From Arthrobacter sp. QXT-31 (GTDB lineage Bacteria > Actinomycetota > Actinomycetes > Actinomycetales > Micrococcaceae), in contig NZ_CP019304.1 in the NCBI RefSeq assembly GCF_001969265.1, positions 682,001 to 746,000 of the forward strand: a DNA stretch of 64,000 nucleotides, read 5' to 3'. Under the pieces are notes generated by a model that made no database searches, was not told the origin of the DNA, and saw only the letters and a list, made by a program, of their open reading frames with translations. The position numbers and the translations under genes were made by a program. Of this stretch, positions 1 through 64,000 are shown one piece after another. Each line of letters begins with the position of its first letter. Position 1 is the stretch's first letter.

Positions 1-43
1 ACCTCATACTTGAACTCTACGGCGCCGGCCATAGGGTTGATAA

Positions 44-838
44 ATGGACGACGATGTGTCTATGGCAGCAGTGAGCCAACGCAGGACTGGCCATGAAGCG
101 GTGCTGACGGTTCTGGCCGCTTCCGGTCCCACCCGCGGTGTGGCCCTGGTGCTCCATGGCGGCAGGTCGCACAGTTTCGACCCCGTCCAGGCCAGGCACC
201 TCAGCCCGGCGCGGATGGTGCCGTTCGCCCGGCACCTGCACTCAGCCGGACGGAAGCACGGGCTGGCGGTGTGGGTGCTGCGGAACAGCGTGCGCGGCTG
301 GAACGGCGAGGACATGAGCCCGCTGAAGGATGCACGCCGGGCGCTGGCCAGGATCCGGTCCGCGCATCCCGGAGTGCCCATCTACCTGCTGGGGCATTCC
401 ATGGGTGGCCTGACCGCGATCTGCGCAGCGGACGAACCCGGCGTCGATGTCGTGGTGGCGCTGGCCCCCTGGCTCGATGACAGCACTCCCGCAGCCCAGC
501 TGGCCGGACGGAAGGTGCTCATTGTGCACGGGGACGAAGACAGGTGGACGAGCCCCACGGCATCGCTGCGGTTTGCACGGCGCGCGGCACCCCAAGCGGC
601 GGAACTGCGGTACGTCTCCCTCCGCGGGGCGGGGCACTTCATGGTGCGGCGGGTCTGGCTGTGGCACAGGCTGGCCACCGGGTTCCTGATGAAAGCCTTC
701 GCGGAACGCACCCGGACTTCCGGAGAGGTGGTTCCCGGGGCAGGGTCTTCAGCAGCCTCCGCTGCAGCCCCGGCCTCCGCCACAGCCCTGGATAAGGTGC
801 TGCCGCCGTCCGACGAGTCCCTGCCCGTTGTTTTGTGA
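44..838 (+). CDS. alpha/beta hydrolase
   Basis: Predicted serine hydrolase of the alpha/beta fold, 264 aa, substrate unknown. The nucleophile elbow GHSMGG places Ser119 as nucleophile; the Asp of GDEDR (Asp164 or Asp166) and His198 in GAGHF complete a plausible triad. An oxyanion-type strand (LVLHGG) lies near residue 35. The last 50 residues are Ala/Ser/Pro-rich and probably disordered. There is no signal peptide, so it is likely cytosolic. The start at 44 has no clear ribosome site; TAGGGT 7 nt upstream could be a -10 box of a leaderless transcript, and the ATG at 62 is the alternative. It is followed after 43 nt by an acyltransferase gene, and the pair may form a lipid-related operon (inference). 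Confidence 0.8.
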   Translation: MDDDVSMAAVSQRRTGHEAVLTVLAASGPTRGVALVLHGGRSHSFDPVQARHLSPARMVPFARHLHSAGRKHGLAVWVLRNSVRGWNGEDMSPLKDARRALARIRSAHPGVPIYLLGHSMGGLTAICAADEPGVDVVVALAPWLDDSTPAAQLAGRKVLIVHGDEDRWTSPTASLRFARRAAPQAAELRYVSLRGAGHFMVRRVWLWHRLATGFLMKAFAERTRTSGEVVPGAGSSAASAAAPASATALDKVLPPSDESLPVVL

Positions 839-881
839 GGGACTGTTTTGTGAGGGACGTTTTGTTGTGTGAGGGGCACTG
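831..881 (+). repeat. short direct repeats TTTTGTGAGGGAC
   Basis: Two adjacent near-identical copies (831-845 and 846-859) and a third diverged copy (860-881) of a TTTTGTGAGGGAC unit. They span the stop codon of the hydrolase gene and the spacer before the acyltransferase gene. The third copy supplies GAGGGG, the likely ribosome binding site for the ATG at 882. This looks like a local slippage duplication. Confidence 0.6.
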
Positions 882-1709
882 ATGCCTTGGACACCGGCAG
901 CCAGCGACCGCTTCTACCGCCTCCTCGTCCGGACGGTACTGTTCCTGCGGTGGATGTTCGGGATCCGCCTGCTGGTGACCGGGCAGGACAACCTGCCTGA
1001 CGGGTCAGCCGGCAACAGGACAGCGAGAACGGTCAGTCCGGGCAGCGGTGCGGTCGTTGCCATTACCCACTTCGGCTATTTGGATTTCGCTGCCGCGGAG
1101 CTGGTGTTCTGGGCGCACAACCGCGGGCAGTTGCGGTTCCTGATCCATCAGGGGGCTGCCGACCACTGGCTCGCCGGTCCCTTCATCAGCGCAGCGGGCC
1201 AGGTGGTGGTGGGCTACGGTTCGCGCACGGCCGCCTATGACGCCGCCGTAGCCCGGCTGCGCGCCGGCGAGTATCTGGCCGTCATGCCCGAGGCCGGCGT
1301 CAGCCGCAGCTTCAAGGTCCGCGAATGCAAGACCGGGGCGGTGAGGATGGCGGCAGAGGCGGGGGTACCGCTGATTCCGGTTTCCGTCTGGGGCGCCCAC
1401 CGGATCCTGACCCGCGGCAACGGCCTTCCGCTGCACCGCATCCGGCGCGCACCGGTCCGGGTGCACATCGGCGAGCCGGTGCAACTGGCCGTCGGCATCG
1501 ATCCGGAGAAGGAAGCGGCGCGGCTCCGCACAACGCTCCAGGCCGGAATCGACGCCGCGATCGCCAGTTTCCCCGTGGCGGCGCGGCGGGGCGACTGGTG
1601 GATGCCGGAGGACCTCGGCGGCGGCGCCATCTCCGAGGCGGAACGCCAAAGGCTCGATGCCGCCGATCTGGCGAGGGACCGCCGTCGTACTTCCCACCCA
1701 ACCGTGTAG
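882..1709 (+). CDS. lysophospholipid acyltransferase family protein (PlsC-like)
   Basis: Likely 1-acyl-sn-glycerol-3-phosphate acyltransferase-type enzyme, 275 aa, acting at the inner face of the membrane in phospholipid synthesis or remodelling. The catalytic HX4D motif is His63-Phe-Gly-Tyr-Leu-Asp68. The second acyltransferase block is PEAGVSRS (from Pro136), followed by a typical VPLIPVSVWG strand near residue 165. A hydrophobic N-terminal stretch (residues 10-30) suggests membrane association. The start is supported by GAGGGG 5 nt upstream. Substrate chain length and acceptor cannot be told from sequence; a role in acylating another glycolipid is possible. Confidence 0.82.
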   Translation: MPWTPAASDRFYRLLVRTVLFLRWMFGIRLLVTGQDNLPDGSAGNRTARTVSPGSGAVVAITHFGYLDFAAAELVFWAHNRGQLRFLIHQGAADHWLAGPFISAAGQVVVGYGSRTAAYDAAVARLRAGEYLAVMPEAGVSRSFKVRECKTGAVRMAAEAGVPLIPVSVWGAHRILTRGNGLPLHRIRRAPVRVHIGEPVQLAVGIDPEKEAARLRTTLQAGIDAAIASFPVAARRGDWWMPEDLGGGAISEAERQRLDAADLARDRRRTSHPTV

Positions 1710-1794
1710 CAGCACAGCCTTCTAACAGCACAGGGCGTTCCCAATGCTGGGAACGCCCTGTGCTGGCAAAAAGCTGTGCTGCTATTTGGTTGGG
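1697..1794. terminator. nested inverted repeat, probable bidirectional terminator
   Basis: The inner arms 1726-1743 and 1748-1765 are a perfect 18-bp inverted repeat around a 4-nt loop. The outer arms 1697-1718 and 1773-1794 match at 19 of 22 positions. The element sits exactly between two convergent genes and includes the stop codon of the acyltransferase gene. The inner hairpin fits a bidirectional terminator, but there is no long T run directly after it. The second nested arm pair is unusual for a plain terminator. Confidence 0.7.
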
Positions 1795-1806
1795 TTTCCG
1801 GCAGCG

Positions 1807-2769
1807 TCAGTCCGAGACGACGAACGTCTCGGCGCCCTGCCGGCGGGCTTTGCCCGCTTCCATCAGGGGGTCGATGACGGCGCGCAGCGCTGCCATGGAA
1901 TCGTCCACTTCCATGAGCACCGGGTACTGGTACGCAATCAGGGCCAGCAGGTCACGGACCGCAGCCTGAGCCTCGTCGGCGCCAAGCTCCGGCTCGTGGC
2001 CGAGGAACACGTCGGAAGGATGGTCGGGATTGCCCTGGGCGTAGCTGACCGCGAAGGCCTGGATCTTGCCCTTGCGGCTGGCCGGCACGCCGGACCCGAA
2101 GGCACTCTCCTTCGGCGAACGCAGCACAATCGCGCCGTGGGCGCCGCTGAGCTCGTCCAGGAAGAGCCGCTGGACTGTGCCGATGCCCAGCTCCCCCGGG
2201 CTGTCCCAGCTGTGGACGGACGAGTAGTACCGGCCGACCACGTCGGAGAGCTCCACCGAACCGGTGGCCAGGTCCTCGATGCGTTCCGACGCCGCTTCCT
2301 CGGAACCGTCGCCGAAGACCGGCAGCTTCAGGGCGGACGGTTCCACGACGACGAGCCGGGTGTGCTGGATCGGGGTGAGCCCCGCCGCCTCCGCGAAGGC
2401 GGCGCCGGAGGTTCCCGGCTCCACCTTGCAGCGGAGCCGGGTAACGCCCGACGGCGACCCTTCCGCCTCGCGGCGCAGCATCATGAGCAGCGTGGAGCCG
2501 ATGCCGGCCCGGCGGTGGTCCCGGGCAACCTCGACATAGGCCCACAGCCGCTCCGGGTGCAGGCTGGCCTCGTGGACCACGCCGGCGGCAACCGGGATGG
2601 CCACGCCGTCGACGACGTCCTCGGCCACGATGCAGCGCCGCCACGGCGCGTTGCCGGAAGGAGCAAGGGTGCCGCGGAACTGGCCCGCCTGGTCGGTCTC
2701 CGGGTCGCCCCAGATTTCCAGCAGCGCGAGGTCATCGCCCTCGCGCCATTCGCGGTACTGGATCGCCAC
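1807..2769 (-). CDS. GNAT family N-acetyltransferase
   Basis: Acetyl-CoA-dependent N-acetyltransferase of unknown substrate, 320 aa. The acetyl-CoA binding motif A is seen near residues 85-100 (RRAGIGSTLLMML). At 320 aa it is about twice a single GNAT domain; the C-terminal half has no clear second motif A and may be a degenerate GNAT repeat, as in tandem-GNAT families. The GTG start lies 2 nt after the stop codon of glyS, so the two genes are cotranscribed and probably translationally coupled. That does not prove a role in translation, but the pairing is worth noting. Confidence 0.75.
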   Translation of the reverse strand: MAIQYREWREGDDLALLEIWGDPETDQAGQFRGTLAPSGNAPWRRCIVAEDVVDGVAIPVAAGVVHEASLHPERLWAYVEVARDHRRAGIGSTLLMMLRREAEGSPSGVTRLRCKVEPGTSGAAFAEAAGLTPIQHTRLVVVEPSALKLPVFGDGSEEAASERIEDLATGSVELSDVVGRYYSSVHSWDSPGELGIGTVQRLFLDELSGAHGAIVLRSPKESAFGSGVPASRKGKIQAFAVSYAQGNPDHPSDVFLGHEPELGADEAQAAVRDLLALIAYQYPVLMEVDDSMAALRAVIDPLMEAGKARRQGAETFVVSD

Positions 2770-2771
2770 GG

Positions 2772-4157
2772 CTAGGCGCCGATCAGCCGTGCGGCCAGGT
2801 AGCCCTCCACCTTGTCCAGGGACACGCGTTCCTGGCTCATGGTGTCGCGTTCACGGATGGTGACCGCCTGGTCCTCAAGCGTGTCGAAGTCCACGGTGAT
2901 GCAGAACGGGGTGCCGATCTCGTCCTGGCGGCGGTAACGGCGGCCAATGGCGCCGGCGTCGTCGAAGTCGATGTTCCAGTTCCTGCGCAGCTGCGTGCCG
3001 AGGTCCTTGGCCTTCGGGGAGAGGGCCTCGTTGCGGCTCAGCGGCAGCACGGCAGCCTTGACCGGGGCTAGCCGCGGGTCAAGCTTGAGCACGGTGCGGA
3101 CATCCACGCCGCCCTTGGCGTTGGGGGCCTCGTCCTCGGTGTAGGCGTCGATGAGGAAGGCCATGAAGGAGCGGGTCAAGCCGGCGGCGGGCTCGATCAC
3201 GTACGGCGTGTAGCGCTCGTTGGTGGCCTGGTTGAAGTAGCTCAGGTCCGTTCCGGAGGCCTTGGCGTGCGTGGAGAGGTCGAAGTCGGTGCGGTTGGCG
3301 ATGCCTTCGAGCTCGCCCCACTCGGAGCCCTGGAAGCCGAAGCGGTACTCGATGTCCGTGGTGCCCTTGGAGTAGTGGCTGAGCTTGTCCTGCGGGTGCT
3401 CGAAGAAGCGCAGGTTGTCCTCGCGGATGCCCAGGCCGGTGTACCAGGCCATGCGCTCCTTCATCCAGTACTCGTGCCATTCTTCGTCCGTGCCCGGCTC
3501 GACGAAGAATTCCATTTCCATCTGCTCGAACTCGCGGGTGCGGAAAATGAAGTTGCCCGGCGTGATCTCGTTGCGGAAGGACTTGCCGATCTGGCCGATG
3601 CCGAACGGCGGCTTCTTCCGGGACGTGGTGAGCACGTTGTTGAAGTTCACGAAGATGCCCTGGGCGGTTTCGGGGCGCAGGTAGTGCAGGCCCTCGTCGC
3701 TGGCCACGGGGCCTAGGAAGGTCTTCAGGAGGCCGGAGAATTCCTGCGGTTCGGTCCACTCGCCGCGGGTTCCGCAGTTGGCGCACGCGATGTCCTTGAG
3801 GCCGTTCTCGGCGGGACGGCCCTTCTTCTCCTCGTATTCCTCTTCGAGGTGGTCGGCGCGGTAGCGCTTGTGGCAGGAGAGGCACTCGACGAGGGGGTCG
3901 GAGAAGACCTCGACGTGGCCGGAAGCTTCCCATACCTGGCGGGGCAGGATCACGGAGGAGTCCAGGCCCACCACGTCCTCGCGGCCGCGCACCACGGACT
4001 GCCACCACTGGCGCTTGATGTTTTCCTTCAGCTCGGCACCGAGGGGTCCGTAGTCCCAAGCGGAACGCGAGCCTCCGTAGATCTCGCCGGCCTGGAAAAC
4101 GAAACCTCTCCGCTTGGAAAGGGAAATGACCTGGTCGAGGACGGATTTTGCTGCCAT
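2772..4157 (-). CDS. glyS: glycyl-tRNA synthetase, homodimeric type
   Basis: Charges tRNA-Gly with glycine in the cytosol; class II synthetase of the alpha-2 type (also called glyQS), 461 aa, the usual size. Motif 2 is clear around [19 protein letters not shown], and the family signature [15 protein letters not shown] lies near residue 30. A zinc-binding CxxC pair (CLSCHKRY and CANCGTRG) lies between motifs 1 and 2. The ATG is preceded by GGAG at 5 nt. The downstream GNAT gene begins 2 nt after its stop. The identification is secure. Confidence 0.97.
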
Positions 4158-4333
4158 GGGAACTCCAATTTCTACAGGGCCGCTGGGTGCGGTCCGCGGT
4201 GTCTCTTGCCCCTGGACCGCGGCTGGATGCCGGGCGGGGGCGTGTGCAAGGGAAAACTGTGCAGGAAGCTGCGAGTCCTAGCCTACCGGCAGCAGCCTCG
4301 GGAGGGCGCCTCTTACCGGTGGAGGGGCACCTC

Positions 4334-5338
4334 TCATCTGCGGAGGGCGCCCCGGGGCCAGGGCAGGGTGGCCACGACAATGGAGGCGAGGGTCAGCAGG
4401 GTTCCCAGCACCGTTGCGGCCTCCACCACGGTCCCGGGCGTGGGCACCAGCAGGTCCAGCCCAAGCGAGCCCAGGAGCTGGCCCGCGATCATGCCCAGGC
4501 CGGTCACCAGCACCCCCAGGCTGCGCACCAGCAGCGCACCCAGGCCGATGAACACGCAGCCCATCGGCCCGCCGAGGTAGTACCACCATTCCGCCGGCAG
4601 CGGATTGGCCGGCCCGGCGACGGCCACCTTGATGGACCATGCAATCCACAGCACGCAGGTGCCGGCGATGAAGTTCACCAGCGTGGCCGCGATCGGCGTC
4701 CCATAGTGCACGGTGGCGGTGCCGTTCATCGCCTGCTGGAAGCTCATGAGGAAACCCGCGAGCACCGGCAGGATGACCGGCAGCAGCAGCGCTGCAGGGT
4801 CGGCTTGCCCGGCGGCGGCCGCACTGCCGGATGCAGCGGCACCGGCTGAGGCGAAGCGGGGCGAGACCGCCCAGGAGACGGCGGCGATGGTGAGGATGCA
4901 GCCGATGACGCGGATGCCCGTGACGGACTTCTTGCCTGCCGGACCGATGCCCAGCCGGTCCACCAGGAGTCCGCTGAGGGTCTGCCCGGTGACGGTGGCC
5001 ACGGTGAAGAGGGCGATGCCAAGCAGCCCCACGGTGAAGGACTGCGCGAAGACGAAAAAGGCGCCGATGCCGCCGGCGAGCGCATAGTACGGCGGGAAGC
5101 GGCGTTCACGCAGCGCCGGCAGGATCCGGGCGAGGCCAGCCCGCCCGCGCGGGGCCACGAGGGACACGATGACCATCACGATCAACCCGGTGCTGAAACT
5201 GACGACGGCGGCGGCGACGCCGTCGCCGAGCCGGGCACCAAGGGCCCCGTTGATCCGCCCCTGGACGGGAATGGCAAGCCCGGAGGCCACAGCCATCGGA
5301 AGGCCCACGGCAAGGGGCAGCCGGGGTGCATGGGTCAT
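4334..5338 (-). CDS. DMT-superfamily transporter (YdcZ/DUF606-like)
   Basis: Integral membrane protein of about 334 aa with roughly ten hydrophobic helices arranged as two similar halves. Each half starts with the DUF606-type pattern of a Pro/Gly-rich helix, then QGRINGALG or QQAMNGTATV. Family members are small-molecule exporters; the substrate is unknown. I chose the ATG at 5338 because AAGGTG sits 6 nt upstream. A GTG three codons further upstream (5347) overlaps that ribosome site and is less likely. It is divergent from the S4-domain gene, with only 33 nt between starts. Confidence 0.8.
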   Translation of the reverse strand: MTHAPRLPLAVGLPMAVASGLAIPVQGRINGALGARLGDGVAAAVVSFSTGLIVMVIVSLVAPRGRAGLARILPALRERRFPPYYALAGGIGAFFVFAQSFTVGLLGIALFTVATVTGQTLSGLLVDRLGIGPAGKKSVTGIRVIGCILTIAAVSWAVSPRFASAGAAASGSAAAAGQADPAALLLPVILPVLAGFLMSFQQAMNGTATVHYGTPIAATLVNFIAGTCVLWIAWSIKVAVAGPANPLPAEWWYYLGGPMGCVFIGLGALLVRSLGVLVTGLGMIAGQLLGSLGLDLLVPTPGTVVEAATVLGTLLTLASIVVATLPWPRGALRR

Positions 5339-5371
5339 TTGTTTCACCTTACGTCAGGCATGATTACTGGT

Positions 5372-5605
5372 ATGAGCAACCCGGAAATCGAAGAGATCCC
5401 CATCCGCGACAGCATGATCCGCCTGGGCCAGCTCCTGAAGCTCGCCAACCTCGTGGAGGACGGCGTGGAGGCGACGGAGCTGATCAAGAACGGACTGGTC
5501 AAGGTCAACGGTGAGATCGACGACCGGCGCGGCCGGCAGCTTCACGACGGGGACACGGTGACGGTGAACGGCCAGACCGTCCGGGTCAGCGCTCCCGGGG
5601 CGTAA
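5372..5605 (+). CDS. RNA-binding S4 domain protein
   Basis: Small (77 aa) single-domain S4 RNA-binding protein of the YbcJ/YaaA type. The S4 fold covers nearly the whole chain: IRLGQLLKLANLVEDG, then ELIKNGLVKVNGEIDDRRG, then DTVTVNG. Such proteins bind structured RNA such as rRNA or tRNA; the exact target is not known here. No ribosome site is visible before the ATG, and the gene may be read from a leaderless transcript. Its 3' end meets the esterase gene with a small hairpin and T5 run in between. Confidence 0.8.
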   Translation: MSNPEIEEIPIRDSMIRLGQLLKLANLVEDGVEATELIKNGLVKVNGEIDDRRGRQLHDGDTVTVNGQTVRVSAPGA

Positions 5606-5616
5606 AGCCCGTTTTT
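5596..5616 (+). terminator. small Rho-independent terminator
   Basis: GGGC-GTAAA-GCCC hairpin (5598-5610) followed closely by TTTTT (5612-5616), at the stop codon of the S4-domain gene. The stem is short but GC-only. It lies between convergent genes. Confidence 0.5.
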
Positions 5617-5626
5617 GCAGGAAGGC

Positions 5627-6277
5627 TTACTTGTTCAGCACCTCGTGGGTGAGGAACTCGGACACGTGGCCGATCTCCTGGGCGTTGATGCCGTGCCACA
5701 TCCCGGTGTAGAGGACCTTGGTCAGCTTCACGTGCTTGCGCACCCAGCCCATGGTGTATTCGATCTTGTCCGGTGTGATGACCGGATCCTGCTGGTCCCG
5801 GCCCCAGAACAGCGGCACCGTTCCGTCCAGCTCGGCGTCACGGAACTCGCCGTCGGAATCAGCATTGACCACGAAGCCTGAAAGTCCGACGACGGCGGCA
5901 AAGTCAGCGGGCCGCTGCCTTAGCAGCGTGGTGGCCATGGCCATGCCCATCGAGAATCCGAGGAGCGTAACGGACGGGTGGTCGGCCTTCACGGTGTCCA
6001 GCCAGTCGAGCACGTAGGCGGACGCTGCCTTGACGGCGTCGACAGAATACTCGATGGAGCCGGTCAGCGGGAACCAGGAGAAGCCCGGACCCATGGCGAT
6101 GGGTGCGCGGACCGAGGCCACCGCGAATTCGTCCGGGAGCATGTCGGCCAGGCTGAGGAGGTCCTGCTCGTTGGCGCCGTAGCCGTGCAGCAGGACGAGC
6201 AGTGGCTTGCCGGCCCTGGCTTCCTCAGGCTTGGACCACAGAACAACGGGGGCAGGAAAGGAGTCGGCAGAAGTCAT
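5627..6277 (-). CDS. phospholipase/carboxylesterase family hydrolase
   Basis: Alpha/beta hydrolase of the phospholipase/carboxylesterase (esterase D2-like) family, 216 aa, probably acting on short acyl esters in the cytosol. The triad is Ser109 in GFSMG, Asp164 in DQQDPV and His195 in GMWHG. The oxyanion segment is LLHGYGANEQDLL near residue 30. The ATG at 6277 was chosen because the family begins just before the PVVLWSKP strand; the open frame extends 11 codons upstream without a better site. The upstream region carries a perfect palindrome that could control it. Confidence 0.82.
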   Translation of the reverse strand: MTSADSFPAPVVLWSKPEEARAGKPLLVLLHGYGANEQDLLSLADMLPDEFAVASVRAPIAMGPGFSWFPLTGSIEYSVDAVKAASAYVLDWLDTVKADHPSVTLLGFSMGMAMATTLLRQRPADFAAVVGLSGFVVNADSDGEFRDAELDGTVPLFWGRDQQDPVITPDKIEYTMGWVRKHVKLTKVLYTGMWHGINAQEIGHVSEFLTHEVLNK

Positions 6278-6292
6278 GGCTCCATTCTTACA

Positions 6293-6308
6293 GTTACCTA
6301 CTGGTAAC
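6293..6308. promoter_or_regulatory. palindromic operator candidate GTTACCTACTGGTAAC
   Basis: A perfect 6-bp inverted repeat with a 4-nt spacer lies 16 nt upstream of the esterase start, in the 136-nt spacer shared with the divergent winged-helix gene. Size and symmetry fit a homodimeric repressor site such as that of a TetR- or MarR-type protein. The cognate regulator is not obvious in the window. Confidence 0.5.
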
Positions 6309-6413
6309 AACTGACGGTGGCGCAGCCACGCGGCGGCGGTACAGGATGTAAGGGTGAGAGGCGGCTATCCCCGGCGGCGACTGAACCGCCTAAGGTGAGG
6401 AGCGACGTCGGGC

Positions 6414-7568
6414 ATGGAAACCCATGAGCTGCTGTGGAGCAGGCTGACCGGCCAGCAGCTAAGGGAGCCGCGGGCAGCCACAGCAGAGGAAGCCCTGAAG
6501 AACCTGCTGGCAGTCCAGGCACAGGAGTTCCCCTATGCGCGCTGGTCCCTCTCCCAGCGGACGGCCGCAGCGACGGCCGCCGATGTGGAGCAGGCCGTCG
6601 CGGAAGGACGGATTCTCCGAACCCACATCCTGCGGCCCACCTGGCATTTTGTGCACCGGGATGACCTGCCGTGGCTGCGGGCCCTGTCCGCACCCCGGCT
6701 GCATCAGGCGAACGGCGGCACATACCGCAAAACAGGGATCGACAATGAGACAGCGTCGAGGAGCGCCGATGTCCTGACAGCAGCGGTGGCCGGCGGAGTG
6801 CATCTGACGCGGGAGCAGTTGGCGGCCAGGCTGCAGGATGCCGGATTCCACGCCACGGGACTTGCCCTCGCGTACCTGATCATGCATGCCGAGATCAGCG
6901 GGGTGCTGGTGAGCGGCGTGCCCATCCGCAGCCCCGGCGGCGCCCTGCGGCAGACGTATGCCTCGTTCGACGAACGGGTGGCCGGCGCCACCGGCGCCGC
7001 CCCCTCCCGGGACGAATCGTTGGCCGCCCTGGTCCTGAGGTATTTCGGGAGCCGCGGGCCTGCAACCGTCCGGGACTGCGCGGACTGGTCCGGACTCACC
7101 ATGAAGGACGTGCGCACGGGGTTGGCCTTGGTGGGTGACATGGCTCCGGGCGCCATTGTTGCTGCCAGCTTTGACGGCGCCGACTTCTACCTCCGGCCTG
7201 AGTCCGGCGGGGAGACACCGGGCCGGACATCCCGGCAGGGCGTGGACGGGCAGCCGCAGATCGACCTGGTCCAGTGCTACGACGAATACATCATGGGCTA
7301 TTCGCTGTCACGGCATTATTTCGGCGGAACCGCGCCGGCCTACCCCTTTGGCGACAACCCCATGCATGTCGTCCTGTCCGACGGAGTGCTTGCCGGCGCA
7401 TGGCGGCATTCGCTGGTTCGCCGGGGGTCGCAGGTGGAGCGCTGCGAGCTGGACATCCGTCTTGCCCGGCCGAACGGACATGGCGACGGGCAGGCCGTGG
7501 AGGCAGCCGTGACCAGGTACGGGGCGTTTCTGGGCGTGCCGGCGGTCCGGGCCCCGGCGGGTGCCTGA
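6414..7568 (+). CDS. winged-helix DNA-binding protein, AlkZ-like (HTH_42)
   Basis: 384-aa protein of the winged-helix DNA-binding family PF06224 (HTH_42), which includes the AlkZ/YcaQ DNA glycosylases. The N-terminal LAVQAQEFPYARWSL holds a Q35-x-Q37 motif at the place of the catalytic QxQ of AlkZ. The typical block RPTWHFVHRDDLPWL follows near residue 75. This suggests removal of alkylated or crosslinked bases, although many family members in actinobacteria are uncharacterised. It is divergent from a carboxylesterase. The start at 6414 is well placed at the domain edge; an AGGAG lies about 15 nt upstream. Confidence 0.75.
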   Translation: METHELLWSRLTGQQLREPRAATAEEALKNLLAVQAQEFPYARWSLSQRTAAATAADVEQAVAEGRILRTHILRPTWHFVHRDDLPWLRALSAPRLHQANGGTYRKTGIDNETASRSADVLTAAVAGGVHLTREQLAARLQDAGFHATGLALAYLIMHAEISGVLVSGVPIRSPGGALRQTYASFDERVAGATGAAPSRDESLAALVLRYFGSRGPATVRDCADWSGLTMKDVRTGLALVGDMAPGAIVAASFDGADFYLRPESGGETPGRTSRQGVDGQPQIDLVQCYDEYIMGYSLSRHYFGGTAPAYPFGDNPMHVVLSDGVLAGAWRHSLVRRGSQVERCELDIRLARPNGHGDGQAVEAAVTRYGAFLGVPAVRAPAGA

Positions 7569-7710
7569 CATCCGCAGCAAGTCCGGAAAGGCAATATCTC
7601 AGAGAGGGCAAGCATTGCCGGACGGCAGTGTGCGCTCTGGGCATAAGGATCCCGGGCCCGCTCTCCCGCAGGACTAAGCTGGAATGGAGACTCACTGAGA
7701 GGGCCCCACC

Positions 7711-8424
7711 GTGTTCGACTTGTTTTTCTGGATCATCATTCTGGCCGTCCTTGTTCCCATGGGCATGCGGATGTACCGGAGGTCAATGCAGCAGCGGAAC
7801 CAGGGGCCCGGCCTGCCCGGGCAGTATCCGGGCCAGTTCCCGAATCAGGGACCGGACCAGTTCGGCAACCAGCCGGGCAGTCCGTTCGGAGGCCCGTTCC
7901 AGGGCCGCCCGGACAACCGGCCACGGGACGGCTACACACAGCAGGACTACTTCAGTGGCGGATTCGGATTCCCCCAGCGCGGCGGCCGCGATGAGCTTCC
8001 GCCCCTGAATCAGCCCTACCCGAACCAGGAATATCCGAACCCGCAGTACCCGGGTCAGCAGCACCCGAATCAGCAGTACCAAGGTCAGCAGTACCAAGGT
8101 CAGCAGTACCAAGGTCAGCAGTACCCGGGTCAGCAGCACCAGAACCCGCCCTACCCGGGCCAGCCGGGCCCCGGCGGCGGCGGTGCATCATCCTGGCAGC
8201 AGGGGCAGGTCCCCTATGAGGACAGCGCCGAATACCGGGCCAACCCGCCCCAGCCGCAGCAGAACCCGGCCTCTCCTGGCCCGGCGCCCTCGGCTCCGCC
8301 GCCGCCGTCGGCCCCGCAGGGCTACCGCGCACGGAAACTCGCTGAGCTGGACCAGCAGTACAGCGACGGCCAGATCTCCATGGAGGAGTACATGGCCCGC
8401 CGCAACGACATCATGAACGGTTAG
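7711..8424 (+). CDS. Gln/Pro-rich membrane-anchored SHOCT domain protein
   Basis: 237-aa protein with three parts: an N-terminal transmembrane helix (about residues 3-20), a long low-complexity Gln/Pro/Gly/Tyr linker with pentapeptide-type repeats, and a C-terminal SHOCT helix pair (ARKLAELDQQYSDGQISMEE) followed by YMARRNDIMNG. SHOCT domains are short helical modules found at protein ends and are thought to mediate assembly at membranes. The GTG start at 7711 has GAGAGGG 7 nt upstream. Function is unknown; the linker should be disordered. Confidence 0.78.
   Translation: MFDLFFWIIILAVLVPMGMRMYRRSMQQRNQGPGLPGQYPGQFPNQGPDQFGNQPGSPFGGPFQGRPDNRPRDGYTQQDYFSGGFGFPQRGGRDELPPLNQPYPNQEYPNPQYPGQQHPNQQYQGQQYQGQQYQGQQYPGQQHQNPPYPGQPGPGGGGASSWQQGQVPYEDSAEYRANPPQPQQNPASPGPAPSAPPPPSAPQGYRARKLAELDQQYSDGQISMEEYMARRNDIMNG
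8067..8131 (+). repeat. 15-bp in-frame tandem repeats (QYQGQ units)
   Basis: Three near-perfect copies of TACCAAGGTCAGCAG flanked by diverged TACCCGGGTCAGCAG copies, all in frame inside the SHOCT protein gene. They encode repeats of Tyr-Gln/Pro-Gly-Gln-Gln. Copy number is likely to vary by slippage between strains. Confidence 0.75.
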
Positions 8425-8495
8425 GGCCCGGCGGACTCTGTCAGCCCACGCACCTTTGCGCATTGACTGTTAAGTCGAGCGTTCATGTGAGCGGT

Positions 8496-10049
8496 TCAGG
8501 CTGCTTCGTGACCGTTACCGAAAGGAACCTCGGCAACCGGTCTTTCGGTCACGCCGTGGATTTCGGGCGTGCAGGGGTCGCCTTCGTCGGGTGGATCAAG
8601 GTGGTCAAGCATGGCCTGGATTCGTGGTGGCCAGTGGGGCGGTTCCCAGTCGGGTTGTTCGCTGCGGTAGTGTCGGCCGGCGGGTGAGGTCCAGCCTGGC
8701 GGGTCATTGGTGCTCGCGGCGGCGGGCGTCCAGCCGGAGTTGTGTTTAAGTCGGTGATGTTTCGGACAGGATTGGCCGAGATTGCTGATCCCGGTAGGTC
8801 CGCCGCGCGCCCAGGCCAGAAGGTGATCGGCGTCGTTGTCCAGCGAGTGGTTGTTGCAGGCCGGGAAAGTGCATTTGGCGTCCCGGAGCCGCAGCCATTG
8901 CCGCATCTGCTTGGTGAGCCGGTAACTGATGCGTCCGATCTCTAACGGTGCCCCGTCCCGCGGGTCGGTCAGCACCCGCAGGAACGAGGCGGCACCGTCG
9001 GCGACGAGTGCGCGGGCCATGGACGGCGGGATCGGCCCGTACCCGTCCAGCATGGCCGGCTCCTCGGTCAGGCCGAGCAGCGAAAACACCGGGACGGTAA
9101 CCAGGACCTGCGCCGCGGGCGAGGGCACGGCGCCGAATTCATCAGTGATTCCATCGATGGCGCTCCCCGTGTTTCCCTCGGCCTTGGGTCTACGGCCTGC
9201 TGTGAGGAGCCAGGTTGAGGTGACGTCGGCCCGGAGCTGGGTGAGGGTCCTGGCCTCGCCTGGTCCCTGCATGGCGCGGGCGGCGTCCGTGGTGCGGTTC
9301 CAGATCCCGACGGCCTGCGCTGCCGGGAGATAGGCCGAGAACCACGCCATCCCGTCACTGTCGGGGGTGTATTCGACCCGCCGGTCCGCTGAGCTGCGGG
9401 CGTGGCGTTTTTCGATGCTCCCCGGGTGGTGCCGCTCCCGCCAGGTGCAGACCTTCGCCCGGAACCGGCACGGGACAAGCTCACCGGCCGGGCAGCCCCG
9501 CGCGGGGTCCGGGGCATCCGGGTCCAGGAAATGCGCCTCCAGTTCTGCCGCGCCGGCGGGGTCGACGTTCTCGGTCTCGTCCACCATGATCCGGGCATGC
9601 CGCCAGGAAATGGCCCCGGCCTGCAGCGCCGCCATGGTCAGCGGCCGTCCCGCGGTCAGGATGTTGGCCTCGACCTGCAGGTTGCCGGCCGCGCGTTCGC
9701 TGATGGTCAGGACACCGGCCACCTCGGCGGTCACGGCCATATCCCGGACCATGCAATCCTGCGGGGACGCCGCTGGCGGGGTCATGGCCTTCTCAGTCCT
9801 GGCGTAGCCGGCGACGAGCTGCACCTTCAGGGCCGCGAGCCGGGCCTCCGTCCTGGCCAGCTCGGCCAGACCGTCCAGGTACGCGTCCGCCTGATCCCGC
9901 AAAGGATCAAGCCCGGGAACGGAGCTGCCGCGCGGCACCTCGTCTCCGTTCAAGGGGACGCTCCCCACAGCACGGTCAACAAAAACAGCCAGCGCAGAAA
10001 CGGAGGCGCCGATGGCCTCAACCGTCTCCACAGCTGCTTTGCTTTCCAT
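8496..10049 (-). CDS. DUF222 / HNH endonuclease (13E12 repeat family)
   Basis: 517-aa protein with an N-terminal DUF222 region (about residues 40-330) and a C-terminal HNH nuclease module. The HNH motif reads CTFPACNN, then NDADHLLAWARGG, then CPKHHRLKH, with paired cysteines that should bind zinc. This family is found in many copies in actinobacterial genomes (13E12 repeats in mycobacteria) and is thought to be a mobile or selfish nuclease gene, although its biology is poorly known. It stands alone, with no partner gene. The length is typical and the frame intact, so it may be functional. Confidence 0.88.
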   Translation of the reverse strand: MESKAAVETVEAIGASVSALAVFVDRAVGSVPLNGDEVPRGSSVPGLDPLRDQADAYLDGLAELARTEARLAALKVQLVAGYARTEKAMTPPAASPQDCMVRDMAVTAEVAGVLTISERAAGNLQVEANILTAGRPLTMAALQAGAISWRHARIMVDETENVDPAGAAELEAHFLDPDAPDPARGCPAGELVPCRFRAKVCTWRERHHPGSIEKRHARSSADRRVEYTPDSDGMAWFSAYLPAAQAVGIWNRTTDAARAMQGPGEARTLTQLRADVTSTWLLTAGRRPKAEGNTGSAIDGITDEFGAVPSPAAQVLVTVPVFSLLGLTEEPAMLDGYGPIPPSMARALVADGAASFLRVLTDPRDGAPLEIGRISYRLTKQMRQWLRLRDAKCTFPACNNHSLDNDADHLLAWARGGPTGISNLGQSCPKHHRLKHNSGWTPAAASTNDPPGWTSPAGRHYRSEQPDWEPPHWPPRIQAMLDHLDPPDEGDPCTPEIHGVTERPVAEVPFGNGHEAA

Positions 10050-10137
10050 ACCCGAAGCATCCCATCAGCCACTGACATTTTTACCGGCCAAGAGCTGGAC
10101 AAGAGAAAAGCAGGTGCTGGAGACCCGGGAAATGCGA

Positions 10138-10178
10138 CAGCCCGCGGCCCGCAGCCTGTGGCTGCGGGACGCGGGCTG
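10138..10178. terminator. GC-rich hairpin downstream of mmsA
   Basis: Arms 10138-10155 and 10161-10178 pair over 18 bp with one mismatch around a 5-nt loop. There is no clear T run on the minus strand after the stem, so it is either a non-canonical terminator or an RNA-stabilising hairpin. Just beside it, AAACTCGAGTTT (10206-10217) and two further CGAGTTT copies lie directly at the stop codon of mmsA and could form a second small hairpin. Confidence 0.5.
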
Positions 10179-10239
10179 AGGCGCAGGCCGGCCGTGACCG
10201 GGCCCAAACTCGAGTTTTGGTGTAAACCGAGTTTCGAGT

Positions 10240-11724
10240 TTAGTCGATCTGCGGGAAGCCGAGGTCGATCACCGAGGTGGACGGGTCCGGCCACCGAGTG
10301 GTGACCACCTTGCCGCGGGTGTAGAACTTGATGCTGTCCGGGCCGTACATGTGGGTGTCGCCGAACAGCGAGTTCTTCCAGCCGCCAAACGAGAACGTGC
10401 CAACCGGAACGGGGATGGGGACGTTGACGCCCACCATGCCGGCCTCGACGTCGAACTCGAACTGCCGTGCCGCCCCGCCGTCGCGGGTGAAGATGGCTGT
10501 GCCGTTGCCGAACTCGTTCTCGTTGACCAGCCGGACGGCGTCGCTGTACGTATCGACGCGCACTACCGACAGGACCGGGCCGAAGATCTCGTCGTCGTAC
10601 ACCTTCATCCCGGGCTTCACGTGGTCCACCAGGCTGACCCCGATGAAGAAGCCGTTGGAATCGAACTGCTGCGAGCGCCCGTCGACGACCACCGTGGCAC
10701 CTTCGTTTTCCGCTCCCGCCACGTAGGAGGCCACGCGGTCCCGGTGCTCCGCGGTGATCAGCGGGCCCATCTGGGAGGTTGGGTCCGTTCCCGGACCAAT
10801 CTTGAGGCCGGCCATGCGGCTGGAAATTGCCTTGACCAGGTCGTCCGCAATGTTGCCCACCGCCACGAGGACGCTGACGGCCATGCAGCGCTCTCCCGCC
10901 GAACCGTAGGCGGCGGAAACCGCAGCGTCGGCAGCCATGTCCAGGTCGGCGTCGGGCAGCACCACCATGTGGTTCTTGGCGCCGCCCAGGGCCTGGACCC
11001 GCTTGCCGTGTTCGGCTGCCCGCTTGTAGATGGACTGCGCAATCGGCGTGGAGCCGACGAAGCTCACCGCTTTGACGTGGGGGTGCTCGAGCAGGACGTC
11101 AACAGCTTCCTTGTCCCCCTGGACCACGTTCAGCACGCCGGCGGGCAGGCCCGCTTCGGCAAAGGCCTCGGCAATGAAGATGGCCGCCGAGGGGTCCTTC
11201 TCGCTGGGCTTCAGCAGCACGGTGTTGCCGCAGGCAAGGGCGCTGCCCACCATCCACAGCGGCACCATGGCCGGGAAGTTGAACGGGGTGATGCAGGCGA
11301 CGACGCCCACCGGCTGGCGCACGGAGTGCACGTCGATGCCGCTGGAGACCTGCTCGGAGCGTTCACCCTTGAGCATGTGGGACAGGCCGGTGGCGAAGTC
11401 GATGTTCTCCAGGCCGCGGGAGATTTCACCCTCGGCGTCGGAAAGGACCTTGCCGTGCTCGCTGGTGAGAATCGCCGCGAGCTCAGGCTTGCGCTGGTTC
11501 AGGATTTCGCGGACGCGGAAGAAGATGTTGGTGCGCTTGGCCAGGCTGGTGGCGCGCCACGCGGGCAGTGCAGCACGGGCGGCCGCGATGGCTTCCTCCG
11601 TCCGGACTGCCGAGGCAAGCGCCACCTGCTTCTCCTGTTCGCCGGTGGCGGGGTTGAAGACGGGGCCGAAGCGCTCGGCGTCGCTGACGCGGCTGCCGTT
11701 GATGAAGTGCGGAATGGTCTGCAA
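10240..11724 (-). CDS. mmsA: methylmalonate-semialdehyde dehydrogenase (CoA-acylating)
   Basis: Oxidises methylmalonate semialdehyde or malonate semialdehyde with NAD and CoA to propionyl-CoA or acetyl-CoA, in valine, pyrimidine or inositol catabolism. It is 494 aa, the usual size. The aldehyde dehydrogenase fold is shown by TPFNFPAMVP, the nucleotide strand FVGSTPIAQSIY and catalytic Cys280 in GSAGERCMAVSV. The GGAKNH motif lacks the usual general-base Glu, a hallmark of this CoA-acylating family. The start codon is TTG (11724). It lies 49 nt behind mmsB, in the same operon. Confidence 0.93.
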   Translation of the reverse strand: MQTIPHFINGSRVSDAERFGPVFNPATGEQEKQVALASAVRTEEAIAAARAALPAWRATSLAKRTNIFFRVREILNQRKPELAAILTSEHGKVLSDAEGEISRGLENIDFATGLSHMLKGERSEQVSSGIDVHSVRQPVGVVACITPFNFPAMVPLWMVGSALACGNTVLLKPSEKDPSAAIFIAEAFAEAGLPAGVLNVVQGDKEAVDVLLEHPHVKAVSFVGSTPIAQSIYKRAAEHGKRVQALGGAKNHMVVLPDADLDMAADAAVSAAYGSAGERCMAVSVLVAVGNIADDLVKAISSRMAGLKIGPGTDPTSQMGPLITAEHRDRVASYVAGAENEGATVVVDGRSQQFDSNGFFIGVSLVDHVKPGMKVYDDEIFGPVLSVVRVDTYSDAVRLVNENEFGNGTAIFTRDGGAARQFEFDVEAGMVGVNVPIPVPVGTFSFGGWKNSLFGDTHMYGPDSIKFYTRGKVVTTRWPDPSTSVIDLGFPQID

Positions 11725-11773
11725 GGGAAGTCTCTTTTCGTGCTCGGTGTGGGAAGGCAGGGAGGGCGGCGGG

Positions 11774-12676
11774 CTACTTGGCGCTGTCCAGCGAACCGTC
11801 GACGAGTTTGATGATCATGGAGCAGTCCTTGCCCGACTCACCGGCGTCGATGAGCTGCTGGAAGAGCTGCTGGACATGCCTGCCGATCTCCAGCGGCGTG
11901 CCGGTGTCCTCGGCGGCGCTGATGGCCAGTCCGATGTCCTTGTTGGCGAGTTCCGTGGTGAAGGTAGGGGCAAAGTCGTTGTTCGAGGCCGCCGTGGGAA
12001 CGACGCCGGGCACGGGGTACCAGGTCCGCAGCGCCCACGAGTCCCCGGAGGACACCGAGGCGATGTCCCAGAAGACCTGCTTGTCCAGGCCCAGGCGGTC
12101 TGCCAGGACGGCACCCTCGGCGGTGGAGGCGAGGTTGATCAGGAGCATCAGATTGTTGCAGATTTTGGCTGCCTGGCCGGTAGTAGCGCCGCCGGTGGGA
12201 ATGACGTTGGAGGCCATTGGCTCGATGTAGCGGCTGGCGTCCGCCACGGCGCCCGCTTCCCCGCCGACCATGAACGTAAGGGTTCCGGCCTTGGCGCCGC
12301 TCATGCCGCCCGAGACCGGGGCGTCGACAAAGCGGAAGCCGGCGGCAGCAGCGGCGTCGTGCAGTTCCCTGGCGGTGGCGATATCGATGGTGGAGGAATC
12401 CACGAGGAGGGTTGCAGTGTCCGCATGTGCGAGGACACCGTCCTCACCGAGGTACACCGCGCGGGCGTGTTCGCCCTTGGGCAGCATGGTGAAGACGGCG
12501 TCTGCGCCGTCCACGGCCTCGGCGATGCTGGCAACAGGCTTGACGCCGGCTTCCTCGGCCGCGGCAAGCGCGGCGGGGTTGAGGTCAAAACCGCGGACGT
12601 CGTGCCCGGCCTTTGCCAGGTTCGCGGACATGGAACCGCCCATGTTTCCGAGGCCGATCCAACCGATTACTGCCAT
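11774..12676 (-). CDS. mmsB: 3-hydroxyisobutyrate dehydrogenase
   Basis: NAD-dependent oxidation of 3-hydroxyisobutyrate to methylmalonate semialdehyde, the step before mmsA in valine breakdown. It is 300 aa. The N-terminal Rossmann motif is GLGNMG (8-13), the substrate-binding segment DAPVSGGMSGAKAG starts at residue 118, and catalytic Lys171 lies in GQAAKICNN. The ATG has GGAGC 8 nt upstream. It is the first gene of the minus-strand pair and is divergent from a LysR-type regulator that probably controls it. Confidence 0.93.
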   Translation of the reverse strand: MAVIGWIGLGNMGGSMSANLAKAGHDVRGFDLNPAALAAAEEAGVKPVASIAEAVDGADAVFTMLPKGEHARAVYLGEDGVLAHADTATLLVDSSTIDIATARELHDAAAAAGFRFVDAPVSGGMSGAKAGTLTFMVGGEAGAVADASRYIEPMASNVIPTGGATTGQAAKICNNLMLLINLASTAEGAVLADRLGLDKQVFWDIASVSSGDSWALRTWYPVPGVVPTAASNNDFAPTFTTELANKDIGLAISAAEDTGTPLEIGRHVQQLFQQLIDAGESGKDCSMIIKLVDGSLDSAK

Positions 12677-12781
12677 GTCATAAGCTCCTTTGCTTCAAAT
12701 CCGGCCGTCACGCCGGGAGGTCTGTGTCTACGATCACACCCTGCTAGAGTGCAATCAAGGGGAAAAATTACAGACGGCATG

Positions 12782-12793
12782 TGCATCAATGCA
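12782..12793. promoter_or_regulatory. palindrome TGCAT-CA-ATGCA in the mmsB/lysR intergenic region
   Basis: Perfect palindromic arms spaced by 2 nt (extended by one pair to GTGCAT/ATGCAC at 12781-12794) lie 22 nt upstream of the GTG start of the LysR-type gene and about 105 nt upstream of mmsB. An almost identical site is found at 16540-16551 before the symporter gene. This is a candidate binding site for the LysR-type protein. Confidence 0.6.
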
Positions 12794-12814
12794 CATAAAG
12801 TGAAAGGCTTACCC

Positions 12815-13723
12815 GTGGACACGAGGCGGCTTCCGAGTCCGGACGACCTGCTGATTCTGCTCACAGTCGCACGCCTGGGACGGTTCAACGCTGTGGCGGA
12901 AGCGCTCGGCACAACCCACACCACCATCTCCCGCCGCATCCTGGCACTGGACAAGCAGCTTGGCGGGCGCACCCTGGAACGCAGCCCGCAGGGCTGGGAG
13001 CTGACGCAGCTGGGAGCCTCTGCCGTGGAGGCGGCTGAAGCTATCGAGAACACCCTTGGATCGCTCTCCGGCCTGATCAGCCAGGACCAGAGCGCCCTGT
13101 CCGGCCTGGTGCGGGTAGCGACGACGGACGGCGTGGGAGCGGTGTTCGTCACCCCTGCCCTGGTCCGGCTGCAGCAACAGAACCCGCAGCTGAACATCGA
13201 GATGCTGAGCGCCACACGCAAGGTCAGCCAGAACAGATCCGGCGTTGACCTGGAAATTGTGGTGGGCAGGACCGACGTCAGCAACGCGCAGACGATCTTC
13301 CTCAGCAACTACTACCTGCGCTTATACGTCAGCCGCGGCTATGCCGCTGAGCATGGTCTGCCGGAAAAGCTCGACGACGTCGGGCAGCACGGCTTTGTCT
13401 CTTACGTTGAGTCCGCGCTCCAGGTGGAAGAGCTGGGGCACCGCTGGTCCTCGCAGCTGCCCATGCCCAAATCAAGCTTCCAGGCCACCAGCGTGTTCGC
13501 CCAGGTGGAGGCAGTCCGGCAGGGCGCAGGCATCGGACTGCTGCCGAACTTCATGGTGGCGGGGCAGGCGGACTTCGTACCGGTGCTGGCCGGGGACTTC
13601 CAGCGCCAGGTTCCCATCTGGGCGGTGGCACGCCCCGAAGCCCTGCGATCCGGCCCTGTTCAGGCCGTCATCGCAGGGCTCAAGGACGAAGTGAAGCAGC
13701 ACCAGGATCTGCTTGCGGCCTGA
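12815..13723 (+). CDS. LysR-family transcriptional regulator
   Basis: 302-aa LysR-type regulator, divergent from mmsB, so it probably controls valine/3-hydroxyisobutyrate catabolism. The N-terminal helix-turn-helix is LLTVARLGRFNAVAEALG followed by TTHTTISRRILALDKQLG. The effector domain follows from about residue 90, with the GIGLLPNFM segment near the C-terminus. I chose the GTG at 12815 because AAAGG lies 7 nt upstream. The in-frame ATG at 12779 would place coding sequence over the palindrome and lacks a ribosome site. Confidence 0.88.
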   Translation: MDTRRLPSPDDLLILLTVARLGRFNAVAEALGTTHTTISRRILALDKQLGGRTLERSPQGWELTQLGASAVEAAEAIENTLGSLSGLISQDQSALSGLVRVATTDGVGAVFVTPALVRLQQQNPQLNIEMLSATRKVSQNRSGVDLEIVVGRTDVSNAQTIFLSNYYLRLYVSRGYAAEHGLPEKLDDVGQHGFVSYVESALQVEELGHRWSSQLPMPKSSFQATSVFAQVEAVRQGAGIGLLPNFMVAGQADFVPVLAGDFQRQVPIWAVARPEALRSGPVQAVIAGLKDEVKQHQDLLAA

Positions 13724-13749
13724 ATTCCGCCGCAGTCCGGCTCTGGCCC

Positions 13750-14868
13750 TCAGGCCTGGAAGAGCCGCCGCACGACCTGCCCGGCGGCCAAGGCATCGAG
13801 GCCCTCGTTGATCTCAGCCAGCGGCCGCGAGTCGGTGTGCAGCAGTTCCACCGGCAGCTTGCCCTCCCGCCAGTAGCCGAGATAGAGCGGGATGTCCCGC
13901 CCGGGGACGGCATCGCCCATGTAGGACCCGAGCAGGCGCTTGCCGGCACCTGCGAATTGCAGGGCGGGCACCGTCAGCTCGGCGGACGGGTGGGGCAGGC
14001 CGACCGAGACTACTGCCCCTCCGCGCGTCACGTGTTCAAGGCAGGAGGCAATCACCCTCGCTGACCCCACCGCCTCAACGGCCGTGTCCACGCCGTCGCC
14101 CGTTGCCTCCGCGATCAGGCGGGCAGCGTCCTCGGGCGTGCCAACGGCGGTGGCGCCGCATTTCAGCGCGAGTCCGTGCTTGCCCGTATTGGGGTCGATG
14201 GCAATCACGGATGAGGCGCCGGCGAGTGCCGCCGCCATGACTGCGGACAGCCCAACGGCACCGAGCCCGAAGACGGCCACCGACTGCCCGGCCGTGACGG
14301 CGGCCGTGTTCAGCACGGCGCCCATGCCGGTGAGCACGGCGCAACCGAACATCGCCGCGACGGTGTCCGGGACGTCGTCGTCAATCACCACCACAGACTC
14401 CCGCGCTACCACAGCGTAGTCAGCGAAGGCCGAGACGCCCAGGTGGTGGTTGATCCGCTCCCCCGCCGGTGTCCGCAGCAGCGCCTCGCCGTGCAGCAGG
14501 TCTCCTGAACCGTTGACTTCCGCTGCCCGGTGGCAGAGGGCCGGCCGCCCGGCTTTGCATGCCCGGCAGTCCCCGCAGCTGGGGACGAAGACCAGGACGA
14601 CGTGGTCGCCGACAGAGACGCCCTCGACGCCCTCCCCAACAGCCTCAACCCGCCCGACGGCCTCGTGCCCAAGCGCCATGGGAAGGGGCCTGACACGGGA
14701 ACCGTCCACCACTGAGAGATCCGAGTGGCACAGGCTGGAGTAGGTGATGGCGATGCCCAGCTCTCCGGCGCGGGGTTCCGGCCGGTCCAACTCCTCGATC
14801 CGGAGCGCCTGAGCTTCGGCGTAGCCGGTTCCGGAAGGAACGGTGGAATAAAGAACGGCTGCTTTCAT
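13750..14868 (-). CDS. zinc-dependent alcohol dehydrogenase (MDR family)
   Basis: 372-aa medium-chain dehydrogenase. Catalytic zinc ligands are Cys47 and His68-Glu69 (GHEAVG); structural zinc cysteines are 98, 101, 104 and 112. The nucleotide fold is VFGLGAVGLSAVMAA. The segment GCAVLTGMGAVLNTA resembles class III (formaldehyde/mycothiol-type) and related alcohol dehydrogenases, but substrate cannot be assigned. The start at 14868 has AGGA 7 nt upstream. It lies behind the MHS symporter gene with a hairpin between them, and may oxidise the alcohol that the symporter imports (inference). Confidence 0.82.
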   Translation of the reverse strand: MKAAVLYSTVPSGTGYAEAQALRIEELDRPEPRAGELGIAITYSSLCHSDLSVVDGSRVRPLPMALGHEAVGRVEAVGEGVEGVSVGDHVVLVFVPSCGDCRACKAGRPALCHRAAEVNGSGDLLHGEALLRTPAGERINHHLGVSAFADYAVVARESVVVIDDDVPDTVAAMFGCAVLTGMGAVLNTAAVTAGQSVAVFGLGAVGLSAVMAAALAGASSVIAIDPNTGKHGLALKCGATAVGTPEDAARLIAEATGDGVDTAVEAVGSARVIASCLEHVTRGGAVVSVGLPHPSAELTVPALQFAGAGKRLLGSYMGDAVPGRDIPLYLGYWREGKLPVELLHTDSRPLAEINEGLDALAAGQVVRRLFQA

Positions 14869-14904
14869 GGGAAATCCTGACTTCATCTGATTGCTAACGC
14901 CCAA

Positions 14905-14938
14905 CTGCCCGGGCCTGCATGGTGGCGGGCCCGGGCAG
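14905..14938 (-). terminator. hairpin between symporter and dehydrogenase genes
   Basis: An 11-bp perfect GC-rich inverted repeat (14905-14915 and 14928-14938) around a 12-nt loop, downstream of the symporter gene on the minus strand. No T run follows, so termination may be partial. Confidence 0.5.
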
Positions 14939-15013
14939 CTGGTCGGCGGTTGTGCCACGGAAGGTGCCGGCGCCTGGGTTGTGGCGCCCCTTCCGGTTCG
15001 GCTTGCCTGGCGG

Positions 15014-16396
15014 CTACTTCTTGGCGGCCGCCAGAAGGTCGGCAGTGCCCTTGGCGTCTGCGGCGTCCACGTCGCGGAGCGAGATGCCCCGTGTTTCCTT
15101 GAGGAAGAACACGGCTACTGCGGTCACGATGCAGGCGCCGAGCAGATACAGGGCCACCGGAGTGGAGGAGTTGAAGCTGCTCAGAAGTGATGTGGCGATG
15201 ATCGGCGCCATGGAACCGGCAACAATGGAGGTCACCTGGTAGCCCAGGGAAACGCCGGAGTAGCGCATCCGGGTGGGGAACATCTCCGCCATGATCGACG
15301 GCTGCCCCGCGTACATGAGTGCGTGGAACAGCAGGCCGATGGTGATGGCAGCCAGAATAACGATGTCGTTGGCGGTGTCCATCATGGGGAAGGCGAAGAA
15401 GCCCCAGGTTCCGCCGAGGACGGCGCCCACCATGTAGACCGGACGCCGGCCGAAGCTGTCGGAGAGCTTGCCAACAAGCGGGACGGCGCAGAAGTGGATG
15501 AAGTGCGCCACCAGCAGCAGCAGGAGGATCCGTGAGGTGTCCGTCTGGACTACGACCTTCAGGTACGTGATGGAGAAGGTCACCACCAGGTAGTACAGGA
15601 TGTTCTCGGCAAAGCGCAGGCCCATGGCGGTGAAGACACCGCGCGGGTAGCGGCGGAAAACTTCAGCGACGCCGTAGCCCTTGTGCTCGACCGTGACTTC
15701 CTTGCGGGCCTCGATGAAGATCGGGGCGTCCTGGACCTTGGTGCGGATGTAGTAGCCAATGATGACGATCACGGCAGACAGCCAGAAGGCGACGCGCCAA
15801 CCCCAGCCAAGGAACGCTTCCTGCGAGAGGGTGGAGGAAAGGGTGAACAGCACGCCGGTGGCCAGGAGGTTGCCCATGGGAACGGCGGACTGCGGCCAGC
15901 TGGACCAGAATCCGCGGGACTTGTTGGGGCTGTGCTCGGCAACGAGCAGCACGGCGCCGCCCCACTCACCGCCCACGGCGAAGCCCTGGACGAAGCGCAG
16001 GAACACCAGCAGAGCCGGGGCCCAGTAGCCGATCTGCGCGAAGGTAGGCAGGCAGCCCATGAGGAAGGTGGAAACACCCACCAGGATGATGCTCAGCTGC
16101 AGCAGCTGCTTGCGGCCGAACTTGTCCCCGAAGTGGCCGAAGACGATGCCGCCAATGGGGCGGGCAACGAACCCGACCGCATAGGTCACAAAGGCGGCGA
16201 TGATGCCGTCCAGTTCCGTCCCCGAATTGGGGAAGAACATCTTGCCGAACACCAAAGTTGCTGCCGAGGCATAGAGGAAAAACTCATACCATTCGACCAC
16301 CGTGCCGGCCATTGAGGCCGTGACAACTTTTCTCAGGCCCGAGGCCTTAACGTCGGTTTCCTCTGCACGCCTTGCGGCGGAGTGATCCGTACTCAT
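15014..16396 (-). CDS. MFS transporter, metabolite:H+ symporter (MHS) family
   Basis: 460-aa inner-membrane carrier with about twelve transmembrane helices, related to ShiA/ProP-type metabolite:proton symporters. Family marks are the first-helix segment GTVVEWYEFFLYASAA, the loop GHFGDKFGRKQLL between helices 2 and 3, and RFVQGFAVGGEWGGA. The substrate is probably a small organic acid or betaine-like compound; it cannot be fixed from sequence. The upstream region carries a copy of the TGCAT-N2-ATGCA palindrome also found near mmsB, so it may belong to the same regulon and import a substrate for that pathway. Confidence 0.87.
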   Translation of the reverse strand: MSTDHSAARRAEETDVKASGLRKVVTASMAGTVVEWYEFFLYASAATLVFGKMFFPNSGTELDGIIAAFVTYAVGFVARPIGGIVFGHFGDKFGRKQLLQLSIILVGVSTFLMGCLPTFAQIGYWAPALLVFLRFVQGFAVGGEWGGAVLLVAEHSPNKSRGFWSSWPQSAVPMGNLLATGVLFTLSSTLSQEAFLGWGWRVAFWLSAVIVIIGYYIRTKVQDAPIFIEARKEVTVEHKGYGVAEVFRRYPRGVFTAMGLRFAENILYYLVVTFSITYLKVVVQTDTSRILLLLLVAHFIHFCAVPLVGKLSDSFGRRPVYMVGAVLGGTWGFFAFPMMDTANDIVILAAITIGLLFHALMYAGQPSIMAEMFPTRMRYSGVSLGYQVTSIVAGSMAPIIATSLLSSFNSSTPVALYLLGACIVTAVAVFFLKETRGISLRDVDAADAKGTADLLAAAKK

Positions 16397-16539
16397 ATGT
16401 AAACTCCTTCGGCGTCTTCATCGACACCACTGGGACCGTCTTTGGCGAACGTGTGTGAGGTACACCACGAAACGCCGGTTCACACGAGTATGGTCTGCCA
16501 TTGCCTGCAAGCTCAACGACAAAAAGTGCAGAACGCATC

Positions 16540-16551
16540 TGCATAAATGCA
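16540..16551. promoter_or_regulatory. palindrome TGCAT-AA-ATGCA upstream of the MHS symporter gene
   Basis: Same arms and spacing as the site at 12782, and the right flank also matches (ATGCACA then AAAG-like). It lies 143 nt upstream of the symporter start, in the 188-nt gap after metX. A further half-site GTGCAG is at 16526-16531. This is a candidate operator for the LysR-type protein at 12.8 kb. Confidence 0.55.
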
Positions 16552-16584
16552 CAAAGCAGCCCGTGGGCTACTTGTCAGTACGGC

Positions 16585-17742
16585 TCAGCCCAGCAGATGC
16601 GCGCGCAACTGCCCGTTCAGCTGGCCGATCTCCGTGAGGAAGCCGTCATGGCCGATCGGCGCCTCGATCATGTGCACGTCAACGTTCCCCGGCAGCGCCT
16701 CGGCGAGTTCGAGCGACTGGGCGGGAAAGTAGAGCCGGTCGGTGTCCACGGCGGCAATGAAGAAGTCGGCGGTGGCCCGGGCCAGGGCCTCCTTCAGCGT
16801 CCCCCTCCCGCGCGTGACGTCATGGCTCATGAGAGCCTCCGTCAGGGCGATATAGCTGTTGGCGTCGAAGCGCCGGACCAGCTTGTTGCCCTGGTGGTCC
16901 AGGTAGCTCTCCACCTGGTAGCGGCCGCGGCCTGCCAGGGCATCCGCCTGCAGCGGCTCCTCAGCTGCCTGGGCGTTCCTGCCGAACCGGAAATCGAGTT
17001 CGTAGGCGGACCGGTAGGTAATGTGGGCAATCCGCCGCGCGAGCGCCAGGCCCTCAGCGGGTTCCGGGCCGCCGTAGTAGTCGCCGCCGTTGAAGTGGCG
17101 GTCCTGCCGGATGGCCAGGGTCTGCGCCTGGGCGAAGGCGATCTGTTCGGCCGTGCTCCTGGCCCCGACGGAAATGACACCGCAGCGGCGCACCCGCTCC
17201 GGGAAGGTGACTGCCCATTCGAGGGCCCGCGCCCCGCCCATGGATCCGCCCACGACGGCGTGCCAGCTGCTGATGCCGAGCAGGTCGGCGAGCCTGGCCT
17301 CGGCGACGGTGGAGTCCCGGAGGGTCACCAGCGGAAAGCGGGAACCCCAGGGCTTGCCGTCCGGGGCAGGCGACGACGGCCCGGTGGACCCGTAACAGCC
17401 GCCCAGGATGTTGATGGAAATGACGAAGAACCTGTCAGTATCCGCTGGCGCGCCCGGCCCGGCGAGCTGCTCCCACCAGCCCTCCTCGTCCCCGGCACCG
17501 CGCGTCACATGGGTACTGCCGGTCAGGGCGTGTTCGACGAGGATGGCGTTGGAACCGTCCTCGTTGAGCGTTCCCCACGTTTCGTAGGCCAGGGTCACGT
17601 CCGGCAGGAACCCTCCGGCTTCGAGTTCCAGGCTGCCGATGCTGCGGTACTGGACAGTGCCGTCCGGAACGGGGCCATCCAGAACAGCGCCTGCGGGCGT
17701 CTTCCCGGCCGGAGCGTCGGTGTGGCTGACAGAAATCGTCAT
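16585..17742 (-). CDS. metX: homoserine O-acetyltransferase
   Basis: Transfers the acetyl group of acetyl-CoA to homoserine, the first committed step to methionine, in the cytosol. It is 385 aa and of the alpha/beta-hydrolase type. The triad is Ser167 in GGSMGG, Asp335 in VDTDRLYFP and His365 in IGHDGF. The oxyanion segment VEHALTGSTHV and the family block NILGGCYGSTGP are present. A SAM-IV riboswitch lies immediately upstream, with GAAGAGG as ribosome site 9 nt before the ATG. Its partner metY is encoded just upstream under a second riboswitch. Acetyl versus succinyl donor specificity is inferred from family. Confidence 0.95.
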   Translation of the reverse strand: MTISVSHTDAPAGKTPAGAVLDGPVPDGTVQYRSIGSLELEAGGFLPDVTLAYETWGTLNEDGSNAILVEHALTGSTHVTRGAGDEEGWWEQLAGPGAPADTDRFFVISINILGGCYGSTGPSSPAPDGKPWGSRFPLVTLRDSTVAEARLADLLGISSWHAVVGGSMGGARALEWAVTFPERVRRCGVISVGARSTAEQIAFAQAQTLAIRQDRHFNGGDYYGGPEPAEGLALARRIAHITYRSAYELDFRFGRNAQAAEEPLQADALAGRGRYQVESYLDHQGNKLVRRFDANSYIALTEALMSHDVTRGRGTLKEALARATADFFIAAVDTDRLYFPAQSLELAEALPGNVDVHMIEAPIGHDGFLTEIGQLNGQLRAHLLG

Positions 17743-17759
17743 AGGTAACTACCTCTTCT

Positions 17760-17877
17760 TACGCGCTTGCCCGCCGTCAGCAGACCGGCAGGCCAGGTCT
17801 TCACCCGGGGCACCCCACCGCGGAAGGAGGGTTGCCGGCCAGCAAGCCGGGGCTGTCGCTGGCACTCATGACCTGTT
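17760..17877 (-). ncRNA. SAM-IV riboswitch upstream of metX
   Basis: On the minus strand the leader shows the SAM-IV core: GGTCATGAGTGCCAGCG, the GGCTTGCTGGCCGGCAACC hairpin, GGTGGGGTGCCCCGGGTGA, closing GACC, then a 3' pseudoknot region ending GGCAAGCGCG. GGTC and GACC form the basal stem. A -10 box TACACT (17882-17887) stands about 8 nt before the GGTC. The element ends about 18 nt before the metX ATG, right at the ribosome site, which fits translational control. S-adenosylmethionine binding should lower expression. Confidence 0.9.
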
Positions 17878-17978
17878 GCCAAGTGTACGAAACAGGCGGA
17901 CGCCTGCGCGAAGAATGTGACGGCTGTGTGACTCCCGGCCGGAAAACGGGACGGGAGCCACAGGGTCAGGCGGAGACG

Positions 17979-19295
17979 TCAGGCGCCTTTCGCGGCCCTG
18001 AATCCGGCATCGAGGTCGGCAAGGATGTCGTCGATGTGCTCCAGGCCCACGGACAGCCGGACCAGTCCGGGGGCAACCCCGGCAACGCTTTGCTGCTCCG
18101 GAGTCAGCTGGCTGTGCGTCGTCGACGCCGGGTGGATGACGAGGGAGCGGACGTCGCCAATGTTCGCCACATGGGAGTGCAGTTCCAGGGCATCCACGAA
18201 GCGCTTGCCGGCTTCGGCACCGCCCGCCACGGTAAAGGCCACCACCGCGCCGGTGCCTTTGGGCCCGTACTTCAGGCCGCGCTCATACCAGGGGCTGGAC
18301 GGCAGTCCGGCGTAGGCGACGGATTCCACATCGTCCCGGGCCTCAAGCCAGCCAGCCACGGCCACGGCGTTGGCCACGTGGCGCTCCACGCGCAGGCTCA
18401 GTGTTTCCAGGCCCTGCGCGATAAGGAAGGCATTGAACGGGGACACCGCCGAGCCCAGGTCGCGGAGCAGCTGGACCCGCGCCTTCAGGATGTAGGACAG
18501 ATTGGCACCCAGGGCGCCGCCTGCGCCGAGGTCGCGGGCATAGACGAGGCCGTTGTAGGTGGGGTCCGGCGTGTTGAAGCCGGGGAAGCGTTCCGGGTCC
18601 TTGCCGAAGTCGAACTTTCCTGAATCCACGATGACACCGGCAATGGCGGCCCCGTGTCCGCCCAGGTACTTGGTGGCCGAGTGCACCACGATGTCCGCGC
18701 CCCATTCAAGCGGCCTGATGAGGTAGGGGGTGGACAGGGTGTTGTCCACGATGAGCGGCACGCCGGCTTCGTGTGCTGCCCGGGAGACGCCCTCGATGTC
18801 GAGGACGTCCTGCCGCGGGTTGGATACCACTTCGGCGAAAAAGAGCTTGGTGTTCGGCTGGACTGCATCGCGCCACTGCTGCAGGTCGTCCGGGTCCGCC
18901 ACGAAGGTAACGGAGACGCCGAACTTCTTCAGCGTGTGGGCCAGCAGGTTGTAGGTGCCGCCGTAAAGGCTGGGACTGGCCACCACGTGGTCCCCGGCTT
19001 CGGCGATATTGAGGATGGCGTACGTTTCGGCGGCCTGGCCGGAGCTCAGGAGCAGCGCCGCAAGCCCTCCCTCCAGGCTGGCGATCCGCTGCTCGACGGC
19101 GTCCTGGGTCGGATTGCCGATCCGGGTGTAGATGGGGGCGATCTCGGCGAGCGCGAAACGGTCTGCTGCGCTGTCGGCGCTGGGGAAGACGAACGACGTC
19201 GTCTGGTAAATGGGCAGGGACCGTGCGCCGGTGGCGCCGTCGGGCACCTGGCCGGCGTGGATCTGGCGCGTTTCAAATGACCATGCGTTGGACAT
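17979..19295 (-). CDS. metY: O-acetylhomoserine sulfhydrylase
   Basis: PLP-dependent enzyme that joins O-acetylhomoserine and sulfide to homocysteine, working directly after metX. It is 438 aa, the usual size for the Cys/Met metabolism (gamma) family. The PLP lysine is Lys209 in [11 protein letters not shown], preceded by the strand [11 protein letters not shown]. The N-terminal signature [10 protein letters not shown] is typical. The ATG at 19295 has AGGAG 5 nt upstream. The frame stays open upstream, but that stretch is the riboswitch leader. It may also act on O-acetylserine. Confidence 0.94.
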
Positions 19296-19341
19296 GCAGG
19301 CTCCTGACGCTGAAGGGGCGTGTGCTGGTCCCGGCACAGGC

Positions 19342-19458
19342 CCGCGCTTGCCGCCCGGCGGGCGCCGCGCAGCCAGGTCTTCACCCGGGGCACCCCGCCG
19401 CGGTGGAGGGTTGCCGGCCAGCGAGCCGGGGCTTTTTTCGCTGGCGCTCATGACCTGC
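19342..19458 (-). ncRNA. SAM-IV riboswitch upstream of metY
   Basis: Second copy of the SAM-IV core, nearly identical to the metX copy in all conserved segments: GGTCATGAGCGCCAGCG, the CTGGCCGGCAACC arm, GGGGTGCCCCGGGTGA, closing GACC, and the 3' GGCAAGCGCG. It differs mainly by an A-rich internal loop (GCGAAAAAAGC). The same -10 box TACACT is present (19463-19468). A small GTGC/GCAC hairpin lies between the aptamer and the metY ribosome site, about 45 nt before the ATG. Confidence 0.9.
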
Positions 19459-19533
19459 GATCAGTGTAGGAACAGCCCTTCGTCGCGCACAGCTTTGTGA
19501 AGAATTTCGTCAAAAGCTGGACATTTCGCAATG

Positions 19534-19547
19534 TTAGGGCACCCTAA
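19534..19547. promoter_or_regulatory. palindrome TTAGGG-CA-CCCTAA
   Basis: A perfect 6-bp inverted repeat with a 2-nt spacer, 37 nt upstream of the VOC gene and about 65 nt upstream of the metY promoter -10 box, in their shared divergent spacer. The arms recall metal-dependent DtxR/IdeR boxes (TTAGG/CCTAA), but the spacing is much shorter, so I do not assign a regulator. Confidence 0.45.
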
Positions 19548-19583
19548 GCTGAGAGCCCCGTCACAAAGTGCCAAGATGAGGGC

Positions 19584-20222
19584 ATGCGCATGGATCACGT
19601 CTCTTACGCCTGTGAACACGATGGCCTCGCGGCCACCACCGAACGTATCTCCTCCGCCCTCGGCGTCGAAGCCGTTAAGGGCGGGGTGCACCCCCGGTTT
19701 GGAACCCGGAACATGATCATCCCGCTGGCCGGTCACAAGTACCTTGAGGTCGTTGAGGTCCTGGACCACCCGGCGTCGGACAAGGCACCGTTCGGCCAGG
19801 CCGTCCGGGCCCGGTCCGCAGCGGGCGGCGGCTGGATGGGCTGGTGCGTCGAAGTTGACGACCTCGCCCCGTTCGAGGAGCGCCTCGGCCGCTCCGCCGT
19901 CAACGGCAACCGCAAGTTTCCTGACGGCCGGGAACTTATCTGGAAGCAGATCGGCATCCTGGGGCTCATCGCGGACCCCCAGGTTCCGTACATGCTGAAG
20001 TGGGAAGGCGATCCGGAACTGCACCCGTCCAACGCCTATGACAGCAATGTGAAGATGTCCACCCTCACGATCGCGGGCTCCGCCGAGCGCGTGACCGAGT
20101 GGCTAGGCGAGCCCGTGGAACGGCCGCTGGAAGACGTCGCCGTGAACTGGGTGGCCCCGCACGGTACGCCGGGAATCCTCTCCGTCACGTTCGAAACCGC
20201 AGCGGGCGCCGTCACCATCTGA
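19584..20222 (+). CDS. VOC family protein (glyoxalase-like domain)
   Basis: 212-aa vicinal-oxygen-chelate protein of the Glyoxalase_3-like group. The first module starts MDHVSYACEHDG with a metal-ligand-type His, and a Glu-containing strand (KYLEVVEVLDHP) follows near residue 53. The second half (STLTIAGSAERVTEWLG onward) is more diverged. Metal-dependent lyase, isomerase or dioxygenase activity is possible; the substrate is unknown. Two ATGs compete: 19584, and 19590, which is better spaced (8 nt) from GAGG. It has its own strong terminator. Confidence 0.78.
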   Translation: MRMDHVSYACEHDGLAATTERISSALGVEAVKGGVHPRFGTRNMIIPLAGHKYLEVVEVLDHPASDKAPFGQAVRARSAAGGGWMGWCVEVDDLAPFEERLGRSAVNGNRKFPDGRELIWKQIGILGLIADPQVPYMLKWEGDPELHPSNAYDSNVKMSTLTIAGSAERVTEWLGEPVERPLEDVAVNWVAPHGTPGILSVTFETAAGAVTI

Positions 20223-20243
20223 CGCGCTTCCTGCCCTTCACTT

Positions 20244-20303
20244 CGGCCGCCATCAGCGGGTGCCAACGACGTCACCCGCCGATGGCGGCCGAATCACTTT
20301 TTA
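20244..20303 (+). terminator. Rho-independent terminator of the VOC gene
   Basis: A 19-bp stem with one mismatch (20244-20262 and 20273-20291), a 10-nt loop, then a short T run (CTTTTTAA at 20297-20304). This is a classical intrinsic terminator in the plus direction, 22 nt after the VOC stop codon. Confidence 0.8.
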
Positions 20304-20350
20304 ATACAGCCCGGCTTTTAATACAGCCCGGCCTTTAATACAGCCCGGCC
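20299..20350. repeat. three tandem copies of a 17-bp unit TTTAATACAGCCCGGCC
   Basis: Three near-identical tandem copies, the last ending at the stop codon of the CPBP protease gene. The unit has no symmetry of its own. It probably arose by slippage; on the minus strand it places three CCGGGCTGTATTAAA units directly after the protease stop. Confidence 0.8.
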
Positions 20351-21129
20351 TAGCCCAGTCCGGCGGCCTTGCCGAACAGGCTGAACCCGACGAAGGCGAC
20401 AATGTCCAGCAGCGCGTGCGCGATGACAAGCGGCATCACCCGGCGGGTCTTCGTGTAGACCCACGCGAACACCACGCCCATAACGGCGTTTCCGATGAAG
20501 GGCCCGAACCCCTGGTACAGGTGGTAGGTGCCGCGCAGCATCGACGAAACGAAGATCGCCAGGGGAACGGACCAGCCGAACTTGCCGAACCGGTCCAGCA
20601 GGTAGCCCACCACAATGACTTCCTCCACGACCGCGTGGCGCAGGGCAGACAGAATCAGCACGGGCACCGTCCACCAGTAAGCGTCCAGGCCGCTCGGGAT
20701 GATCGCCGTCGTGATGCCGAGTGCGCGGCCGGCGGCATAAAGCCCCAGCGACGGGAGGCCGATCAGGGCGGCCAGCCCGAGACCCTGCAGCAGGTCCTTG
20801 CCGGGCCTGGCAAAGTTGAAGCCCAGTTTCCGGAAGGCGGAGCCGCCGTCCTGCCCTAGTCCGGAGTTGGACTGGCGCTGGTCGGTCAGGAAGTAGATGA
20901 CCAGCAGGACCGGCACCAGGGCGAAGATGATGTCCAGCAGCTGATAGGTCAGGTCGAAGTATTCGCGGGTGCTCTGTGACCTGTTGAGCGTGGAAGTCCC
21001 CTGCGCCAGCGGCGCCCGGGTCATCTTGTCCAGCAGCTGCACCACGGAGTAGACGGCTGATTGCCCCAGCGACAGCCCAAGGACAATCCAGACTTCAAAC
21101 CGCAGCCGGCGGCGGGAAGGAACCAACAT
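20350..21129 (-). CDS. CPBP family intramembrane glutamic protease
   Basis: 259-aa membrane protein of the CPBP/Abi (CAAX protease-like) family with about seven hydrophobic helices. The conserved active-site motifs are present: motif 1 ALRHAVVEEVIVVGYL with the paired glutamates, motif 2 SSMLRGTYHLYQG with the histidine, and motif 3 IAHALLDIVAF. Such proteins cleave membrane-bound peptides; the target here is unknown. It is divergent from the histidine phosphatase gene. The start at 21129 begins just before the first basic stretch and helix. Confidence 0.85.
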   Translation of the reverse strand: MLVPSRRRLRFEVWIVLGLSLGQSAVYSVVQLLDKMTRAPLAQGTSTLNRSQSTREYFDLTYQLLDIIFALVPVLLVIYFLTDQRQSNSGLGQDGGSAFRKLGFNFARPGKDLLQGLGLAALIGLPSLGLYAAGRALGITTAIIPSGLDAYWWTVPVLILSALRHAVVEEVIVVGYLLDRFGKFGWSVPLAIFVSSMLRGTYHLYQGFGPFIGNAVMGVVFAWVYTKTRRVMPLVIAHALLDIVAFVGFSLFGKAAGLG

Positions 21130-21254
21130 GTTCCTATCTTGCCTGCACCCGCTGGTACTTTCCTGTCAGCCTGCCTGTTCCTGCCGCCGTCGTGCATTCC
21201 CGACCAGCCCGTCGGGGCCGGTCCAGCTGGCCAGTGACCCTATGCTGGGGAGCT

Positions 21255-21935
21255 ATGAGCGCTCCCGGGAAAATCATCATGATCCGGCACGGCCAGTCGG
21301 CCGCCAACGCGGACACCTCCATCTACAACAGGGTGCCCGACTACCGGATACCGCTGACGGAACTTGGGCTGGAGCAGGCGAAGGCCGCCGGGGAGCGCGT
21401 CCGGCGCGAGCTCGACGGCCGGAAGGTGAGCGTCTACGTTTCACCGTACCTGCGCGCGTACCAGACCCTGGAGGCACTGGACCTGGGCTCCCTGACGGAA
21501 CGGGTGATCGAGGAACCGCGGCTGCGCGAACAGGACTGGGCCAACTTCCAGATCTCCGGCGACATCGAGGACCAGAAGGAGCTCCGCAACGCCTACGGCC
21601 ACTTCTTTTACCGCTTCCGGGAAGGCGAATCCGGCTCGGACGTCTACGACCGGATCTCCTCCTTCATGGAAACCCTGTACCGGCACTGGTCCAAGCCGGA
21701 CTACTCCCCCAACAGCCTGCTGGTCACGCACGGGTTGACGATGCGGCTGTTCTGCATGCGCTGGTTCCACTGGTCCGTGGAGTACTTCGAGTCGCTGAAC
21801 AACCCGGAGAACGCCGAGATCCGCATGCTGGTGCGCAACGGTGAGGGCAAGTATGAACTCGATACGCCGTTCACGCAGTGGGTGGACCGGAGGGTGGACG
21901 AGACGGTGCTGGACGCGCCTCCTGTGATCTTCTGA
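21255..21935 (+). CDS. histidine phosphatase family protein
   Basis: 226-aa member of the phosphoglycerate mutase-like branch. The phosphohistidine motif is Arg11-His12-Gly13 in MIRHGQSAAN, with Arg67 in SPYLRAYQT and the second His159 in LLVTHGLTMR. Substrate is not known; such proteins are phosphatases for sugar or nucleotide phosphates as often as mutases. The ATG at 21255 begins just before the first strand. GGGGAG lies only 2 nt upstream and TATGCT 9 nt upstream, so a leaderless transcript is possible. Confidence 0.85.
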   Translation: MSAPGKIIMIRHGQSAANADTSIYNRVPDYRIPLTELGLEQAKAAGERVRRELDGRKVSVYVSPYLRAYQTLEALDLGSLTERVIEEPRLREQDWANFQISGDIEDQKELRNAYGHFFYRFREGESGSDVYDRISSFMETLYRHWSKPDYSPNSLLVTHGLTMRLFCMRWFHWSVEYFESLNNPENAEIRMLVRNGEGKYELDTPFTQWVDRRVDETVLDAPPVIF

Positions 21936-21987
21936 CGCCTTCTATTCCGGGCGCCCGATTAGGCACCGGTTTCCGGCGGCCGCCGGT

Positions 21988-22776
21988 TTAGGCGCCGGCG
22001 ACGATCACTTCGGTGCCGCGCGCCTCGAACGCAGCCTTGTCCGCCGCGGAGATGCCGGCGTCGGTGATGAGCCGGGTGAAATCGTAGCCGTCCATGGTGG
22101 CGAACGCCCGGCGGCCCACTTTCGAGGAGTCCGCGATCACGTATGAGACACTGGCCCGGCTGGCGAGCAGGGCGTTCACCGTGGCCTCGGCCTCGCCAGT
22201 GTTTGTGGGCCCCACCTCGGCATCGACGCCGTTGACCCCGATGAAGGCGATGTCCAGCACCACCTTCTGCATGATGATGTCCGTGTACGGGCCCACGAGT
22301 TCATACGACCGGGTGTTGAGGATGCCCCCGGTGACCATCACTTTGATGTTGGGCCGGACGGCAAGCTGCGAGGCGATGTTGATGGCGTTGGTCACCACCG
22401 TGAGCGTGGGCTGGTTCGACGGCGAGTTGAGATCTTCGCGGGTGGCCAGGATCTGCGCGAGGGCGGTGCTCGTGGTGCCGCCACACAGCCCGATGACCAT
22501 GCCCGGGGCGATGAGCGCCGAGGCGGCGAGGGCGATCTCCTGCTTGGCCACGGCGTGGTCGTCCCGGTTGTACCTGCCGGGAAGGTCATAGGCCAGAGCG
22601 CCCGTGGTGGCGCCGCCGCGGGTCCGCGTCAGCAGCCGCCGCTTGGCCAGGCTGTCCAGGTCGCGCCGGGCCGTAGCTGGCGAGACGCCGAGCCGCGTGA
22701 CAATCTCCTCAACTTCCACTTGGCCGGCTTCGGCAAGGAGATCAAGGATGGCCGTCAGTCGGTCGGTGCGGGTCAT
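21988..22776 (-). CDS. DeoR/GlpR-type transcriptional regulator
   Basis: 262-aa repressor-type regulator of sugar metabolism. The N-terminal winged helix-turn-helix is ILDLLAEAGQVEVEEIVTRL followed by GVSPATARRDLDSLAKRRLL. The C-terminal DeoR sensor domain binds a sugar phosphate, with the phosphate loop GLCGGTTSTALA near residue 95 and the conserved IADSSKVGRRAF near 215. The ATG has AAAGG 6 nt upstream. A long dyad just upstream is a likely autoregulatory operator. No sugar gene is adjacent, so its target may be elsewhere. Confidence 0.88.
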   Translation of the reverse strand: MTRTDRLTAILDLLAEAGQVEVEEIVTRLGVSPATARRDLDSLAKRRLLTRTRGGATTGALAYDLPGRYNRDDHAVAKQEIALAASALIAPGMVIGLCGGTTSTALAQILATREDLNSPSNQPTLTVVTNAINIASQLAVRPNIKVMVTGGILNTRSYELVGPYTDIIMQKVVLDIAFIGVNGVDAEVGPTNTGEAEATVNALLASRASVSYVIADSSKVGRRAFATMDGYDFTRLITDAGISAADKAAFEARGTEVIVAGA

Positions 22777-22789
22777 GCGTGGCCTTTCA

Positions 22790-22826
22790 AAATCAAAACC
22801 GTCACAAGAAATGACGTTTTTTGATT
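22790..22826. promoter_or_regulatory. dyad operator upstream of the deoR-type gene
   Basis: Arms AATCAAAACCGTCA (22791-22804) and TGACGTTTTTTGATT (22812-22826) form an interrupted inverted repeat 14 nt upstream of the DeoR-type start. T-rich TTTGATT repeats are typical of DeoR-family operators, so it is probably the autoregulation site, and it may also act on transcription coming from hutI. Confidence 0.65.
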
Positions 22827-22900
22827 GTAGCAGACCTCTTATGATCAGCTTCCGTCACTACGGTGCGGAGGGTGGCTGCTGTAAACGGCCCCGCCCGACA

Positions 22901-24124
22901 CTACCGTGCCCGCACCCCCGCGCGCCAAACGGCGTGGGTGAGCGGCATGCCGGGCCGGTAGGCGAGGTGCGTGGCGGAGGGGGCGTTGAGGACGTGCAGG
23001 TCCGCGCGGTGTCCGACGGCGATCGAGCCCACCGCGCGTTCGCCGTCGGCGTCGTTTCCGGACTCGCGCCGCAGCGCCAAGGCACCGCCGTACGTCGCCG
23101 CCCGCACGGCCTCATGCACGCTCAGGCCCATTTGTAGGACTGCGGTGGTGACGCAAAAGGACATGGAACTCGTGTAGGACGTGCCGGGATTGCAGTTGGA
23201 TGCCAGTGCGATGGGCACGCCAGCATCAAGCAGCTGCCGTCCGGGGGCCAAGGGCTGCCGCGTGGAGAGGTCGCAGGCCGGCAGGCAGGTGGCCACTGTT
23301 CCGCGGCTGTCTGTTCCTCGGCTGCCCGTTCCAGCGGCATCCCAGCCGGACCAGCCGGCGGCGAGGCTGGCGATGTCCTGCTCCGAGAGATAGTTCACGT
23401 GGTCAACGCTGGCTGCGCCGAACTCCACCGCGAGGCTGACACCAGGGCCGTGCCCCAGCTGGTTGCCGTGCACCCGCAGCCCCAGCCCGGCCTCGCGGCT
23501 GGCCTGCAGCACGGCGCGGGACTGCTCCTCGGAAAAGGCGCCCCGTTCGCAGAACACGTCGGCCCAGCGGACATATGGGCGGGCGGCCTCCAGCATGGGG
23601 CCGCAGGCGAGCCTGGTGTATTCGTCCGCGTCAATGCCGGCCGGCACCAGGTGGGCCCCCAGGTACGTGACCTCGTCCGCCACCGTGGAGGCGATCCAGG
23701 CGCTCCTGGCCTCCTGCTCCACATCCAGGCCGTACCCGGTTTTCGTCTCCAGGTACGTGGTGCCCTGGGACACGGCTTCGGCGACACGGCCCTGGGCCAG
23801 CCTTGTGAGGTCATAGTCGCTGGTGTTCCGGGTGGCGTTCGTCGTGACGGCGATGCCGCCCGCGCTGTACTCCTCCCCCGCCATCCGCGCCTCGAATTCC
23901 GCCGTCCGGTCCCCGGCAAAAATCAGGTGCGTGTGGGAGTCCACCCAGCCGGGCAGCACGGCACGGCCGCCGGCGTCCACGGCATCGTCGGCCGCGGGAG
24001 CTGAGGCTGCCGGGCCGATCCAGGAGATGCGTTCCCCTTCGATCACCGCTGCCGCGTCCTTGAGGACACGGTGCTCCGCGTCCTGGGTCATCAGTTCGGC
24101 AATGTTGGTGATCAGGGTGCTCAT
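22901..24124 (-). CDS. hutI: imidazolonepropionase
   Basis: Hydrolyses imidazolone-5-propionate to N-formimino-L-glutamate, the third step of histidine breakdown; amidohydrolase, 407 aa. The metal-binding motif is His64-x-His66 in WVDSHTHLIFAGDR, with ETKTGYGLD near residue 127 and the His of RVHGNQLGHGPG near 220. Between DHVNYLSEQDIASLAA and VATCLPACDL there is a Gly/Ser-rich insertion of about 18 residues (258-276) not normal for the family. No hutH or hutU is nearby. It starts 11 nt after the FAD oxidase stop, so it is in the same operon as tdh-kbl. Confidence 0.9.
   Translation of the reverse strand: MSTLITNIAELMTQDAEHRVLKDAAAVIEGERISWIGPAASAPAADDAVDAGGRAVLPGWVDSHTHLIFAGDRTAEFEARMAGEEYSAGGIAVTTNATRNTSDYDLTRLAQGRVAEAVSQGTTYLETKTGYGLDVEQEARSAWIASTVADEVTYLGAHLVPAGIDADEYTRLACGPMLEAARPYVRWADVFCERGAFSEEQSRAVLQASREAGLGLRVHGNQLGHGPGVSLAVEFGAASVDHVNYLSEQDIASLAAGWSGWDAAGTGSRGTDSRGTVATCLPACDLSTRQPLAPGRQLLDAGVPIALASNCNPGTSYTSSMSFCVTTAVLQMGLSVHEAVRAATYGGALALRRESGNDADGERAVGSIAVGHRADLHVLNAPSATHLAYRPGMPLTHAVWRAGVRAR
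23297..23332. repeat. 15-bp tandem repeat inside hutI
   Basis: Copies at 23297-23311 and 23312-23326 differ at two positions, and a partial third copy follows. In frame they encode the repeated SRGT/DSRGT part of the extra loop in HutI. Slippage duplication probably created the insertion. Confidence 0.7.
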
Positions 24125-24135
24125 GGATCCATTCT

Positions 24136-25248
24136 TCAGCGCCGGATGGACCAGCGTGTCGCGGCCAGGGCATCCGCCGTCCGGGATACCGGACTGCCAC
24201 CGGCCTCGGGTCGCGCCTCGGGTCCTGCAAGGATCAGGGCCGCGGCCAGTTCCGCGATGCCGGAGGACGTCTGGAACCCGTAGCCGCCCTGGCCGGCGAG
24301 CCAGAAGAACCCGCGCGCCTCGGCGTCGAACCCCACTACCGGGACGCCGTCGGCCGCTTCGGTGCGCAGCCCGGTCCAGGCGGTGCGGACGGCGCCGATC
24401 CCCAGCGTCGTCAGCGTATTGAGCCGGGCGATGAGCCGCTCCACGTCCCCGGGACGGGGACGTGCGTCCTCCGCAGCGCTGGCCACGTGCTCCGAGGGCG
24501 AGACCAGCACATCGCTGCCTTCCCGGCGGAAGTAGAAGGAGTCGTCCGCGGCGGCCACCATGGGGGTGCCTTCCGGCAGCGGATGGTCGACGGCGGCCAC
24601 CGCCGCCGTGCGGCGGTACGGCTGCAGGCCGATCTTCTCGACGCCGCTCAGCACCGCCAGCTCGTCGGCCCACGCACCCGCCGCGTTAACCAGCACGCCG
24701 GCGGAGAAGCCTTCCTGTCCGGCACCGATCTCCCAGCCCGACCCCAGCCGCTGGGCGGAGTGGACGCGGGCGCCGGTGATGATGTCCACACCGGCAGCCT
24801 CGGCGCGCGCCCGGTGCCGTTCCAGCAGCACCGGCGCATCGCAGCCGAAGGACCCGGTGTCCAGGCCGGCGGCGGAGAATGCCTCCGGCTTCAGGGCCGG
24901 GCACAAGCCGAGCGCTTCCTCGTGGCTGATCAGGCGCATCGCGCCGCTGGCCTCGGCCCGCACCGTCTCTTCGTCCCCGATGAGCAGAAAGCTCCGCGGG
25001 GAAAGCACGGGCCGGGATTCTCCGGCGTCGTCCGCGGCGATCAGCTCAAGGGTGCGGACGGTGAGTTCCTGGACCACCGGCGGACCGTAGCTGGGGATGA
25101 GCTGCCGGGCGGAGCGCGAGGACGTGTGGTAGGCGAGCTGCTGTTCCGCCTCCACGAGGGCCACGGTGCATGTGCCGGCGAGCGCGGAGGCGAGGGACAG
25201 CCCGGCTATCCCGCCGCCCACGATGACTACGTCATAGGTTGATGCCAT
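24136..25248 (-). CDS. FAD-dependent oxidoreductase (glycine/D-amino acid oxidase type)
   Basis: 370-aa DAO-family flavoprotein. The FAD-binding motif GGGIAGLSLASALA starts at about residue 11, followed by the acidic end of the second strand (ALVEAEQQLAYHTS). A C-terminal FAD contact is GQGGYGFQTSSGIAELAA near 315. It probably oxidises a small amino or imino acid. The place between kbl and hutI suggests a substrate of glycine or amino-acid catabolism such as sarcosine, glycine or a D-amino acid (inference). Ribosome site before the ATG is weak. Confidence 0.82.
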   Translation of the reverse strand: MASTYDVVIVGGGIAGLSLASALAGTCTVALVEAEQQLAYHTSSRSARQLIPSYGPPVVQELTVRTLELIAADDAGESRPVLSPRSFLLIGDEETVRAEASGAMRLISHEEALGLCPALKPEAFSAAGLDTGSFGCDAPVLLERHRARAEAAGVDIITGARVHSAQRLGSGWEIGAGQEGFSAGVLVNAAGAWADELAVLSGVEKIGLQPYRRTAAVAAVDHPLPEGTPMVAAADDSFYFRREGSDVLVSPSEHVASAAEDARPRPGDVERLIARLNTLTTLGIGAVRTAWTGLRTEAADGVPVVGFDAEARGFFWLAGQGGYGFQTSSGIAELAAALILAGPEARPEAGGSPVSRTADALAATRWSIRR

Positions 25249-25294
25249 GGGCTCAATCTTTACAGATGCCCGGAACTTTACGGATGGGCGGGCG

Positions 25295-26491
<1,197 letters not shown>

Positions 26492-26566
26492 GGCGGTTCT
26501 CCTCGGCTGGGAAACTGTCGGAAACTAACTAAGGGATGGGGCCGGAATTCCGGCCGGGATTGCGGG

Positions 26567-27613
26567 TCAGATTTCCGACCAGTCGAGCACCACTTTGCCG
26601 CCGACGCCAGCCTTCGCGATTTCAAAGCCCTTCTCCCACTGGGAGGCCGGCAGCACGTCCGTGACCACGGCGGAGATGCTGGCGTGCAGCGCAGGGTTGG
26701 AGGACAGCATGGCGCTCATGGCGTACCAGGTCTCGTACATCTCGCGGCCGTAGATGCCCTTCAGGGTCAGCATGTGTGTGACCACCTTGCCCCAGTCGAT
26801 GTCGATGGACTGGCTGGGCAGGCCCAGCATGGCGATGCGCCCGCCGTGGTTCATGTTGTCGATCATCTCCGGCAGCGCCGTCGGATGGCCGGACATCTCC
26901 AGTCCGATGTCGAAACCCTCGCGCATGCCCAGCTCCCGCTGCGCTTCCCTGACGCGGGTCCTGGAGACGTCGATGGCGAGGTCGACGCCGAGCTGCCGGG
27001 CAAGCTCCAGCCGGGGCGCCGAGACGTCGGTGATGGCGATCTTGCGGGCACCGGCGTGGCGCGCCACGGCAATGGCCATGAGGCCGATGGGCCCGGCCCC
27101 GGTGATCAGCACGTCCTCGCCCACGAGCGGGAAGCTCAGTGCTGTGTGCACGGCGTTGCCGAAGGGGTCGAAGATGGCACCGAGTTCGGGCGTGACGGAC
27201 GGGTCCTTGTGCACCCAGACGTTTGTTTCCGGAATGACCACGTATTCGGCGAACGCGCCGTCCCGCTGTACGCCGACGCTGACGGTGTGGATGCACATCT
27301 GCCGCCGGCCGGCGCGGCAGTTGCGGCAGATGCCGCAGACGATGTGCCCTTCGCCGGAGATCCGGTCGCCGATCTTGACGTAGCGCACGTCCTCGCCGGT
27401 GGCGACGACTTCGCCGTAGAACTCGTGCCCGGCGATCAGCGGGGCCTCGATGATCCCCTGCGCCCAGGCATCCCAGGACTGGATGTGCAGGTCGGTGCCG
27501 CAGATGCCCGTAGTGAGCACGCGGATCTTGACCTCGCCCGGGCCCGCCTCGGGTTCCGGGCGGTCTGTCAGTTCGAATCCGGCGTGTGCGCCGGCCTTGT
27601 AGAGCGCCTTCAT
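26567..27613 (-). CDS. tdh: L-threonine 3-dehydrogenase
   Basis: NAD- and zinc-dependent oxidation of threonine to 2-amino-3-ketobutyrate, which kbl then cleaves. It is 348 aa. Catalytic zinc ligands are Cys38 and His63-Glu64 (GHEFYGEV); structural cysteines are 93, 96, 99 and 107. The Rossmann motif is [15 protein letters not shown]. The start at 27613 was chosen because AAGG lies 6 nt upstream; ATGs at 27619 and 27634 would swallow that site. A 10-bp direct duplication (GGCATGCGGT) lies in the leader at 27630-27650. It is divergent from a LysR-type gene that probably controls this operon. Confidence 0.94.
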
Positions 27614-27736
27614 TGGCATCCTTACGTTCGGCATGCGGTGGCATGCGGTGAATCTTCCTTCATTAGAGCCACCATTGACCCGTTAGCACAAGCGGATTTT
27701 TCTCAATCGACGATTAAGGAATCGCTAAGGAATAAG

Positions 27737-28654
27737 ATGGGCGGCATGGAGATCCACCAGCTTGAAATGCTGCGGGAGCTTGGCGCGCTCGGAAGCGTCA
27801 AGGCCGTGGCCGACACCCTGCTCGTCACTCCCTCGGCGGTCTCCCAGCAGCTGGCCCAGCTGCAGAAAAGCGTTGAGGTGCCGCTGACCCGCAAGGAGGG
27901 CCGGAACCTGGTGCTCACCGAAGCCGGACAGGTGCTCGCGGACGCAGGTGCCGCCGTCGTCAGTGCCATGGCCGACGCGCGGATGGCGATCGGGGCGTAC
28001 CACGGTTCCACGGTGGCGCCGGTGACGGTGAGCGGATTCCACAGTGCGGGGCAGGCACTGTTTGCGCCGCTGGCCCGGCTGCTGGACGGCCCGGACAAAC
28101 CGAAGGTGCTGCTCTCGGACGAGGACGTGGCGCAGCAGGATTTCCCCGCGCTGACGGCGCGGTACGACCTCGTCCTGGCGCACAGGATGGACCACAGCCC
28201 CAAGTGGCCGGAGGAAAGGGTGGCGGTGATACCGCTGGCCCATGAGCCGCTGGATGTTGCGCTGCCGGCCGGGCACCGCCTGGCCGCCCAAGCGGCCCTG
28301 ACGGCGTCCGACGTCGTCGGCGAACCATGGGTGACCAGCCGCGCCGGCTACTCCCCCGCGGACGTGCTGTCCGCCGTCGCCGCGGTGTCCAGCCGCGAGC
28401 TGAACATCGTGCACCGGATCAACGACTACTCAACGGTGGCGGCCTTGGTGGCCTCGGGCAGCGTGATCGGCTTGCTGCCGCGGCACACGGCGCGACCGGT
28501 GCTCAATGCGGACATCGTGCTGCGGCCGCTGCAGGGCATCAGCACCCGGCGCCGGATCGATATCCTGGCCCGCCCGGAAAACCTGAAGCGCGCGTCGGTC
28601 CGGGTGGTGTGCGAGGCGCTGCAGGACATCATGGCGCGGCTCAGCCACAGTTAA
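27737..28654 (+). CDS. LysR-family transcriptional regulator
   Basis: 305-aa regulator divergent from tdh, so a likely controller of the tdh-kbl-oxidase-hutI operon. The helix-turn-helix is MLRELGALGSVKAVADTL followed by LVTPSAVSQQLAQLQKSVE. The effector domain starts at about residue 90 and has the usual SVIGLLPRH segment near 245. The ATG at 27737 has AAGGA 5 nt upstream; 27746 is an in-frame alternative. The shared 123-nt spacer is AT-richer than its surroundings, as expected for promoters. Confidence 0.88.
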   Translation: MGGMEIHQLEMLRELGALGSVKAVADTLLVTPSAVSQQLAQLQKSVEVPLTRKEGRNLVLTEAGQVLADAGAAVVSAMADARMAIGAYHGSTVAPVTVSGFHSAGQALFAPLARLLDGPDKPKVLLSDEDVAQQDFPALTARYDLVLAHRMDHSPKWPEERVAVIPLAHEPLDVALPAGHRLAAQAALTASDVVGEPWVTSRAGYSPADVLSAVAAVSSRELNIVHRINDYSTVAALVASGSVIGLLPRHTARPVLNADIVLRPLQGISTRRRIDILARPENLKRASVRVVCEALQDIMARLSHS

Positions 28655-28657
28655 AAT

Positions 28658-28719
28658 CAACTGGGTCGCAGTTGTTGCCGTTATGAACCCTCAAAACGAC
28701 AACTACTGCGACCCAGTTG
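28658..28719. repeat. 20-bp inverted repeat between convergent genes
   Basis: Arms 28658-28677 (starting CAACTGGGTCGCAG) and 28700-28719 pair at 19 of 20 positions around a 22-nt loop. It lies 4 nt after the LysR stop codon and 10 nt before the gatB stop. There is no T run, so it is not a standard terminator, although it may still end transcription. The form fits a repeated palindromic element. Confidence 0.75.
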
Positions 28720-28729
28720 GGCTACGAGG

Positions 28730-30235
28730 CTAAACGGTGACGCCGAGCTTCTCCAGGATCAGCTCGCGCACGCGGCCGGCGTCGGCCTGGCCGCGGGTGG
28801 CCTTCATGACGCCGCCGACGATGGCGCCGATAGCCTGAACCTTGCCGCCGCGGATCTTGTCCGCGACGTCGGGCTGCGCGGCCAGGGCTGCGTCGATGGC
28901 TTCCAGGAGCGGCCCGTCGTCGGACACCACGGCCAGGCCGCGCTTCTCGACGACCTCGGCCGGGGTGCCTTCGCCGGCGAGCACGCCGTCCAGCACCGCG
29001 GAGGCCATCTTGTTGTTGATCTTGCCGGCCTCCACCATCTTGCTCAACTCAACGATGGTGGCGGGCTCGATGCCCAGCTGGCCGGGATCGACGTCGGCAT
29101 TCTTGGCGCGGCCCACGATCTCGCCCATCCACCACTTGCGGGCCACGGAAGCGGTGGCACCGGCCGCGATGGTTTCCTCGATTTCGTCCAGCACACCGGC
29201 GTTGACGACGTCGCGGAACTCCAGGTCCGAGTAGCCCCAGTCCTGCTTCAGACGCTTGCGGCGCTCGGCCGGCGGCTCGGGCAGCGTGGCGCGGAGCTCC
29301 TCCACCCATTCCCGGGAGGGAACAACGGGAACCAGGTCCGGCTCCGGGAAGTAGCGGTAATCATCGGCGTCGGACTTTTCCCGGCCCGACGTCGTCGTGC
29401 GCGTGTCCTCGTGCCAGTGCCGGGTTTCCTGGATGACCGGCTCACCGGAGTCCAGGACGGCGGCGTGGCGCTGGATCTCGTAGCGGACGGCGTGTTCGAC
29501 GGCGCGCAGCGAGTTCACGTTCTTGGTCTCGGACCGGATGCCGAAGCGTTCGCGGCCGTGCGGGCGCAGCGAGACGTTGGCGTCACAGCGGACGTTGCCG
29601 CGCTCCATCCGCGCGTCCGAGACGCCGAGGTTCTTGACGATTTCCCGCACCGCGGCCACGTAGGCCTTGGCGAGCTCGGGGGCGCGGGAACCGGCACCCT
29701 CGATCGGCTTGGTGACGATCTCCACGAGCGGAACGCCGGCGCGGTTGTAGTCCACGAGCGAGTACTCCGCGCCCTGGATGCGTCCGGCGGAACCGCCCAG
29801 GTGGGTCAGCTTTCCGGCGTCCTCCTCCATGTGCGCGCGCTCAATCTCGACGCGGAACACCGTGCCGTCCTCGAGTTCAATGTCCAAGTAGCCGTCATAG
29901 GCGATCGGCTCGTCGTACTGGGACGTCTGGAAGTTCTTGGGGGTGTCCGGGTAGAAGTAGTTCTTCCGGGCGAAGCGGCAGGATTCTGCGATCTTGCAGT
30001 TCAGCGCCAGGCCGATCTTGATGGACGATTCCACCGCGGTCTTGTTCACCACGGGAAGGACGCCGGGCATGCCCAGGTCCACCTCGTTGACGTTGGTGTT
30101 GGGCTCGTCGCCGAACACGTTGGGCGCGGAGGAGAACATCTTGGTCTTCGTGTTGAGTTCAACGTGGACCTCGAACCCCAGGACGGGGTCGTACTTCTCC
30201 ATGGCTTCTTCGAAGCTCAGAATCGCGTCAGACAT
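28730..30235 (-). CDS. gatB: aspartyl/glutamyl-tRNA amidotransferase subunit B
   Basis: Kinase/transamidase subunit of GatCAB, which converts Glu-tRNA-Gln (and Asp-tRNA-Asn) to the amide form. It is 501 aa. The N-terminal block [16 protein letters not shown], the signature [16 protein letters not shown], and the C-terminal YqeY-like helical part ([13 protein letters not shown]) are all present. The start MSDAIL at 30235 overlaps the gatA stop by one base (TGATG), so translation is coupled. The open frame upstream lies inside gatA. Confidence 0.96.
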
Positions 30236-31809
30236 CAGTGTGAACCTCCGTGGCTCGGGACGGCGCCAACAGTTGCGGCGAGGTCGGGTGCCTTGTCCAG
30301 CAGCGGACCGCCCCACTTCGCCTCCAGCAGGGATTCCAGGACAGCGCCCACCCGGTACAGCCGGGCGTCCTCGCGGGCGGGTGCCAGCAGCTGGATGCCG
30401 ACTGGCAGGCCGTCCTCGTCGGCAAGGCCGCCGGGCAGGGACAGCCCGGGGACGCCGGCCATGTTCGCGGGAATGGTCGCGACGTCGTTCAGGTACATGG
30501 CCAGCGGGTCGTCGAGCTTCTCGCCCAGCTTGAACGCCGTGGTGGGCGCCGTGGGGGAAATCAGGACGTCGGCCTTGGCGAAGGCGGCGTCGAAGTCACG
30601 CTGGATGAGCGTGCGCACCTTCTGCGCGGAGCCGTAGTAGGCGTCGTAGTAGCCGGCCGACAGCGCGTACGTGCCCAGGATGATGCGGCGCTTGACCTCG
30701 TCGCCGAACCCTGCGGCGCGAGTGGCGCCCATGACGCGTTCGATGGTCATTGGCGGCTCTTCGGGCAGGACGCGCAGGCCGTACCGGACGCCGTCGAACT
30801 TGGCCAGGTTGGAGGAGGCCTCCGAGGGCATGATCAGGTAGTAGGCGCCCAGGGCGTACTGGAAGTTGGGACAGGACACCTCAACGATTTCCGCACCTGC
30901 TTCCTTGAGCAGCTCGAGGGATTCGTTGAAACGGTTCTCGACGCCGGCCTGGTAGCCCTCGCCGTGGAGCTCCTTGATGATGCCGATCTTCATGCCGTCC
31001 ACGTTGCCGGTCCGGGCCGCGGCCACAAGGTCCCCGAGGGAGTCGGGCAGGGAGGTGGAGTCGTGGGGGTCGTGGCCGCCGATGACCTGCTGCAGCAGGG
31101 CCGAGTCCAGGACGGTACGGGAAACCGGGCCGATCTGGTCCAGTGAGGACGCCATGGCGATGGCACCGTAACGGGACACGCCGCCGTAGGTGGGCTTGAC
31201 GCCGACGGTGCCGGTGACGGCGCCGGGCTGGCGGATGGATCCGCCGGTGTCCGTGCCCAGGGCCAGCGGGGCTTCGAAGGCGGCCACGGCGGCTGCCGAT
31301 CCGCCGCCCGAACCGCCGGGGATGCGGTCCAGGTCCCACGGGTTGCGGGTGGGTCCGAACGCCGAGTGCTCGGTGGAGGAGCCCATGGCGAACTCGTCCA
31401 GGTTGGTCTTGCCCAGGATCGGCATCTTCGCGGCGCGCAGCTTCTTGACGACGGTGGCGTCGTAGGGGCTGTGCCAGCCTTCGAGGATTTTGGAACCGGC
31501 CGTGGTGGGCTGGCCGATGGTCACGATGAGATCTTTGACGGCGATCGGAACACCGGCCAGTTCGTGCAGCTCCTCGGCTTCCTTCCCGCCGGCGGCGCGG
31601 ATGGCGTCCACCTCGGCGGCGACGGCGAGTGCTTCCTCGGCGTTGACGTGCAGAAACGCGTTGACGCCGCGCTCCCCTCCATCAACGGCGGCGATGCGGT
31701 CCAGGTGCGCCTGGGTGACCTCGACGGCGGTCACTTCGCCAGCGGCGAGCTTGGCGGCCAGTTGGGCTGCGGAGAGCCGGATGAGTTCTGTGCTGTTGGT
31801 TTCAGTCAT
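30235..31809 (-). CDS. gatA: glutamyl-tRNA amidotransferase subunit A
   Basis: Amidase subunit of GatCAB; releases ammonia from glutamine and passes it to GatB. It is 524 aa. The amidase triad is Lys92 in GVPIAVKDL, Ser167 in [11 protein letters not shown] and Ser191 in [10 protein letters not shown]. The ATG has GAGGA 7 nt upstream and lies 3 nt after gatC. The order gatC-gatA-gatB is the usual actinobacterial operon. Confidence 0.97.
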
Positions 31810-31812
31810 GTT

Positions 31813-32109
31813 CTAGTCCTCATCCAGGATTGCCGGGACCTTGAAGCGGTCTGCGTCCGAGTCCGGAGCGCCGGAGAGTGCCTGCTCTGCGGTGAAGACA
31901 TGCCCCACCACGTCCTCGCGGAACACGTTGCTCAACGGAATCGGGTGCGAAGTGGCCGGAACGCTGTCCCCTGCGGCCTCGCTCACGGACTTTACCGCGT
32001 CTACGATGACGGCAAGTTCGCCGGCCATCCTGTCCAGCTCTTCAGCACTCATCTCAATGTGCGCGAGCCGCGCTAGGTGCGCGACGTCGTCACGGTTGAT
32101 CGCAGCCAT
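31813..32109 (-). CDS. gatC: glutamyl-tRNA amidotransferase subunit C
   Basis: Small (98 aa) scaffold subunit that belts GatA and GatB together. The family pattern DDVAHLARLAHIEMS at the N-terminus, a middle VPATSHPIPLSNVFREDVV and a C-terminal FKVPAILDED are all seen. The ATG is preceded by GGGAG at 4 nt. It is the first gene of the gatCAB operon. Confidence 0.95.
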   Translation of the reverse strand: MAAINRDDVAHLARLAHIEMSAEELDRMAGELAVIVDAVKSVSEAAGDSVPATSHPIPLSNVFREDVVGHVFTAEQALSGAPDSDADRFKVPAILDED

Positions 32110-32122
32110 GGATCTCCCTGCA

Positions 32123-32150
32123 AGTTCGGATTGGTTTCCGAACTAGTCTA
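32123..32150 (-). promoter_or_regulatory. gatCAB promoter region with dyad over the start site
   Basis: A perfect 8-bp inverted repeat AGTTCGGA-N6-TCCGAACT (32123-32144) directly abuts a -10-like TAGACT read on the minus strand (32145-32150). The transcription start would fall inside the dyad, so it could be an operator or a 5'-UTR hairpin. A good -35 box is not seen. Confidence 0.45.
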
Positions 32151-32206
32151 CGTGTCTTGTTGTATTGTCCCCGCACCCCTTCTGGTCACCTTCCGGCCCC
32201 GGGCCG

Positions 32207-32300
32207 GACGATCCTCCGCGTGCTCGCTCGCACACCCGCCGTCCCCCTTCCCTCGCAAGCTCGGGCAGGGAACCCTGACGGCGGGCACTCGCTTAGACGC
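32207..32300. other. structured spacer sequence, no gene
   Basis: The 327-nt space between gatC and the citrate carrier (32110-32436) holds no convincing gene. Its middle has nested inverted repeats: CCCGCCGTC with GACGGCGGG, enclosing TTCCCT with AGGGAA and GCGAG/CTCGC-type outer pairs. It may be a structured RNA, a terminator remnant or a repeated element; I cannot decide. Confidence 0.35.
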
Positions 32301-32360
32301 ACGCTTCCGGATGTCCGTCCCGTTGCCGGTGTGCCTATCTCACCTTGTGTCTCCCCAACA

Positions 32361-32411
32361 AACAAAAAGCAGAGTGCGGGGATCATTCCGCACTCTGCTT
32401 CCTTTTGTTTG
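32361..32411 (-). terminator. Rho-independent terminator of the citrate carrier gene
   Basis: A perfect 13-bp stem (32367-32379 and 32388-32400) with an 8-nt loop. Read on the minus strand it is followed by TTTTTGTTTG, a classical terminator, about 37 nt after the carrier stop. The flanks AAACAAAA and TTTTGTTT also pair, so it could work in both directions. Confidence 0.85.
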
Positions 32412-32436
32412 GTCCGGGCCTTCGGGTGACAAGCCT

Positions 32437-33912
32437 CTAGTGGATGCCGATGGCTCCTGTCAGCATTCCTACTGCCAGCATGACCAGGGAGACGACGGCG
32501 CTGCGCCACAGGACCTTTTTGTGGTGGTCGCCCAGGTCCACCTTGGCCAGGGAGACCAGGAGCAGGATGGCCGGAACCAGCGGGCTCTGCATGTGGAACG
32601 GCTGGCCGGTGATGGAGGCGCGCGCCATCTCGGCGGCGCTGATGCCGTAATGTGCTGCGGTTTCGCTCAGGACGGGCAGCACGCCGAAGTAGAAGGCGTC
32701 ATTGCTCATGAAGAACGTCATCGGGATGCTGAGGACACCGGTGATGACTGCCAGGAGCGGACCCATGCTGGACGGGATGATCTGCACCAGCCACGCGGAC
32801 ATTGCCTCAACCATGCCGGTGCCGGTCAGCACGCCGGTGAGGACGGCGGCGGCCATGACCATGCTCACGACGGCAACGATCGACGGCGCGTGGGCCACTA
32901 GCTGTGCGCCCTGGTCCTTGACGTTCGGGAAGTTCACCAGCAGGGCGATCGCCGAACCCACCATGAAGACGTACGGCAGGGGCACGAGGTCGGCGATGAG
33001 CATGCCCATGACGGCGACGGTGAGGCCCAGGTTGAACCACTGCAGCTTGGGGCGCAGGGTCTTCCGGTTGGGGTCCAGGGCGGTGTCTGCCATGGCGGTG
33101 TCGGCGTCGTCGACCAGAAGTTCGGTGCGCTCCAGGACAGCCACTGGGGAACCTTCGGGGGAACCGCCGACGGCGGGGCCTCCCGTTGCGGGAACAGGTG
33201 CGGAACCGTTGCGGCCGGTGGAGCCGGCACCGCCGGCGGCAGCTCCGCCGTCGAACGCTTCAGCAGTTTCCGGCACTCCCCAGATTTCCGGCTGGGTGGC
33301 GCGGAGGCGGTTGCGTTCCTGCAGGCCGAGGATCCAGGCGAAGACCAGGACGACGGCGAGGCCGGCGATCAGCGACGGGAGCATGGGAACGAAGACCTCG
33401 TTGACGTCGATCTTCAGGGCGGTGGCGGCACGGGCAGTGGGGCCGCCCCACGGCACGATGTTCATGGTGCCGTTGGCCAGCCCTGCCACGCAGGTGAGGA
33501 CCACCGGGCTCATCTTCAGGCGGAGGTAGATCGGCAGCATGGCCGCGGTGGTGAGGATGAAGGTGGTGGAGCCGTCGCCGTCGAGGGACACCGCGGCAGC
33601 CAGGAGCGCAGTGCCCAGGACCACCTTGGCGGGGTCATTGCCTAGCTTGCGCAGGATAAACCGGACCAGCGGATCGAACAGCCCGACGTCGATCATCAGG
33701 CCAAAGTAGATGATGGCGAACATCAGCAGCGCGGCGGTGGAGGTCATGGACTTCATCGAGTCCATGACCATGTCGCCGATGCCGAGACCGGCGCCAGCGA
33801 ACAGACCGAAAACGGTGGGGACGATGATCAGCGCCAGCACTGGCGTCAACTTCTTCGTCATGATCAGCACCATGAAAACCGCGATCATGGCGAATCCAAG
33901 TAATACCAGCAC
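32437..33912 (-). CDS. CitMHS-family citrate:H+ symporter
   Basis: 491-aa membrane carrier of the CitMHS family, which takes up citrate complexed with a divalent metal ion. There are about twelve helices: the N-terminal half ends with VVLVFAWILG, a cytoplasmic Gly/Ala/Pro-rich loop of about 90 residues follows, and the second half starts at LQWFNLGLTVAV. Family segments SLDGDGSTTFILTTAAMLP and FFMSNDAFYFGVLPVL are clear. The GTG at 33912 has AAGAAGGAG 6 nt upstream; the longer frame has no site. It is divergent from citA/citB, as expected for a citrate-induced carrier. Which metal it prefers is unknown. Confidence 0.88.
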   Translation of the reverse strand: MLVLLGFAMIAVFMVLIMTKKLTPVLALIIVPTVFGLFAGAGLGIGDMVMDSMKSMTSTAALLMFAIIYFGLMIDVGLFDPLVRFILRKLGNDPAKVVLGTALLAAAVSLDGDGSTTFILTTAAMLPIYLRLKMSPVVLTCVAGLANGTMNIVPWGGPTARAATALKIDVNEVFVPMLPSLIAGLAVVLVFAWILGLQERNRLRATQPEIWGVPETAEAFDGGAAAGGAGSTGRNGSAPVPATGGPAVGGSPEGSPVAVLERTELLVDDADTAMADTALDPNRKTLRPKLQWFNLGLTVAVMGMLIADLVPLPYVFMVGSAIALLVNFPNVKDQGAQLVAHAPSIVAVVSMVMAAAVLTGVLTGTGMVEAMSAWLVQIIPSSMGPLLAVITGVLSIPMTFFMSNDAFYFGVLPVLSETAAHYGISAAEMARASITGQPFHMQSPLVPAILLLVSLAKVDLGDHHKKVLWRSAVVSLVMLAVGMLTGAIGIH

Positions 33913-34001
33913 AGCCGGCTCCTTCTTAGTGAACGGCACCACCCCGGTGTGATGCGTACTACAGAGGTTAGGGTGGCCCGGATCACGGCAGTGCCTTTGG
34001 C

Positions 34002-34050
34002 TCAATTGATTGGCATACTGCTTATTGGGAGCATTTTGCGCATTCTGCTC
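34002..34050. promoter_or_regulatory. AT-rich regulatory region between citrate carrier and sensor kinase
   Basis: The divergent spacer holds TCAATTGA (34002-34009) and a wider dyad GAGCA-N12-TGCTC (34029-34050) in an AT-rich stretch. These are the most likely binding places for the CitB-type regulator encoded nearby. Exact promoter boxes are not certain. Confidence 0.4.
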
Positions 34051-34088
34051 AACAGCCGCCCGCCCGTCCCAACCCCCAAAGGAGTGCC

Positions 34089-35825
34089 ATGATGAGCCCC
34101 GCCGGCAGGCTTCCGCTCAGGTTCTCCACCCAGACGCTGCTGCTGCAACTGGGCGTGGTGCTCCTCGTGGTGCTGCTCAGCGGCGCGGTGCACGCGTGGC
34201 TGACCTTCGAGCGGCTGGGCCGCGAGGCGGAAAACCAGGCACTCACACTGGCCCGCACGGTGGCTTCGGACCCTTCGGTCCGGGCCAATGTGCAGGCGAT
34301 CAGCCGGCGGACCGGCACTCCCCCGCCCGCGGTGCTGAAGGACGGCCCGCTCATGGCGGCGGCCGAGAGCGCCCGTGCCCGCACCGGCGCCCTGTTCGTT
34401 GTGATCACGGACGAAACAGGCCTTCGCCTGGCCCATCCCGACGCCGACCGGCTGGGCGAGCGGGTCAGCACCGATCCGTCCGAGGCACTGGCGGGCCGCG
34501 AGGTGACCACCCGCAACACCGGCACGCTGGGGCCGTCCGCCGGGGCCAAGGTTCCCGTGTTCGCACCCGACACGGCTTCAGGAACGGGCGGCGCCGGTGC
34601 GGACTCCGGGGAGCGGACGGTGGTGGGCGAGGTGAGCGTCGGCTATTCCACCGAATCCATCGGGCAGAGCCTGGCCCGGGACATCGTGCCGATCGTGCTG
34701 ACCGCTGCCGGCTCCCTGGCCGCCGGCGCCCTGGCCTCCTTCCTGCTCCGGCGGCGGCTGCACCGCCTCACGCTCGGTCTGGAACCGGAGGAAATCGGCG
34801 CGCTGGTGCACGACCAGGTGGCGGTGCTGGAAGGCATGGACGAGGGGGTCGTGGGCATCTCCGCCGACGGCCGCATCAGCGTGTTCAACGCCGCCGCCCA
34901 GCGTCTCCTCGGCCAGCCCGACCTGTCCGGGCGGCTCTGGCAGGACGCTCCCGTACCCGCCCAGCTCAAGGCCCTCACCCTGCCCGATGCCCGGGAAGGC
35001 GAGGCCGTGGAACTGGTCGCCGGGGAGCAGGTCCTCGTGGCGAGTGCCCTTAAGGCGCTGCACCGCCGCGAAGACCTCGGCTGGGTGGTCATGCTCCGCG
35101 ACCGCACCGAACTCCAGCACCTGACCCGGCAGCTGGACGCCGTCGGAACCATGTCCACCGCACTGCGCGCGCAGCGGCACGAGTTCGCCAACCAGCTGCA
35201 CACGATCGCCGGCTTCATGAGCATCGGACAGCACCAGCAGGCACGGGATTACCTTGAGCGGCTTGCCGCCACAGGTCCGCTGAAGTTCCCCGTGGACCAG
35301 GCGGAACTGCTCCAGGACCCGTACCTGCAGGCATTCATCGGGGCGAAGGGCGTGGAAGCCGACGAACGCGGGGTATCGTTGCGGATCGGGCCGGAAACAC
35401 TGGTGCGCGGCCAGGTGACGGAGCCGCAAGACGTCACCACGGTACTCGGCAACCTCATCGACAACGCCGTGAACGCGGCAGTGGCCGGCACGGCCGCCGA
35501 GCGCTGGGTGGAGCTCGAACTGCTCGATGAGGAGGGCCACGGCGGCGGCACCCTGCACGTCGTCGTCGCAGATTCCGGCGATGGCCTGCCGGACGGCGCC
35601 GATCCCGAGGCTGTATTCGCCGAGGGATTTACGACGGCGAACGGCAACGGTGTCCGCGGGCAGGTGCGGGCCGGAGGCGGCCAGGGCCTGGGCCTCGCCC
35701 TGGCCCGGCAGCTGGCACGGCGGCGCGGCGGCGACGTCACGGTCCTGGAACCGGGGAGCAGTGGTGGCCCCGGCGCCGTGTTCATGGCCACCCTGCCGGG
35801 CACCACCACGGCGCGCAAAGACTGA
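34089..35825 (+). CDS. sensor histidine kinase, CitA/DcuS type
   Basis: 578-aa membrane sensor for citrate or a related di/tricarboxylate. Order of parts: transmembrane helix 1 (about 15-37), extracytoplasmic Cache-type sensor (about 38-195), transmembrane helix 2 (about 197-218), PAS domain (about 235-330), then kinase. The H-box is His364 in RAQRHEFANQLH, the form typical of CitA/DcuS. The N-box is NLIDNA and G-boxes are DSGDGLP and GQGLGLALA. GGAG stands 4 nt before the ATG. The response regulator gene starts 59 nt downstream. Confidence 0.9.
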   Translation: MMSPAGRLPLRFSTQTLLLQLGVVLLVVLLSGAVHAWLTFERLGREAENQALTLARTVASDPSVRANVQAISRRTGTPPPAVLKDGPLMAAAESARARTGALFVVITDETGLRLAHPDADRLGERVSTDPSEALAGREVTTRNTGTLGPSAGAKVPVFAPDTASGTGGAGADSGERTVVGEVSVGYSTESIGQSLARDIVPIVLTAAGSLAAGALASFLLRRRLHRLTLGLEPEEIGALVHDQVAVLEGMDEGVVGISADGRISVFNAAAQRLLGQPDLSGRLWQDAPVPAQLKALTLPDAREGEAVELVAGEQVLVASALKALHRREDLGWVVMLRDRTELQHLTRQLDAVGTMSTALRAQRHEFANQLHTIAGFMSIGQHQQARDYLERLAATGPLKFPVDQAELLQDPYLQAFIGAKGVEADERGVSLRIGPETLVRGQVTEPQDVTTVLGNLIDNAVNAAVAGTAAERWVELELLDEEGHGGGTLHVVVADSGDGLPDGADPEAVFAEGFTTANGNGVRGQVRAGGGQGLGLALARQLARRRGGDVTVLEPGSSGGPGAVFMATLPGTTTARKD

Positions 35826-35884
35826 TGGCCTGCAAACACTGATGAATCGCGGAAAGCTGATGAAGACCGGACGGAAGGACGAGG

Positions 35885-36547
35885 ATGTCTGAGGATTTCA
35901 GGGTGCTGATCGTGGATGACGACTTCCACGTCGCCAAGCTCCACGCGACGTACGTGGATTCGGTGGCGGGGTTCCTGGCGCTGCCGCCGGCAGGGTCGGC
36001 GTCGCTGGCGCTGCAGTCCATCCACAGCCTGCGCCCGGACCTGGTGCTGCTGGATGTGTACCTGCCCGACGCCTCGGGCCTGGACCTGCTGCACCAGCTG
36101 GACGTGGACACCATGATTCTCAGTGCGGCGTCGGATGCGGCATCGCTGCGGACGGCCTTCCGGCGCGGCGCGCTCGGGTACCTGCTCAAGCCGTTCACGG
36201 CCGAGTCATTGTCGCAGCAGCTGCGCTCCTATGCCCGGTACCGGCGGATCCTCGGCCAGCCCGGCGCCCTGGACCAGGAAACGGTGGAGCGGGCGAAGCG
36301 GGCACTCATTCCCGGTGACGTCTCGACGTCGGCCAAGCCCAGGTCTGCGACGGAGGCTGCGGTGCTGGAGTCGCTGGTTCCCGGCGAGCAGTACTCGGCG
36401 GCCGACGTCGCCGGGCGGGTGGGCGTATCCCGGGCCACGGCCCAGCGGTACCTGTCCTCGCTCGCGGACGACGGCGCCGTCGAGATCCAGCTCCGCTACG
36501 GCACCACCGGCCGCCCCGAACACCGCTACGGCCTCCCGGCACAATAG
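35885..36547 (+). CDS. response regulator, CitB/DcuR type
   Basis: 220-aa partner of the upstream kinase. The receiver domain has the acidic pocket VDDD (10-13), phospho-acceptor Asp57 in LVLLDVYLPD and Lys102 in YLLKPF. The C-terminal helix-turn-helix (YSAADVAGRVGVSRATAQRY) is the CitB/DcuR kind. It should activate the divergent citrate carrier gene when citrate is present. The ATG at 35885 has AAGGA 5 nt upstream. Confidence 0.9.
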   Translation: MSEDFRVLIVDDDFHVAKLHATYVDSVAGFLALPPAGSASLALQSIHSLRPDLVLLDVYLPDASGLDLLHQLDVDTMILSAASDAASLRTAFRRGALGYLLKPFTAESLSQQLRSYARYRRILGQPGALDQETVERAKRALIPGDVSTSAKPRSATEAAVLESLVPGEQYSAADVAGRVGVSRATAQRYLSSLADDGAVEIQLRYGTTGRPEHRYGLPAQ

Positions 36548-36558
36548 CCCCAGGACAA

Positions 36559-36654
36559 GCGCGAACGTACAGTTGTGGCCCCACCGCCACGCGCGAACGT
36601 ACAGTTGTGGCCCCAAAACCGGCGGATCTTGGGGCCACAACTGTACGTTCGCGC
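36559..36654. repeat. 25-bp repeat: two direct copies and one inverted copy
   Basis: A 25-bp unit beginning GCGCGAACGTACAG and ending GTGGCCCCA occurs at 36559-36583 and 36591-36615, and in inverted form at 36630-36654; all three copies are identical. The second and third form a perfect 25-bp stem with a 14-nt loop. It fills the gap between two convergent genes (response regulator and RidA). This looks like a repeated extragenic palindromic element rather than a plain terminator. Confidence 0.85.
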
Positions 36655-36673
36655 TGTGTAGTTTCGGGAGGTG

Positions 36674-37057
36674 CTAGCTGGCGCTCTTCTGGGCGACGAG
36701 CTCGATCTCTACCAGCATTTCCGGGTCGAGGAACGGCAGCACGTGGACCAGCGACAGCGTGGGGCGGATCTCGCCGAAGACCTCGCCGTGCGCACGCCCG
36801 GCGTCCTCCCACTTGCTGATGTCCGTCAGGTACAGCTTCGACTGCACGACGTCGGCCAGCGCGAATCCAGCGTCGGCCAGGACGGCCTCCAGCTTCTGCA
36901 GGATGAACCGGGTCTGCTCGTAGAAGTCGCTGCCGACGATGCCGTTTTCGCCGCTGGCGGAGGTGGCGGAAATGTAGAGCGTGTTGTCCACCTGGACCGC
37001 GCGGGAGTAGCCGAGCTTCTGTTCCCAGACCGAGCCGGTGCCGAATGTCTTGCGCAT
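36674..37057 (-). CDS. RidA family protein
   Basis: 127-aa YjgF/YER057c/UK114-type protein. Family members deaminate reactive enamine/imine intermediates from PLP enzymes or act in related pathways. The fold is shown by YSRAVQVDNTLYISATSA, the helix TRFILQKLEAVLADAG and the strand VQSKLYLTDIS. The catalytic Arg of true RidA is not clearly present near the C-terminus (the chain reads SLVHVLPFLDPEMLVEIE), so this is more likely another Rid subgroup. AAAGG lies 6 nt before the ATG. Confidence 0.85.
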   Translation of the reverse strand: MRKTFGTGSVWEQKLGYSRAVQVDNTLYISATSASGENGIVGSDFYEQTRFILQKLEAVLADAGFALADVVQSKLYLTDISKWEDAGRAHGEVFGEIRPTLSLVHVLPFLDPEMLVEIELVAQKSAS

Positions 37058-37096
37058 GCCGCGCCTTTCACTAAAGGGATTTAAGTCGGCTCCACT

Positions 37097-37609
37097 CTAG
37101 GCGGGGCGGACGTCCAGCCTGAAAACCAGCAGCTTTATGTCGGTGCCGGGCACGTACCAGTCGCGCTCGGGAACCCGGCGGAACCCCGTCTTCCGGTACA
37201 ACCCGTGGGCACTCTCCCAGTCCCCGCCTGTGGTGAGCGCCACCGCACGGATGCCGTCCAGTGACCTGGCATGGGCAATGATCGCCTCCACCATCGCTTT
37301 GCCGGCGCCGCTGCGCTGCACCGCCGGATCCACCACGAGCATGCGGAACTCGAGTTCGTCCTGCAGGGCGATATCGGCATACGGCTCACCCGCGAGCGCC
37401 AGGGTCACCGAGCCGATGATCCTGCCCGCGCGCTCCGCGACCCAGATGGTGGCCCGGTCCGCGCGGGTGGCCACGTCCTGGATCTGCCGCATATACGGAT
37501 GCTCAGCGTCATCGAAGTAGCCGGCCGCCAGATAGGCGTCCCGGGTAATGCGGGCAATGGCCGGATAGTCGGCGGGGACGGCGGGACGGACGGTGATCTG
37601 CGGCTGCAC
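37097..37609 (-). CDS. GNAT family N-acetyltransferase
   Basis: 170-aa single-domain acetyltransferase. Motif A is MLVVDPAVQRSGAGKAMVEA (residues about 90-109), and motif B includes ESAHGLYRKTGFRRVPERDW. Substrate unknown. It starts with GTG and no strong ribosome site. It is followed by ridA after 39 nt in the same direction and may be cotranscribed with it. Confidence 0.82.
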   Translation of the reverse strand: MQPQITVRPAVPADYPAIARITRDAYLAAGYFDDAEHPYMRQIQDVATRADRATIWVAERAGRIIGSVTLALAGEPYADIALQDELEFRMLVVDPAVQRSGAGKAMVEAIIAHARSLDGIRAVALTTGGDWESAHGLYRKTGFRRVPERDWYVPGTDIKLLVFRLDVRPA

Positions 37610-37733
37610 CTGTCAATGGTAGTGCCGGCGCTCGGGTGCGCTGCGCGCAACAGCTGTTTCCGTGACTGATCTATCACGGTCCGTTGGTTGCCCTTCCTGT
37701 GTTTTGGTTGTGGACGCGCCCGGCTGCCGGGAC

Positions 37734-37784
37734 GATAATTCCTGCACCGCATTTCCTGCGCCAGTCGTAAGGAAATGCGGTGCA
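37734..37784 (+). promoter_or_regulatory. cupin gene promoter with 14-bp perfect dyad
   Basis: GATAAT (37734-37739) is a good -10 box. Directly after it, TGCACCGCATTTCC (37743-37756) and GGAAATGCGGTGCA (37771-37784) form a perfect 14-bp inverted repeat with a 14-nt loop. The transcription start would be at the left arm, so the dyad is either an operator or a 5'-leader hairpin. It ends 22 nt before the cupin ATG. Confidence 0.6.
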
Positions 37785-37806
37785 CGTCGGAATGAAGGAG
37801 AGGGCC

Positions 37807-38319
37807 ATGAATGAGGAAGGGGCTCCGCGGCTAACGGTCGTGCAGCCCGGACAGGGCAGGGAAGCATCACTTGGCGGCATCGGCGTGGTGTTCAAGCTTT
37901 TCGGCGAGGACACCCACCAGCAGCTTTCCATCGTGGAGCACCCGTTCCCCGTCGGCGCGCTGGTGCCTCCGCACATCCACACCCGTGAAGACGAGTACTC
38001 GATCGTCCTCGAAGGCGAAATAGGGTTCCGGTCCGGTGACCGGGAGGCTGTCTTGGGTGCAGGCGGATACATCACCAAGCCGCGGAACGAACTCCACACC
38101 ATGTGGAACGCGGGCAAGGTGCCGGCCCGCATGATCGAGGTGATCAGCCCGGCGGGCTTTGAACACTTCTTCTGGGGCATGGCCAACCAGCTCGAGGCCG
38201 GGCTCCCGGACCCCGAGACGGTCGAAAAACTCGCGGCGCACTTCGGCCTGCGCTTTGCTGAGGCGCCCTGGCTGCCGGACATCATTGCGCGCTACAACCT
38301 GACGCCCCCGCGCATGTGA
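37807..38319 (+). CDS. cupin domain protein
   Basis: 170-aa single-cupin protein. Cupin motif 1 has the metal-ligand pattern PPHIHTREDEYSIVLEGEIG (about 56-75), and motif 2 is PRNELHTMWNAG (about 92-103). It may bind a metal and act as a small dioxygenase, isomerase or binding protein; substrate unknown. The ATG at 37807 has AAGGAG 6 nt upstream. A strong dyad in its leader suggests tight control. Confidence 0.8.
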   Translation: MNEEGAPRLTVVQPGQGREASLGGIGVVFKLFGEDTHQQLSIVEHPFPVGALVPPHIHTREDEYSIVLEGEIGFRSGDREAVLGAGGYITKPRNELHTMWNAGKVPARMIEVISPAGFEHFFWGMANQLEAGLPDPETVEKLAAHFGLRFAEAPWLPDIIARYNLTPPRM

Positions 38320-38346
38320 ACGCCCCCGCGCGTGTGAACGCCCCCG
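38312..38346. repeat. tandem repeat AACGCCCCCGCGCATGTG at the end of the cupin gene
   Basis: Two full copies and one partial copy of a unit of about 17-18 bp run across the stop codon of the cupin gene. A second short duplication (GCGGAGCAAGAGCC twice) follows at about 38387-38415 before the next gene. Both look like slippage products. Confidence 0.6.
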
Positions 38347-38415
38347 CCGGGCCAGGCCCTGCGTGGGCTGGCCCGGGAACGCCGGCGGAGCAAGAGCCCC
38401 TGGCGGAGCAAGAGC

Positions 38416-41588
<3,173 letters not shown>

Positions 41589-42233
41589 CTACCAGTGACC
41601 GGACAGGCGGTTCCGGCTCCACAGCGCGAAGGCCAGGCCGCCCAGACCCACCAGGAGGACAACCCCCATGATGGCGAACAGCCCAAAGATTCCGATGCCG
41701 GAGGTCTTTTCCACGGATACGACGGCGGCCCGGCTGGCCGCCGCTGTGGCGATCGGTTTGGTCCAACTGGACTCGGCCATGGTCGTGGACGACGACGGAT
41801 CGGGGCTGGAGGAGGCAGAGGCTGCCGGGACGGCAGGGGGTGTTGCCACCTGGACCGGTTCGGCCGCGACGGCGCCTACGAATGTCGGGGCCACCAAGGG
41901 TGTGCGGGTGGGCGCGGGGGCGGGCCGCGCCGGTGCCGGCGCAACGCGCGGAGCAGCCGGCGCCACGGACTCTACAGGAGCGGGGGCAGGCGCCGGAGCC
42001 TTCGGCGCCGGCGCCGGGGCCGGGGCGGAGGAAGTCGGCGCGGGGGCCGCCGTCGTCGGGGAAGGGGAAACGGACGACGGCGGGGCGATGGGCACAGGCG
42101 ACTCAGAGCACTGTTGCTCCGGCAGGCAGGCGGCCTGGGCCGCTCCGGCGGCGCCGGACACTGCCGTGAAAGCCAGCATGGCGGCGGCGATTCCGGGCAG
42201 CAGCGCGCCCCGCAGACGGGTGATTCCTATCAT
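41589..42233 (-). CDS. Ala/Pro-rich secreted or surface protein with C-terminal membrane anchor
   Basis: 214-aa protein with a signal peptide (hydrophobic ALLPGIAAAMLAFTAVSG, cleavage likely after AAQA), a Cys pair (ACLPEQQCSE), a long Ala/Pro/Ser linker of about 120 residues, and a C-terminal helix (IFGLFAIMGVVLLVGLGGLA) followed by a short basic tail. There is no LPXTG motif. It should sit outside the cell, anchored at its C-terminus. The ATG at 42233 has AAAGG 6 nt upstream. It lies 118 nt after the FtsK-type gene in the same direction and could be the last member of that cluster. No family recognised. Confidence 0.7.
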   Translation of the reverse strand: MIGITRLRGALLPGIAAAMLAFTAVSGAAGAAQAACLPEQQCSESPVPIAPPSSVSPSPTTAAPAPTSSAPAPAPAPKAPAPAPAPVESVAPAAPRVAPAPARPAPAPTRTPLVAPTFVGAVAAEPVQVATPPAVPAASASSSPDPSSSTTMAESSWTKPIATAAASRAAVVSVEKTSGIGIFGLFAIMGVVLLVGLGGLAFALWSRNRLSGHW

Positions 42234-42351
42234 GAAGTACCTTTGCATCCACGCAGGACACGCGCCCGCACCAAGTTTTATCCCGGGTATTTTCCTACAG
42301 TTCCGCGCGGGGCACCAAATTGGCTGCCGCCGGCTGGCTGCTGCCGGTTGG

Positions 42352-45300
42352 CTACTTCCGGCTTTCAGGAGGTAGCGCTATCTGGAGCTTGCGCACCTTG
42401 CCCCTGCCCACAAGGTAGCCACGGCCCGGAATGAAGTCCGTGCCGACCCGTCCGAGTGACGTGCTGAGGAGGCTGTCGCCGTCGATATCGCCCGGATTGA
42501 TCAGCAGTCCCCTCCTGCCCGACTTGAACGGCTGCGCCAGAGACCATGCCGAAGACCAGGTGGACGTTTCAGATTCGCCCACCACCCACTGGTCAGCCTT
42601 GATGGACGCGGCGACGAGCCGTTCGATCCCGGATTCCGCCAGGGTGTTGGTGAACTCCGTGAGCCCCTCGATGAAGATGGCCACTTTGCCGGGATTGGCC
42701 GAGGCATGGTCCGTCAGCGCTTCCACAGCCTCCTCAACGTCGTCGGCCCCCACCAGCGAGCGGTCCCAGACCGGCAGCGACGCCACGGCGGACTTGCGGG
42801 CACCGAGGTAAACCAGTTCAGTGTCCGGATTGGACCGGCGCAGCGCGTAGGCCATGGTCACGAGGGCAACTGTCCGTCCGGCGCCTGGCGGGCCCGCGAG
42901 CAGCAGCGGGCCCTTCGCCATCAGCGTGGCCGGCTGCAGCGTCTCGTCGTCCACGCCGATCACGGGCAGGTCGGGCAGGCCGGCAGGCAGGATGTCCAGG
43001 TCGATCTGCTCGGGCAGCCGCTCGATCCGCGGAGCCCGCTCCACGCCCTGGCGCAGCATGGCCTCGCTGAGTTTGTGCACCTCGCGCGCCTGCAGGGCGA
43101 GGTTGGAGTTGCCGCCCAGGACGGAGAGCTGCACCTCGAGGCCGCCCAGCAGCCCGCGCCCGGGAGGCGACCCCTTGCCCAGGACGTCCCTGGGCACGTC
43201 CATGGTCAGGTAGTCGTCCTCGGCGGACAGCCGTAGCACCAGCCGCCGCTGGATGGAGGCAAGCAACGACGCCGGTACGGAGTTGGGCCGGTCAGCGCTG
43301 ACGACGAGGTGGATGCCCAGGGGACGGCCGTCGGTGGCAAGCTGCAGGAAAAGGTCCCACAGGCCGGAGAGCTTGCTGTACTCGTAGGCCTCACGGAAGG
43401 CCGACATGCCATCCACCAGCACGAAGATGCGCTTTTCATCCGGCATGCCGGCCAGCCTGCGGTACTCCCCGATGGTGGCGGCACGGACCTCGGCGAAGCG
43501 TTTGGCCCGGTCCTCGGCGAGATCGCTGAGCCAGCGCAGGAGCCTGCCCACGCGCTCCACGTCGTCGCCGTCGATGATCCCACCCACGTGCGGGAGCTCT
43601 TCGAGCATCCTGAGCCCCGCGGAGCCGCAGTCGATCCCATAGACGTGGACCGGCCCGCCACGGGGCGTGACGGCGGCGGCGATGGCGATGCCCCGCAGGG
43701 CCGCTGACTTGCCCGAGCCGCCGGTGCCGTAGATGGCCATGTTGCCGTCGTTGTCCGGTTCGTAGAAGACGGTGGGCTGGTCCTGGCGGGCGGGATCGTC
43801 CGCCACGCCCAGCAGGAGCCGTTCGTCGGTGCGCGGGTTGGGCAGCAGCGAGAAGTCGTAGGTGGTGGCCAGTTCGTTCAGCCACGGCTTCCGCGGCGGT
43901 TCTATGGCCAGCAGGTCAGCGGCGGCGATGACGTTGGCGGTCATCCTGGCGATGTCGTTGGGGCCGGCCGGTTCTTCCTGCACGGCGGTGTCGGGGGCCG
44001 GCGCTTCCCAGGCGGGACCGGACCCGAAGGCCATCTCCACGATGTCGACCTGCGGGCGCTGCGGCCGTTCGGTGGTCCAGCCGCCGGCGTAGCCCGTCTG
44101 GAAACCCTGGATCCGGCCGGGACCGGTCTTGGCAGCACCGCGGCCCGGGATGGAGGGGTCGAAGTATGCGGCGTCCGGCACGCCGAGGATGTCGGTGGCG
44201 TCATCCTCGTCGGCCATCCGCAGCGCCACCCGCAGGTTCGTGTTGGCGCGCAGGCTTTCCTTGATCACACCGGCCGGGCGCTGCGTGGCGAGGATCAGAT
44301 GCAGGCCAAGGGACCGGCCGCGGGCGGCCACGTCAACCACGCCGTCCACGAACTCGGGCACTTCGGTGGCCAGGGCAGCAAACTCGTCCACCACGATCAC
44401 CAGGTAGGGCGGGGCCTCGGGATCCGCCTCGCGCTGGAGCGCGAGCAGGTCCTTGGCCTTTTTCCTGTTGAGCAGGTGCTCCCGGTAGTGGAGTTCAGCC
44501 CGGAGCGAGGTAAGGGCGCGCCGCACCAGGTGCGGCGAGAGGTCGGTGACCAGGCCTACGGTGTGCGGCAGCTTCACGCAGTCGGCAAACGCGGCGCCCC
44601 CCTTGTAGTCCACGAACAGGAAGCTGACACGGTCCGGGCTGTAGGCAGTGGCCATGCCCATGACCCACGACTGCAGGAACTCGGACTTGCCGGCACCGGT
44701 GGTTCCGCCCACGAGCGCGTGCGGGCCTTCGTTCTTCAGGTCCAGGTAGAGGGGCTCCACGCCCTTGGAGCCCACCAGGGCACGGAGCGAGCCGTTGTCC
44801 TTGCGGTTGGCCACAGCGGTGGAGCCAACGGAGTTGTTCTCCTGCCAGCGCTCTGCCACGGCCTGGGGGTTGTCCAGGAAGTCCTTGCCCACCAGCGCCG
44901 CATAGGACACGGCCCGGGGCAGGTTGGAGTCGTCCTCCAGCGGTTTGCCGGCGTCGACCACGGGCGAGAGCATGCGCGCCAGCTGGCCGGCCAGTTCGGC
45001 GTCGAGGCTTTCGCAGCTCACGGGGTAGGTGTGGCGGCCCAGCCGGACCTGGCCGGTGGTGGTGCCGTGTTCGCCGTCCACGGCCATGAAGTCACGGCAG
45101 GCGGCCGGAAGGGATTCGACGCCGGCCGCGACCCACAGGACGTGGACGCCTGCGTCCGGGCCGCGTTCCACAAGCCGGGTCAGCCGTCCGCGGTCCACCG
45201 GCGCGTCATCCTCGACGATCACCAGCACCGAGGGCAGCACCGGCGGCGGGACGTCAGCTGATTCCTCGACGATGCCAGGCCGCTGCACGGGTCCCTGCAG

Positions 45301-46812
45301 GCGCATGGCGGCCTCGCGGAGTTCCACGAGGTCCTCGATCCGGGCCAGCAGGCTGGTGCCGCCTGCCGAACCGGCCGCCAGGTGGTCGCCGCTGAGCGGG
45401 CTGTGGCTCGAGCCGACGTGAGGCAGCCACTGCAGCCAGTTCCACCGTTCCCGGGACCGGGCCGAGGTGATGGCCGCCACGGCCACCTCCGCCGGGGAGT
45501 GCAGGCCCACGAGCTGCAGCACCACTCCCCTGGCCACGTCATCGACGAGTCCGCGCGGCCCGGCCAGGCCGAAGGAGCCGGCGGACCGCAGCTGGGAGAC
45601 CACCGGCACGCCCTCGATCTGCCGGAACTGGTCCAGGCAGTCCTCGATCTCGCGCCGGTATTCCGTCTCCGTTTCGGAGGTGTTCGGCTCCTCGAAGGGG
45701 ATCCGCGAGGGCACGGTGCCGAGCCCGAACCGGAGCGCCAGGAACCCGGAGTGCTCCGGCCGGTGCGTCCACAGCAGCGGGCCAAGCTTGTAGATGGAGT
45801 CGACGGTGTCGCTGACCGACGGCGCTTCCTGGAGCCGGACGGCCCGCTCCACGCGCTGCAGCTCGGTGGCGTCCTGCCGGAAAGCCGCCATGGCCGCCCG
45901 GAACTGCTTCAGCTGCTCCTTGCGCTCACGCCGGCTCTGGAATTTCTGGTCCACGTAATGGCCAACAATGAACAGCGGCATCATCAGCATGAACACCATG
46001 GACATCAGGTTTTGGGTCACCGAGAACAGCACCGCGCCCATCATCAGCGGGGCGATCAGCATGATGAAGGGGAATGGGTGGTGGTCCTGCCGCCGCGGTC
46101 CAGCCGGGGGCACCCTCTTCCCGGGCGCAAAACGCGGCACCACCCGCGGGGACCGGTTGAAGTCCACCAGGGGCGACGTCGGAACTGCCGCACCGCTGCG
46201 CGCCAGCGGCACAACTGTCAGCACGGTGTCGCCCAGCGTGACGGTGTCGGAGGAATTCAGCGTGGCCCGGGTGACCGGGAGGCCGTCCATCTGCAGGCCG
46301 TTGGCGGAGTTCGTATCGACGATCTCGATGCTCTCGCCCACGGTGATGCGGGCGTGCCGCTTGGATGTCAGGGGGTCGGTGAGCCGGACATCGACGTCCC
46401 GGCCGCGCCCGATGTAGCTGGTGCCGGAGGGCAGTGAGAACTCCCGTCCGACGTCGGGACCGGAAACGATGCGCAGCGTGGCCGCAGCCGGGCCGCGGTC
46501 CGCGGCAGGGCCGGCGCCGTTCGGGTTGCCGAACGTGTCGCTCACCTGGGTCAGCGACACGACCGAGCCGGGCCGCAGCCCGGACTCCAGCAGGTTGTCC
46601 GCCCGGTCGAGGACGATGCCGCGCATGCCGCCCGCGACGAAGGCCTCGTCAATCCGGAGTGAGAGATTGGCCGGAGCGGGTTCGTGCCGCCGGGCGGGAT
46701 CGGCGGTCCACAGTTCGGTGGCGATGTCCGCGACTGTGGCGCGGCCGTCCACGGTGACGGCCAGGTCCTTGGCTTCGGCGGGGTCGCGGCGCAGGGTGAG
46801 TCGGATCCTCAT
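42352..46812 (-). CDS. FtsK/SpoIIIE-type ATPase with FHA domain (EssC/EccC-like)
   Basis: 1486-aa membrane ATPase with the layout of type VII secretion motors. Parts: N-terminal ubiquitin-like strand region (1-90), a canonical FHA domain (about 112-200; YIGRGRDVDV, SKRH, NSANG), two transmembrane helices (about 249-266 and 270-287), then three ATPase modules. Module 1 is complete: Walker A GTTGAGKSE near 701 and Walker B VIVVDEFAAL. Module 2 has GTGGSGKS near 1028 but only FVLVDGM for Walker B. Module 3 has GPPGAGRTV near 1306, with Arg replacing the Walker lysine. It overlaps the upstream gene by 4 nt. It is not a DNA-division FtsK, as no gamma domain is seen. Confidence 0.88.
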   Translation of the reverse strand: MRIRLTLRRDPAEAKDLAVTVDGRATVADIATELWTADPARRHEPAPANLSLRIDEAFVAGGMRGIVLDRADNLLESGLRPGSVVSLTQVSDTFGNPNGAGPAADRGPAAATLRIVSGPDVGREFSLPSGTSYIGRGRDVDVRLTDPLTSKRHARITVGESIEIVDTNSANGLQMDGLPVTRATLNSSDTVTLGDTVLTVVPLARSGAAVPTSPLVDFNRSPRVVPRFAPGKRVPPAGPRRQDHHPFPFIMLIAPLMMGAVLFSVTQNLMSMVFMLMMPLFIVGHYVDQKFQSRRERKEQLKQFRAAMAAFRQDATELQRVERAVRLQEAPSVSDTVDSIYKLGPLLWTHRPEHSGFLALRFGLGTVPSRIPFEEPNTSETETEYRREIEDCLDQFRQIEGVPVVSQLRSAGSFGLAGPRGLVDDVARGVVLQLVGLHSPAEVAVAAITSARSRERWNWLQWLPHVGSSHSPLSGDHLAAGSAGGTSLLARIEDLVELREAAMRLQGPVQRPGIVEESADVPPPVLPSVLVIVEDDAPVDRGRLTRLVERGPDAGVHVLWVAAGVESLPAACRDFMAVDGEHGTTTGQVRLGRHTYPVSCESLDAELAGQLARMLSPVVDAGKPLEDDSNLPRAVSYAALVGKDFLDNPQAVAERWQENNSVGSTAVANRKDNGSLRALVGSKGVEPLYLDLKNEGPHALVGGTTGAGKSEFLQSWVMGMATAYSPDRVSFLFVDYKGGAAFADCVKLPHTVGLVTDLSPHLVRRALTSLRAELHYREHLLNRKKAKDLLALQREADPEAPPYLVIVVDEFAALATEVPEFVDGVVDVAARGRSLGLHLILATQRPAGVIKESLRANTNLRVALRMADEDDATDILGVPDAAYFDPSIPGRGAAKTGPGRIQGFQTGYAGGWTTERPQRPQVDIVEMAFGSGPAWEAPAPDTAVQEEPAGPNDIARMTANVIAAADLLAIEPPRKPWLNELATTYDFSLLPNPRTDERLLLGVADDPARQDQPTVFYEPDNDGNMAIYGTGGSGKSAALRGIAIAAAVTPRGGPVHVYGIDCGSAGLRMLEELPHVGGIIDGDDVERVGRLLRWLSDLAEDRAKRFAEVRAATIGEYRRLAGMPDEKRIFVLVDGMSAFREAYEYSKLSGLWDLFLQLATDGRPLGIHLVVSADRPNSVPASLLASIQRRLVLRLSAEDDYLTMDVPRDVLGKGSPPGRGLLGGLEVQLSVLGGNSNLALQAREVHKLSEAMLRQGVERAPRIERLPEQIDLDILPAGLPDLPVIGVDDETLQPATLMAKGPLLLAGPPGAGRTVALVTMAYALRRSNPDTELVYLGARKSAVASLPVWDRSLVGADDVEEAVEALTDHASANPGKVAIFIEGLTEFTNTLAESGIERLVAASIKADQWVVGESETSTWSSAWSLAQPFKSGRRGLLINPGDIDGDSLLSTSLGRVGTDFIPGRGYLVGRGKVRKLQIALPPESRK

Positions 46813-47513
46813 GCTTCGACCTCCCCCCGCATCTTTTCCAGCAGGTGGAGGTCGCCGGCAGTGACCAGGTGCGAGGTAACAGCGTGCTCCACGAGGCGTG
46901 CCCGGCGGTTGGTGGCCAGTTTGCCGCCGCCTCCCCTGAGGCCGGCCACTCCGGCACGGTCCAGCTTGTCGCAGACGTTGTCCAGCTTCCGGTTGAACCG
47001 GGTAAGCGCCCAGCCCAGGGTCCGGGCCGCCTCCGCAGAGGAGGGAATGGCGCTGAATCCGGTGCCCTCACGCCGCAGCATCGGCTCGGCGAGCGCCACG
47101 ATGAGGGCCTTCTGGGAGTCCGTGAAGACCACGGGGCCGATGGTGGTGTCGCCGCCGCTGGTGTGGCTGCTGGTCTCCTGCCGGAACGAGGGCGTCTTCA
47201 CGTGGACCGCGAATTCATATGTGGTGGGTCCGGCGGTGAAGATGACGCTGGTGTGGCTGAAGACGAGCGGCAGCCGGGCGCCGGGCGACAGCCACGCCTG
47301 CATGCCGCCGGATCCGTCGGCCACCGTGGCGGAGAGCCGGCTGCCCACGTTGGTGAGCCACCAGATCCCGTCGTACCTGGCAATCTGCAGGAAGCGCCGG
47401 TGCAGGTAAGGGTTGTCGTCCACCTCGAGGTCGCCCTCGCGGCCGATGCTGAAGATGTCCTCATCGTTGGGCTCGTACCACTCGCCGCAGAAATCTATGG
47501 CCAGGTCTCCCAT
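46809..47513 (-). CDS. degenerate-FHA protein with helical C-terminal domain
   Basis: 234-aa protein. Residues 1-110 have an FHA-like beta pattern: IFSIGREGDLEVDDNPYLHR, then a Trp-rich strand, but the Ser and the Asn-Gly-Thr loop that read phosphothreonine are missing. Residues 130-234 (TDSQKALIVALAEPMLRREG onward) are helical and resemble a winged-helix-type domain. It may be a regulatory adaptor for the ATPase. The ATG at 47513 has GAGGAGG 8 nt upstream; an ATG at 47552 is possible. Its stop overlaps the start of the FtsK-type gene (ATGA). Confidence 0.7.
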   Translation of the reverse strand: MGDLAIDFCGEWYEPNDEDIFSIGREGDLEVDDNPYLHRRFLQIARYDGIWWLTNVGSRLSATVADGSGGMQAWLSPGARLPLVFSHTSVIFTAGPTTYEFAVHVKTPSFRQETSSHTSGGDTTIGPVVFTDSQKALIVALAEPMLRREGTGFSAIPSSAEAARTLGWALTRFNRKLDNVCDKLDRAGVAGLRGGGGKLATNRRARLVEHAVTSHLVTAGDLHLLEKMRGEVEA

Positions 47514-47559
47514 ATTCCGTGCCTCCTCGATGGGTAGCGTCCTTGTTGTCATGAGCCGG

Positions 47560-49155
47560 CTACTCCTGCAGGCATGCGATGGAATCCGGGCCGCCCGGCG
47601 AGGCGCTGCCGTCGGCCCTGACAAGGATCACCTGGAGGCATATGGGCGGGTCAATAAAACCGGAAATGAAGGCCTGGTTGGTCGTTGTGGTTTCAAAGGG
47701 GCCGTCCTCCTTTACGGACTTGGCCCGGTACTTGAACGTGTCACCCTCTTTGGGCTGCGGATTCGTCCAGGAGAAGACAATGATGTTTGGGTCCTCTGCC
47801 TTTGGTGCGGCAGCGAGGCCTTCCACGTCCGGCACCGTCCCGTTGTCCAGGGCGTCCGCCGGCGGCTTCTTCACCTCCGCGGTTTCGGGCCCGCTCGGCG
47901 TCTGGGGGGCGGCGTTGGCCACCACCAGGCCCACGGCGGCGGCGAGGGCCAGCACGGTGGCTCCGGAGATGGCGAGCCACAGGTTTCGCTTGGAGCGGTC
48001 CTGCGCGTGGCCACCCGCGGGCTCGGCTGCTTCCTGCGGCGGCTGGGCCGCGCGGTGGACCGTCGTGTCGGCGGCAGCGGTGTAGCCGGTGTCGGCCGCG
48101 TGGAAGGCGGGGGCAGGTGGCACGTCAGCGGGGGCAGCGGGCACGTCAGCGGCGGCAGGGGGCAGCGGCTTGGTCCGCGACGGGAAGGTGGGGGCGCTTC
48201 CGGTCCGGTCCGGATCAATGGACGCGACGCTGCGGACGCGCGTCTCCTCCACGCCGTCGTCCAGGTGCACGTCCTCTTGGCGCTCCTCCAGCACCTCGAA
48301 CGGCGTGACGGACAGGTTGAGCTCGGCCTGGATCCGCTGCAGTGCCAGGGCGAAGGCGTGGGCCGAGGAATAGCGGGAGGCGGGTTGCTTGGCCATGGCG
48401 GTGGCCAGCGCCAGCTCGAGGGATTCCGGCACGTCGGCGCGTCCCAGCCGCGGGACGGGCATGCTGGTGATGCGTGAGATGAGCTCGCGCTGCGAGTTGT
48501 CGGCACCCGGCAGGACGAAGGGTGAGCGTCCGGCGAGCAGCGTGTACAGGGTGGCGCCGAGCGCCCACACGTCCACCAGCACGCCGTCGACGTTGCCGTC
48601 ACGGAACTGTTCCGGCGGGGACCAGGGGATGGACATCCCGGCGTCCTCGTCAGCGTCGCCGGCCAGGGTGCCGGAGATGCCGAAGTCGGTGAGGGCGGGA
48701 CGGTTGTAGTCGGTGACCAGGATGTTGGCAGGCTTGATGTCCCGGTGGGCGATGCCCGCCCGGTGCGCCGTTTCGACGGCGGAGGCCACCTGGATGCCGA
48801 TCGCCAGGACCTCGTCCACGCTGAAGCGCTGCCGGCGGTATCGGACATCGAGGCTCGGCCGCGAGCAGTACTCCATGGCGAGGTAGGAATGCCCGTCCTC
48901 GGTCACCTCGGCTTCAAAGATGGTGACGATGAAGGGGTGCGACGACAGCTGGGCCATGAGGTTGGCCTCGGACTCGAAGCGGCGCCGCGCGCCCTCCGTC
49001 TTGAGGCCGGACAGCAGCACCTTGACGGCGACCTTGCGGCGCGGCCGGTCCTGCTCGTAGAGGTAGACGTCGGAGAAGCCGCCCGATCCGAGCAGGCTGA
49101 CGTAGCTGAAACCGGGAATGCGGGGCGGTGGAGCCGCCGGCCGCTTGGAACTCAC
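47560..49155 (-). CDS. transmembrane Ser/Thr protein kinase
   Basis: 531-aa Hanks-type kinase. The glycine loop is LLGSGGFSDVYLY, the ATP-binding Lys lies in VAVKVLL, the catalytic loop is HRDIKPANIL and the metal site DFGISG. The activation segment reads GMSIPWSPPEQF and lacks the usual Thr pair and GTPxYMAPE form. After about residue 280 there is a Pro/Ala linker, one transmembrane helix (about 400-422), and an outside domain of about 100 residues with FN3-like strands (NIIVFSWTNPQPKEGDTFKY). The GTG start overlaps the previous stop (GTGA). It likely phosphorylates the FHA-linked partners in this operon. Confidence 0.9.
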   Translation of the reverse strand: MSSKRPAAPPPRIPGFSYVSLLGSGGFSDVYLYEQDRPRRKVAVKVLLSGLKTEGARRRFESEANLMAQLSSHPFIVTIFEAEVTEDGHSYLAMEYCSRPSLDVRYRRQRFSVDEVLAIGIQVASAVETAHRAGIAHRDIKPANILVTDYNRPALTDFGISGTLAGDADEDAGMSIPWSPPEQFRDGNVDGVLVDVWALGATLYTLLAGRSPFVLPGADNSQRELISRITSMPVPRLGRADVPESLELALATAMAKQPASRYSSAHAFALALQRIQAELNLSVTPFEVLEERQEDVHLDDGVEETRVRSVASIDPDRTGSAPTFPSRTKPLPPAAADVPAAPADVPPAPAFHAADTGYTAAADTTVHRAAQPPQEAAEPAGGHAQDRSKRNLWLAISGATVLALAAAVGLVVANAAPQTPSGPETAEVKKPPADALDNGTVPDVEGLAAAPKAEDPNIIVFSWTNPQPKEGDTFKYRAKSVKEDGPFETTTTNQAFISGFIDPPICLQVILVRADGSASPGGPDSIACLQE

Positions 49156-51008
49156 AGGATCTCCTCAAAGCGCAGGGACACGTCATCGCCGAGTTCTGCG
49201 ATGTCGCCGTCCAGGACAATGGCCATTTCATTCTGGGCAAGGCGCCGCGGCGGTTGGCCCTCGCGGACCAGCACGGTGCCGTTGGTGGCCTTCAGGTCGC
49301 ACAGCATCACGTGCCAGCCTTCCAGCCGGACCTCCACGTGCGACCTCGAAATGTCGCCGCCGGGGCTCGGCACCTGGACCAGCCGCGGCATGGTGCCGCC
49401 CTGGACCCGGGACACGGACGGCTGCCGCCCGATCACCAGCGACTCGTCGAGGTCGATCAGCTCCCCGGTGGACAGCCGCAGCCGGCCCAGCCGGGGGCGC
49501 GGCACCTGGACGGCGACGTCAGGCAGCTGAGCCCCGCAGGTGAAGCACTGGCTGCTGGTGGGCGGGTTGGCGTGGCCGCCGGGGCATACCCGGGCCAGGA
49601 CCAAAGGGCCGTTGCCGGGCACATTTTCCCCGCCGGGTGTTCCAGCGCCCTGGCCGGGTTCCTGCCCCTGCCCCGCCTGCGCTCCGCTGGTGGGAAGGTC
49701 GCTCCTGAAGATGGTCTGCCCGTCGTGGTCCCCTTCCGCCGGCGCGCCCGCCCCGGCTGCGGGGATGAACGACGGCGGGACCTGCAGTCCGGTGAACGAC
49801 GGCGGACTGCCGGGAGCCGGGAAGGAGGACGGTACCTGGGGTCCCGGGACCGACGCCGGGACCTGGAGCCCAGGGACCGACGCCGGAATCCGGGGTTCCG
49901 GGGCGCCGTCTCCCACGGTGGCCCACGGCACCGACTCGATCAGTCCCGTCTGGGCCGGCACCGGCGGTTGCGGCACGGCTGCCTTTTCGCCCGCAGTGGC
50001 TGGCCGGCCGGCTTCCCCGGGGTCAGCCTTCTGGTCGGCCGTTTGATGGCCTGCAATCCGCTGGCCTTCAGATTCCTGGCCTTCCGATTCCTTGCCTACA
50101 GATTCCCGGCCTTCAGTCTCTTGGCCCTCAGTTTCCTGGCCTTCAGTTTCCTGGCCCGGGACCTCCCGCGCGGCGGCCTCCGGGGCTGCGGGAGCACCGT
50201 CGTCGTCCTCGTCGCCGGACCGCACGGCTGCGTCCTCGATACGCCGGACTACCGTTTTGTCCCACAGGTGGTCGTAGGAGCTGGTGAACTCGGTGGCCGG
50301 GCTTTCGTCCTGCTCCCGTTCTTCCTGTGCCGGTGCTTCCGGCGCGTGGATTTCCTCGGGCAGGACTTCCCCGGACAGTGCTTCCTCGGCCCGTGCTTCC
50401 CGCGGCCAAGTCCCGGACGTCGCAGCGCCGGTCTCAGTAAATCCCGTCACGGTTTCCTCCCCGGGTACAACCAGGGTCTCGGCCGATGCCTCCAGCGGCG
50501 GCACAGCAGTCTCCGGCACGTTCTGCAGGGCACCACCGGGTTGGGTGACGCTGACGCGCAGCGACTGCAGGAGCACGGCCCCTTCAACCACCGGCAGTTC
50601 AGGTACACGGAGCAGTTCAGGCACACCCTGGTGCACCGCGGCGGCGCCAGGAACGGCCACGCTGAACCATTCGGGCGCCTCCAGCCACCGCTCGGTCCAG
50701 GTGGTGACGTTCCGGCCGTCGAGTGTCACAGGACCCGACGGAAGCTGGACCGTCAGGTCAATGTCGCCGCGCAGGAAGACCCGCAGCGAGTCGCTGTATC
50801 CGATGATGCCGAAACACCGGGTGGCTGACAGCGGTGCACCGAACCCGCCCGTCACAGCGTGCAGCACTTCGGCTGCATCCGGGGCGCCCGCGAGCAGATC
50901 CCACACGCTGCTGACCAGCGGGGCCGGAGTGGCAGGGTCCAGGATCACCGCAGTTCCCGATCTGACCAGGCCCAGCCATCCTCCGGGGACGTAGCTAGCT
51001 GCGGCCAT
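49152..51008 (-). CDS. FHA domain protein with zinc ribbon and long disordered linker
   Basis: 618-aa cytoplasmic protein. The N-terminal 180 residues form an unassigned beta-rich domain. A low-complexity part follows, with GQETEGQETEG-type repeats and Pro-rich runs. Near 510 there is a putative zinc ribbon (CPGGHANPPTSSQCFTCG), and the C-terminal 90 residues are a canonical FHA domain (VIGRQPSV, ISRSHVEV, KATNGT). The FHA should bind phosphothreonine, perhaps on the kinase encoded next. The ATG at 51008 lies inside the end of the phosphatase gene (14-nt overlap), with GAGGA 8 nt upstream. Confidence 0.82.
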   Translation of the reverse strand: MAAASYVPGGWLGLVRSGTAVILDPATPAPLVSSVWDLLAGAPDAAEVLHAVTGGFGAPLSATRCFGIIGYSDSLRVFLRGDIDLTVQLPSGPVTLDGRNVTTWTERWLEAPEWFSVAVPGAAAVHQGVPELLRVPELPVVEGAVLLQSLRVSVTQPGGALQNVPETAVPPLEASAETLVVPGEETVTGFTETGAATSGTWPREARAEEALSGEVLPEEIHAPEAPAQEEREQDESPATEFTSSYDHLWDKTVVRRIEDAAVRSGDEDDDGAPAAPEAAAREVPGQETEGQETEGQETEGRESVGKESEGQESEGQRIAGHQTADQKADPGEAGRPATAGEKAAVPQPPVPAQTGLIESVPWATVGDGAPEPRIPASVPGLQVPASVPGPQVPSSFPAPGSPPSFTGLQVPPSFIPAAGAGAPAEGDHDGQTIFRSDLPTSGAQAGQGQEPGQGAGTPGGENVPGNGPLVLARVCPGGHANPPTSSQCFTCGAQLPDVAVQVPRPRLGRLRLSTGELIDLDESLVIGRQPSVSRVQGGTMPRLVQVPSPGGDISRSHVEVRLEGWHVMLCDLKATNGTVLVREGQPPRRLAQNEMAIVLDGDIAELGDDVSLRFEEIL

Positions 51009-51873
51009 TGGCAGCGTCCTCGCTTCCGGCCCGCGGCAGCGTGTCCTGCTCTTCCGCGTCCGCGGCGCTCCGGGGCGCCGTCGTCGCCATGCCGGCATCG
51101 TTGAGGACGTTCCTGGCGTCGATCACGATGACCGTGATGTTGTCCCGGCCGCCGCGCCGCAGTGCCGCCTGGATCAGGGTGTCCACTGCTTCCTGCGGGT
51201 TCTCAACGGTGCTGAGGATTTCGTGCATCTCGCTATCCGTCAGTTCCCCGTTGAGGCCGTCCGAGCAGACCATCACCCGGTCGCCTTCTTCGATGGGCAG
51301 CAGCCAGTAATCGGCTTCGGTCTCGTCACCCGCGCCCAGCGCACGCGTCACGACGTGCCGGCGGGGGTGCACCGCGGCCTCCTCGGCCGTGATCTCGCCG
51401 CTCTCCACAAGCTCCTGGACCTCGGAGTGATCCACACTGACCTGCGAAAGCCGGCCCTGGCTCAGGCGATAGGTCCGGGAATCCCCGATGTTCATGACCA
51501 GCCAGTAGGGAACGCCCATCTGCTCCACCACCACCACGCCGCTGAGTGTGGTTCCGGCCCGGGAACCGGTGGCTGCGCGGATCGCTTCGTCCGCGCTGGC
51601 CAGGTACTGCTGCACCACTCCCGCGGTGGCCGTCCGCTCCCCGGTCGCCAGCTGCGGCAGCTGTGCCAGCGCCCGCACGCACATGCCGCTGGCCACCTCG
51701 CCGGCTTCGTGGCCGCCCATGCCGTCCGCGACGGCGAACACGGGATCCGAAGCGATGTAGGAGTCCTCATTGAGTTCGCGGCGAAGGCCACGGTCCGTTC
51801 CGTAGCCAAAGCTCAGCCTCAGGCCGGGCTCGTTGCCGGTCCCCGGGGTTCCGGCCACCTGCTGTGAATTCAT
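50995..51873 (-). CDS. PP2C-type protein phosphatase
   Basis: 292-aa Ser/Thr phosphatase, likely the antagonist of the kinase in this operon. All PP2C metal motifs are present: RELNEDSYI, VFAVADGMGGHEAGEVAS, NIGDSRTYRL, VCSDGLNGELTD and GGRDNITVIVID. There is no transmembrane helix, so it acts in the cytosol. The start at 51873 overlaps the upstream stop (ATGA); the frame upstream lies inside the neighbouring gene. Confidence 0.93.
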   Translation of the reverse strand: MNSQQVAGTPGTGNEPGLRLSFGYGTDRGLRRELNEDSYIASDPVFAVADGMGGHEAGEVASGMCVRALAQLPQLATGERTATAGVVQQYLASADEAIRAATGSRAGTTLSGVVVVEQMGVPYWLVMNIGDSRTYRLSQGRLSQVSVDHSEVQELVESGEITAEEAAVHPRRHVVTRALGAGDETEADYWLLPIEEGDRVMVCSDGLNGELTDSEMHEILSTVENPQEAVDTLIQAALRRGGRDNITVIVIDARNVLNDAGMATTAPRSAADAEEQDTLPRAGSEDAANGRS

Positions 51874-53366
51874 GCGTGTCCTACGTTGAAGGTGCGGTCC
51901 CCGAAATGAACTGTGGTTCCGGGGCTGACAAATGCGGGCACACCCGGCTGCAGCGCCGTGCGCATGCCGTCGGGTGTGGTGACGGCGCTGCCGTTGGTCG
52001 AGTGGCGGTCCGTGACCCATACACCGGCACCGTCGGTGAGCAGGTGGAGGTGGGTCTTGGAGATGGTCCTGCCCGGGTCCGGTACGGGCAACAGCTGGGC
52101 CTGCGATTCCCCGGCGGCGGGGGCAGGGTTGCGGCCGATCAGGACGTTCCGTTCCAGGCGGAAGTCGCGGCCGTCGTCGAGCGTTATGCGCAGCACGGCC
52201 TGGGGGACGTCCTGGCGGGCCCCGCCTCGCACCTGGGTGCGGTCCATGGCGTCGTCGGGGTGGACACCGTTAATCGGCTGAAGACGGTTGACCTGCTGAA
52301 CACCGTCTACCGGGATGGCACCGTCGACCGGGATGCCACCGTCGGCCGGGATGACAGTGCCGTCCGCGGCTGCCGGCTCGCCCGGCGCGACGGCGGGCGG
52401 GGCAGCAACCGGGTTCCGGGAAGCAACTGGTTTCCGGGAAGCAACCGGCGACGCCACCTGCTGCACCGGGGGCAGGTCCAGGGGCGCGAAACTGTAGGGG
52501 CCTTCGATGCCGCCGGTGGAGACGGGGTTGCGGCCATGCACCACATCGAAGACGAGCGTTCCTGCCGCGCGGTCATGCCACCCACGGAGCTTTCCGTTCC
52601 GGTCCCAGGCGCTGGACGCCACAACGGCGGCGGCCCACGCCGTTCCAAGGAGCAGCAGCGGTCCCAGGACCAGCAGCGCGGCGTCGAACCATTTGAAGAC
52701 CGCCACCAGTACTGCGGCGAGGACGGCCAGCAGAATGCCGGCTCCCGTGACGATGCCGCGCAGGAACACGGCACCGAGGCCCGGGGCGTAACCGTCCCTG
52801 TCGGCGCTGCGGATGCCCATGAGCTGGTTGCCGATGGTGTTGCCGGTACGGCCCTCGACGCCGGCCACGGTGAGCACATAGACCAGGGTCAGGCCGGCTC
52901 CGATGCCTCCCAGCAGCGCCAGCAGGCTTGTGTCGTAAATGATCAGCCCGGCGCTCCGCGTGCTGGTGATGCCGGCGAACCCAATGGACAGCAGGACCGT
53001 CAGGATGGCCACCGGCGCCAGCCAATCGAGGACGGCAGCGCCGAGACGCTTGCCCGGGGAAGCCGGAACCAGCGAAAGCGTGCCTGACATGTCTGATCCT
53101 TCCCCCGGCCCTACCGGGATGCTACCGGGAAACGGAGCGGCTTGCCTCCCGCCCCGGTCCAAGGTGGCGGCCCGCTGGGGCACAGATCCGCGGTTGGGCA
53201 GCGGTGTTCCGCATGCACCGCAAAAGCTTGCTCCTGCCCGGACCGGCTGGCCGCAGCGCAGGCACGGCACGCTTCGGTCGGAAGCAGATCGCCCGGAGGC
53301 AGGCCCCGCGGGGGCAGCTCCGGGTAAAGCTCCCGGTCCCGTCCCAGGCACTGGCGAGCCGCTCAC
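51870..53366 (-). CDS. zinc-ribbon, RDD membrane domain and FHA protein
   Basis: 498-aa protein with three modules. A zinc ribbon (CLRCGQPV and CGACGTPL, about 35-55), an RDD-family membrane domain with about four helices (about 100-265; GKRLGAAVLDWLAPVAILTV then GNTIGNQLMGIRS), a repetitive Pro/Val linker (VASRKPVASRNPVA; IPVDGAIPVDG), and a C-terminal FHA domain (VLIGRNPAP, ISKTHLHLL, HSTNGS). It should place a phosphothreonine reader at the membrane. The GTG start overlaps the previous stop (GTGA). Confidence 0.85.
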   Translation of the reverse strand: MSGSPVPGTGPGALPGAAPAGPASGRSASDRSVPCLRCGQPVRAGASFCGACGTPLPNRGSVPQRAATLDRGGRQAAPFPGSIPVGPGEGSDMSGTLSLVPASPGKRLGAAVLDWLAPVAILTVLLSIGFAGITSTRSAGLIIYDTSLLALLGGIGAGLTLVYVLTVAGVEGRTGNTIGNQLMGIRSADRDGYAPGLGAVFLRGIVTGAGILLAVLAAVLVAVFKWFDAALLVLGPLLLLGTAWAAAVVASSAWDRNGKLRGWHDRAAGTLVFDVVHGRNPVSTGGIEGPYSFAPLDLPPVQQVASPVASRKPVASRNPVAAPPAVAPGEPAAADGTVIPADGGIPVDGAIPVDGVQQVNRLQPINGVHPDDAMDRTQVRGGARQDVPQAVLRITLDDGRDFRLERNVLIGRNPAPAAGESQAQLLPVPDPGRTISKTHLHLLTDGAGVWVTDRHSTNGSAVTTPDGMRTALQPGVPAFVSPGTTVHFGDRTFNVGHA

Positions 53367-55822
53367 CGCCGGAACCCCCGTGCAGCCAGGGCGGCCCGGG
53401 CCTCAGCCAGCAGCGACCGGGGTGAGAACCGCGCCTGCTGGCGCCGCCAGAAACCGAGCGTTCCTGTCATCTCCTTCAGCGAGCCGTCCACCACGTCCCA
53501 GTACTCCCGCACCTCATCCTCGCTCGGCTGGCCCGCGCCGAAGATGGAGGCGTCGGCGCGGTGCGCCAGCAGGGTTGTGGTGGCGCCGGCGGCAGGGAAC
53601 GCCTCGGCCACCACTGCCGCCGTCTCCCGCCTGGTTGCGCGGCTGTCCACCGGGGCGCCCATGTCTGTGGCCAGGCTAAGGACCTCGCTCCAGCCGCCGC
53701 CGACGCGCTGGACAGGATCGCCACCGGTGAAGCGGGCCTTCCGGCGCCGCAACTTGAGCAGTGCGATCAGCAGCAGCGGCAGGGCCAGAATGCCCACGGG
53801 GATCAGGGCGATGCCGATGGCGGTGAGGATGGGACCCCAGAACAGCCACGGGTTGGTTTTCTTCTCGTCGGCGTCGAGCGCGTCCGGAGAGGAGTCCGGC
53901 GGCAGGTCGGCGGGTTCCTGCGGCGGTGGCGGCGGCTGCAGGACCTGGGGCTTGGGCTTGGACTTGTTCTCCGGGTCGGGCGGAATGGGGATGTTGTCCT
54001 TGGGCGGTGTGGGGTCGAAGGCCACCCAGCCCACGCGGTCAAAGGCCACCTCCACCCAGGCGTGGACATCCTTGCCGGTTATCTTGATGTCGCCGGCGCC
54101 GTTCTCCGGGCTCTTCGGGTCAGGGTAGAACCCCATGATCACGCGTGAGGGAATGCCCAGGTGCCGCAGCATCAGGGACATCGCAACGGCGTACTGCTCA
54201 TCGTCGCCGAGCATTTGCTTGGCGGTCAGCAGGTCGCGGATGCGCGCCGCACCGTGCCCGGAGACGCTGGGAAGCTGCCCGTCGGCAATGAGCCCGTTGC
54301 TGAAGGCGCCCTTCTTCTGGAAGTGGGCCTCGATCTGCCGGACCCGGTCCACCGCGGTCGGGGCGTCCGCGGCCAGGTCATTGGCCTGGGCGCCCACCAC
54401 CGGCGGCACGTCGGTGACGTCAGGCAGGCTGACCTTGGCGAAGTCGTATTGCGTGAGCTGCCCGTGCTCCAGCTTCACCGGGTCCGAGATCTGGACGGTG
54501 TAGGAGTCACCCCTGGACAGGCCCTGGGTGGTCACCGCGGTGTCTGTGCCGGAGTTGAAGTACAGCCCCGAGGCTGCGCCGGACGAGTCCGGGGCAAAGC
54601 TGAGCCCGGTGGTCTTCCGTCCGCCCGGAACGAAGTAGCCCTGGTAGTCATCGATGGTGATGTCCAGGCTGTAGTCGTTCGTCGGGACCGGGTCCGTGGA
54701 GTCGGCGAGTGTGTTGATCGACTTCGCGTCCCCCACCTTGCTGAAGCTGCCCGAGCCGTTCGGGTCCATCGTGTAGTTGGTGCCGTTGAAGGAGTCGAGC
54801 GCCCCGAGCCGGACCCGTGCGTCCTTGGGCAGCCCCTTGACGGTGAACAGCGTGTCGTCCTTCTTGTCCTTGACGAAGTTGCGGAAGCTCGCCAGCGGCG
54901 TGACGTACGCCTTCGGATCAAAGGGCGGTACGACGACGTTGCGGAGGACGCGCCGCTCGTCACCGGCGGCGATCAGCGGCGATACCGCCGCGGTGATTCC
55001 CACCGTTGCGGCCAGGACGGCGGCGCCGGCCGCCAGGCGGCGCGTGCGCGCCTTCGCCGCCGTGCCGGCGTCGTGCTGGGGACGGTTCACCGAAACCTTG
55101 TGGGTGTCGCGCCGGCGCAGCGCGTCCCGCCGAAAGGTGGCCCAGGCGATGCCGACCACCGTCAGGGCAATGCCCCTTTCCACGGTCAGGAATCCGGCGT
55201 TGGTGCTGAACGCGATCCCGGTGACGAACAGCACCAGGACCGGCAGCAGCGGCCAGTACGGGCTGCGGATGCGCCAGGTCAGGGCGCCCGCGGCAGCGGC
55301 GGTGATCAGGGCGCTCAGGAAGGGAACGATCAGCACGCCGCCTGCGGTGCCCACGGGCACCCCGACGGTGAGCATGTCCTTCCAGGCAAAGACGACGCCG
55401 AGCAGCAGCGTGCGCAGCGATTCCAGGCTGGGAATGAACCCTGCGATCGCGGCGCCGGGGACGGCCAGGGCTGTTCCCAGCACGAGATAGCTGCCGAAGG
55501 CCAGTGCCGTGGTGATCAGGAGCCCCAGCCGGAAGTGGGCGTTGAGCGCAGCGACGGCCAGCCCCAGGACAATGCCGCCAAACCCGGCAATCAGGTAGTA
55601 GGGGTCGCCGCCGAAGCTGAGGCTGAACCCGAGGACACCAAGCCCGAGCAGAATGGTGAGGGCACCGGCGTCGAGCACAAAATGCCACCGCGGCCGGCCG
55701 TCGGCGAAGGCGGACCCGGCGGCCGGGCGGACCGGGCGGCGGGGGCTTTGTGAATCGTTTTGCCGGCGGGAGCTGTCCGAACGGTCGTGCCGACGGGGGC
55801 GGAGACCGGTGGCCTCACTCAT
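53363..55822 (-). CDS. TgpA-like transglutaminase-fold membrane protein
   Basis: 819-aa membrane protein of the DUF3488/transglutaminase-like (TgpA) family. About six helices occupy residues 45-290, an outside domain with the transglutaminase core follows (about 490-610), then one helix (about 660-690) and a C-terminal cytoplasmic part. In the core the position of the catalytic Cys is Asp541 (GDDEQYAVAM), while His587 (VHAWVEV) and Asp603 (FDPTP) are kept at normal spacing. It is therefore probably not a normal transamidase; it may bind substrate or act as a scaffold. Start and stop overlap the neighbours by 4 nt. Confidence 0.88.
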   Translation of the reverse strand: MSEATGLRPRRHDRSDSSRRQNDSQSPRRPVRPAAGSAFADGRPRWHFVLDAGALTILLGLGVLGFSLSFGGDPYYLIAGFGGIVLGLAVAALNAHFRLGLLITTALAFGSYLVLGTALAVPGAAIAGFIPSLESLRTLLLGVVFAWKDMLTVGVPVGTAGGVLIVPFLSALITAAAAGALTWRIRSPYWPLLPVLVLFVTGIAFSTNAGFLTVERGIALTVVGIAWATFRRDALRRRDTHKVSVNRPQHDAGTAAKARTRRLAAGAAVLAATVGITAAVSPLIAAGDERRVLRNVVVPPFDPKAYVTPLASFRNFVKDKKDDTLFTVKGLPKDARVRLGALDSFNGTNYTMDPNGSGSFSKVGDAKSINTLADSTDPVPTNDYSLDITIDDYQGYFVPGGRKTTGLSFAPDSSGAASGLYFNSGTDTAVTTQGLSRGDSYTVQISDPVKLEHGQLTQYDFAKVSLPDVTDVPPVVGAQANDLAADAPTAVDRVRQIEAHFQKKGAFSNGLIADGQLPSVSGHGAARIRDLLTAKQMLGDDEQYAVAMSLMLRHLGIPSRVIMGFYPDPKSPENGAGDIKITGKDVHAWVEVAFDRVGWVAFDPTPPKDNIPIPPDPENKSKPKPQVLQPPPPPQEPADLPPDSSPDALDADEKKTNPWLFWGPILTAIGIALIPVGILALPLLLIALLKLRRRKARFTGGDPVQRVGGGWSEVLSLATDMGAPVDSRATRRETAAVVAEAFPAAGATTTLLAHRADASIFGAGQPSEDEVREYWDVVDGSLKEMTGTLGFWRRQQARFSPRSLLAEARAALAARGFRR

Positions 55823-57180
55823 GCTGCAGCCTTTCGCAGGACGGAGGGAAGGTCGGAGAGATCGCCGACCGTGAGCACGGTGAGGTCACCGATGTTGGCG
55901 CGGGCCGGGGCAGCGCCAAGGTCGGCCCGCATGGCGAGGCTGCGCACACCGGGAGGCACCGAGGCGGCAGCGGAGCGCAGCTGGGTGGCCGTCACCTGGC
56001 TGCCCACGACGAAGAAGACCACCGAGGCATTGGGCACCGTGTCGGCAAGCGTGCGGGCGAGGTCGACGGCGGTCTTCCGCAGTGGAGTGCCGACGATCCG
56101 GGTCATGTCGTCCAGCATGTTGCGGCCGGTCTCGCAGCGCAGCGGACCGCCCTGGGTCAGGACATCCAGCTCGCGCTGTTCACGGATGGCCTGCCGGCCA
56201 ATGGACGCCGCTGCCGATATGGCCAGTTCAAATTCCTCTTCCGAGGCGTATTCGTCCGTGTTGATGGACAGTGAAATGGCCAGGTGGGCGCGGCGGGTTT
56301 CCTCGAACTGGCGGACCATGAGCTTGTTGGTCCGGGCCGTGGTTTTCCAGTGGATGTGCCGCCGGTCGTCACCCGGAACGTAGTCGCGCAGGGCATGGAA
56401 GGAAACGTCCGCGCTGGACAGCTCCGTGGTGGGCATGCCTTCCAGGTCCCGGATGAACCCGGCCGCGGAACCGGCCAGCGCCACCGTGCGGGGGTGCACG
56501 TAGAGGTCCTCCGGTTCCGTCCAGAGCACCTGCCGGCGGAGCAGGTGCAGCGGATCGGCCCGGACAGAACGGACCGGGCCCACCACGATGACGGCACGCC
56601 GCGCCGTCGGGATGGTGAAAAGGTCTTCGTGGACCTGCTGCGGTTTCATCCGCGGGAGGTGGAAGACGGCGGTGGCAGAGCCGACGGGCAGTTCCAGGTC
56701 AGCCGGCAGGAGCGGGCGGGCAGACGTGTTGGACACGGCGATGCTTCCAACGGCGCTGTCGCCCACCGCGACCCTGGTCCGGGCGAGGTCGAGGAGCACG
56801 CCATAGGAGGAGCGGCCCAGGATGAAGCCGACGGCGATGACGAAGAGCACCAGTGCCGCAATGGCTGCCGCCTTGGCCTCCTGCCAGCCGTAGGCGTCCC
56901 CGGCCGCAAACAGCAGGACCGCGGCGGCCAGCACGGACCAGCCCAGGACGCTGACCACGGACAGGACGGGCCGGACGCGCCGGTCCCACAGGCCGGCGGC
57001 CACCCGCCAGGCGGGGCCCAGCGCGAGACGCGCGGTGCTGCCCGCGTCGGACCATAATCTGGATGAGTGCTCCTGGGGCCGGAACTTCGGCAGCCGGATT
57101 CCGGACCCCCCGAGACCGGACCACTGCACTTTAGGCAGCCGCACCTTAGACGGCGGCGCGCTGCTGCGGCGCTGCGACAT
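55819..57180 (-). CDS. DUF58 domain protein
   Basis: 453-aa protein, the usual partner of MoxR ATPases and TgpA-like proteins. Two helices lie at about residues 72-115. The DUF58 signature is FHALRDYVPGDDRRHIHWK followed by TARTNKLMVRQFEETRR; a von Willebrand A-like fold follows (LAISLSINTDEYASEEEFEL). Such proteins are thought to be chaperoned or remodelled by MoxR. The start at 57180 overlaps the end of the moxR gene by 35 nt; a ribosome site is weak and another start within 60 nt cannot be excluded. Confidence 0.85.
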   Translation of the reverse strand: MSQRRSSAPPSKVRLPKVQWSGLGGSGIRLPKFRPQEHSSRLWSDAGSTARLALGPAWRVAAGLWDRRVRPVLSVVSVLGWSVLAAAVLLFAAGDAYGWQEAKAAAIAALVLFVIAVGFILGRSSYGVLLDLARTRVAVGDSAVGSIAVSNTSARPLLPADLELPVGSATAVFHLPRMKPQQVHEDLFTIPTARRAVIVVGPVRSVRADPLHLLRRQVLWTEPEDLYVHPRTVALAGSAAGFIRDLEGMPTTELSSADVSFHALRDYVPGDDRRHIHWKTTARTNKLMVRQFEETRRAHLAISLSINTDEYASEEEFELAISAAASIGRQAIREQRELDVLTQGGPLRCETGRNMLDDMTRIVGTPLRKTAVDLARTLADTVPNASVVFFVVGSQVTATQLRSAAASVPPGVRSLAMRADLGAAPARANIGDLTVLTVGDLSDLPSVLRKAAA

Positions 57181-58117
57181 CGGCCAGGACGCGCCCCAGG
57201 ACGGCTTCGGCGGTGGCACCGGAGAACTCGGCTTCGGGGTCCATCACGAAACGGTGGGTCCAGACGACGCCGGCGAGGTCCTTGATGTCGTCCGGCAGGA
57301 CGAAGTTGCGGCCCTGGCTCGCGGCCCACACCTTGGCCGCCCGGACCATGGCGAGGGCGCCGCGGACGGAGACACCCAGGCGGGTCTCCGGGGCGTTGCG
57401 GGTTTCCTCGCAGAGCCTGGAGATGTACTCCAGCACGGCGGTATCAACGTGCGTGGTGGCGGCCAGATCCGCCATGTCCGCCACAGCCTGCGTGGTGATG
57501 ACGGGGTGCAGGTCCCGGGACCGGTCCTTGAGGTTGGTGCCGCCCAGGAGCTGGACGGTGGAGGCGTGGTCCGGATACCCGATGGAGGTCTTGATCAGGA
57601 AGCGGTCCAGCTGGGCCTCGGGCAAACGGTAGGTGCCGGCCTGCTCGATCGGGTTCTGCGTGGCCATCACCATGAATGGACGGCCGGCCTCGTACGTGGT
57701 GCCGTCCACGGTGACGCGCGACTCCTCCATGACCTCCAGCAGCGCCGACTGCGTCTTGGGCGAGGCGCGGTTGATTTCATCGGCGAGCACGATGTTGCTG
57801 AAGATCGGCCCCTTGTGGAACTCGAACTTCTGGGTCTTCTGGTCGTAAATGGTCACGCCGGTGACGTCGGAGGGCAGCAGGTCCGGCGTGAACTGGATGC
57901 GGCTGTTTGACCCCTGGACCGTGGCCGCCAGGGCGCGGGCCAGCGACGTCTTGCCGGTGCCCGGGGCATCTTCGAAGAGGACGTGGCCTTCGGCGAGCAT
58001 CGCGGTGAAGGTCAGGCGGATGACGTGGGCCTTGCCCAGGACTGCCTGGCCCACATTCGCAACGAGCTTCTCGAACGTCCCTGCAAACCAGGCGGCCTGC
58101 TCGGTTGTCATGGTCAT
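57146..58117 (-). CDS. MoxR family AAA+ ATPase
   Basis: 323-aa ATPase of the MoxR branch, a chaperone-like remodeller for vWA proteins. Walker A is EDAPGTGKTSLARAL (about 50-64), Walker B VLADEINRASPKTQ, sensor 1 MATQNPIEQAGTYRLPEAQL, and the C-terminal lid is present (SVRGALAMVRAAKVWA). The ATG at 58117 has GAGG 7 nt upstream. It is followed by DUF58 and TgpA genes, the standard MoxR-DUF58-TgpA set. Confidence 0.93.
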   Translation of the reverse strand: MTMTTEQAAWFAGTFEKLVANVGQAVLGKAHVIRLTFTAMLAEGHVLFEDAPGTGKTSLARALAATVQGSNSRIQFTPDLLPSDVTGVTIYDQKTQKFEFHKGPIFSNIVLADEINRASPKTQSALLEVMEESRVTVDGTTYEAGRPFMVMATQNPIEQAGTYRLPEAQLDRFLIKTSIGYPDHASTVQLLGGTNLKDRSRDLHPVITTQAVADMADLAATTHVDTAVLEYISRLCEETRNAPETRLGVSVRGALAMVRAAKVWAASQGRNFVLPDDIKDLAGVVWTHRFVMDPEAEFSGATAEAVLGRVLADVAAPQQRAAV

Positions 58118-58188
58118 GTTGATTCCTCTTAGGTTGGTGCTGGTGCGGGATGATGCAGCGGGCTCGGGTGCCGGCCGTGGGCAGGTGG

Positions 58189-61100
58189 TCAGCATCCGCC
58201 GGGCCGCGAACCGTACAGGTCCACGGTGGTCGACTTCACGTACCATCCGCTCTTGGCCGACTCGGTCAGGCGGTACCACGGTGTGCCGTTGCCGTAGATG
58301 TCCTTGGTGCAGTCGATGGACAGCTTGCCCCAGGAACGCTCCACCCAGCCGACGCCGCACTTGGCGGGGCTGCCGGGTGTGTAGGAGTCAGGCAGGCCGG
58401 GCTTCCCGGGGCAGGTGCGGACGCTGCTGGCGTCGACCTGGATCTGCGACGCCGGCGGCGGCGGGGTCGGGTCGTTGCCGGAGGTTGCATCTGCGCGTCC
58501 GATGGCCCCGGCGACCACCGTGACGGCCTTGACCCGCAGGGTCCGGGTCTGGTTCCAGCCGCCGCCGGAAGCGTCGAACCTGGTGGCCTTTCCGACGCTG
58601 GTCCAGGCGCCGCCGTCGAGGCTGACCTCGTAGTGGTCCAGGGGCCGCCCGTTGGTGCCTGTGGAATTCCAGGTCCAGTGGACCTGGGGGTCGCCGGTGG
58701 CCGACTTCCCGCCGCTGACATTCGGCGCGTTCGGCGGTGCGTACGGGTTTCCCGAGCCAATGGCCTTGGCATCGCCGGACACGTTGTTCTTGGTGGAGGA
58801 GGCGATGATGTTGACGGTGACGTCCCGCCCGTTTGGCTGGCCGGTGATGGTCCCGCCGCCGGCGTTGATGGGCCCGGACCCGTAGGCGGTGGACCACCGG
58901 TAGCTGATTTCCGACGCCTGCGACCCGTTCCGCTGCGCCTCGGTGAGGGGCGTGAAGGTCACATCCAGCTGGCCGCTCGTCCCGTTCGCCCGTACGGTCC
59001 CGCCGCCCACGGTGCCGGGTTTGCCGGCGGCCCTGACGGGGGCGGACTGGGCGCTGGTTCCGGACGTGCCCGCCTTGTTGGTGGCGGAAACGGTGAAGGC
59101 GTAGTCGGCCTCGGAGTTGTCCACTGTGACATTCAGCGACGTGCCGGAAGCCACCTGCTGGCTCTTGACCACGGCTCCGCCCCGCAGGGTTGTCAGTGTG
59201 TAGGCGGAGACCGCATCGCCGTTGTTGTTCGGGGCCGTCCAGCTGACGTTGACCTGGGACTGGCTGCCCACGGAGCCGGCCCCGGCCGCGCTGGGGGCAG
59301 CCGGCGTCGCCGGCACCCCGGCCGGTACCTCGGCAGCGGAGTACGGGCTCCACTCCGACGGATCCTTTGCGTCGTTGCGGGCCAGGACCCGCACCTTGTA
59401 GGCCACGCCGTTGGTGAGACCCTTCCAGACGTAGCTGGTGGATGTCAGGTTCTGGATCTGCGGGTTCTGGCCGGCGGGTGCGGGCGAGATTTCCAGATCG
59501 TAGGACTTGACCGGAGAGCCCTTGCTGGCCGGTGCCTGCCAGGTCACGGCCAGCTGCTGGTCGCCGAACCTCAGCGCCGGAGCCAGCGGCATGTCCGGCT
59601 TGACGTCGGGCCGGACCTCGGCGGAAACCGGTGACCTGTCGGACTCGCCGAACTCATTCGTTGCCGTCACCTGGAAGTGGTACTTGGTGTTGTTGACGAG
59701 GTTGTTCAGGGTGCACGAGTTGGCCGGGCAGTCCTGCGAGTAGCCGCCTTCGCCGTAGACCGTGTACTTGGTAATGGGTGATCCCCGGTCCGCCGGCGCC
59801 GTCCAGTTCAGCAGCGCCGTGCCGTCTCCCACGCTCTGCGCCTGCGGGGTGGTCGGGGCCAGGGGCTTGTCCTTGACCGTGAGCCGGATCCGGGCGGTGG
59901 CGTACCGCGAGGCGTCGTCGGTCTTGTCGCCGACCGTGTAGGACACCACCAGGGTGCCGGAGAATCCGGCCGCGGGCGTGACCGTCACCGAGTCGCCGCT
60001 GACGGCGGCAGTGCCCTGCCCTGTCTCGGTGGCGACGCCGATGATCTTCAGCGGAGTCTCCGGGAACGGGTTGGCATCGTTCGCCAGCACCTTGATGGTG
60101 ACAGGCTTGCCCGCTGCGGCGTTGTCCTCGATGTCGTCGTTCGCCACCGGCTTGGCCCGGTTTGTCGCCGTCACGGCCAACCGGAACGTGGCGGTGGATT
60201 CAAGGCCGCGCGGGTCCTTCGCCTTCACCTGCACGGACCCTGCATCGCCAGGCCGCAGGCTGTCCTGGGCCGACACCTTGAGGGTGGCACCGTCGGTGGA
60301 CACGTTGAAGCCCTGCGGGACCGCGCCGGCGATCTCGTACTTCATGTTGCCGGCGTCGTCCCCGTCGGGGTCGGTCGTGAGTTTGGCCAGGTCCGCGGAG
60401 GCCGAGTCACCCAGCGGGACATCAACCGAGCCGCCGAGCAGGACGGGCGGGTTGTTCCGGTTGGGATCGGGCAGCACCCTGGTCCTGATGCTCAGGGTGG
60501 ACTTCAGGCCGGCGGGGTCGTCCGGGCCGGAGCCGTCCGTCACTTCGAAGGTGATGGATCCGGGGCCTGCGTAGTCCCGGTCCGCGGTATACCTGACGGC
60601 CGTGCCGTTGCCGGCCACCGGGTTGCTGCCGTCCGCGCCGATGAGCTTGATCCTGTCGGTCTGGGTCAGGCGGGGCGAGCGGCCGTCCCGGACCTTGACC
60701 CATTCGCCGAGGTCAGCGGTCACGGACTGGCCGGCGACAACCTCAAGGACCTCGTCCTTGGCGAGGGTGGGAACCTGCTGGCCGAGGCCCGGCACCCAGA
60801 TGATTGCCGTCGACTTCTGGCCGTCGACGTCCTCCACCGTGTAGGGCACCAGCTGCGGCTGCTCGGTCAGCTCCACGATCATGTTGCCGTCCGCGCCCGG
60901 CCGGGCGGTTTCGGCGGCGCTGCTCATCTTGAGGTTCTCGCCCACGCCGTCGGGGTCTTCGTCGTTTTTGAGCACCGGAACGTCGACGGCGGTCTTGCCG
61001 AGCGTCTGCGCGGAGGTCACCCTGTCGTCGCGGGCGATCGGTGCCTGCAGCGGGACGCTGCTGTCCACCACCATCCGGATGGCTGCCTGGGCGGAAGCTC

Positions 61101-64000
61101 CGCGCTCGTCGGCCACCGTGTAACGGAGGTTGACGCTGCCTTCGGTGGCCGGAGCCTGCAGGAGGATGCGTCCGCTTTGCTTGCTGACGGTTGCCTTCAG
61201 TGCGGCGTCGGCTTCGATGCCGTCGCTGACGATCCTGATGGGGTCGCCGTCCGGGTCGGTATCGTTGCCGGCCGCGTCGACGGCGATCTGGCGCCCGGGC
61301 CGGACCTTGACCTGGTCGTCCACGGGGGTGGGCTTCTGGTTGGTGTCGCCGCGTGGTGCGATGCCCACGGTGACGGTGCCGGTATTCACGGCGCCCTGCC
61401 GGTCCACCACCTTGTAGCGGAACGTATCGGTTCCGGCGCCGTTCCCGGCGGCGATGAAGTCGATGAAGTTGCTGCCCGCCGTCGCCGTGCCCATGCCGGG
61501 CGTGCTGTCGATGGCCGTCAGCTGGACGGAGTCGCCGTCGGGATCAATGCCGTCCAGGGGAAAGGGAATGCGCACCGTACCCCCCGCCACCACCCGCGCG
61601 GTCAGGTTTTTGGGCTGTGGCCGGGAATTCTCGGCACCCTCCAGCGGCAGGATGTGGATGGTGACGGCGGCGGCGCTCTTCTGGCCCTGCGGGTCCACCG
61701 CGTTGTAGATCGCGCGCACGGTCTTGGGCTGGCTGCCGGCGATGAACCGGAGGGTGTTCTCCGAGACGAAGCTTTTGCCGTCCTCCGCGGGAACGGCCTG
61801 CGGCAGGACAGCGTCGACCGTCAGCTTTTCACCCTGCGGGTGGGTGTCATTGTCCAGGACGGGGATGGTCACGACGTCGTTCACGCGGACGTTGACCTCG
61901 TCGGGCTTGGGCTGCGGCGCTTCCACCACGGCGGGGGCGGGCACGGGCACCACCGACACACTGCCGGTGGCCGAAGCCTTGCCGTTGGACATCGTGTAGC
62001 GGAACAGGAACGGGTCCTTGGTGCCGGCGATGTCGGTGATCCGCAGGACGCTGTGGTCGATCACGCTCACCGAGGCGGTGGCGTTCTCGGGCACCGCGAC
62101 GGACTGCAGGACCAGCACGCCGCCGGACGGGTCGGAGTCGTTGGCCAGCGGGTCCAGCAGGACGCTGCCGCCGACGGGCAGCAGCGCCACGTCGTGGACG
62201 GCGACGGGGTTTCCGGAGTCCTTGCCGGATTCCACGTCCACCCGGATGAGGCCCTGGCTGCTCTGCGGTCCGTTGCTGGCCAGGTAGGTGAGGTACACCG
62301 GGCCCGGGGTGCGGCTCCTGAAGGTGAAGGTGCCACCGTCGGTGACCGGGCCCAGCTCTGCTGCTCCGCTGGCTTCCACCTGGGCGAGGCGCAGAGCGCC
62401 GCCGTTGGGGTCGACGTCGTTCTTCAGGGGCGCGATGACCAGGTCCTGGCCCACCACGGCGGTGACGTGGTCGGCGTTGACCACGGGGGCGAGGGCTCCC
62501 GGCGGCTGGACGTTGACCACCACCTTGCCCGTGGTGGTGGCGCGGCCGTCCCAGACGGACACCGTGACGCTCTTCTTTCCGGCCGTGGCGCCGGAGTCCT
62601 GGAAGGTGAGCAGGCCGTCGCGGCGGACCTTGACCTGGTCCTGGTCGTTGTCGGCGGTGGCTGACATCAGGACCAGGTCGTCGCCGTCGGGATCGGCCCA
62701 GTCGGTGAGGATGTTCTGGCTGACGGTCTTGCCCTGCTCCACGAGGAGCGTGGTGGGGTCGCCGCGTTTGAAGGCCGGGGGCCGGTTCTCGTCAGCTCCG
62801 ACGACGCTCAGGGTCACCTTGCCGCCGGCGGACAGGCCGCGTCCGTCCGCGGCCGTGTAATCGAACGTCTCGGTCCCGGGCGAGGCATCGGCCGGCACGG
62901 TGATCTGGAAGGCGGAGCCGCCGTAGATGCTTTCGATGCTGCCGGCCCGCGGGCCTTCTGCGCCAAGGGAGGCGGTCAGGACGTCGCCGTCGGGGTCGGA
63001 ATCGTTGTCGAGGACGCTCAGGACCGTGGTGCGCCCGGGACGGACACCGACGGCGTCGGGTTTCGTTTCGGGGGGACGGTTCGGTTTGGTGCGGTCCGGC
63101 AGGACGTTGATGGTGTTGTCGTCGGCGGACTCCTCGTCGGGGTCGTCAGCCTGGTTCTTGGGCGGAACAACGTCGTCCCAGTTGTTGACCAGCTGCATGT
63201 TCTGGTTGACCAGCCACACGTTGCCCGAGTTCACGTCGTTCAGGACCACGAGGTCGCGGTTGACGCGGAACACGTAGCTCGGTGATGCGCTGGCCTTGGG
63301 CACGGCGACGTTCTTGTCGTCCGCGTCATTGGTGCAGTCCCGGACATACTTGTTCGCGCCGGACCATGCCGCATGGATGCAGCCGTCCAGCTGGACCGGC
63401 GCTGCCGGCATCCCCTGGCCGCCGAAGGTCACGGTCTTCGCGGCAGAGCCGTTCAGCGGCTGCCTGAGGAGTGCCTTGCCGGTGGCCACAGCCACGGAGT
63501 CCGAGGCCGGGCCCGACTGCTGGAGCTTCGCGTCGCGGGCATCGGCCAGCGGCACTTCGCGCCCGCCGGGGAGGAACAGTTTTCCGGCGGCCGCGTCCAG
63601 GACCACAGGCTGGTCCCCCACGACGGCGAGCTGGAGGTCCCCCGCGCCCTTCAGCCCGTCCCACGTGCTGGTGTCGGTGCCGGTGGCTGCCCCGGAGGCG
63701 TCCACCGTGGTCACTGTCACCTGCCCCGTTTTCGGGTCGGCCGAATAGATCCGGTCATCCGGACCAACGGCGGACACCAGTCCCTGGGAACCGGCCACCG
63801 CGGGCTCGGTCGACTCCTCGTCGAAGGCATTGACCGTTGACGGTGACATCGCCCACATCTTGCCGGAAGCAGGATCGGTGACTGAAATGACGTCGGCGCC
63901 GAAACTCACCTGGGCCGAGCCGGGGAGCTTCTTGTCGCCGCCGAGCCGCATGTTGGCGGCGGATACCTGGTTCAGCGTGGCGCCGGATTCGTCGTCGACG
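58189..64000 (-). CDS. giant beta-propeller/Ig-like/FN3 surface protein (start outside window)
   Basis: At least 1936 residues, open at the right edge, so the N-terminus is missing. The visible part starts with a beta-propeller-like region of about 300 residues ([17 protein letters not shown]; repeated [18 protein letters not shown] strands). Then come about ten Ig-like/cadherin-like repeats marked by NDSDPDGD or a variant ([24 protein letters not shown]), then four or five FN3 repeats ([20 protein letters not shown]). A Cys-rich C-terminal domain ends in YGSRPGGC. No LPXTG is seen. Acidic DPDGD loops should bind calcium. It is 71 nt before the moxR gene and probably heads the operon. Adhesin-like or envelope structural function is inferred. 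Confidence 0.85.

Follow-up and report, generated by a model that had tools for sequence, protein, structure and literature searches.

A putative phosphothreonine-regulated variant type VII locus combined with PFNA-type genes in Arthrobacter sp. QXT-31

The window analysed here, a 64,000-nt stretch of Arthrobacter sp. QXT-31 (NZ_CP019304.1), contains an operon of ten open reading frames (ORFs), all on the minus strand and mostly overlapping (Table 1). The 4-nt overlaps at 55819, 53363, 51870, 49152 and 46809 listed in the original prediction agree with the ORF coordinates, and two longer ones, of 14 nt between the PP2C gene and the gene for a 648-aa FHA protein (start 51008) and of 35 nt between the MoxR and DUF58 genes (start 57180), are obtained only when an inner start codon is chosen over that of the longest ORF. 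Gaps of 71 nt and 7 nt follow the giant gene (before MoxR) and the kinase gene (before a 271-aa gene), respectively. Pfam searches supported the predicted content, namely a MoxR-DUF58-TgpA set with a Ser/Thr kinase, a PP2C phosphatase, FHA proteins and an EssC/EccC-like ATPase. Because this gene set recurs in relatives, its arrangement goes beyond chance. A 219-aa ORF at 41589-42248 was considered as a WXG substrate and rejected, as its product is Pro/Ala-rich with a signal-like N-terminus and a C-terminal transmembrane (TM) segment.

Table 1. Genes and domains of the operon, in order of transcription
Feature	Position	Strand	Basis
Giant Big_9/cadherin-like/fn3 surface protein	58189..64000	-	Pfam domains, hydropathy
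MoxR-type AAA+ ATPase (likely start 58117 or 58111)	57146..58117	-	Pfam AAA_3/MoxR
DUF58 protein	55819..57180	-	Pfam DUF58
TgpA-like membrane transglutaminase-fold protein (PFNA "tgm" homologue)	53363..55822	-	Transglut_core and weak DUF4129
g5: zinc ribbon, RDD membrane domain, canonical FHA	51870..53366	-	Pfam (FHA just under cut-off)
PP2C Ser/Thr phosphatase	50995..51873	-	Pfam
g7: N-terminal domain, linker, CxnC segment, C-terminal canonical FHA	49152..51008	-	Pfam, orthologue conservation
Ser/Thr kinase, TM, short extracellular domain	47560..49155	-	Pfam Pkinase
g9: degenerate FHA-like sandwich, C-terminal helical domain	46809..47513	-	Motif and structure reading
ATPase A, type VII EssC/EccC-like	42352..46812	-	Pfam FtsK_SpoIIIE in two stretches, FHA
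ATPase A residues 1-90, ubiquitin-like grasp topology (predicted)	46543..46812	-	AlphaFold2
ATPase A residues 109-202, FHA of GarA/OdhI/FhaA type	46207..46488	-	Fold search

The giant gene extends 278 bases beyond the end of the window. Its complete product of 2029 aa has a single TM segment by hydropathy, at the N-terminus (residues 17-35), and neither a C-terminal TM segment nor an LPxTG motif was found. The N-terminal TM segment is also present in the nine Bifidobacteriaceae-like homologues examined and suggests insertion by the Sec pathway. The window's kinase, giant fn3/Big_9 protein, MoxR, DUF58, TgpA and PP2C are homologues of proteins of the PFNA operon of Bifidobacterium, pkb2-fn3-aaa-duf58-tgm-(prpC-hyp-fha) (PMC8430577, PMC10688814), and all five PFNA core genes (kinase, fn3 protein, MoxR, DUF58 and transglutaminase) are present; judged by sequence, the giant-MoxR-DUF58-TgpA set with its kinase and phosphatase is homologous to that operon. 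In contrast to the window, the published cluster has no type VII ATPase and starts with the kinase, which is the eighth gene here, so that the PFNA order of kinase first and giant protein second is not kept.

Three canonical FHA domains and one degenerate copy had been predicted, and the conservation of phosphothreonine (pThr)-binding motifs across 19-36 orthologues bears this out, with canonical motifs in g5, g7 and ATPase A and a degenerate one in g9. The FHA domain of g7, which scores just under the Pfam cut-off, is preceded by a low-complexity linker and a zinc-finger-like CxnC segment, and the N-terminal domain of the protein is conserved, yet has no Pfam match. We read the C-terminal helical domain of g9 as a winged helix. 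The kinase retains conserved HRDxKPAN and DFG motifs and looks active.

ATPase A has two TM segments and three P-loop domains, with intact Walker A and B motifs in D1, and thus the membrane-bound, tandem P-loop architecture of the EccC/EssC family by which type VII systems are recognized. Its best NCBIfam match is EssC, whose cut-off of 778 bits it misses with a score of 527, and it also scores below the cut-off of the EccCa model (340 versus 509 bits). In a quick midpoint-rooted tree, which held two TsdC-like rows and no named TsdC, the ATPase A clade adjoins the T7SSd-type lineage and lies outside both TsdC-like rows. A Sporosarcina-labelled ATPase was rejected as a T7SSb reference, since it groups with ATPase B, a second FHA-ATPase of the QXT-31 genome, and its source is probably an Arthrobacter-like contig, which leaves the tree without a certain T7SSb row.

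ATPase A and the T7SSd-type ATPases share an N-terminal domain. As to the predicted ubiquitin-like topology, the Pfam YukD model matched only 4/46 and 3/40 ATPase N-termini, the window's own not among them, and a fold search with the N-terminus of ATPase A returned matches filled by FHA chains. Aligned with four EccD domains by hhalign, this N-terminus reached a probability of 10%, yet its score exceeded those of all 200 column shuffles, whereas the N-terminus of ATPase B showed no excess (6/100 shuffles scored as high). A ubiquitin-like component has been reported absent from T7SSd, and the modelled head of ATPase A is a possible answer to this.

The absence of WXG100 genes from the window, as originally predicted, is consistent with whole-genome scans, which list none at its coordinates. 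The further suggestion that such substrates are lacking is not, because the same scans found a canonical WXG100 protein, a diverged one (WXG-A) and two longer proteins with a WXG-A domain encoded elsewhere in the genome. WXG-A is unlinked to the operon in QXT-31, but lies directly downstream of the orthologous ATPase in 24/51 loci, with other WXG100-like or hairpin genes (B- or C-type) there in 15 more. Among order-sample loci outside the window's genus for which downstream sequence was available, 38 of 45 have a WXG100-like or hairpin gene adjoining ATPase A. A downstream search for the three hairpin families came up empty in 12/51 order-sample loci and in 27 of 72 named loci whose downstream sequence spanned 1 kb or more. 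The B and C profiles were themselves seeded from such ATPase loci and the WXG-A seeds came from ATPase-A genomes; the C-type profile has no Pfam support. ATPase A is present in 55 of 198 order genomes. WXG-A was not found in 20 of these 55, and of the 29 full-operon genomes, 25 have a match (the exceptions being G074, G137, G181 and G186). PF06013 alone was discarded as a detector after it stayed silent in G062, G090, G132 and G140 despite WXG-A there. The canonical WXG100 gene near groEL was rejected as a specific partner, since it is near-universal (179/198 genomes over the PF06013 cut-off) and thus uninformative on ATPase A. In short, ATPase A belongs to the EssC/EccC family, sits in the membrane and forms a separate clade; it is normally encoded with WXG-A or another hairpin protein, and usually with the membrane RDD-FHA protein g5, its most frequent companion (41/54 loci). 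The locus had been proposed to encode a distinct machine; its description as EssC/EccC-like and equipped with kinase, phosphatase and FHA domains stands, whereas its separation from type VII does not, given the WXG100-like genes adjoining the ATPase.

The ESX systems (T7SSa) comprise EccB, EccC, EccD, EccE and MycP. ATPase A and the WXG100 proteins recall this set, but the QXT-31 genome has no match to EccB or to a YukD-type domain. The predicted absence of EccB holds for this genome and three genus members (no PF05108 match, against four in a Mycobacterium genome by the same search), and the YukD search does find B. subtilis YukD. T7SSb (Ess/Yuk) shares the best NCBIfam match and an N-terminal FHA domain, but ATPase A falls under the EssC cut-off and there is no separate YukD gene. 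T7SSd, with the components TsdA, TsdC, TsdD, TsdH and TsdI (Garrett et al. 2024, PMC11217815), likewise occurs in Actinomycetota and has a Ser/Thr kinase (TsdD), WXG100 proteins, a large Ig-like surface protein and an FHA-bearing ATPase with a canonical pThr motif, adjacent to ATPase A in the tree. It differs in that ATPase A forms a separate clade in that quick midpoint-rooted tree without a named TsdC, and in that the window adds MoxR, DUF58, TgpA, PP2C, g5, g7 and g9. TsdI is a large Ig-like protein with a signal peptide and a C-terminal TM segment (PMC11217815), whereas the window's giant protein has, by hydropathy, an N-terminal one only, together with many Big_9/fn3 domains, and gave no profile match to the TsdI-like proteins of loci L273 and L274. 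TsdH is a short single-TM protein, from which the Pro/Ala-rich ORF at 41589-42248 differs. The T7SSd paper names neither Arthrobacter nor Micrococcales (PMC11217815). T7SSe, in the portion of its description considered here, has a single cluster that likewise brings together WXG100, a kinase, a PPM phosphatase and a stand-alone FHA protein, but is confined to Bacillota in that paper, has a separate ubiquitin-like TseB, and is described in that portion without a PFNA set.

In 12 genera, ATPase A is linked to the PFNA set and to a kinase, PP2C and FHA proteins whose active or binding motifs are conserved. Both the type VII and the PFNA sets occur together in 29/54 loci, spanning these genera, nine families and two gene orders. 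The PFNA set is absent from 22/54 loci; the upstream sequence amounts to less than 7 kb in four of these and to 465 bases in one. Close TgpA relatives, defined by a cut-off of our choosing (E <= 1e-40), occur in 47/55 ATPase-A genomes versus 45/143 genomes without ATPase A; at any score 178/198 genomes match, so TgpA without this cut-off was rejected as a clean PFNA marker. The missing PFNA sets and the TgpA relatives without ATPase A indicate that the two sets are separable. It is thus conceivable, if rather unlikely, that two independent systems, one of type VII and one of PFNA type serving in envelope stress or adhesion, merely share an operon and one kinase. In line with this, the PFNA set and kinase occur without an adjacent ATPase in all nine Bifidobacteriaceae-like loci read (MoxR detected in eight), and on contigs of Rhodococcus, Mycobacterium and Mycolicibacter the only partners of ATPase A within 10 kb are g5 and WXG-A. 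However, linkage has persisted across nine families despite internal reordering, TgpA relatives are enriched in ATPase-A genomes, and a neighbouring ATPase lineage has MoxR-DUF58 downstream in 3/3 loci read, with a TgpA match in two.

The original prediction, in which the giant protein is the client of an export or assembly machine with no relation to type VII substrates, now appears very improbable. It drew on operon order and on the lack of WXG100 in the window, and comparison in relatives does link the ATPase and giant genes by conserved neighbourhood (31/54 loci). Against it, WXG100-like genes lie beside the ATPase in 39/51 loci, the giant protein's module and ATPase A each occur without the other, and the signal-anchor-like N-terminal TM segment suggests Sec insertion; this segment and the TgpA relatives in genomes without ATPase A make a client role unlikely. 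An anti-phage defence island is hardly credible: PADLOC kinase and FtsK/HerA models match, but only through generic kinase and P-loop domains and with none for DUF58, TgpA or g9, and the locus keeps its chromosomal position beside ligA in the genus members read, unlike a mobile island.

We therefore consider it likely that the locus encodes a variant, phosphothreonine-regulated type VII system, with the giant protein as a membrane-anchored envelope partner rather than a client. Secretion and phosphothreonine gating are inferred here from sequence. In such a system, the external domain of the kinase would detect an envelope signal, and the kinase would phosphorylate threonines on partner proteins; its homologue Pkb2 is reported to target MoxR. 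These phosphothreonines would be recognized by the FHA domains of ATPase A, g5 and g7, which would assemble or license the machine, and PP2C would reset it. ATPase A would export WXG-A hairpins and WXG-A-domain proteins; ATPase B and a canonical WXG100 are also encoded in the genome, so that either ATPase may move a given substrate. The WXG-A gene would have moved out of the operon in the window's genus. The giant protein would be anchored by its N-terminal helix and span the wall, with MoxR-DUF58 as a chaperone pair and TgpA as a maturation enzyme, and this module would build the envelope path or sensor. More tentatively, the locus may represent a new type VII subtype that is gated by phosphothreonine and occurs widely in Actinomycetota, with ATPase A (including a fused ubiquitin-like domain) and g5 as its membrane core and the PFNA module as its trans-envelope part; the bifidobacterial PFNA would be a relic or free-standing half, and the ubiquitin-like component of T7SSd would be fused to the ATPase.

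These results join two literatures, on type VII subtypes and on the bifidobacterial PFNA operon; our literature search found no joint citing of the two gene sets. The PFNA homologues described here contradict the statement, in the part of PMC10688814 considered, that PFNA occurs only in bifidobacteria. With kinase, phosphatase, FHA proteins and type VII ATPase in one operon, a soil genus amenable to laboratory work offers a direct testbed for the suggested phospho-control of type VII systems; in a globiformis strain of Arthrobacter, for example, the ATPase is 95% identical. If the new-subtype reading is true, T7SSd would have a ubiquitin-like component, fused to its ATPase, and the bifidobacterial PFNA would be part of an export or envelope machine and not primarily an operon for communication with host immunity.

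The genome of Arthrobacter sp. QXT-31 is a single contig of 5.04 Mb, in which the window spans bases 682001-746000. On the minus strand, ten open reading frames extend from the giant gene through to position 42352, with two small gaps of 71 and 7 nt and with overlaps, including those of 14 and 35 nt, that are exact provided inner start codons are taken. The encoded domains were backed by Pfam; the FHA score fell slightly under the curated cut-off in two cases, in which the motifs are nonetheless intact and conserved. The ten-gene run, the overlaps and the domain content of the original prediction were thus confirmed by ORF coordinates, inner starts, Pfam and motif conservation. The giant protein (2029 aa) contains Big_9/cadherin-like and fn3 domains and a single N-terminal transmembrane (TM) segment. 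Directly 5′ of its gene lie genes for a cyclase-domain protein and a bPH_2 membrane protein (L005:8543-10388, minus strand). At the opposite end of the operon, an ORF comparable to that at 41589-42248 occupies the same place in one genus member (L126).

The signalling parts retain their motifs. The kinase carries HRDIKPAN in 30 of 33 sequences (HRDVKPAN in 2, HRDITPAN in 1) and DFG in all 33, and the PP2C phosphatase has GDSR and SDGL in 31 of 31. The FHA motif is SKxH in 27 of 27 sequences of g5, the RDD-FHA membrane protein, and S..H in 31 of 32 of g7, whose FHA domain is C-terminal; in the ATPase it is intact in the majority of 19 rows, being missing in one and altered in two. The degenerate FHA-like protein g9 keeps GR and has lost the remaining binding residues; its model shows a sandwich with, at the C-terminus, a helical domain that we read as a putative winged helix.

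ATPase A, the EssC/EccC-like protein of the window, is 95% identical to its counterpart in Arthrobacter globiformis NBRC 12137 and 94% to that in Arthrobacter ipis. It scored 527 bits against the NCBIfam EssC model (cut-off 778), 340 against EccCa (509) and 277 against EccCb (347), and the top matches of a PDB sequence search were EccC-type, YukB and EccC5 chains. Orthologues, defined by at least 900 bits or by two long fragments within one draft genome, were counted in 55 of 198 order genomes, with G125, in which the only match is broken up, left out. Among the matches listed, named contigs (80 of 587 confirmed stretches) include Sinomonas, Cellulosimicrobium, Cryobacterium, Brachybacterium, Demequina, Promicromonospora, Rhodococcus, Mycobacterium, Mycolicibacter, Dietzia and propionibacterial MAGs. 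In a quick tree, midpoint-rooted, with a long-branch warning and built without a sure T7SSb row, the 24 ATPase A rows form one clade (100), which the L098-L100 lineage adjoins (96); together these adjoin a group holding two ATPases like TsdC of the type VII subtype T7SSd (96), and the EccC rows fall outside. A locus labelled Sporosarcina beigongshangi (L169) has an ATPase 65% identical to ATPase A; its assembly is probably mixed or misnamed, because the operon end that it carries is Arthrobacter-like. The second FHA-ATPase of the QXT-31 genome, ATPase B, is apparently solitary, flanked by unrelated metabolic genes.

In the AlphaFold2 model of ATPase A residues 1-215, residues 2-89 form a strand-strand-helix-strand-strand-(helix)-strand block (pLDDT 76-94), followed by an FHA sandwich that matches FhaA, OdhI and GarA. 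A profile search with this head retrieved a redesigned ubiquitin (E 0.0023), and a ubiquitin-like topology is likely. YukD matches were weak and confined to a few members, similarity to EccD and TsdC-like N-termini exceeds that of shuffles, and kinship to YukD/EccD is suggested.

The absence of WXG100 proteins noted in the original prediction holds within the window, where PF06013 found none, but not for the rest of the genome, where PF06013 gave one canonical WXG100 and three weak matches and where WXG-A, a diverged family (W-x-G-x-D-A..F-R..W), is encoded. Two larger proteins there, of 371 and 297 aa, begin with a WXG-A domain, and the ~217-aa neighbour of each had no convincing Pfam match; these may be substrate-partner pairs. 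WXG100 proteins above the PF06013 cut-off occur in 179 of 198 order genomes.

Features identified in the window and elsewhere in the QXT-31 genome (G000, contig C1; L numbers denote DNA loci read)
Feature	Coordinates	Strand	Remarks
219-aa Pro/Ala-rich ORF	window 41589-42248	-	signal-like N-terminus, C-terminal TM; between ATPase and ligA
ATPase B, FHA-bearing FtsK/EssC-like, 1464 aa	G000:C1:3940323-3944717 (L012:6323-10717)	-	
WXG-A, 88 aa	C1:2349301-2349561		own genome
Two WXG-A-domain proteins	L003:10-1788, L002:139-1758		own genome; each then ~217-aa gene
Canonical WXG100	G000:C1:1351583-1351834 (L013)		between histidine kinase and RNase H-like gene, near groEL

In many relatives, WXG-A is a small gene directly 3′ of the ATPase. 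Among 51 orthologous loci with downstream sequence, from related and hence not independent genomes, 24 have WXG-A, 15 have hairpin family B or C (profiles seeded from loci of the kind counted) and 12 have none. Family B matches PF06013 (46.6 bits), and family C had no Pfam support. Five of the 12, like the window itself, come from the window's genus; WXG-A occurs elsewhere in all six genomes. Among the matches listed, WXG-A, B or C is present on 45 of the 72 named contigs that extend 1 kb or more past the ATPase; Arthrobacter, Pseudarthrobacter and Paenarthrobacter account for 22 of the other 27. Across the 198 order genomes, the WXG-A profile has matches in 58 (35 of 55 with ATPase A, 23 of 143 without), and in several of the 23 WXG-A lies beside an ATPase of a related lineage (L098-L100).

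The other half of the operon resembles PFNA, a kinase-giant fn3-MoxR-DUF58-TgpA operon described, together with phosphorylation of a MoxR protein by the Pkb2 kinase, in passages of PMC8430577, PMC6803598 and PMC10688814. A TgpA match was found in 11 of 14 genomes of family f4, inferred from gene content to be Bifidobacteriaceae. At nine f4 loci, homologues of the kinase, the giant protein, DUF58 and TgpA follow the order published for PFNA, with MoxR in eight and PP2C in four; against window-clade profiles the giant proteins scored ~940-1100 bits and TgpA 415-535 bits. Close TgpA relatives (E <= 1e-40) occur in 47 of 55 ATPase A genomes versus 45 of 143 other order genomes. Contrary to a passage of PMC10688814 restricting PFNA to bifidobacteria, the window and related loci show that it is not confined to them. 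Among the papers listed by searches of PMC, with preprints and subscription papers outside it, none dealt with PFNA genes alongside type VII secretion. In two f4 genomes the contig with PFNA also holds, separate from it, a cluster encoding a kinase, a single-TM 147-aa protein, a 1797-aa protein with a TM segment at each terminus and an FHA-ATPase, matching T7SSd as described in part of PMC11217815; the two clusters lie ~25-35 kb apart in L272/L273 (G082) and L274 (G138). That part reports no ubiquitin-like protein for T7SSd. The giant protein had no detectable relationship to the TsdI-like surface protein.

Across 54 order-sample loci, the window's own left out, MoxR, DUF58 and TgpA occur together at 32, kinase with g9 at 32, both sets at 29 (12 genera, 9 families) and g5 at 41. 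Six of the 29 (L065, L072, L075, L076, L080, L082) are reordered, with g7-kinase-g9 ahead of the giant gene. The original prediction cast the giant protein as a possible client of the ATPase machine; this is disfavoured because the protein has an N-terminal TM segment and because its module and the ATPase module also occur apart. Beyond the observed family, conservation, linkage and motifs of the locus, we infer phospho-gating of the machine, the substrate assignment of ATPase A and an envelope role for the giant protein. One Mycobacterium genome (four EccB matches) and one Rhodococcus genome carry g5, ATPase A and WXG-A (L283/L284). The MoxR-DUF58-TgpA set is missing at 22 loci, 5 of which have <7 kb of upstream sequence, and g5 is kept in 14 of the 22; Rhodococcus, Mycobacterium and Mycolicibacter contigs have g5-ATPase-WXG-A, with the other modules absent within 10 kb. 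The core is therefore probably g5-ATPase-WXG, to which the signalling and envelope modules would be frequent additions.
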